IMG/VR virus record: IMGVR_UViG_3300020162_000532
Coordinates: 1-26,589 of that record
Direction: 5' to 3' (one strand)
Source of the DNA: a virus
Length of the DNA: 26,589 bases
Positions 1 through 26,589 of this stretch are shown here, one piece after another; position 1 is the first letter of the stretch, and each line of letters begins with the position of its first letter. Under the pieces are notes generated by a model that saw only the letters and a list, made by a program, of their open reading frames with translations, was not told where the DNA came from and ran no database searches. Position numbers and translations under genes: made by a program.

Positions 1-1
1 A

Positions 2-277
2 AATACTACCAACCCTATGACAGGTATGATGCGAGTTTGGGGAACGGACACGCAGGTATTTGATGGCACCAATTGGCTTAATATGAATTCCAGTTATGCC
101 ACTGTAAGTTTAGACCCGGAGTCACAGGTATTATTAGATTGGGCACGACGTAAGATGATACAAGAACGTAACCTACCATCGCTCATGGAGAAATATCCAG
201 GTCTTAAAGATGCCAAAGATCGCTATGAGGTCATGTTGGCATTAGTGAGCGACCATAACAAGGAAAATAATGGTTAA
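2..277 (+). CDS. Partial phage hypothetical protein, C-terminal part
   Basis: The reading frame is open to the left edge of the window: codons at 2-16 read N-T-T-N-P before the first internal ATG at 17. The true start is therefore probably outside the window and this is a 3' fragment. The visible part holds a short V-F-D-G-T-N-W segment of the kind often seen in phage virion proteins, then a charged, probably helical C-terminal region (residues about 35-86 from the ATG at 17) rich in Lys, Arg and Glu. The end overlaps the next gene by 8 nt, so the two are probably cotranscribed. I do not recognise a function. A structural role is a guess from the tail-like motif and from the late promoter downstream. 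Confidence 0.65.
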   Translation, partial: NTTNPMTGMMRVWGTDTQVFDGTNWLNMNSSYATVSLDPESQVLLDWARRKMIQERNLPSLMEKYPGLKDAKDRYEVMLALVSDHNKENNG

Positions 278-779
278 AAATAAATGCAATTATGTCGATA
301 CCTGTGAATCACAGACCAAAGACTGTTATCAAGAAATAGAACTCAGAGCTACACCAGTTATCCAAAATAAATTCTGGATAGTGGAATCCAATGGTAAGAA
401 AGTTGGTACTATTGAAAAGAACGATGATGGTATAGTATATGCTAAAAATCAATCTAGAACATTCTTTAAAAACTTATCTAAACTAACCAGTGAAATTAAT
501 ATTGTATTTGACCGTGTCAGTAGATACCTCACCAAGACCGGCAATCCAGACTTGGGTGGATATCCAGTAGAGAAATCTGCTTACAACATTCTATATGATG
601 TAAAAAGAAAACTTTATGTATATACCAAGACCAATAAAAGCAAGAGCTATTTTTGTGCCGGACATTATGCGATAAAATTAAATGGTGTTTGGATCAAAAG
701 TTTTTGCCCCAAGTTGATAACGGTGCAGAGGTATGAGTTCCGCGGGCCATTCAAGTCAGCTAAAGAGGTGATATTGTGA
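270..779 (+). CDS. Conserved phage hypothetical protein, 169 aa
   Basis: A complete ORF whose ATG overlaps the end of the previous gene by 8 nt. The N-terminus has three spaced cysteines (residues 6, 12, 19), followed by a mixed alpha/beta-looking region. The C-terminal half has clustered aromatic and basic residues (around 115-165) containing K-S-F-C-P-K. From memory, similar proteins of unknown function occur in marine T4-like phages; no search was run. There is no signal peptide or membrane segment. The stop TGA at 777-779 shares one base with the next ATG at 779, which suggests translational coupling. No function is assigned. Confidence 0.7.
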   Translation: MVKNKCNYVDTCESQTKDCYQEIELRATPVIQNKFWIVESNGKKVGTIEKNDDGIVYAKNQSRTFFKNLSKLTSEINIVFDRVSRYLTKTGNPDLGGYPVEKSAYNILYDVKRKLYVYTKTNKSKSYFCAGHYAIKLNGVWIKSFCPKLITVQRYEFRGPFKSAKEVIL

Positions 780-988
780 TGGGATTACACATCCAAAATT
801 TTAATCAACGTATACGAGCATTAAATCAAAGCAATGGAAAAGAGTTAGTAATGGGAGCCAAAGAGGCCAAAGAATTACATACAGAAATCTTTCAATTGCT
901 GATAGAATTTGCAGATTTGGAGAAAAGATTGCTTGATCTGGAGAAATCAGCCCCTCAAATGGCGTTGGATGGGGGTGGCTTTAAGTGA
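779..988 (+). CDS. Small helical phage hypothetical protein, 69 aa
   Basis: The ATG at 779 is preferred over the in-frame GTG at 776 because it forms the typical TGATG overlap with the upstream stop. The protein is almost entirely helical in character. Leu/Ile/Phe heptad-like spacing and charged pairs in residues about 25-60 suggest a short coiled coil, and the end is Gly-rich. It is the third gene of a tightly coupled run and is followed by a late-type promoter at 1005. No enzymatic motif is visible. It could be a small structural or assembly factor, but I do not recognise it. Confidence 0.6.
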   Translation: MGLHIQNFNQRIRALNQSNGKELVMGAKEAKELHTEIFQLLIEFADLEKRLLDLEKSAPQMALDGGGFK

Positions 989-1004
989 AAGTATAATCTG
1001 CTAG

Positions 1005-1012
1005 TATAAATA
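1005..1012 (+). promoter_or_regulatory. T4-type late promoter, TATAAATA
   Basis: An exact TATAAATA lies 33 nt before the ATG at 1046 in an AT-rich gap between genes. This is the consensus of T4 late promoters, which are read by the phage sigma factor (gp55 type) and have no -35 box; none is visible here. It is the only full match I found in a plausible intergenic position. An AGGAAC ribosome-binding site follows at 1033-1038. That the phage has a gp55-like factor is inferred; no such gene is in the window. Confidence 0.55.
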
Positions 1013-1045
1013 TATGTATGATAAATTTCAATAGGAACAACTGCA

Positions 1046-1339
1046 ATGTCTAGACCTAAACCCACTATACTAATTGAACAGGTCAACAAGACTAGTTATA
1101 AATGTGATCAGATATTAGATGCGCCTGGCATCTTTGCGGTGTTCTACGATGACAAACCTATCAATTTAAAAAGCAGTAACATGTTGGTAAATTATCCCGG
1201 CCCCAAATATAAAAAGACGGCGTTTGCTAATCCTGGTCACGCAATTAACTTGGCTAAAAAACTTAACGTACAGTTCAAAACTGATAAGTTTACAGTGCTA
1301 TTGCTGAACCAAGGAACCAAACTCTATCCAAAACCTTAG
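1046..1339 (+). CDS. Conserved phage hypothetical protein, 97 aa
   Basis: The start is supported by AGGAAC at 1033-1038, 7 nt upstream, and by the late-type promoter TATAAATA at 1005. It is a compact, basic, soluble protein. The middle has a Tyr/Pro/Lys-rich stretch (about residues 50-62, with Y-P-G-P-K-Y-K-K). A hydrophobic run, V-L-L-L-N-Q-G, sits near the C-terminus. I recall similar unknowns in marine T4-like phages, but that is memory, not a search. The late promoter argues for expression with virion or assembly genes. Function unknown. Confidence 0.7.
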   Translation: MSRPKPTILIEQVNKTSYKCDQILDAPGIFAVFYDDKPINLKSSNMLVNYPGPKYKKTAFANPGHAINLAKKLNVQFKTDKFTVLLLNQGTKLYPKP

Positions 1340-1361
1340 GCAAACGTTCACTGAGTTTTTT

Positions 1362-1700
1362 ATGATACGTGGCGGGTTAGATCCTGCTCTAATGGACCAT
1401 TACCTTTCTGAATGGTGGTTCGTGGGCAACTCATCTAACGTACGACTAAGCCGAGCTGGGTATGATTTTTTAACTCAGAAAATAAAATTCCCCAGTTATG
1501 ATTTTGTAGTTCAAATTGATAAGCCTTGGACTATCAGTAGTCGGCTACTGTTACTACTAGATAAAAAAATGGATGCACCCTACTACATACACCTTAGGCA
1601 TGCCATCCAAGGAACCATTACCCATTTTTCTGAACGTGATGCAATGATGCTGGCACTCATTGACAACGACATTACACGGTACTTGAGTAGCATGAAATAG
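1362..1700 (+). CDS. Conserved phage hypothetical protein, 112 aa
   Basis: Begins 22 nt after the previous stop, so it is probably in the same late transcript. No clear Shine-Dalgarno precedes the ATG (the upstream bases are tgagttttttat). The protein has aromatic clusters (W-W-F near residue 19, Y near 46), a Leu-rich stretch L-L-L-L-L-D-K-K (about 63-70), then P-Y-Y-I and a C-terminal helix with D-A-M-M-L-A-L. This layout resembles small unknown proteins of T4-like cyanophages and pelagiphages as I remember them. It is the last gene before a strong inverted repeat (1725-1776) that probably terminates the cluster. Function not assigned. Confidence 0.65.
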   Translation: MIRGGLDPALMDHYLSEWWFVGNSSNVRLSRAGYDFLTQKIKFPSYDFVVQIDKPWTISSRLLLLLDKKMDAPYYIHLRHAIQGTITHFSERDAMMLALIDNDITRYLSSMK

Positions 1701-1724
1701 CTCTGAATCCAGCTTTAAAAAATT

Positions 1725-1786
1725 GTCAATGAAATCAATGACTTATAAAATCACGTAAGTTGTTGATTTCATTGACTTTTATTTTG
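1725..1786 (+). terminator. Long inverted repeat with T-rich tail, probable terminator
   Basis: A perfect 14-bp inverted repeat, GTCAATGAAATCAA (1725-1738) and TTGATTTCATTGAC (1763-1776). The stem extends inward by two G-U wobbles and four more pairs, giving about 20 bp around a 12-nt loop. It is followed by TTTTATTTT and preceded by an A-rich run, so it could act on both strands. It separates the left gene cluster from the next promoter (1797). The stem is AT-rich for a classic terminator, so a processing site or protein-binding site is an alternative. Confidence 0.6.
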
Positions 1787-1796
1787 CCTGTTTTGG

Positions 1797-1824
1797 TTGA
1801 CTTCTTGATCAAAAAGCGTATAAT
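1797..1824 (+). promoter_or_regulatory. Sigma-70 promoter for the GIY-YIG gene
   Basis: A -35 box TTGACT (1797-1802), a 16-bp spacer and a -10 box TATAAT (1819-1824). The -10 ends 30 nt before the ATG at 1855. Downstream of the -10 is N3 then TACATACAGTT, a pattern shared with the promoters at 2184 and 4458. Confidence 0.85.
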
Positions 1825-1854
1825 AGCTACATACAGTTAGATAACGGGCACAAG

Positions 1855-2178
1855 ATGGAACAAGTTAAACGTAAACGCAGAAACGATAGACGGCATGCCG
1901 TATATCAAATCAGTAATATACTTACTGGTGAGAAATACATTGGGATTACAGTTACCCAAGGCGGTGCTCTTAAGCGTAGCCTGAAAATACGGTGGCAGAA
2001 ACATGTCCGTCGTGCCCTTACTGAAAACAAGAGCTGGGCATTGTGTGAGAACATCCGCGAATGGGGTGCAGAAGCTTTTGAAATCAGCATGTTAGAGACG
2101 ATACGGGGCCGTAAGCCAGCTCACCAACGCGAACGCGAGCTTATCCGCACGTTGACCCCGGCATTGAACACGTTTTAA
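1855..2178 (+). CDS. GIY-YIG nuclease, small free-standing
   Basis: A 107-aa protein made almost only of a GIY-YIG fold, which cleaves DNA with one catalytic metal. The motif pair is A-V-Y (residues 15-17) and Y-I-G (28-30). R46 and H50 in I-R-W-Q-K-H fit the catalytic Arg/helix region, and Glu residues in R-E-R-E-L (about 92-96) can supply the metal ligand. The end, T-P-A-L-N, is also typical. There is no extra DNA-binding domain of the kind found in long homing endonucleases. Flanking genes are intact, so it is not inside an intron. It has its own consensus promoter, so early expression is likely. Possible roles are a SegA-like selfish nuclease, host DNA degradation or repair; the sequence does not decide between them. 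Confidence 0.85.
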   Translation: MEQVKRKRRNDRRHAVYQISNILTGEKYIGITVTQGGALKRSLKIRWQKHVRRALTENKSWALCENIREWGAEAFEISMLETIRGRKPAHQRERELIRTLTPALNTF

Positions 2179-2183
2179 AGTAG

Positions 2184-2212
2184 TTGACACTGTGGTCAGA
2201 AGGCTGTATAAT
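2184..2212 (+). promoter_or_regulatory. Perfect consensus sigma-70 promoter
   Basis: TTGACA (2184-2189), a 17-bp spacer and TATAAT (2207-2212), an exact match to the bacterial consensus. It lies 5 nt after the stop of the nuclease gene. The downstream sequence N3-TACATACACTA (2216-2226) recurs at the promoters at 1797 and 4458. It drives the gene at 2244 and probably the next three. Confidence 0.9.
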
Positions 2213-2243
2213 CGATACATACACTAAAGAAACGGAGAAACAA

Positions 2244-2525
2244 ATGAACATCGAACAGTATAAGAAATTGCAAATGGAAGTGACTCGTAAAGCTCACGAT
2301 TTGGTAATGGCAGAGAGCGCACTGAAAAATGCCGAGCAGGACTTGCGTAGTCAGGTGGTGGTTAGCAAGGTTGGCAAGACTGTGACAGTGGCATTTGGTG
2401 AGCGAGTCCTTAAGTGTGTGAAAAATAGTCACAATCGATATCGTATCACAGAGAATAAGAAGGTGATTGATTCGGACTATCTCGGAAGCATCAATGACCT
2501 CCGGCTTGCGCTGGCCACGTGGTAA
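2244..2525 (+). CDS. Small phage protein with helical N-terminus, 93 aa
   Basis: The ATG at 2244 has a good ribosome-binding site (CGGAG at 2233-2237) and lies 31 nt after a perfect -10 box. Longer in-frame starts upstream would lie inside the promoter and are rejected. Residues 1-36 are a charged helix, probably coiled coil. Residues about 38-75 look like a small beta-rich domain with alternating Val/Thr. I do not recognise the family. With the next genes it forms a run of small early-type proteins, which in T4-like phages are often host-takeover factors; that role is inference only. Confidence 0.7.
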   Translation: MNIEQYKKLQMEVTRKAHDLVMAESALKNAEQDLRSQVVVSKVGKTVTVAFGERVLKCVKNSHNRYRITENKKVIDSDYLGSINDLRLALATW

Positions 2526-2549
2526 AATAATCAAATAAAGGAGACGAAA

Positions 2550-2825
2550 ATGACCAAAACAGTTAAAGCGGCTGCCAAAAGAACGAAAAAAGAGGTGGCG
2601 CCGGTTAAAGCATTCGTCGCAGGTCAGCTGGCATTGCAAGACACCTGGGATGGTGGACGCGGTAACTCCACTACAACCACTAGGTTGGTGCTGGTTCGCT
2701 CGCTGGAACCAGGTACCAAATGGGGTCCTGACGCAGTAGTGGTGCTGGAGGATGGCAGTCTTGCAATTGTTGGAGTTCACAACCTGCGCCACTTACCTGA
2801 AGCATTCAAAGATGCAACAATCTAA
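2550..2825 (+). CDS. Small basic phage protein, 91 aa
   Basis: Preceded by AAAGGAGA, a strong ribosome-binding site, 24 nt after the previous gene. The N-terminus (residues 1-20) is very Lys/Ala-rich, suggesting nucleic-acid binding or a disordered tail. The rest (about 25-85) contains a Gly/Asn/Thr-rich loop (W-D-G-G-R-G-N-S-T-T-T-T) and then a beta-rich part with V-V-V-L-E-D-G-S. I recognise no family. It is probably cotranscribed from the promoter at 2184. The long antisense frame over this gene is a shadow. Confidence 0.65.
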   Translation: MTKTVKAAAKRTKKEVAPVKAFVAGQLALQDTWDGGRGNSTTTTRLVLVRSLEPGTKWGPDAVVVLEDGSLAIVGVHNLRHLPEAFKDATI

Positions 2826-2835
2826 GGAGATAGCA

Positions 2836-3111
2836 ATGACTACACTTCAAAGTATCAACACTGAAATCATCGGTGGTAACTTTTCCGATGCTGAGCTGAA
2901 CACCATCCAGGATGCGATAAAATTTCGGCGTGCTCAGCTTGTTCGTAAGACTATCCGCACGTTGGTACGTGGTGACGCGATTACGTTCAACAGCACCAGA
3001 CTGGGCCGCAATGTCCAAGGCACAGTGCAGAAAGTAGGCCGCAAGTTCGTCACAGTTAGCACGACAGCTGGCTTGTGGCGTGTGCCGGCTAACATGTTGG
3101 AACATGCCTAA
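2836..3111 (+). CDS. Small phage protein with SH3/KOW-like C-terminal half, 91 aa
   Basis: The start at 2836 is fixed by TAAGGAGA 6 nt upstream; a longer in-frame reading overlaps the previous gene and is rejected. Residues 1-35 look helical. From about residue 45 the pattern is a small beta barrel: L-V-R-G-D-A-I-T-F, then G-x-V-Q-K-V-G-R-K-F-V-T-V, then W-R-V-P. That is the arrangement of SH3-like/KOW domains that often bind nucleic acid or ribosomal partners. The family call is from pattern only. It overlaps nothing and is followed by a tiny ORF that carries the next promoter. Confidence 0.65.
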   Translation: MTTLQSINTEIIGGNFSDAELNTIQDAIKFRRAQLVRKTIRTLVRGDAITFNSTRLGRNVQGTVQKVGRKFVTVSTTAGLWRVPANMLEHA

Positions 3112-3112
3112 C

Positions 3113-3253
3113 ATGGATGAGATAGAATTTCTTGTGCCGTGGGCTGATGAGTTTACGGCATGGGTAATGGCAATTGAACAAGATGAAAAATATCAAATTG
3201 AATTGCAGAACCAGTTGACAAATAGTCAACATGATGTTATACTTGATTTGTAG
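3113..3253 (+). CDS. Tiny acidic ORF, 46 aa, overlapping the next promoter
   Basis: An ATG one base after the previous TAA opens a 46-codon frame ending at TAG 3251-3253. The product is acidic and Trp-containing (starts M-D-E-I-E-F, with W10 and W17). No ribosome-binding site of its own lies close, but translation could continue from the upstream gene by coupling. The frame contains the whole promoter for the MoxR gene (3215-3243), so part of the composition is dictated by that promoter. It may be a real small phage protein or a chance frame. Confidence 0.4.
   Translation: MDEIEFLVPWADEFTAWVMAIEQDEKYQIELQNQLTNSQHDVILDL
3215..3243 (+). promoter_or_regulatory. Sigma-70 promoter for the MoxR ATPase gene, with overlapping palindrome
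   Basis: TTGACA (3215-3220), a 17-bp spacer and TATACT (3238-3243), 36 nt before the ATG at 3280. The -35 box lies inside an inverted repeat, GTTGAC-aaata-GTCAAC (3214-3230), which could be an operator. Confidence 0.8.
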
Positions 3254-3279
3254 GTTAAATTTTTTACTAGGAGAAATTA

Positions 3280-4386
3280 ATGAGTAATGTTAGTGTTAGT
3301 CAAAACCGCACTGTAACGGCAAAGACTGCCAAAAAGGCCATCCTTCGCTGTTTTAAGAAACAACGTCCATTGTTCCTTTGGGGAGCACCTGGTATTGGCA
3401 AAAGTGAAATGATTGCCAGCATTACCAAAGATATGGGTGGGTATATGATTGATATGCGTATGGCCACCATGGAACCCACGGACTTGCGTGGTATTCCGTT
3501 CTATAACAAGGACAACGGCAAAATGGATTGGGCACCGCCCATTGATTTGCCGGATGAAGAACTGGCATCACAATATCCCATCGTGGTATTGTTCCTGGAT
3601 GAAATGAATAGTGCGGCTCCGGCTATTCAAGCCGCTGGCTATCAACTGGTGCTCAATCGTCGGGTTGGTAAGTATAAACTGCCGGATAATGTGGTTATTG
3701 TTGCCGCAGGTAATCGCGAAAGCGACCGTGGTGTCACTTACCGTATGCCAGCACCGTTGAGCAACCGTTTTGTCCACTTAGAGCTTCGTGTAGATCATGC
3801 AAGCTGGGAAGAATGGGCTATTGAAAACAAACAGCATAAGGATGTGGTGGGTTACATTGGCTTTGCCAAACAAGACTTGTTTGACTTTGATCCCAAAGGT
3901 TCCAGCCGCTCGTTTGCCACACCGCGTAGCTGGGCCTTCGTAAGTGAGCTTCTTGAAGATGAAGACACTGACACTGATACGCTGATGGACTTGATTGCAG
4001 GAAGTGTGGGTGAAGGGCTGGCAAACAAGTTTATGGCTCACCGTAAGATTGCAGGACAATTGCCCAATCCGCAGGACATCCTGGATGGAAAAACGACTGA
4101 GCTTACCATCAAAGAGATCAGTGCAATGTATAGCCTGACAATTAGTCTGTGCTATGAGCTCAAGGACTCTTTTGATAAGGCAAATGGCAAATTGGATTCT
4201 TGGCACAAACAAGCAGACAATTTCTTCAAGTTCATGATGGGTAACTTTACTACTGAACTGGTTGTGTTGGGAGCTCGGGTGGCGTTGACTACGTATAACC
4301 TGCCAATTACTCCCAACAAGCTCAGTAGTTTTGCGGAGTTCCACAAACGGTTTGGCAAGTATATTGTGGCCGCGGCAAATTCCTAA
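3280..4386 (+). CDS. MoxR-family AAA+ ATPase
   Basis: A 368-aa ATPase of the MoxR branch of AAA+ proteins, which typically work as chaperones that remodel or load metal into targets together with a VWA-domain partner. Walker A is G-A-P-G-I-G-K-S at residues 35-42. Walker B is L-F-L-D-E-M-N at 104-110 (D107, E108). The sensor-1 Asn is N145 in A-A-G-N, and an arginine finger is likely R163 in S-N-R-F. The length is near the usual 300-370 aa. The start has AGGAGA 7 nt upstream and its own sigma-70 promoter. A VWA protein follows directly, the classic MoxR-VWA pairing. Family and pairing are solid; the target in the phage cycle is unknown. Confidence 0.92.
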   Translation: MSNVSVSQNRTVTAKTAKKAILRCFKKQRPLFLWGAPGIGKSEMIASITKDMGGYMIDMRMATMEPTDLRGIPFYNKDNGKMDWAPPIDLPDEELASQYPIVVLFLDEMNSAAPAIQAAGYQLVLNRRVGKYKLPDNVVIVAAGNRESDRGVTYRMPAPLSNRFVHLELRVDHASWEEWAIENKQHKDVVGYIGFAKQDLFDFDPKGSSRSFATPRSWAFVSELLEDEDTDTDTLMDLIAGSVGEGLANKFMAHRKIAGQLPNPQDILDGKTTELTIKEISAMYSLTISLCYELKDSFDKANGKLDSWHKQADNFFKFMMGNFTTELVVLGARVALTTYNLPITPNKLSSFAEFHKRFGKYIVAAANS

Positions 4387-4449
4387 ACTAACGTCCTAGT
4401 CACCGTTAGTTATTGGAATATAGGGGGGACCTGGTCCCCCCTATTCTTT
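4386..4449 (+). terminator. Double hairpin terminator after the MoxR gene
   Basis: Two hairpins follow the stop. The first is AACTAACG (4386-4393) with CGTTAGTT (4404-4411). The second is TAGGGGGGACC (4421-4431) with GGTCCCCCCTA (4433-4443), a very GC-rich stem followed by TTCTTT. The second fits a rho-independent terminator. It isolates the MoxR unit from the VWA promoter 15 nt further on, so the pair is transcribed separately. Confidence 0.8.
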
Positions 4450-4457
4450 AAAACAGG

Positions 4458-4486
4458 TTGACAAATGGCCGCAATTGCTATATAAT
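4458..4486 (+). promoter_or_regulatory. Perfect consensus sigma-70 promoter for the VWA gene
   Basis: TTGACA (4458-4463), a 17-bp spacer and TATAAT (4481-4486), an exact consensus, 25 nt before the ATG at 4512. The start region N3-TACATACACTA (4490-4500) is the same as at the promoter at 2184. Confidence 0.9.
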
Positions 4487-4511
4487 ATATACATACACTA
4501 GGAGAGCGAAT

Positions 4512-5888
4512 ATGAAAAGTGCATTGTCAGATTTTAAAGGTTTTAGCGGACGTAACTACAAACCAGGGGACTTGTATGCAGAGCATTTCAATCCTCCTAT
4601 CTATGCTGTAACCACTGCCACCAAGAAATCCAAAAAAGGTGCAGAGCGGATCAAACCCACAGATCCACGCCTTGATGCCAAGGCAATTGACCGTCTCATT
4701 ACCGCACGTATCGGGCTTCTGCTTAAGGCACCATTTTTTGGTAACCTTGCTACCCGTATGAAATTGATCAATGCGGATGAATGGTGTCCTACTGCGGCGA
4801 CTGATGGCCGTAATTTTTATTACAATACAGATTTCATTAATTTGCTCAGCAACAAGGAAGTTGAATTCTTACTTGGACATGAGCTATTACATGCGGTATA
4901 TGATCACATTGGTCGTCGCACTGAACGACATGATCCGCAACTCAGCAATATTGCACAAGACTATGTTGTCAATGCTGATTTGATTGATCAACGTATTGGT
5001 GAGAAAATTACCAAAGTGCCTATCCTGTATGATCCCAAATATAAAGGTATGAGCTGGGAAGAAGTTTACGATCTGCTGTATGAAAATGCAGAAAAGATTA
5101 ATATAGATCAGCTGATTGAGCAGATGTTGGATGAGCATTTGGATGATGAAGGTGAAAACGAGGGGGGTGATGGTGACGGAGAAGTAGACGGCTCCGGCAA
5201 AGGTCGTCCGCGTATAAGTGCGGCTGACCGTGAAGAAATCCGCAAAGAGCTCAAGGCGGCGGTGTTACAATCCGCACAAGCCGCGGGTGCTGGTAACTTG
5301 CCAGCAGGTATTAAACGCATGATTGACGAGATGACTGCACCCAAGATGAACTGGCGTGAAATTATTCGCCAGCAGATTCAGAGTACCTTTAAGAACGACT
5401 TTACATGGCAACGTGCATCACGTAAAGGCTGGCATATGGATGCTATTATGCCCGGTATGAAACCAGGTGAGCAGATTGACATCTGTGTTAGCATTGACAT
5501 GTCAGGCAGTATTAGCCAAGAACAGGCACGTGATTTTATTAGCGAAGTGGTAGGTATTACCAACCAGTTTGAACAATACCGGTTGCATATTTGGACTTTT
5601 GATACTGCGGTTTATAACCCCGAAATCTTTAGTAGCGATGATGGTAAAAGTGTTGCTGACTACGAGATTAATGGTGGTGGTGGTACCATGTTTGAATGCA
5701 ATTGGGAGTTCATGAAAGAGCAAGGTATTGAGCCCAAGAAGTTTATTATGTTTACAGATGGCTATCCTTGTGGTGCTTGGTGCCCAAAGGGTGATGAAGA
5801 ATACTGCGACACGATCTTTGTTGTGCATGGTTCCAAAACTATTGTTGCTCCGTTTGGGCAAACATGCTACTACGATGAAGAAAAGTAA
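4512..5888 (+). CDS. VWA protein with HEXXH metallopeptidase-like domain (MoxR partner)
   Basis: The ATG at 4512 follows AGGAGAG and the promoter at 4458; a longer in-frame start would lie in the promoter. The 458-aa product has two domains. The N-terminal part (about 50-200) has H-E-L-L-H at residues 123-127, the zinc-binding HEXXH of the DUF2201-type putative metallopeptidase domain that precedes VWA domains. A very acidic Gly/Asp/Glu linker follows (about 205-230). The C-terminal VWA domain (about 320-455) has a complete MIDAS: D-M-S-G-S at 329-333, T392 in G-G-G-G-T, and D416 in F-T-D-G. Such proteins pair with MoxR ATPases, as here. The peptidase activity is unproven in this family. Role in the phage unknown. 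Confidence 0.9.
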   Translation: MKSALSDFKGFSGRNYKPGDLYAEHFNPPIYAVTTATKKSKKGAERIKPTDPRLDAKAIDRLITARIGLLLKAPFFGNLATRMKLINADEWCPTAATDGRNFYYNTDFINLLSNKEVEFLLGHELLHAVYDHIGRRTERHDPQLSNIAQDYVVNADLIDQRIGEKITKVPILYDPKYKGMSWEEVYDLLYENAEKINIDQLIEQMLDEHLDDEGENEGGDGDGEVDGSGKGRPRISAADREEIRKELKAAVLQSAQAAGAGNLPAGIKRMIDEMTAPKMNWREIIRQQIQSTFKNDFTWQRASRKGWHMDAIMPGMKPGEQIDICVSIDMSGSISQEQARDFISEVVGITNQFEQYRLHIWTFDTAVYNPEIFSSDDGKSVADYEINGGGGTMFECNWEFMKEQGIEPKKFIMFTDGYPCGAWCPKGDEEYCDTIFVVHGSKTIVAPFGQTCYYDEEK

Positions 5889-5910
5889 TCGATACGAAGT
5901 GTGGTAGAAG

Positions 5911-5939
5911 TTAATATCAACCCTTTAAATGTGTATAAT
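5911..5939 (+). promoter_or_regulatory. Weak sigma-70-like promoter
   Basis: TATAAT at 5934-5939 with TTAATA at 5911-5916, 17-bp spacing. The -10 is perfect and the -35 matches 4 of 6. Transcription would start inside the hairpin at 5941-5971, so either the hairpin forms the 5' end of the message or the box is fortuitous. Confidence 0.35.
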
Positions 5940-5940
5940 T

Positions 5941-5975
5941 TGAGGCGGGTAACTAATTGTTGTCCGCCTCATTTT
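5941..5975 (+). terminator. GC-rich hairpin with T-run after the VWA gene
   Basis: TGAGGCGG (5941-5948) and CCGCCTCA (5964-5971) form an 8-bp GC-rich stem with a 15-nt loop, followed by TTTT. This fits a rho-independent terminator for the VWA transcript, 52 nt after its stop. The overlapping TATAAT leaves a 5'-UTR hairpin as an alternative. Confidence 0.6.
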
Positions 5976-5990
5976 ACCACTATTGGGTTT

Positions 5991-6188
5991 ATGTGCGAAA
6001 ATACAGAATCTATTCTTGACTGGATTTATGAAAATTTAGAAGGACGATTTTATTTTGAACCATCAAGAAATGACAAATCAGATTCCAGTTTGATAGGGTT
6101 ATTCCAGTCTGATCGTTACTTGTTGGGATTTGAACTCAACAGTGAAGCGGTATTGATTGCATTGCAATTGGACATCATAAACAAATAA
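5991..6188 (+). CDS. Small acidic hypothetical protein, 65 aa
   Basis: The ATG at 5991 is chosen because an in-frame GTG at 5901 would require translation through the terminator-like hairpin at 5941-5971. No strong ribosome-binding site precedes it, which lowers confidence. The product has a C-E-N-T-E-S start, an aromatic stretch (F-Y-F near residue 20) and a hydrophobic end (V-L-I-A-L-Q-L). I do not recognise it. It lies alone between the VWA gene and the next small operon. Confidence 0.45.
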   Translation: MCENTESILDWIYENLEGRFYFEPSRNDKSDSSLIGLFQSDRYLLGFELNSEAVLIALQLDIINK

Positions 6189-6242
6189 ATTTTCACTCCT
6201 GATTGAATTGGTTAAATATCAATACAACTCAAGGAGATAGGA

Positions 6243-6494
6243 ATGTCCAACGAAGCTGGTCCCAGTAACACTACAGAACAACCACAACAGCCTACCAGTT
6301 TGACCATAGACGATATTCGTGCCATGGCCGCTGTCATTGAGGCTTGTAGTACTCGTGGTGCATTTAAAGCTGAAGAACTAAGTAGTGTAGGCATGCTATA
6401 TAACAAGACTATAGCTTTCCTTAAGGAAGCGACTGAGGCCGCTGACGCCGCCGCAAAACAACAACCTGCACAACCTGCAGAATCAATTCAATAA
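6243..6494 (+). CDS. Conserved phage hypothetical protein, 83 aa
   Basis: The start is well supported by CAAGGAGA 7 nt upstream. The N-terminal about 20 residues and the C-terminal about 15 are Gln/Pro/Ala-rich and probably disordered. The middle (about 20-65) is a compact helical region with G-A-F-K-A-E-E-L-S-S-V-G, a pattern I associate with small unknown proteins of marine T4-like phages. It precedes two further conserved unknowns with short spacing, so all three are probably cotranscribed. Function unknown; the shape would fit a small virion component. Confidence 0.7.
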   Translation: MSNEAGPSNTTEQPQQPTSLTIDDIRAMAAVIEACSTRGAFKAEELSSVGMLYNKTIAFLKEATEAADAAAKQQPAQPAESIQ

Positions 6495-6505
6495 AAGGAA
6501 CCATT

Positions 6506-7162
6506 ATGAAATTACTTAAACACGTAGGAAAACATAACAACAAAAAATTGGTTGTGTTATGGAGAGAAATACCTAACACCGCTGATATGTGTTTGGTTAC
6601 ATATACAGAATCATTACCCAGACAGTATCATGATGTTCTAATTAGAACATTAGAAAGCCCGCAGGGACAAGAAGCCAAAGAATTTAATGAAGTGTTACAC
6701 CGTACATTATTAGATGATGGCCGTAATATTCTAACAGTATTACATCGCGAAGGCTGGATGAAGAAGGTACCTACTAACCAAGTAATTATTACACCAACTC
6801 CACAAAGTAATGTAAGGTTGGATGAGCTTAATAGTTTGTTGCGTAAGATGGGTGAGGGTGCAGATGCTACCCGCCGTATGGCTGAACTTGATAGTCAAGC
6901 TGGTGTCAAAGATCCCAAGAAAGTATTAGCATCCATAGCACCACCAATGGTTGATGATATATCCAGTGGTGATATTGCTGGTGCTTATGGAGTACTCACT
7001 GATGATATGTTGGCAAAACAACAAATTGCTCAAGCTAAGAAAATGCGAGCAGATGCCAATGGGTTAATCTTGGAAGCCAGACGCTTGGAAGCGGAAGCAA
7101 AACAACTAAAAAAGTCAGCGGACAATGGCATCGAGAAAAAAGAAACATCTCTCACTTCTTGA
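6506..7162 (+). CDS. Conserved phage hypothetical protein, 218 aa, C-terminal coiled coil
   Basis: Starts 11 nt after the previous gene with AAAAGGAA as ribosome-binding site. The N-terminal part (1-90) looks like a globular alpha/beta domain (V-V-L-W-R-E-I-P, then L-P-R-Q-Y-H-D-V-L). The middle is Pro/Thr-rich. The last about 50 residues are an Ala/Lys/Glu/Leu-rich helix, probably coiled coil. Similar proteins with this N-terminal pattern occur, as I recall, in T4-like cyanophages as unknowns. The 3' end overlaps the next gene by 38 nt in another frame. No enzymatic motif is visible; an assembly or structural role is a guess. Confidence 0.75.
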   Translation: MKLLKHVGKHNNKKLVVLWREIPNTADMCLVTYTESLPRQYHDVLIRTLESPQGQEAKEFNEVLHRTLLDDGRNILTVLHREGWMKKVPTNQVIITPTPQSNVRLDELNSLLRKMGEGADATRRMAELDSQAGVKDPKKVLASIAPPMVDDISSGDIAGAYGVLTDDMLAKQQIAQAKKMRADANGLILEARRLEAEAKQLKKSADNGIEKKETSLTS

Positions 7163-7457
7163 TAACATTGACCAAAGCAACTGGGATACAATCCTTCGCC
7201 AAGTGGACAAAAGAGAAGTTCCGGTAGAACTTCTCGACACTGTAGTAATTAATTTTATTGATGGTACAGAAGTAACTGTAGACATTCAAGAGATGATTGG
7301 TGAAGGTATTGATCCCAGCCAGATTGAACATCGTTTAAATTTGCGTCTGGCTAGTTTAGATAACATAATTAAAAATGTAGATTTTCATATTGTTAGAGAT
7401 AAGATTATTGAAACTATATCTCCAACTATGAAGAAAATACTTAAAAAAGTACCTTGA
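7125..7457 (+). CDS. Conserved phage hypothetical protein, 110 aa
   Basis: Begins inside the previous gene (38-nt overlap, other frame). The start codon follows a weak AGCGGA. The N-terminus is very basic (residues 1-8, R-K-K-K-H), then an acidic, Ile/Val-rich body with the segment V-V-I-N-F-I-D-G-T-E-V-T-V-D-I, which looks like two beta strands, and a helical C-terminal half. I recall relatives with the pattern S-L-L-D-x-I-D in marine T4-like phages, without known function. It is the last gene before the thyX promoter. Confidence 0.7.
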   Translation: MASRKKKHLSLLDNIDQSNWDTILRQVDKREVPVELLDTVVINFIDGTEVTVDIQEMIGEGIDPSQIEHRLNLRLASLDNIIKNVDFHIVRDKIIETISPTMKKILKKVP

Positions 7458-7462
7458 CTTAT

Positions 7463-7491
7463 TTGACTCTAATGCCAGCAGTTGTTATAAT
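7463..7491 (+). promoter_or_regulatory. Sigma-70 promoter for the thyX-sugar operon
   Basis: TTGACT (7463-7468), a 17-bp spacer and TATAAT (7486-7491), 24 nt before the ATG at 7516. A second TTGACT lies 9 nt upstream (7454-7459) but is too far from this -10. It probably drives thyX and the two overlapping sugar genes. Confidence 0.85.
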
Positions 7492-7515
7492 ATTAAACTA
7501 ACATAGGGGCATAAG

Positions 7516-8178
7516 ATGCAAGTTAAACTGGTTAGTTATAGTCAACCTACTGAAGAATTTCGTAATCAAAATATCAACGATGCTTTAGATCTAGTCGCAT
7601 ATTGTGCTAGGGTAAGTAACCCTAGCAATCAATTCAATACAGAAACATCCGAAAAACTTATTAAATATTTGATTAAACATCAACACTGGAGTCCTCTTGA
7701 GATGGTTAGTGCTTGTATCGAGATCACCACAACTCGAGACATTGCCCGCCAAATTCTGCGACATCGCAGTTTCAGTTTTCAGGAGTTTAGTCAACGATAT
7801 GCAGATCCAACCAAAGACTTGGACTTTGTTGTTCGTGAAGCTCGCTTACAAGACACCAAGAACAGACAAAATAGTATTGAATTAGATATTAACGACGATG
7901 AATCTCGCCGCTTATCATATCAATGGGAAGTTCTTCAACAAGATATTATTGACCGTACACGTAAGGCTTATGAATGGGCAATACTCAAAGGCATTGCCAA
8001 AGAGCAAGCTCGTGCAGTATTACCAGAAGGACTTACTGTAAGTAGGTTGTACATGTCCGGCACATTACGTAGTTGGATACATTACATTGAATTGCGTAGT
8101 GCTCATGGCACACAAAAAGAACATCAAGAGATAGCACAACTTTGCGGTAAAATTATACATGAGGTATTTCCTTTATGA
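7516..8178 (+). CDS. thyX: Flavin-dependent thymidylate synthase ThyX
   Basis: Converts dUMP to dTMP with methylene-tetrahydrofolate, FAD and NADPH, supplying thymidine for phage DNA synthesis. The signature RHRX7S is complete: R82-H83-R84 and S92 in F-Q-E-F-S. The downstream motif L-R-S-W-I-H-Y-I-E-L-R is also typical of the nucleotide/flavin-binding region. At 220 aa it has the normal family length. The start follows TAGGGGC and a strong promoter. Its stop overlaps the next ATG by 4 nt (ATGA), so it is translationally coupled to the sugar genes. ThyX is common in phages with early nucleotide metabolism. I am confident in the call. Confidence 0.97.
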   Translation: MQVKLVSYSQPTEEFRNQNINDALDLVAYCARVSNPSNQFNTETSEKLIKYLIKHQHWSPLEMVSACIEITTTRDIARQILRHRSFSFQEFSQRYADPTKDLDFVVREARLQDTKNRQNSIELDINDDESRRLSYQWEVLQQDIIDRTRKAYEWAILKGIAKEQARAVLPEGLTVSRLYMSGTLRSWIHYIELRSAHGTQKEHQEIAQLCGKIIHEVFPL

Positions 8179-9143
8179 AAATATTAGTAACAGGTGGTAT
8201 GGGGTTTATTGGTCACAATGTGGTTAAGTTCCTAACAGAGCGCGATCATAATGTAATAGTTATGGATAATCGAACTACGTATGGGTTTGTTCCACAATCA
8301 GAACTGGATTATCTTATGAAGGAACGCGGTAACAAGATCTGTCCTGATGCGGTGTATCCAACTGACATTAGAAATGGATCTGATGTTGATCATATCATTC
8401 AACAGTTTACTCCTGAACTAATAATTCATTGTGCCAGCTTTCCGCGGCAAAAGGTAGTTAGTGCAGATCCGGTATTGGGTTCTCAAGTTATGTGTACTGG
8501 GTTAATCAATCTGTTAGAAGCAGCCAAAAAATACCAAGTAAGAAAATTCCTATATATTAGCAGTAGCATGGTATATGGTGATTTTGAAACAGATGCTTAT
8601 GAAGATGACATCTGTAATCCCATTGGGCAATATGCTATTATGAAACTAATGGGTGAACAATTAGTTAAAGATTATAGTCGACGTACAGGTATGGAATACA
8701 CTATTGTTAGACCCAGTGCAGTGTATGGTGAACTAGATGTGGAAGATCGCGTCGTTAGTAAGTTTGTTACCATGGCGATGCGAGGCGAGACCTTGAAGAT
8801 CAAAGGTGCAAATGAAGTATTAGATTTTAGTTATGTGGAAGATACTGCATTGGGTATAGTTCAATCTGCATTATCCAACGACACCAATGGCAAGATTTAT
8901 AATATTACCCGCAGTGCTGAAAGAATCTACACACTAAAAGATGCCGCCGAGTTAGCTATATCAATAGCTGGAAGTGGCAAATATGAAATTCAAGATCGAG
9001 ACTTGGAGTTCCCTAGTCGCGGCCGTTTAAGTATTGAACGTGCTCGTGCCGATTTTGGATATGATCCCAAAGTAAATGTTGAAGAAGGATTTAAAAAATA
9101 TCATGACTGGTACACCGCTAATCCCATACTTTGGCGTCGCTAG
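8175..9143 (+). CDS. NAD-dependent nucleotide-sugar epimerase/dehydratase (extended SDR)
   Basis: A 322-aa extended short-chain dehydrogenase. The NAD-binding G-G-M-G-F-I-G is at residues 7-13, the catalytic Ser lies in S-S-S (129-131), and the Tyr/Lys pair is Y153-A-I-M-K157. D31 in V-M-D-N favours NAD over NADP. This family epimerises or dehydrates UDP-, GDP- or dTDP-sugars; the exact substrate cannot be read. The ATGA overlap with thyX and the 41-nt overlap with a DegT aminotransferase place it in one operon. The pair could make a 4-keto and then an amino sugar nucleotide, to be used by the glycosyltransferases on the other strand (inference). Confidence 0.9.
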   Translation: MKILVTGGMGFIGHNVVKFLTERDHNVIVMDNRTTYGFVPQSELDYLMKERGNKICPDAVYPTDIRNGSDVDHIIQQFTPELIIHCASFPRQKVVSADPVLGSQVMCTGLINLLEAAKKYQVRKFLYISSSMVYGDFETDAYEDDICNPIGQYAIMKLMGEQLVKDYSRRTGMEYTIVRPSAVYGELDVEDRVVSKFVTMAMRGETLKIKGANEVLDFSYVEDTALGIVQSALSNDTNGKIYNITRSAERIYTLKDAAELAISIAGSGKYEIQDRDLEFPSRGRLSIERARADFGYDPKVNVEEGFKKYHDWYTANPILWRR

Positions 9144-10212
9144 GCAATATCTCAACTTAAAAGAAGAGTTGATGGATGCTATCGACCACGTGTATAAATC
9201 TGGTCAAGTTTTGGATGGGCCAGTAACTGAGCAATTTGAAATGCGTATGCGAATGCTTACCAATCGCAAATATGCTATTGCTGTTAACAGTTGTACACAG
9301 GCATTGATCTTTAGTTTAAAATACTATCAATCATGTCGTAGTACACCAGCCAGGGTATTGATCCCCTCGGTCAGTTTTGTTGCCACTATTAATGCAGTAA
9401 TTGAGGCTGGCTGTATTCCAGTATTTGGACGAGTCAACAGTCAAACTGGACTACTGGACATTACTCAGATAGATCTCAACGAAGTTGATATTGTAATGTA
9501 TGTTAATCTATGTGGAAATATTATAGATTACGATCGCTTAACTGTGATGAACAAATTCTTTAATCGTGGTATACCGGTTATTGAAGATGCCGCACAGAGC
9601 TTTGGTGCTTACTATAAAGGCATACCCAGTGGCAAGTTGGGCGACATTAGTTGTTTAAGTTTTGATCCTACAAAAAATCTCAATAACTATGGCAGTGGGG
9701 GTATGATACTTACTGATGATCCTGACATAGCAGATGCAATGTATGATTTTAGAAACAATGGTAAAACTACCTACCATACACGATCTGGCACCAACAGTAA
9801 AATGTCAGAATCTGATTGTGCCCAAATGATAGTTAAATTACGGCACTTTAGTCGATGGCAAGAGCGTAGACGAAAGATTGCTGAATACTTTGATCAACAT
9901 ATTATTTCACAACCCGAAGAATTAAATAAAGATGTAGTTCATGCTCGCAGTAAGTATTTTGTACAGCATACAAATGCTTCTGATTTAAAACTACACATGC
10001 ATTACAAAGGTATCGAGAGTAGGATATTATACCCAACACCACTTACAACATTTGATGTAGCTACTATATCTGGAAATCCTCTGTCGGCTCAATTTATGCA
10101 TGAACGGTTTTGTGAGAGTGCATTGGGGATACCAATCTATCCTGAGCTAACCGATGCTGAGGTAGAATGTATTGTAGAGGGTGTTAACTCTATGTTTACA
10201 GTTCAGTATTAA
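9103..10212 (+). CDS. DegT/DnrJ/EryC1/StrS sugar aminotransferase
   Basis: A PLP-dependent enzyme that transfers an amino group to a keto-sugar nucleotide. From the ATG at 9103 (369 aa) the PLP-binding Asp lies in E-D-A-A-Q-S (D162) and the Schiff-base Lys is K191 in S-F-D-P-T-K-N-L; the following G-S-G-G-M-I-L-T-D-D is typical. The start at 9103 is preferred to an upstream in-frame ATG at 9076 because M-T-G-T-P-L-I-P-Y-F matches the usual N-terminus and an AGAAGGA lies 13 nt before it. It overlaps the SDR gene by 41 nt. Its 3' end overlaps the convergent gene on the minus strand by 17 nt. The product sugar is unknown. Confidence 0.9.
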   Translation: MTGTPLIPYFGVARQYLNLKEELMDAIDHVYKSGQVLDGPVTEQFEMRMRMLTNRKYAIAVNSCTQALIFSLKYYQSCRSTPARVLIPSVSFVATINAVIEAGCIPVFGRVNSQTGLLDITQIDLNEVDIVMYVNLCGNIIDYDRLTVMNKFFNRGIPVIEDAAQSFGAYYKGIPSGKLGDISCLSFDPTKNLNNYGSGGMILTDDPDIADAMYDFRNNGKTTYHTRSGTNSKMSESDCAQMIVKLRHFSRWQERRRKIAEYFDQHIISQPEELNKDVVHARSKYFVQHTNASDLKLHMHYKGIESRILYPTPLTTFDVATISGNPLSAQFMHERFCESALGIPIYPELTDAEVECIVEGVNSMFTVQY

Positions 10213-10771
10213 AAAAGAATGTTTGGGTTAATCTACCATCAAATTGATTATTTCCAAATCCAGCCAACACGCTACTATGGTACAATTCCCCACGGTAAAT
10301 AATTAATCGATTGTATACATTTGCCGCCTGTATAGTTGGAGTCCAACGAGTATAATCAGATATTAATGCAGAATCATTATTGTAGTCGGTAGATGCATTG
10401 GTAGAATCCCAGCAAAATATTCCAGTTTCGTTATTCCTATAAATGGCTGTGCCAGAGTCTGCTGGTGCATCTGGAGTTAGGTATAATACTCCTGCCCACA
10501 TTGTTTCATCATGATGTATCCATGTGGTTGCATCCTGGGTAGTAAACTGAAATGAAGTATTGTACTCACTAGGCCAAAAGTTAATTTTACGATACATTAA
10601 CTGCTCTATCATACTGCGGCAATTATCAAAATTTTCACCAGACATTGCTGATGTCCTTGCCCCTGGAAAATTCCCAGTAACAGTAAACGGCAAACTCAAT
10701 GCATATTTCCTGACTGCATCTACATTGTTATAAAAATTATCGTATACTAGTACGTTTGGTATTGGATTCAT
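10196..10771 (-). CDS. DUF6445-type 2OG-Fe(II) oxygenase-like protein
   Basis: The ATG at 10771 overlaps the upstream TGA as ATGA; a longer in-frame start (10807) lies inside the 814-aa gene. The 191-aa protein has an iron-binding layout: H86-H87-D88 in W-I-H-H-D-E, a distal H165 in Y-H-S-S, and R180 in G-R-L-T-Q-T-F-F. The surrounding W-A-G-V-L-Y-L-T-P-D-A-P and S-G-T are hallmarks of the DUF6445 family as I know it, a double-stranded beta-helix fold resembling prolyl hydroxylases. It is the last gene of the minus-strand operon and may hydroxylate a protein, peptide or sugar. Activity not proven for the family. Confidence 0.75.
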   Translation of the reverse strand: MNPIPNVLVYDNFYNNVDAVRKYALSLPFTVTGNFPGARTSAMSGENFDNCRSMIEQLMYRKINFWPSEYNTSFQFTTQDATTWIHHDETMWAGVLYLTPDAPADSGTAIYRNNETGIFCWDSTNASTDYNNDSALISDYTRWTPTIQAANVYNRLIIYRGELYHSSVLAGFGNNQFDGRLTQTFFFNTEL

Positions 10772-13212
10772 TTGTCCCTGCCATAATAAGATTTTAACCA
10801 GTCCCACTCAAAACTCAATAACAGATCACTATACTTACCATCCACTGAGTCATAATACTCTACAGCATCCTTTGCACCGTTAATACTAAATTCAGCAAAA
10901 TCACCTTGTGCTTTGGTAAGCCAAGTTTGTAGCCGTAAACTATTATTAGCACTGGGTTCATGATGATCGTTATATACTAATTTTATTACTTCACGGAATG
11001 CTGTGCGCCATGTAGTAAAGGGGTCAATATTAAAATTTGCAACACCACTCACTATTGGTACTACTTCAGCTGGTCTACTCAACGTAAAATCTAATCCCCA
11101 ATCATCAGTTTCTAAAACCAATCGTTTGTTATAAGCAATTAATCCTTGGTGGCCATACTCTAATCCATTTACTGGGTTATGCGAATAAAAAATATAATGC
11201 TTGTCTTGCTGTTGTTTACCAGGATGCCAATTCCAATTAAAATTGGGATTAATTTTTAGTTTGGCAAACACTGTAAAAAACCATTCTGTTTGGCTTAGTT
11301 CAGCGGCCGCTTTATATGCCGCCGCCCGACCATTTATACCACTTACTCTATGGACAGTTTGATCGCCTTTGGGTGCATTCTGTAGCAAGTGTTCCCAGTT
11401 AGCTTGCTCATCTCTTTCCCCATTGCCAATGTATACAATATCTAACGGTTTTTGTGCATTTTGCGTTAAAATATTAACGGTTCGTTCACTTTCTGTGCGG
11501 AAAAACGCAAGAGATTCACGTGATACTATTGTAGCACTACCTGTGCCAATGGAAACTTCTACAGGCCACGTTTTTTGCACCCACATCTTGGGAACATAGT
11601 TTGATACATCAGTTTGATCTCTAACAAAAATAGCATATGGAAAATCAAACTGTACATTACTGACTGCTTGCTCCAATGGGGTATCATCTATGTGATAGAT
11701 TGCTGGACATGTAATTCTTGGCACTATTTGATCTGACGTATAGCTAATATTAAACCAATCCAATGACTCAGACTCACGTGCCTGGATATTAAATGCTTTT
11801 GTGTTTATATAAAAGGTATCACCAAACTTTTGATCAGTAGTAGCGAAAGAATGAACCATATCTAGTTGAGACTCATCCGGTTTCCAACCAAAATCAAAAT
11901 TAGCATAATCACAAATTGAATTTATAAACCACAAATTTGGTTGAATAGATATACTAGCTTCTTGCACCATAACATGCAAATAACTATTAACAAAATCTAC
12001 TCGTTTGACATTTAACCCTATCTGACGTAAGTAATCTAATTGTGTCTTGCTTTCAGCATTTCCATGATCAATATAGATAACATGTTGGAAGATCGCCGGA
12101 CATTCAAATTTTGTAACAATTGCCGGACATTCAAATCTTGATACTGTTTGATCTGTCGTATAGTTAATGTCAAACCAATATAATGACTCACGTGCCTGGA
12201 AGTTAAATGCTTTTGTGTTTACATAAAATGTATCACCAGACTTTTGATTAGTAGTAGCGAAAGAATGCACCATATCTAGTTTGAACTCATCTGGTTTCCA
12301 ACCAAAATCAAAATTAGCATAATCACAAATTGAATTTATAAACCACAAATATGGTTGAATAGATAAGCTACATACTTGAGCCATAACATGCAAATAACTA
12401 TTAACAAAATCTACTCGTTTGACATTTAACCCTATCTGACGCAAGTGATCTAATTGTATCTTACTATCAGCATTGCCATGATCAATGTAGATAACATTTT
12501 GGAAGATCGCAGGACATTCAAATTTTGTAACAACTGTTGGACATTCAAATCTTGATACTGTTTGATCTGTCGTATAGTTAATATCAAACCAATATAATGA
12601 CTCACGTGCCTTCATGTCAAAATCTCTGGTGTTTACATAAAATGTATCACCAAACTTTTGATTAGTTGTGGCAATAGCATGTACCATATCTAGTTGAGAC
12701 TCATCTGGGTGCCAACTAAAATCAAAATTAGTGTAATCACAAACCGAGTTTATAAACCACAAATATGGTTGAATAGATAAGCTACATACTTGAGCCATAA
12801 CATGCAAGTAACTATTAACAAAATCTACTCGTTTGACATTTAATCCCAGCTGATGCAAGTGTTCTAATTGTATCTTGCTATCAGCATTGCCATGATCAAT
12901 AAAAATAACATTTGCTTGATCTTCTTTGCGATGAGCTTTAAATATTGTTTGATAATGATCACCGGCTGGTGTTAATTTAGATCTAAATATACCACCACCG
13001 TTGCGTTGCCACTGTGTTGCAAATATATGTTGATAATGTGCCTCCCACGGATCAGGTTGCCAAGTGAAGTCAAATTGACTATAATCATTGCCACCATCTA
13101 AATACCAAAAGAATTTAGTTTTACTTAGTCTGGCTGCTTTATTAATTGATGTCGCTTGTTTCTCGTGTGGAAACAACCCAGTAGGAGTATGTTCATAAAA
13201 AACATCATACAT
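10768..13212 (-). CDS. Multi-module GT-A-like protein with 138-aa tandem repeats, 814 aa
   Basis: Built from repeated glycosyltransferase-like modules. Residues 1-95 hold one module with an acidic L-D-G-G-N-D (38-43) where GT-A enzymes have their DXD. Residues 102-239, 240-377 and 378-about 505 are three copies of one 138-aa unit (about 85% identical by eye), each with I-D-H-G-N-A, K-R-V-D-F-V-N, W-F-I-N-S-x-C-D and the doubled F-E-C-P-x-[IV] near its end. Residues about 525-575 are a half module. Residues about 588-760 resemble the GT-like protein encoded at 22250 but have V-F-A-K in place of DGD. Most modules thus look catalytically degenerate. It overlaps its neighbours by 8 and 4 nt. It may be a carbohydrate-binding scaffold or a multi-domain transferase. 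Family call is by pattern. Confidence 0.75.
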   Translation of the reverse strand: MYDVFYEHTPTGLFPHEKQATSINKAARLSKTKFFWYLDGGNDYSQFDFTWQPDPWEAHYQHIFATQWQRNGGGIFRSKLTPAGDHYQTIFKAHRKEDQANVIFIDHGNADSKIQLEHLHQLGLNVKRVDFVNSYLHVMAQVCSLSIQPYLWFINSVCDYTNFDFSWHPDESQLDMVHAIATTNQKFGDTFYVNTRDFDMKARESLYWFDINYTTDQTVSRFECPTVVTKFECPAIFQNVIYIDHGNADSKIQLDHLRQIGLNVKRVDFVNSYLHVMAQVCSLSIQPYLWFINSICDYANFDFGWKPDEFKLDMVHSFATTNQKSGDTFYVNTKAFNFQARESLYWFDINYTTDQTVSRFECPAIVTKFECPAIFQHVIYIDHGNAESKTQLDYLRQIGLNVKRVDFVNSYLHVMVQEASISIQPNLWFINSICDYANFDFGWKPDESQLDMVHSFATTDQKFGDTFYINTKAFNIQARESESLDWFNISYTSDQIVPRITCPAIYHIDDTPLEQAVSNVQFDFPYAIFVRDQTDVSNYVPKMWVQKTWPVEVSIGTGSATIVSRESLAFFRTESERTVNILTQNAQKPLDIVYIGNGERDEQANWEHLLQNAPKGDQTVHRVSGINGRAAAYKAAAELSQTEWFFTVFAKLKINPNFNWNWHPGKQQQDKHYIFYSHNPVNGLEYGHQGLIAYNKRLVLETDDWGLDFTLSRPAEVVPIVSGVANFNIDPFTTWRTAFREVIKLVYNDHHEPSANNSLRLQTWLTKAQGDFAEFSINGAKDAVEYYDSVDGKYSDLLLSFEWDWLKSYYGRDK
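11690..12909 (-). repeat. Three tandem 414-bp coding repeats
   Basis: Copies 1 (12909-12496), 2 (12495-12082) and 3 (12081 to about 11690) keep an exact 414-bp period: the landmark ACATGCAA recurs at 11972, 12386 and 12800. The reading frame is preserved and unit 3 is the most diverged at its end. Nucleotide similarity is high over long stretches, which points to recent duplication and makes copy-number change by recombination possible. Confidence 0.92.
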
Positions 13213-14014
13213 AAAGACTCTCCGTAAAGTTTATTAATAGTTTGCTGAATTCAATATGTGCTTCTTCCAGTGGATGTGTAGTGCCCATGGGGAATTTATT
13301 ATACTTTGCCCAATCATAGAACCCCACACGTGGTTCTAGCATACATCGCGTCTTATCAACCAACGTTGCCATACGTGTTACTTCTGACCACTTAGATGGG
13401 TTGGTTAAACAATCCATTAGTCTGGTATCAGCAAAGGTAAACACATATGGGATTCGCATCTGTTGGAGGATATTTTGCATGAATACCAATTCTTTTAGTG
13501 CCAAATAAGATACATGGCAAGCATCAATACCCACATTCTTATACCATTGTTTGGCAAAGTCATATATGCCTATTCGCCGTATTTCCTCAATCCGTGTCAA
13601 GTGTCCTTGTAAGATACGTTCTTCATTTTCAGTTAGTGCGCCTTTACCAAAGTATTCACGCATAGTAGATTCAGTAGCTTCTGAATCCCACATATTAACA
13701 CTATGCCAATGATTATTTTTGCTTACTTGGTATGCGAACCTAAACTCATGTCGCTCTAGGAATGACCACATAATAACCACAAGTGGTTCAAATTTACCGT
13801 GTATCCCATCAATTACATGCCGTGAGATGGCATTATTTGCACTGCCGCCCAATGCAGTACAAGTATACTCTAAATTAAAATGTTTAGCTACCAAACCTGC
13901 ACATGTGTTTGGGCTAAAATAGTTTTCGTTACCAGATTGGCAAATTGCCGCTTCGTAATCCCGTAACTCATTACCAAGTACAAAACTACACCCACCAGAA
14001 ATTAATGTTTTCAT
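13205..14014 (-). CDS. SGNH/GDSL-hydrolase-like protein
   Basis: A 269-aa protein with the start of an SGNH fold: G-G-C-S-F at residues 7-11 (nucleophile S10) and G-G-S-A-N-N at 56-61 (block with Gly and Asn of the oxyanion hole). Late His residues in T-H-P-L-E-E-A-H (H247, H253) could complete the triad. Such enzymes add or remove acyl groups on sugars, and phage versions often begin G-x-S-F-x-x-G-x-E-L as here. The length fits a single-domain hydrolase. It follows a 99-nt gap, the only real gap in the operon, and overlaps the 814-aa gene by 8 nt. Substrate unknown; O-acetylation of a glycan is a reasonable inference. Confidence 0.75.
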   Translation of the reverse strand: MKTLISGGCSFVLGNELRDYEAAICQSGNENYFSPNTCAGLVAKHFNLEYTCTALGGSANNAISRHVIDGIHGKFEPLVVIMWSFLERHEFRFAYQVSKNNHWHSVNMWDSEATESTMREYFGKGALTENEERILQGHLTRIEEIRRIGIYDFAKQWYKNVGIDACHVSYLALKELVFMQNILQQMRIPYVFTFADTRLMDCLTNPSKWSEVTRMATLVDKTRCMLEPRVGFYDWAKYNKFPMGTTHPLEEAHIEFSKLLINFTESLYV

Positions 14015-14113
14015 GTTAGTATATAAATGGATCTCGTTTTTTTATTTCTTTAAGACGTTTGCGATAGTTGATTTCCATTCTAACACGTTGGTACCATCTT
14101 TGAAAAAATCTAA
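14015..14113 (-). other. 99-nt gap in the operon with open extension of the upstream frame
   Basis: Between the radical SAM stop (TAA, 14114-14116) and the SGNH start. After that stop the same frame stays open for 23 codons (L-D-F-F-K-D-G-T-N-V-L-E-W-K...) to TAA at 14042-14044, and the peptide looks protein-like. There is no convincing promoter; TATACT at 14018-14023 is too close to the ATG and has no -35 box. It may be a decayed C-terminus. Confidence 0.45.
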
Positions 14114-15418
14114 TTATGAACATTCTATGTCTCCCCACCATTTTAAAATATCTGTATCCACTGATAAAATCTGTTCCATGGTAATATATCCAGGTCTTAT
14201 GTTTTCCATTTGCAGTATTCTACGCTTGCCTCTACTTGCTCCAGGCTGATACTTAGATGGCCACTGCTCTGCAAACGTGGGTCTATTATACATATTTTGT
14301 AGTACATCTATTAGACTACGATGTCTAGTACCAGACAATCTATTTAACTGCTTATCTAGCATTTGATTTAATAGTTCTCTGGGTAAACACATTGGACTCA
14401 TTAATACGTCTGAGTCAAATGCAAAACATACTTTGGTCAATATATCTACATTGAGAGAATCAGCCAACGCAACCATGTTATCAATGTCAAACATACCCGG
14501 CAACGTCAGAGTAAGATCCAATCTAAGCTGACGTGGATGTTTCGCTACCTTGAGTCCTTGCTTAAAGTTTTCCAACCAAGTTTCATAATTTAACCCAGTC
14601 CGAATGTATTCTCCAATTGCACCAGTTCCATCTATACTAGCACATACTTGCCAATCTCTAAACTTGGACAATAGATGAAATAGGTTGTATTTTTTGTAAT
14701 CCACACGACTAAGGTTGGTGTTGTATCTGGGATACACACGGTGAGCATACCCTAATTCAACAATGCGACTCATACTGACCCAATGTATATCCCACATCAA
14801 TGGTTCGCCACCAACCCAATAAATTTCCTCTATGCTTTTATTCTCTACAGCCTCTGTGAATTCTTTTACCACTTGCTGATCAGTAAATTTAGATATCTGT
14901 TCTCTTACTTCTGGCAACATCCAATGATTGCGACTTTGTGACCAATCAATCATATTGTTTTGCTTTAGTTCAGTTTCCCAACTACTACTTAACATATCAC
15001 CACACATACGACATTTAAAATTACAAAGGTTACTAAAACGATAATCCCAAGATACGGGTCGCATTGTAGTGAACCCCTCGGCATCAGTACAAGATGCAAT
15101 TTCATCCATCTTGTGTGCAAACATCTTGTTAAAATAACTGCGATAGACATCAGTGTTTAGCAGTTTGTGATTACATACGTCACATTCTGATGGAGGAGTT
15201 CCAGCCAACATCTGTACACGTACATTTCTGATATGTTCGGAGTTCCACCATTGCTCTAATGTCATGGGATTATATACACCAGTACCTACTGCTGTATCTA
15301 TGTATTGTTTAAAACTCTGTGCTGGTTCACGACTTGCACAACACAATCTACGTTCATGTTGTGGACTGATGTATGTGTGAGTCCAGGGTGCGGCACAAAG
15401 TACTGGATTTGGTTTCAT
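14114..15418 (-). CDS. Twitch-domain radical SAM protein, subfamily A (copy 1)
   Basis: A 434-aa radical SAM enzyme. The N-terminal twitch-type region has C8 in C-A-A-P-W, C26-C27, and C79-x2-C82, which should hold an auxiliary iron-sulfur cluster. The SAM cluster motif CX3CX2C is at C132, C136 and C139 (C-N-F-K-C-R-M-C), followed by G-G-E-P at 203-206. Radical SAM enzymes of this kind cleave SAM to a 5'-deoxyadenosyl radical and modify sugars, peptides or proteins. The family matches NCBI's twitch-domain radical SAM group as I remember it. The ATG overlaps the previous gene by 4 nt. A readable in-frame extension lies after its stop. Substrate unknown. Confidence 0.9.
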   Translation of the reverse strand: MKPNPVLCAAPWTHTYISPQHERRLCCASREPAQSFKQYIDTAVGTGVYNPMTLEQWWNSEHIRNVRVQMLAGTPPSECDVCNHKLLNTDVYRSYFNKMFAHKMDEIASCTDAEGFTTMRPVSWDYRFSNLCNFKCRMCGDMLSSSWETELKQNNMIDWSQSRNHWMLPEVREQISKFTDQQVVKEFTEAVENKSIEEIYWVGGEPLMWDIHWVSMSRIVELGYAHRVYPRYNTNLSRVDYKKYNLFHLLSKFRDWQVCASIDGTGAIGEYIRTGLNYETWLENFKQGLKVAKHPRQLRLDLTLTLPGMFDIDNMVALADSLNVDILTKVCFAFDSDVLMSPMCLPRELLNQMLDKQLNRLSGTRHRSLIDVLQNMYNRPTFAEQWPSKYQPGASRGKRRILQMENIRPGYITMEQILSVDTDILKWWGDIECS

Positions 15419-16455
15419 CGTATTCTGGATATTTGCTGTTGCATGTAATCGTCATCTGACCAATTGTAGTTATACGTCACTCTTGCCTCATTAGTGATAA
15501 TTTCATGTACATTTAAATGTGTACCCAACTGTGCCCAGATAGCATTAAAGTCTGTGGTGCCAAAACTGCGAGTTAAGTCTGTTTGACCCACTTGTGGATG
15601 CCCGATAGTTAACATCTTGTCATTGGGATCAAATCCATTATCAATTAACCATTGCTTAAATTGAGCTAAATGTTTTATTTGCCATTCATATGCACCGGGG
15701 TTGTTGGCCCACTCAATGTCAAAATCTCCGGCTGCTTCGGTTTGTGATCGCATTGCGGATGTGGTGAGTTGATCAATGTTCTTTCCGTTTACTCCCTCAT
15801 CTTGAAATACTTCCCAATGATGTTTACCCACTGCCTTATTGACTCCAACATATACCCCACCCAAACTGCGGTTAATAGTTTCAATGCCAAATAATTCGTA
15901 GTCGGCAGTATCTAAAACAAACCTGGGGGCATTGAGCCAACACATCAACTGGCTGGGTCGTCTCCATGCTGGAGCAGTAATTGCTTTGTTCATACTTAAC
16001 ACTAGCGATTCATATTCATGACATAACAAGTTCAGCTGTCTTATATGCCACTTAATTTCAGGATTGGCATTGAGCCAATGCTGTGACATACGGCCACTGA
16101 CACCCTGTAAGTCCTCAAAGTATCGATGTAGCTGATTTAGTTTGTCTTGATACAACCTACCATCTTTATTAATGGTGTTTTCTATTGTAAATTGGTCATC
16201 AATCGTGTATCCTATATTGGCTTGATTTATAGCCAGTATAGTTTTGTTTATTTGATCAATGATGTATTGTGCATCGCGTTGTGACTCAACAAAGCCAAAG
16301 AAACAATAGTTCTTCTCCAAGTGATAGTTATTTTTAATTAAGTGATTGAGAGAATGTAGCCACTTACGACTTAACGAATTGTCGTATACATCAATATAGA
16401 CAGGTAATACATGACCAGTGTCACTGATCAAATTAATTTGAATTTGGTCTAGCAT
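15415..16455 (-). CDS. Unknown protein between radical SAM genes, 346 aa
   Basis: A soluble protein with no motif I can name. Residues about 85-150 are largely helical and polar. From about 160 the sequence becomes distinctive: A-P-R-F-V-L-D, G-G-V-Y-V-G-V-N-K-A-V-G-K-H-H-W-E-V-F, G-D-F-D-I-E-W-A-N-N-P-G, G-F-D-P-N-D-K and L-T-I-G-H-P-Q-V-G-Q. Such dense conserved-looking segments suggest an active site or binding fold rather than a substrate peptide. It overlaps both neighbouring radical SAM genes (7 and 4 nt), so it is probably made with them. I have a vague memory of similar marine phage proteins of unknown function. It may be a partner enzyme of the modification pathway. Confidence 0.7.
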   Translation of the reverse strand: MLDQIQINLISDTGHVLPVYIDVYDNSLSRKWLHSLNHLIKNNYHLEKNYCFFGFVESQRDAQYIIDQINKTILAINQANIGYTIDDQFTIENTINKDGRLYQDKLNQLHRYFEDLQGVSGRMSQHWLNANPEIKWHIRQLNLLCHEYESLVLSMNKAITAPAWRRPSQLMCWLNAPRFVLDTADYELFGIETINRSLGGVYVGVNKAVGKHHWEVFQDEGVNGKNIDQLTTSAMRSQTEAAGDFDIEWANNPGAYEWQIKHLAQFKQWLIDNGFDPNDKMLTIGHPQVGQTDLTRSFGTTDFNAIWAQLGTHLNVHEIITNEARVTYNYNWSDDDYMQQQISRIR

Positions 16456-17621
16456 AACAACTCGCTCAATTCAGGAAATACCGCGATAAAGTTTTCTTTT
16501 CTAAAGTTATCATGCTTTATTATACGCTCTTTTCGTTCAGTAAACAATGCTATTTCTGCTGGTTGATGCATAAAGTCTAATATTGGTACTAGTTGGCTTC
16601 TGATATCTCCTGACAGTTTTATTAAGTCAATCCGAGTCATAACCAATTGCTTAACTGAATCGGGTAAATTTTTTATTGACCAAACTGGATCGCTGTGCAA
16701 TAAGTTTAAGTAAACGTAATCAAATGGCTTTGATTGAATCCAATATGCTATATTTTGAATATTTGTAATATTAAACATATTTACTGTACAGCAAATTTGT
16801 GTGGTAAAGTTCCGGTGTTGTCTACTGTGTTCCCAAAACTGTTCCATGTTGTGGTTAACTAAATCCCACTTGGCTGGATGTCGTTGGTATTCAAATCGTT
16901 CATTGAGATCATCAATACTAAACGCCATCTCCACAGATTTAAAATGCGGCCACAAATCACGCATCGCTTGTTTGGGTAACAGGGTTCCATTGGTGTTGTA
17001 GTGAATTGAGATATGTTTACTATGTCCAGATTCAACTGCTTGTTTTAGAAACCTATAATGATTTTTAATCATCAATGGTTCACCACCAGTAATTTCCATA
17101 TATAATATATGTGGCATTACTTGTTCCAGATCATCCCAAAACTTTTCGCTTTCGTTGGGCCATTGCCCTTGTGCTAGCCACATCGCCGCTCTGGAGTTAT
17201 CACCATCTAATGCAATTTCTTCTTCAGCCCAACTACTACTGCTCCAACTACCGCACATACGACATTTTAAATTACATTGGTTTCCCAGTTTTAAATCAAT
17301 AAAAGATAATGATGGCTTTGTATTAATGTCAGGAGTAAATTTAAATTTCTCTATACTAGACAGTCGTTTACTTTTCCTACCAACTGCTTCTTCATCCCAA
17401 CATAACTTACATGTTTCTGGTTTACCACCAGCTAACATAGTTTGTCGAATCTGTTGCATGTATGAGCTATCAAACATTTCAATGATACCATGTTTGCTTA
17501 TCTGCATATCAGTACCAGTCTGATCTTTAATACTTTCCCTAGCCAAACAACATGGTCTAGCAGTACCAATTGGACTAGTCTCAATACTCATCCAGGGCAA
17601 CGGACATATATTATTTGACAT
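16449..17621 (-). CDS. Twitch-domain radical SAM protein, subfamily A (copy 2)
   Basis: A 390-aa radical SAM enzyme. The N-terminal cysteines are C6 (C-P-L-P-W), C24-C25 and C71-x2-C74; the SAM cluster is C116, C120, C123 (C-N-L-K-C-R-M-C); G-G-E-P lies at 179-182. After the cluster it has S-W-S-S-S-S-W, as in copy 1 (S-S-S-W). The start has GAGG 6 nt upstream and overlaps the preceding gene by 11 nt. The C-terminus ends F-P-E-L-S-E-L, a shared tail with copy 3 (F-P-E-Y-S-D-L), so these two are the closest relatives. All residues needed for activity appear present. Substrate unknown. Confidence 0.92.
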   Translation of the reverse strand: MSNNICPLPWMSIETSPIGTARPCCLARESIKDQTGTDMQISKHGIIEMFDSSYMQQIRQTMLAGGKPETCKLCWDEEAVGRKSKRLSSIEKFKFTPDINTKPSLSFIDLKLGNQCNLKCRMCGSWSSSSWAEEEIALDGDNSRAAMWLAQGQWPNESEKFWDDLEQVMPHILYMEITGGEPLMIKNHYRFLKQAVESGHSKHISIHYNTNGTLLPKQAMRDLWPHFKSVEMAFSIDDLNERFEYQRHPAKWDLVNHNMEQFWEHSRQHRNFTTQICCTVNMFNITNIQNIAYWIQSKPFDYVYLNLLHSDPVWSIKNLPDSVKQLVMTRIDLIKLSGDIRSQLVPILDFMHQPAEIALFTERKERIIKHDNFRKENFIAVFPELSELLC

Positions 17622-18909
17622 GGAACCTCAAGTCGCTATATTCTGGAAATACATCATGAAACTTTTCATTACGTAATGCATCCAGTTGATCAGTGCGACT
17701 GAAAAACTTGCGGAGCATATTATTCTCATTGGCCAATAGCCCAATTGCACTTTTAAATCCAGTGGTTGCTCTAGCCAAACGATCGTGCGGTGCCAACCAT
17801 TCAATATGTTCGTTATACAAATGTGTTAATTCTTGTTTGTGTACGTCTGGTAAGTTATCTATTCTATAGTATGGTGGATCTAAGAGTAAGTTTACATTTA
17901 CATCACCGTGTCGTATGTAACCCTTGCCTACCCAACTCTTGTGTAAATCCATGATGTTGTATGCATTAAAAATGCTCAGTGTGGGACTGATATAAAAGTC
18001 CACGTTGGGACAAACACGCAACATCTGTTCTCGATTTCTTTCAATCTCATCCCATACTGTTTCTTTTCTAATATACTCAGCTCTTGCACCAGAAGCATCA
18101 ATACTAGCACCTATGCTGACACTGTCAAACAGTTTCCATAGTTCTAAAATATTTTGCTTTTTGTATGAAATTTTACTGAAGTTGGTGTTGTAGGCCAATC
18201 TTACATGAAACTTCTTACGTTTGACCAGTTCATTTACCAAGCGATAATGTTCTTCCATCAGCAATGGTTCACCACCAGCAAAATATACTTGTTCTAGGGT
18301 ATCAATGTGTGGTAACATTTGTTGCCAGATATCTTCTGGATCTTTACCAGCATATTGTACTCTGGCGGTCTTGAGTGGGCCATACATTTTGTTGTCATCT
18401 TCCCACCACTTACTGCTGAAATCCACTCCGCAAGTACGACATTTAAAATTACACAGGTTATTAAATCTAATATCCCAATACACTAGCGACGTATCTTCAG
18501 CAACACCATCCACTGTTTTATCTGTTGCTCTAGCAATATGATGACCAAAATGTTTATTAAAGCTATTACGCATGGTAAATGCACCAGCTTGTTCTCCCTG
18601 ATAGCATTTCCTACATTCAGTACTTTCGACATCAGTAAGCATACGTGTTCTTAGCTCACGCATTGGTGTATCATTCCATATCTCTGTTATGGTATTTTTA
18701 CGTAGATCGCCAACTGGGTTGTTGTATTCACTGTGACAACAAGGATAGGCTTTGCCTGATGGATATCCATGTAAATGAATCCAAGGCAACATACAGAATG
18801 TTTTGCTTTCCATTAGCAGATGTTTTTGCTTGTCGGTTAGATCTTCAACATCAATCTCTATGGGTTCTTTACTGTCATATTTGTATGGTTTTTTAAATCG
18901 ACTGGTCAT
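17611..18909 (-). CDS. Twitch-domain radical SAM protein, subfamily A (copy 3)
   Basis: A 432-aa radical SAM enzyme with about 30 extra charged residues before the first cysteine. Twitch-type cysteines are C39 (C-M-L-P-W), C57-C58 and C99-x2-C102; the SAM motif is C153, C157, C160 (C-N-F-K-C-R-T-C); G-G-E-P is at 212-215. A-S-I-D-A-S-G near the middle matches A-S-I-D-G-T-G in copy 1. The start ATG overlaps the 3' end of the 2OG-Fe oxygenase gene by 17 nt, so the two are coupled. Intact by motif. The acceptor molecule is not evident from sequence. Confidence 0.92.
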   Translation of the reverse strand: MTSRFKKPYKYDSKEPIEIDVEDLTDKQKHLLMESKTFCMLPWIHLHGYPSGKAYPCCHSEYNNPVGDLRKNTITEIWNDTPMRELRTRMLTDVESTECRKCYQGEQAGAFTMRNSFNKHFGHHIARATDKTVDGVAEDTSLVYWDIRFNNLCNFKCRTCGVDFSSKWWEDDNKMYGPLKTARVQYAGKDPEDIWQQMLPHIDTLEQVYFAGGEPLLMEEHYRLVNELVKRKKFHVRLAYNTNFSKISYKKQNILELWKLFDSVSIGASIDASGARAEYIRKETVWDEIERNREQMLRVCPNVDFYISPTLSIFNAYNIMDLHKSWVGKGYIRHGDVNVNLLLDPPYYRIDNLPDVHKQELTHLYNEHIEWLAPHDRLARATTGFKSAIGLLANENNMLRKFFSRTDQLDALRNEKFHDVFPEYSDLRFHVK

Positions 18910-19483
18910 TGGTTGGTTTATGTATAAGGTTAATATTAGCTACTACTCTTGCCGCATCACGTGACGGGTTATTGCCAGCATGTAAAGTATGGCCATTAAA
19001 GATTACCATACGGCCGCGCCTTGGCTGGACTCGCTGTTTTATAGTCATATCATCATTGTTAAAAATAACAGTATCTCCATCACTGTCGTTAAAGTAATAT
19101 ACCGCAGTTATGAATGGGAATGTCGCATCACCCAAATCTACGTGTGGGTAAGTATGTGTATGTGGTGTGGTAACGGTAGATGGCATGGTAAGATTCAATT
19201 TAAATTTAGCCAACTCCATACTACTTATATTGGGAATTGCCTCCACTATTGGCAAAAAGATACGAATAAAATTTGATCTAATAGTGTGTAAATCAAACAG
19301 TAGATGGGAGAAGAACGGAGTATCTACGGCGCCAGGGGTATATGGTATAGTACTGATATCTACCTCCCCTGGTCGATATACACTTGTTGAATGATAATGC
19401 CAAGGAAAATCAACAGACAAACTCAGTGCCTCTAGTCTTTCTTGTAGCCCTTTATCAATAACATCGTCAATGACTGTTATCAT
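18893..19483 (-). CDS. 2OG-Fe(II) oxygenase, prolyl-4-hydroxylase-like
   Basis: A 196-aa non-haem iron enzyme using 2-oxoglutarate and oxygen to hydroxylate a substrate. The facial triad is H114-V-D116 and H168 (T-L-H-A-G), and R179 in R-D-A-A-R-V-V fits the 2-oxoglutarate-binding Arg. The segment Y-Y-F-N-D-S-D-G-D-T-V-I-F-N with Q-P-R-R-G-R-M-V-I-F-N-G-H is the usual jelly-roll core. It overlaps the upstream radical SAM gene by 4 nt and the downstream one by 17 nt, sitting between the two subfamilies. Marine phages often carry such enzymes. Its target, a protein side chain or a glycan, is not known. Confidence 0.9.
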   Translation of the reverse strand: MITVIDDVIDKGLQERLEALSLSVDFPWHYHSTSVYRPGEVDISTIPYTPGAVDTPFFSHLLFDLHTIRSNFIRIFLPIVEAIPNISSMELAKFKLNLTMPSTVTTPHTHTYPHVDLGDATFPFITAVYYFNDSDGDTVIFNNDDMTIKQRVQPRRGRMVIFNGHTLHAGNNPSRDAARVVANINLIHKPTNDQSI

Positions 19484-20820
19484 ATACTATCTACCCAATC
19501 TCTCAGTTGTTTGGGCCAATCTAAAATTCTATTTTTGTTTCTACGCTGATCATATTGAGCATAAAATACTTTAAAGTCTTTGGCTAATTGTTCTCTACTA
19601 CTGGCACCAACGTGCGGTGAGTCAACTTCTCGCAAATAATCTATTAGCCGTCTAACATGGTCCAATTCCATTTGATGCAACAGACTTGATCCTTTATGCA
19701 TCTCATACCAATCTTCCAACGCTTGTGCTCTTTCTAATCGTAGTTCTAATGGCAATACCAATGGACTTTGAAAACTGGGGAAACGTAAAATGTTTAATGT
19801 AAATGTGGGGAAGTCACGGCCATACTCCACTTTAAAAGCTAGACACCAATTTAAAAAGTCCACTAAACTCCACAAACACAATGCATTGATAGTAGACATA
19901 ACATGTAATCCTTTGAGGTTTGCCTCCACGGCCAACCTATGCATGTTAACTGACCATTGGCTAAAATCCAGTCCATCTCGAATATAATTGGCCATATATC
20001 CAGTTGCTTCACAACTGGTATAGACATGCATATTATTGATTTGTTTAGCTTTGCCAATAAACTTGGTAATTAGGTCATCTTTGGCACCCAAGTTAGTGTT
20101 TAGAGCAAATTGTATATTACTACCCGAGTCAACAAACCAATCCAATAGTTTCCACACTTCGCCGCTCATTAGCGGTTCGCCACCAGTTACCCGTAGTTCT
20201 TTTAAACTGTATTGTAAGTCACTTTCCCACCACTTAAAGAATGCTTCAACGTAGGGATTAGTTACAGTATGATCAAATAACTGACTGCCATCGTGAGCGT
20301 GAGTAAAATGATTACGGCCGTCACTAACCAATCCTTGGTACGGACCGTTTTGTTTAATGTCTCTGACCCAGGTTGAACTGAAGGCTGGATTACAGTAGGA
20401 GCAGGCAAATTGACACGTTCTGTCAAAGGCAATTTCAAGTGTCTGGAGGTTAACATCTTTTTTTGTCGTATCGTTAAATGCATCATTCAAATCCCCCTCA
20501 CTGTAAATTTTGCTTTTATAGACCCGGTCGCTTATTGCTTCCTTACTTATGCCTTCTATCTTCCAACAGTATTCACACCCGCTGGGCTTCTCACCACGTT
20601 GCATCATTATACGTTCTTGTTTCTTTTTAGGGGTATTATGTAAGGCAGCTGGGTTAGCCCGAACTTCTTCAACAGATACCTTGTGTGGTAACGGATGATG
20701 GCAACTAGTAGTCATACCACTGCCCAACCATATAGTGGCATTATACCACTTGGCGCCGCAGAAGCTATCGCTTTTGGTATCTAATACTCGCTGTTTGTAT
20801 TCCAATGATGATTCATTCAT
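19480..20820 (-). CDS. Twitch-domain radical SAM protein, subfamily B (copy 1)
   Basis: A 446-aa radical SAM enzyme of a second type. N-terminal cysteines: C21 in C-G-A-K-W, a single C40 in S-C-H-H-P (where subfamily A has CC), and C82-x2-C85 in C-E-Y-C-W. The SAM motif is C136, C140, C143 (C-Q-F-A-C-S-Y-C) and G-G-E-P is at 213-216. The segment N-P-Y-V-E-A-F-F-K-W-W just before G-G-E-P and the A-L-H-N-T...R-I-M-M block are shared with the next gene upstream. ATGA overlaps on both sides give tight coupling. Catalytic residues appear complete; substrate unknown. Confidence 0.9.
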   Translation of the reverse strand: MNESSLEYKQRVLDTKSDSFCGAKWYNATIWLGSGMTTSCHHPLPHKVSVEEVRANPAALHNTPKKKQERIMMQRGEKPSGCEYCWKIEGISKEAISDRVYKSKIYSEGDLNDAFNDTTKKDVNLQTLEIAFDRTCQFACSYCNPAFSSTWVRDIKQNGPYQGLVSDGRNHFTHAHDGSQLFDHTVTNPYVEAFFKWWESDLQYSLKELRVTGGEPLMSGEVWKLLDWFVDSGSNIQFALNTNLGAKDDLITKFIGKAKQINNMHVYTSCEATGYMANYIRDGLDFSQWSVNMHRLAVEANLKGLHVMSTINALCLWSLVDFLNWCLAFKVEYGRDFPTFTLNILRFPSFQSPLVLPLELRLERAQALEDWYEMHKGSSLLHQMELDHVRRLIDYLREVDSPHVGASSREQLAKDFKVFYAQYDQRRNKNRILDWPKQLRDWVDSI

Positions 20821-22253
20821 GATGTTGCATGATCCTTAATATTTTTGCATTCATTCCAAAACTCTGTCATTTCAGGAAAAGTTTTTAAAAAGTCTGTACC
20901 GCGTCGTTGATCATGTGCATTAAAAAACCGATAAAAGTTAGCACGATCCTGCATCATATCTCTACCAGAGGGACTGAGCATCCAATCTCTGACACGTTCC
21001 ATTCGTTGTATTTCATAATCTTTAAATCCATGAAATCTATTACTTGCTGTTTCTAAATTTCCCTGCATAAACTTTATACTATCATTAATGCTATTACTGT
21101 ATTCCCTGGGCAAAATCTGTAAACTTTGCCAGTATGGTTGTCTTAAGTATGGAGTATCAAACCATACACGTTGATACGTTTGACTAAACTGCTTGCGTAA
21201 TTCCAGTATTTGTCCTAACAATTTCGCTTGATTAGACAGGCTGAGATTATGCATAGTAACTATAAATGTTAAACTGTTTTTATATGGTACCTCTGTCATA
21301 TATCTTATTACATTTTCCCACACCAAATCAAACTCTAATCCATGGCGTGAGTATTCTGCTTGTTTACCCCAACAGTCTAAACTAACATATTGCATAAAAT
21401 GCTCTATATTATCACCAGTACACAATGCCTTGACGTAATTTAGGTACTTATTAAATATTCTGGGTTCCTGACTAAAATTACTAGTCACGTTTAAATGTAA
21501 ATTGGGTTTGGGATTAGTCAATACATAGTCAAATACCTTATATGTATTTTTATCCATCAAGGGCTCGCCACCAGTCATGCGAAAATGTTCTAGTTTTGGA
21601 TATAGTGTTGGCCACCATTCCCAAAATGCATCAACATAGGGATTGGCTTCTTTGATTGGTATTGGGCGACGTGATCCTTTAAAATATTCTGGATCATTAT
21701 GTGGTGGATTTGTGGGGAACGCACCATGTTCTGCTACCTCGGTTCCCCAACTACTGCTGAACTGTGGACTACAATAACTGCATTGTAAGTTACATAGATT
21801 GCTAAAATTTACTTCCACATAACTGGGAATAACATCTTCATGTCCACGCATCTTTTTAATGCTGTCATAATCTTTAATAGCCCAGGGTTCGGCACTGCGA
21901 TATTGACGGTCACTAAGGTTGCCAGCATCCTCTATGGCCCAGCAATAACTACATTCTTTTGGTCGCTCACCACGCAACATCATTATACGTTGTTGTTTTT
22001 TGTGATCAGTATTATGCAATGCTGATGGATTAATTTTTATATCATCCAAACTAACCTGATGCAACGGTGGGTGATAACAACTGTTGTTATGCCCTGTGGT
22101 TAAATGTAAACTAACCTGTTGCCATTTAGCCAAACAAAAACTAGAACTGACACTGTCCAGTAATGGCTTAACTGATTGAGCATCTGAATAAAACTTGCTG
22201 ACTAATGCATCGCCAGTTTCTTCAACCTGATCACCTTTGTTGTCATTGTTCAT
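20817..22253 (-). CDS. Twitch-domain radical SAM protein, subfamily B (copy 2)
   Basis: A 478-aa radical SAM enzyme closely related to the gene downstream of it. N-terminal cysteines: C40 in C-L-A-K-W, C59 in S-C-Y-H-P and C101-x2-C104 in C-S-Y-C-W. The SAM motif is C154, C158, C161 (C-N-L-Q-C-S-Y-C) and G-G-E-P is at 228-231. N-P-Y-V-D-A-F-W-E-W-W and A-L-H-N-T...R-I-M-M are shared with copy 1 of this subfamily, and both end with a Y-x2-D-Q-R-R or H-D-Q-R-R segment. A polar, probably flexible N-terminus (1-35) is specific to it. It is coupled to the GT-like gene by ATGA. Substrate unknown. Confidence 0.9.
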   Translation of the reverse strand: MNNDNKGDQVEETGDALVSKFYSDAQSVKPLLDSVSSSFCLAKWQQVSLHLTTGHNNSCYHPPLHQVSLDDIKINPSALHNTDHKKQQRIMMLRGERPKECSYCWAIEDAGNLSDRQYRSAEPWAIKDYDSIKKMRGHEDVIPSYVEVNFSNLCNLQCSYCSPQFSSSWGTEVAEHGAFPTNPPHNDPEYFKGSRRPIPIKEANPYVDAFWEWWPTLYPKLEHFRMTGGEPLMDKNTYKVFDYVLTNPKPNLHLNVTSNFSQEPRIFNKYLNYVKALCTGDNIEHFMQYVSLDCWGKQAEYSRHGLEFDLVWENVIRYMTEVPYKNSLTFIVTMHNLSLSNQAKLLGQILELRKQFSQTYQRVWFDTPYLRQPYWQSLQILPREYSNSINDSIKFMQGNLETASNRFHGFKDYEIQRMERVRDWMLSPSGRDMMQDRANFYRFFNAHDQRRGTDFLKTFPEMTEFWNECKNIKDHATS

Positions 22254-23155
22254 GCTTGCTGTTCGGTTAGCATTATACCACGATGTTTGTATTGCGTCTT
22301 GTAATGATGTTTAAAGAACCTGCTTTGCTCGGCAGTAAAATCAACAATAGGCAATCCCAGCCTGGTTTTCAACTGTCTAGTATAATGATCAATTACATCA
22401 GGAGATTGGGTTAATGTACCTTTATATAATGTTTTGATAAAATCAAAGTCTTGAACCAAGGTGTAATCCCAATCGCTCAACATGGTCATAAAAGTGCCAG
22501 TGCGGGCTCCATGCATTGCATGAATACCATTCTCTACATCAGCACCCACACTTTGCCAAATACACATATGATCGTAATTACGTTTGTATACTGATGCTTC
22601 AAATTCTTCAACTGATGGCCGTCTACCGCGATCCAAACACATTTTAACGCCTTCGCGGAATCCAGCTCGCCATGCTTGTTCAGCACTTTGATTTGGATAG
22701 GTAACACTGTAGCAATCATGCATAGCAAAGTATTTGGGATCAAAGCAAAATTCCACCAGTGTTTCAGTACGACCATCGCTAGCTTCATGTGTACGCATAT
22801 TGTTGACAAAATCTTTAGTCCAACAACTCATACCTCCATTACCATACATTAATCCATTAATACTATTACGTGCTTTCCAACGGAATACACATTGGTTATT
22901 GGCTGATGTAAGTTCTAGTTCACTTTCAAAGAATTCTGGATATGGTAAGTTATCGCCATCAATTAATACAAAGCGATCAGTGTAACTAGCGGCAGCCGCC
23001 GCCTTGTGAGCGGCGTCGCTACCTTTAACACCATCTACACGTTTGGCCCAAGGAACCATATTTTGAATTTTAATCCAAAATTCTTCTTTCTTGGGTTCAT
23101 CGTAACTCAAATATATTACATCTAAATCACAAATCTCAATTTTTTCGATAGTCAT
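22250..23155 (-). CDS. GT-A glycosyltransferase-like protein
   Basis: The ATG at 23155 is chosen because AAGGTGAG lies 4-5 nt upstream; an in-frame ATG at 23173 would place that site inside the coding sequence. The 301-aa product starts with a Rossmann-like strand (L-D-V-I-Y-L-S-Y) and has V-L-I-D-G-D-N with D66-G-D68, a DXD metal/nucleotide-sugar motif. A run of Ala (A-A-H-K-A-A-A-A-A-S) precedes it, as in the first and last modules of the 814-aa protein. W-R-A-G-F-R-E-G-V-K-M near the end matches W-R-T-A-F-R-E-V-I-K-L there. It probably transfers a sugar; donor and acceptor unknown. Confidence 0.75.
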   Translation of the reverse strand: MTIEKIEICDLDVIYLSYDEPKKEEFWIKIQNMVPWAKRVDGVKGSDAAHKAAAAASYTDRFVLIDGDNLPYPEFFESELELTSANNQCVFRWKARNSINGLMYGNGGMSCWTKDFVNNMRTHEASDGRTETLVEFCFDPKYFAMHDCYSVTYPNQSAEQAWRAGFREGVKMCLDRGRRPSVEEFEASVYKRNYDHMCIWQSVGADVENGIHAMHGARTGTFMTMLSDWDYTLVQDFDFIKTLYKGTLTQSPDVIDHYTRQLKTRLGLPIVDFTAEQSRFFKHHYKTQYKHRGIMLTEQQA

Positions 23156-23525
23156 ATGTCTCACCTTGTTCACTTACAAACAGCATATTATGTTTAGTTA
23201 CTGTAAACCTACCATTTTCTGTAGGGACTATTAGACGTTTAATCTCACTCACCCTACGCCCAGGAATACGCATAACTCGATTATCACTGACATAATATTC
23301 TTCTTTCAGTTTAGTGTAATCAAAATATGATTGCTCTACATCCAGTAAGGCAAAGGCTGGGTCTTGGGTAGTGTAATTCTCATCCGATATCTTGGCTATT
23401 ATAGCACCCGATAAGGTATTATACAATATCTTTCTTGTAATTTTTTCAATGACTGGTCGAGTTTCTTCAAATTCCATCATGCCCTTGGTAAACTCGGCAT
23501 ACTCCTGGTCACTAAGTTCGGTCAT
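23136..23525 (-). CDS. Small hypothetical protein in the operon, 129 aa
   Basis: The ATG at 23525 is preferred because it gives a 14-nt overlap with the preceding gene; longer in-frame starts run far into that gene. Residues 1-30 are acidic and helical. The central part has A-I-I-A-K-I-S-D-E-N, and the C-terminal half looks beta-rich with V-M-R-I-P-G-R-R and a Y-D-Y-R-K-N end. I do not recognise a family. It lies between two GT-like genes and overlaps the next by 20 nt, so it is surely cotranscribed. It could be an accessory subunit, but nothing in the sequence shows this. Confidence 0.65.
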   Translation of the reverse strand: MTELSDQEYAEFTKGMMEFEETRPVIEKITRKILYNTLSGAIIAKISDENYTTQDPAFALLDVEQSYFDYTKLKEEYYVSDNRVMRIPGRRVSEIKRLIVPTENGRFTVTKHNMLFVSEQGETYDYRKN

Positions 23526-24345
23526 AATCAGCAGTCCAATGTTTAACGTAATAATGGAATGGATACCATTGTTTGGTGAGCCCCACAATTAAATTAAAGT
23601 CTTGATCTAATTGTGAATACAGGTGATTGGTCCAATCAGCATTGGGATGCAATCCATTAATACCACCCTTCATGTGAGTCATGATCGGATAACTTAATGC
23701 TGGATTAGTACAAACATCTTCACCCAGTAGGAATACCGCTATAGCAAATACGACATCTGTACTAGCTTCGTCTGGTGCCATCTTCCAACATATCTTGTAC
23801 TCGTTCCAGGACTCAAATATTTGATACACAAGAGTAAAAAATCTATTTGCAATTCCTGAATATTTAAAATAATAGATGCCATTGTATACATTAGGCAATG
23901 AATTTATTTTAAAAAACTTTCGATAATATTGATCTGTCACTGCTTGATTTTTAAAATTAGTAACAAATATTGGAAACAATACATCACGACTTCTAAGACC
24001 ATACTTCCAATGATCGATAGCTCGTGTCATAACTAGATCAGATTCTAGTTTAATAGTTTCCTTAAATGGAGTCAGACTATATGCTAATGCCTCATTACCA
24101 AACCGACCAAACTTGGGAGTTAGGTCCTCGTGTGCAATGATAATATGATCAAATATCTTTCTATTTTGTTCAGTGATAGCACTGTGCGTTTCTTCATTTA
24201 CTATAACCGCAGTTTGCGCTTGCGGCATATATTTTTTAATACTCTGTGCTTGAAGATGAGCTAACTTAAAATAATCAACATCCGTTGAGTTATTGGCTAT
24301 AGTTAGATATCCATATTGTGCTTTAAATTCACGACGTGAGGGCAT
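23512..24345 (-). CDS. GT-A-like protein with ESD in place of DXD
   Basis: A 277-aa protein with the order of a GT-A fold: an early Y-G-Y-L-T-I-A strand, then A-L-A-Y-S-L-T-P-F-K-E-T-I-K-L-E-S-D (E101-S-D103) at the place where the next gene upstream has a normal D-S-D. Later segments include N-G-I-Y-Y-F and a C-terminal H-M-K-G-G-I-N-G-L-H-P. These features match the GT8-like and related phage transferases in outline. The DXD change to ESD keeps one Asp and may still bind metal. It overlaps its neighbours by 17 and 14 nt. Activity is uncertain; it may act with the gene at 24329. Confidence 0.7.
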   Translation of the reverse strand: MPSRREFKAQYGYLTIANNSTDVDYFKLAHLQAQSIKKYMPQAQTAVIVNEETHSAITEQNRKIFDHIIIAHEDLTPKFGRFGNEALAYSLTPFKETIKLESDLVMTRAIDHWKYGLRSRDVLFPIFVTNFKNQAVTDQYYRKFFKINSLPNVYNGIYYFKYSGIANRFFTLVYQIFESWNEYKICWKMAPDEASTDVVFAIAVFLLGEDVCTNPALSYPIMTHMKGGINGLHPNADWTNHLYSQLDQDFNLIVGLTKQWYPFHYYVKHWTADYDRT

Positions 24346-25159
24346 CGATGTCCTGGCATATAGATTGGCTTTGCAAGCATAATTTGTTCATAACATGCAA
24401 ATTGGTATTAGATACTTTGATAATGGTGTCCATACAATTAATTATGATGTTTTTGTTGGTGTCAATTCTTTCAATGTAATTTCTAGCCGGTAACATCATC
24501 ATGGGTGGCAGTTTCTCATCCAGGGGGCGACACCCATTTAAGGTATGTGCCGCCAAACTCAATGCATAATCATTTCTAAAATGACTATTGATTAACATCA
24601 ATGCTTGATAATATTCGTAGTTTTTCTGTATAAGTTTCCAGTAATCAAATATAGCTCGGCTAGCAATACTTTTGTTAAAAATTACCACAGTAGCCCAGGC
24701 TTGCGGTATAGTATCGTTGATGTATCTGAATCCCTCGTACCCGCCTTTGCCAGTGATATCATGAGCCAACCAAGGGCAAAGAAAGTCACAATCTAAAGTT
24801 ACAAACTTCAGTAGTTCAGAATTAAAAACCAAGTAATCGCTGTCCAGTAATATGGTTACATCGTATGGTGATAGTTCCAAACTCAATGCTCTAGTATCGT
24901 TTTTAAAAGGATACTTCATGGTTTTTTCTTTATACTCGCTACTGGTATCGTCACGCACCACCAACGTTCTAGACCAGGTAGCCAAACTAGCAGATAGTAT
25001 TACTTGATCATACAAAGAACGATTGACTGGTTCTTTATCAGTAACCAGCGTGACCGGCAACCCTAAAAATTTGGTCACCAATTTGGTACAGTTATCAGCT
25101 ATGGTATAATAATCAAACTTGTCACCACCAAAGGCATGTAGCACGACACCTGTGGTCAT
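24329..25159 (-). CDS. GT-A glycosyltransferase-like protein with DSD motif
   Basis: A 276-aa protein resembling GT-A transferases. The N-terminus has V-V-L-H-A-F-G-G-D-K and a Y-Y-T-I-A-D-N-C segment. The key block is A-L-S-L-E-L-S-P-Y-D-V-T-I-L-L-D-S-D with D106-S-D108 as the metal/nucleotide-sugar motif. W-A-T-V-V-I-F-N-K-S is a typical later strand. The same frame of residues occurs in the gene at 23512, so the two are probably paralogues. The ATGA overlap with the upstream small gene couples it to the operon head. Donor and acceptor are unknown. Confidence 0.75.
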   Translation of the reverse strand: MTTGVVLHAFGGDKFDYYTIADNCTKLVTKFLGLPVTLVTDKEPVNRSLYDQVILSASLATWSRTLVVRDDTSSEYKEKTMKYPFKNDTRALSLELSPYDVTILLDSDYLVFNSELLKFVTLDCDFLCPWLAHDITGKGGYEGFRYINDTIPQAWATVVIFNKSIASRAIFDYWKLIQKNYEYYQALMLINSHFRNDYALSLAAHTLNGCRPLDEKLPPMMMLPARNYIERIDTNKNIIINCMDTIIKVSNTNLHVMNKLCLQSQSICQDIDALTS

Positions 25160-25485
25160 TTTAAGTCTTTCCCGCGCCTCAATTTCTTTAACTGTTCAAA
25201 TTCGCAATGCCACTCGTTCATTACACTTTGATATGTTTGTTTTAATTCAGTGAGTAGTTCATTGCGATTGATCTCGACAGGAGTATTGTACATATCCGAC
25301 AAGTATAGTTCATCAGCATCCCATACTGATAGAAAACTGATAAGTTCTGTTGTGGCTTTGAATAACCCGCCGTTGTGAGTAATGAGTAATTGTTGTTCAA
25401 TACGCTCAGACAGTGCCAGCTTGCTGGCTTGTTGATCGATTTTAAGTTGTGTAAATTCTATAAGTTTTTCAGATGAAGTAGTCAT
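25156..25485 (-). CDS. Small helical protein at the operon head, 109 aa
   Basis: The first gene of the 15-gene minus-strand operon. Its ATG lies only 6 nt after the -10 box of the promoter at 25492-25520, so the message should begin at or next to the start codon. No alternative in-frame start with a ribosome-binding site is visible. The product is helical at both ends (residues 4-32 and 72-100), with a central T-H-N-G-G-L-F-K-A-T and D-M-Y-N-T-P. I recall similar small proteins near tail-fibre genes in marine T4-like phages, without function. It could be a fibre-assembly helper or an operon regulator; neither is shown. Confidence 0.65.
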   Translation of the reverse strand: MTTSSEKLIEFTQLKIDQQASKLALSERIEQQLLITHNGGLFKATTELISFLSVWDADELYLSDMYNTPVEINRNELLTELKQTYQSVMNEWHCEFEQLKKLRRGKDLK

Positions 25486-25491
25486 ACTTGA

Positions 25492-25520
25492 ATTATAAAG
25501 AGTAATACTGGAAAAGTCAA
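25492..25520 (-). promoter_or_regulatory. Sigma-70 promoter of the 15-kb minus-strand operon
   Basis: Read on the minus strand: TTGACT (25520-25515), a 17-bp spacer and TATAAT (25497-25492). The -10 ends 6 nt before the ATG at 25485, so the expected transcription start falls on or next to the start codon. No other strong promoter is visible within the 15 genes downstream. Confidence 0.85.
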
Positions 25521-25537
25521 CACCTACTTTGTCAAAC

Positions 25538-26506
25538 TTAACTGGTAAACATCACCACCGTTGGAGTTCCCCAGGTGTTGGCGAGTCCATAGGCTGTGCT
25601 GGGACCGTACGGGTTAACAATGAAGGTCAGCGGATAGTCGACGTAATCAGCGTTGTCGCGATAGTTTGGATTGTACGGGACGCCACTGGGGTAAAAAGTA
25701 TCACCAGCATTATCATATGCATACACCAGAAAATTCAATACACCACCGGCACGATAGAGGTATCCATCTAGATAATTGGCGTTGTAATCTGCTACCCCAG
25801 TGTCGTTGTATTTCAAATACCAACGATTCCATGTGCCGTTCTCGGGTATATTCATAACAGTATACCCGTTAAACACAGTAAATCCTCCACTGTTACCCAA
25901 CGGGCCCGAAGCCAATCCGCCCAGTCTAATAGTACCCATATCACTACACAAGTTACTCCAGCTTTGCGTTTTGCTGGTACCAGCATTGGATATTGTGAAA
26001 GTAAAATCTATAAATCCACCGGCATTAAACCAGTAGCGCATCTGGTTGAAACTTCCCCAAGTAATAGTAGCCCCAACATATATACTAGTTGGTGTCAGAC
26101 CGAAACCTTTGGCTGTACTAGTTGTTCCTTGGTGGACGTATGTGTATGCTGTGGAGGTATAACGACTGTCATAGGTTGTCATTGCTGTATTTGCATTGCT
26201 TAATTGTGTTGCCATGTTTCCAACAGCATATATTCGTTGTCCAGTAGTAATATTAACACCGGCACCGCCAGATTGGTTAGTAAGTGTAACCCCGCTTCCG
26301 GTCTGATGTGTTCGTATACTGTTAATTCTGCTGGCCAATGTGCTCCACTGAGTGGCAGTAACCGTAGCACCGCCTGCAATCGTGCCAACGGTGCTAGCCT
26401 GCCCATAGCCTTTGTTACCACTTCCAACACCCCATAGGTTAGTTGCATCGTTGGCAAATGTATTGTAGTCACTACTTTCAATTCTAGATCCGGCTGTATA
26501 TGTCAT
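25538..26506 (-). CDS. Tail-fibre-like phage structural protein, 322 aa
   Basis: A Gly/Thr/Ser/Asn-rich, Cys-poor protein with the composition of phage fibres and adhesins. The N-terminus has I-E-S-S-D-Y-N-T-F-A-N-D and N-L-W-G-V-G-S-G-N-K-G-Y-G-Q, a pattern found near the start of T4-like fibre or whisker-like proteins. The C-terminal half is rich in Tyr, Asn and Gly in short repeats typical of beta-rich receptor-binding regions, and ends N-T-W-G-T-P-T-V-V. The end matches that of the partial gene upstream, so the two are paralogues or exchangeable tips. No Shine-Dalgarno is visible before the ATG; coupling from the upstream stop (10 nt away) is possible. Confidence 0.75.
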   Translation of the reverse strand: MTYTAGSRIESSDYNTFANDATNLWGVGSGNKGYGQASTVGTIAGGATVTATQWSTLASRINSIRTHQTGSGVTLTNQSGGAGVNITTGQRIYAVGNMATQLSNANTAMTTYDSRYTSTAYTYVHQGTTSTAKGFGLTPTSIYVGATITWGSFNQMRYWFNAGGFIDFTFTISNAGTSKTQSWSNLCSDMGTIRLGGLASGPLGNSGGFTVFNGYTVMNIPENGTWNRWYLKYNDTGVADYNANYLDGYLYRAGGVLNFLVYAYDNAGDTFYPSGVPYNPNYRDNADYVDYPLTFIVNPYGPSTAYGLANTWGTPTVVMFTS

Positions 26507-26516
26507 AATTTATATT

Positions 26517-26589
26517 TTAACTTGTTACCACGGTAACTGTTCCCCAAGTATTACTTATATATGAAGTACCTGGTGCAAAAACATTTGCT
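26517..26589 (-). CDS. Partial second tail-fibre-like protein, C-terminal end
   Basis: The frame is open from the right edge of the window to TAA (26519-26517). The 23 visible codons end Y-I-S-N-T-W-G-T-V-T-V-V-T-S, almost the same as the end of the next gene (N-T-W-G-T-P-T-V-V-M-F-T-S). It is therefore the 3' end of a related fibre or virion protein lying just upstream in the same transcript. Nothing more can be said from this fragment. Confidence 0.7.
   Translation of the reverse strand, partial: ANVFAPGTSYISNTWGTVTVVTS

Follow-up and report, generated by a model that had tools for sequence, protein, structure and literature searches.

Radical SAM-rich phages have been on record since at least 2017, with no function attached to these genes. 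The T4-like marine genome TARA_ERS488813_N000010 carries 12 radical SAM genes (PMC5332604), and in pelagimyophages radical SAM cassettes lie within a host-recognition island rich in glycosyltransferase (GT) genes (PMC7029224). Given these two publications, the general kind of cluster is already known, and they overtake the suggestion of the first-pass annotation that the combination seen here might be new. A literature search for radical SAM and glycosyltransferase genes in jumbo phages identified no report and, within the sources searched, the five-enzyme module described below and its partners are undescribed. The fixed enzyme set, its partners and its promoter make of these genes a testable pathway.

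The window, the whole stretch of DNA that was analysed, is a linear viral record of 26.6 kb that lacks a capsid gene and is probably a fragment of a larger genome. Fifteen intact ORFs occupy 10196-25485 on the minus strand in a tight operon array, and the ORF listing agrees with the 15 genes first annotated there. When internal methionines are taken as the starts of g01 (M13), g11 (M7) and g12 (M22), neighbouring genes overlap by about 4-20 nt and the sole gap is one of 99 nt (14015-14113), which reproduces the spacing that had been claimed. The features are as follows.

25538..26506, minus: FIB, gene for a fibre-like virion protein immediately upstream of the operon; kept before g15 in relatives
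25492..25520, minus: operon promoter TTGACT-N17-TATAAT, 11/12, between FIB and g15; recurs in relatives
25156..25485, minus: g15, conserved protein of 109 aa that opens the operon; family of 84 in the locus set
24329..25159, minus: g14, GT-A-like protein; conserved DxD (D106, D108), without a PDB match
23512..24345, minus: g13, glycogenin/GT8-like protein; conserved ExD (E101, D103), profile match
23136..23525, minus: g12, small protein starting at M22 of a 150-aa ORF; family F6 by position and partial alignment
22250..23173, minus: g11, predicted GT-A-fold protein; conserved DGDN
20817..22253, minus: g10, twitch radical SAM of group E; NF033640, 324 bits
19480..20820, minus: g09, twitch radical SAM of group D; NF033640, 289 bits
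18893..19483, minus: g08, 2OG-Fe(II) oxygenase, accessory; PF13640, E=6e-9
17611..18909, minus: g07, twitch radical SAM of group C; NF033640, 389 bits
16449..17621, minus: g06, twitch radical SAM of group B; NF033640, 346 bits
15415..16455, minus: g05, conserved protein of 346 aa; a family in relatives, PDB folds without a match
14114..15418, minus: g04, twitch radical SAM of group A; NF033640, 288 bits
13205..14014, minus: g03, SGNH-like hydrolase/esterase, accessory; GDSL lipase profile, E=9e-4
10768..13212, minus: g02, protein of 814 aa with three 414-bp tandem repeats; repeat analysis
10196..10807, minus: g01, DUF6445, oxygenase-like, start probably M13; PF20043, E=2e-15
9076..10212, plus: DegT/DnrJ sugar aminotransferase, convergent with the operon; PF01041, E=4e-67
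8175..9143, plus: SDR nucleotide-sugar epimerase/dehydratase; PF01370, E=4e-44

Relatives were collected from IMG/VR as 80 viral loci fetched by g11 alone and ten more fetched by radical SAM C, some of them near-duplicates, and were analysed by ORF calling and protein clustering. Fetching by g11 does not impose the neighbouring genes; since most loci were fetched in this way, radical SAM islands without g11 are under-sampled. In more than 80 loci the order is fixed, running from F10/F1/F8 fibre-like genes through FIB, g15, two GT genes, F6 (g12) and g11 to the radical SAM genes and g05, with four to seven radical SAM genes between g11 and g05 in the 47 loci having both; in the window g05 separates B from A, whereas in relatives it comes after A. 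Given that the best protein identities between relatives and the window are roughly 24-70%, this order is not due to close kinship, and the same gene set in the same order in dozens of uncultivated phages therefore indicates a real conserved pathway. The view of the operon as a single system is upheld, both by the core being kept together in relatives and by the neighbourhood comparison, set earlier as the test that could refute it, in which the five radical SAM genes are intact, co-linear and linked rather than scattered or degraded. By sequence the relatives are T4-like phages with contigs of up to 354 kb, a gp23-type capsid gene being present in 10 of 12 relative contigs (157-354 kb). Searches with g11, g05, g13 and FIB against 50,697 GenBank phage records found no match. 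Homologues of g11 in MAG contigs keep this same phage-like gene order, and those of lower identity occur in Bdellovibrionia and Roseobacter-group contigs; in several of the Bdellovibrionia contigs g11 is accompanied by g02-like and radical SAM genes, and in one case by a g05-like gene as well. In one Bdellovibrionaceae contig (L108:4918-14237) a radical SAM gene, a g05-like gene, an asparagine-synthase-like gene, g11, a g02-like gene and a twitch radical SAM gene stand close together and adjoin ordinary chromosomal genes.

In all five radical SAM proteins (g04, g06, g07, g09 and g10) the CX3CX2C and GGEP motifs are intact, and NF033640, 'twitch domain-containing radical SAM protein' (N_Twi_rSAM), matches them at 288-389 bits, well over its curated cut-off of 170 bits. 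In a tree of 356 radical SAM proteins the window's copies fall into five separate groups, A-E, within each of which the N-terminal twitch cysteines (four) and those of the radical SAM motif (three) are at least 98% conserved. Branch support in this tree is weak (0.02 for group A, 0.36 for D, 0.61 for C), and the unity of these three groups therefore leans mainly on position and similarity. The gene order E-D-C-B-A is exact in 32 loci; in the others it is mostly interrupted, extended or cut short, many of them ending at the limit of the contig or fetched stretch. Comparison of the group C profile with the PDB found no solved relative, and the sources searched gave no substrate for the NF033640 family.

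Of the remaining proteins, g11 is the best-conserved operon member, with 53-69% identity over diverse loci. Its predicted structure (pLDDT 89) matches the glycosyltransferases SunS, WrtF, TarP and RmlT in Foldseek, with E values of ~5e-4 to 2e-3 and low TM-scores, a marginal result that makes g11 a remotely assigned, putative GT-A-type enzyme by fold. The profile of g13 matches glycogenin marginally (E=0.0013), g14 has no confident database match and none among PDB entries, and no confident database match was found for g02. Of the GT-like proteins, g11 is remotely backed by its predicted fold and g13 marginally by its profile, but g14 and g02 have no such backing; the five twitch enzymes with intact motifs, the 2OG-Fe(II) oxygenase and the DUF6445-like protein were recovered by the NF033640 and Pfam matches given above, and the SGNH-like hydrolase is backed at profile level only. 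The three 414-bp repeats of g02 are in frame, in tandem and 85-92% identical, and are recent; by eye, g02 resembles a g11-type domain without the DGD motif. The predicted structure of g05 (pLDDT 87) has no match among PDB folds, and its good structural matches are proteins from uncultured phages. Homology of g05 to an Atu_ph07 protein was considered and rejected, the BFVD structure match being weak (TM ~0.4) and profile searches empty. Family F7 of the relatives, taken by eye for a GT10 fucosyltransferase, was likewise rejected as such: one member has no convincing Pfam match and the family profile has no PDB match. A carbamoyltransferase is present in relatives (PF16861, 3e-51).

The presence of GT genes together with variable decorating enzymes points to a glycan, as does the distant Vibrio phage K566, in which this radical SAM family is paired with genes that by eye read as GTs, and the first-pass annotation's glycan theme gains from the GTs, the carbamoyltransferase of relatives, the SGNH protein and the SDR/DegT pair. 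This pair, which had been credited with supplying sugar, is linked to the operon in the window and stands convergent after g02 in six relatives, but lies outside the core module. Gene content, motif integrity, gene order, the promoter and the fibre-gene neighbourhood are observations; sugars as products, a role for each radical SAM enzyme and the acceptor are inferred. In such a scheme g14, g13 and g11 (GT-A/GT8-type) would transfer sugars, and the non-redundant enzymes E, D, C, B and A would each perform one sugar conversion, for example dehydrogenation, epimerisation or deoxygenation, chemistry drawn from general knowledge of the superfamily. Variable decorations may then be added by 2OG oxygenases, SGNH and SDR/DegT proteins and, in relatives, by the carbamoyltransferase and the GT-like family F7. 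The acceptor would be the tail-fibre protein encoded just upstream, somewhat favoured over the host surface. Tentatively, and with somewhat less than an even chance of being right, we read the operon as a pathway that builds a glycan and reworks its sugars by radical chemistry, the phage's own fibre being a somewhat likelier acceptor than the host surface. Against this glycan reading count the solitary family copies elsewhere in the genomes, the separate promoter, the remote GT calls for g11 and g13 and the lack of one for g14, the missing solved relative for group C, and the fact that g05, g12 and g15 carry no assigned function.

Fibre-like genes precede g15 in the window and in relatives, in keeping with the early suggestion of a link to tail fibres, and the FIB profile matches PA5oct YP_010678854.1 (E=2.9e-28), a record annotated 'ESI-MS/MS'. 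The FIB gene lies 52 nt upstream of g15 and the gap holds TTGACT-N17-TATAAT. Among 67 non-redundant loci, with the expectation taken from shuffles, a sigma70-type promoter precedes g15 at 10/12 or better in 43 (3.1 expected) and at 11/12 or better in 31 (0.3 expected); no comparable excess is seen at the remaining genes of the operon, save a weaker signal at g11. With a sigma70-type promoter to itself, the operon is not simply tied to the virion genes in its expression. The -10 box of 17 loci is part of an inverted repeat that often precedes a T-run, and this hairpin may also end the fibre transcript; the sequences of its arms differ among loci (for example L032, L027 and L082), which suggests a combined terminator and promoter. 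The T4 late promoter TATAAATA is mildly enriched before FIB (9/89 against 1.5 expected). It was dropped as a yardstick of timing at the capsid gene, given that TATAAATA is absent before that gene within the fetched stretch; gp23 seems to sit inside an operon.

A host-type promoter of this kind, confined to g15 but for the weaker signal at g11, raises the possibility that the same glycan chemistry is directed at the host surface (LPS or capsule), altering the receptor and blocking superinfection by other phages. The variable accessory genes, with 19 different sets among 47 complete loci, would suit such a role, as would the published view of GT-rich islands in pelagimyophages (PMC7029224) and cyanophages (PMC7824862). 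However, a host-surface role would not need the lasting, tight linkage to fibre genes, and no flippase, polymerase or lipid-carrier transferase is recognisable among the operon ORFs of the loci. In a hydropathy scan membrane-like segments occur in 34 of 1101 operon ORFs against 52 of 578 other ORFs, and three or more such segments in only five of the 1101. For the host surface speak the separate promoter and published opinion; for a virion acceptor, the almost complete lack of membrane proteins and the constant company of fibre genes. Modification of the host surface is considered possible, if somewhat less likely than that of the fibre.

The glycan reading, on either acceptor, has also to be weighed against the wider distribution of the radical SAM family. 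Relative contigs (12 contigs, 157-354 kb) carry 7-14 NF033640 matches each, weak matches counted, several of these copies lying away from the operon. The extra copies that were inspected are solitary and stand amid genes for replication, proteases and chaperones, with GTs mostly absent. In four relative genomes (L264, L267, L268 and L269) the neighbour of such a lone twitch radical SAM gene is a clpP-like gene; others stand beside gp46/gp47-like genes (L266 and L270) or a GroEL-like gene (L263). Given these neighbours, the radical SAM family is not tied to glycans, and copies near clpP-like and GroEL genes would suit protein targets. The operon enzymes might then modify residues of a phage protein (the fibre, g12 or g15) in the manner of RiPPs, the GTs glycosylating the same protein. 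A parallel is offered by the cultured phages Atu_ph07 and Phosso, in which a radical SAM cluster with a protein bearing a CHxS tail follows homologous F8-F1 virion genes; in Atu_ph07 this protein (AUZ94952) is by gene count CDS 170, the first of the virion cluster CDS 170-215 that PMC6102473 reports from mass spectrometry. However, the clusters of Atu_ph07 and Phosso use different, peptide-maturase-like radical SAM enzymes, the CHxS tail is absent from the 12 relative genomes, and the operon proteins have no conserved Cys-rich tail; among those of at least 70 aa no RiPP-type precursor, recognisable by a conserved core that is Cys-rich or repeated, was found. Residue modification is thus judged improbable.

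Given its absence from the 12 relatives of the window, the CHxS tail is a separate system. It is a C-terminal tail, CHxSCHxSCHxSRGRR, common to jumbo-phage proteins with sequence-unrelated N-terminal parts and usually found beside peptide-type radical SAM genes. Proteins ending in CHxSCHxSCHxxRxRR occur in the cultured phages Atu_ph07, Phosso, FLC6, SURPRISE13 and pPa_SNUABM_DT01, where the neighbouring genes encode a radical SAM/SPASM enzyme, a cupin and a shared helper. The tail ORFs are as follows.

L122:21119-22009: CHxS-tail ORF, Atu_ph07 AUZ94952
L123:21679-22599: CHxS-tail ORF
L138:6060-6620: CHxS-tail ORF
L139:6025-6561: CHxS-tail ORF
L140:6060-6620: CHxS-tail ORF
L141-L260: further CHxS-tail stretches

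A pattern scan of IMG/VR returned at least 120 stretches. Among the matches listed, all 142 in-frame ORFs (in 115 stretches) have the final RR as their exact end, and for 81 of them the fetched stretch holds a peptide-type radical SAM gene, at a median gap of 16 nt, many stretches being short. Also among the matches listed, 125 distinct proteins fall into seven sequence groups once the tail is removed. Residues that the search pattern itself fixes carry no weight as evidence; what does count is the exact placing at the C-terminus, the S at -5 (120/125 among the matches listed) and the G at -3 (114/125). The tail proteins have no NCBIfam match and, for the one protein tested, no Pfam match; a match to one unnamed PHROG runs through the tail, and the motif was not found in the paper texts searched. 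Somewhat resembling His-Xaa-Ser systems, the tail looks like an undescribed phage protein tail modified by radical SAM enzymes.

Phage DNA hypermodification can employ radical SAM enzymes and glycosyltransferases, and the operon might accordingly hypermodify the bases of phage DNA. No search result speaks for such a role. The operon adjoins fibre genes, and a search covering the window shows ThyX but no recognised base-hypermodification enzyme, which leaves DNA as a very improbable target.

Returning to the glycan reading, its fullest form would be that, in this uncultivated lineage of large T4-like phages, an ordered five-step radical cascade remodels adhesin-attached sugars, with exchangeable decorations, to give glycoprotein fibres; in that complete form it is doubtful. 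Should the pathway yield sugars of the virion or of the host surface, phages would offer new radical sugar chemistry as well as a means of varying adhesins or receptors.

Laboratory entry points exist in cultured phages whose arrangements are related (Vibrio phage K566, Atu_ph07 and Phosso), each with its own likeness to the operon. In the unrelated Vibrio phage K566 NF033640-family radical SAM genes alternate with GT-like genes (the GT reading being by eye), but the order is another one and homologues of g11, g05, g15 and FIB were not detected in the stretch. In Atu_ph07 and Phosso the radical SAM/SPASM cluster comes straight after homologous F8-F1 virion genes, yet consists of peptide-maturase-like enzymes, a cupin and the CHxS-tail protein rather than the twitch family. 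The polysaccharide-modification clusters of cyanophages (PMC7824862) likewise combine phage GTs with sugar-supply genes, whereas the main text of that paper makes no mention of radical SAM. The pelagimyophage island is alike in being fibre-adjacent and variable and in carrying GT and radical SAM genes in a T4-like aquatic phage, a likeness of arrangement. In PMC7029224 and PMC5332604, however, the genes are merely mentioned, whereas here they form a fixed five-enzyme order with a core of g15-g14-g13-g12-g11-g05 and a promoter. All five enzymes belong to the NF033640 family by score and motif; what sets this locus apart within it is the presence of five non-redundant copies in a single operon.
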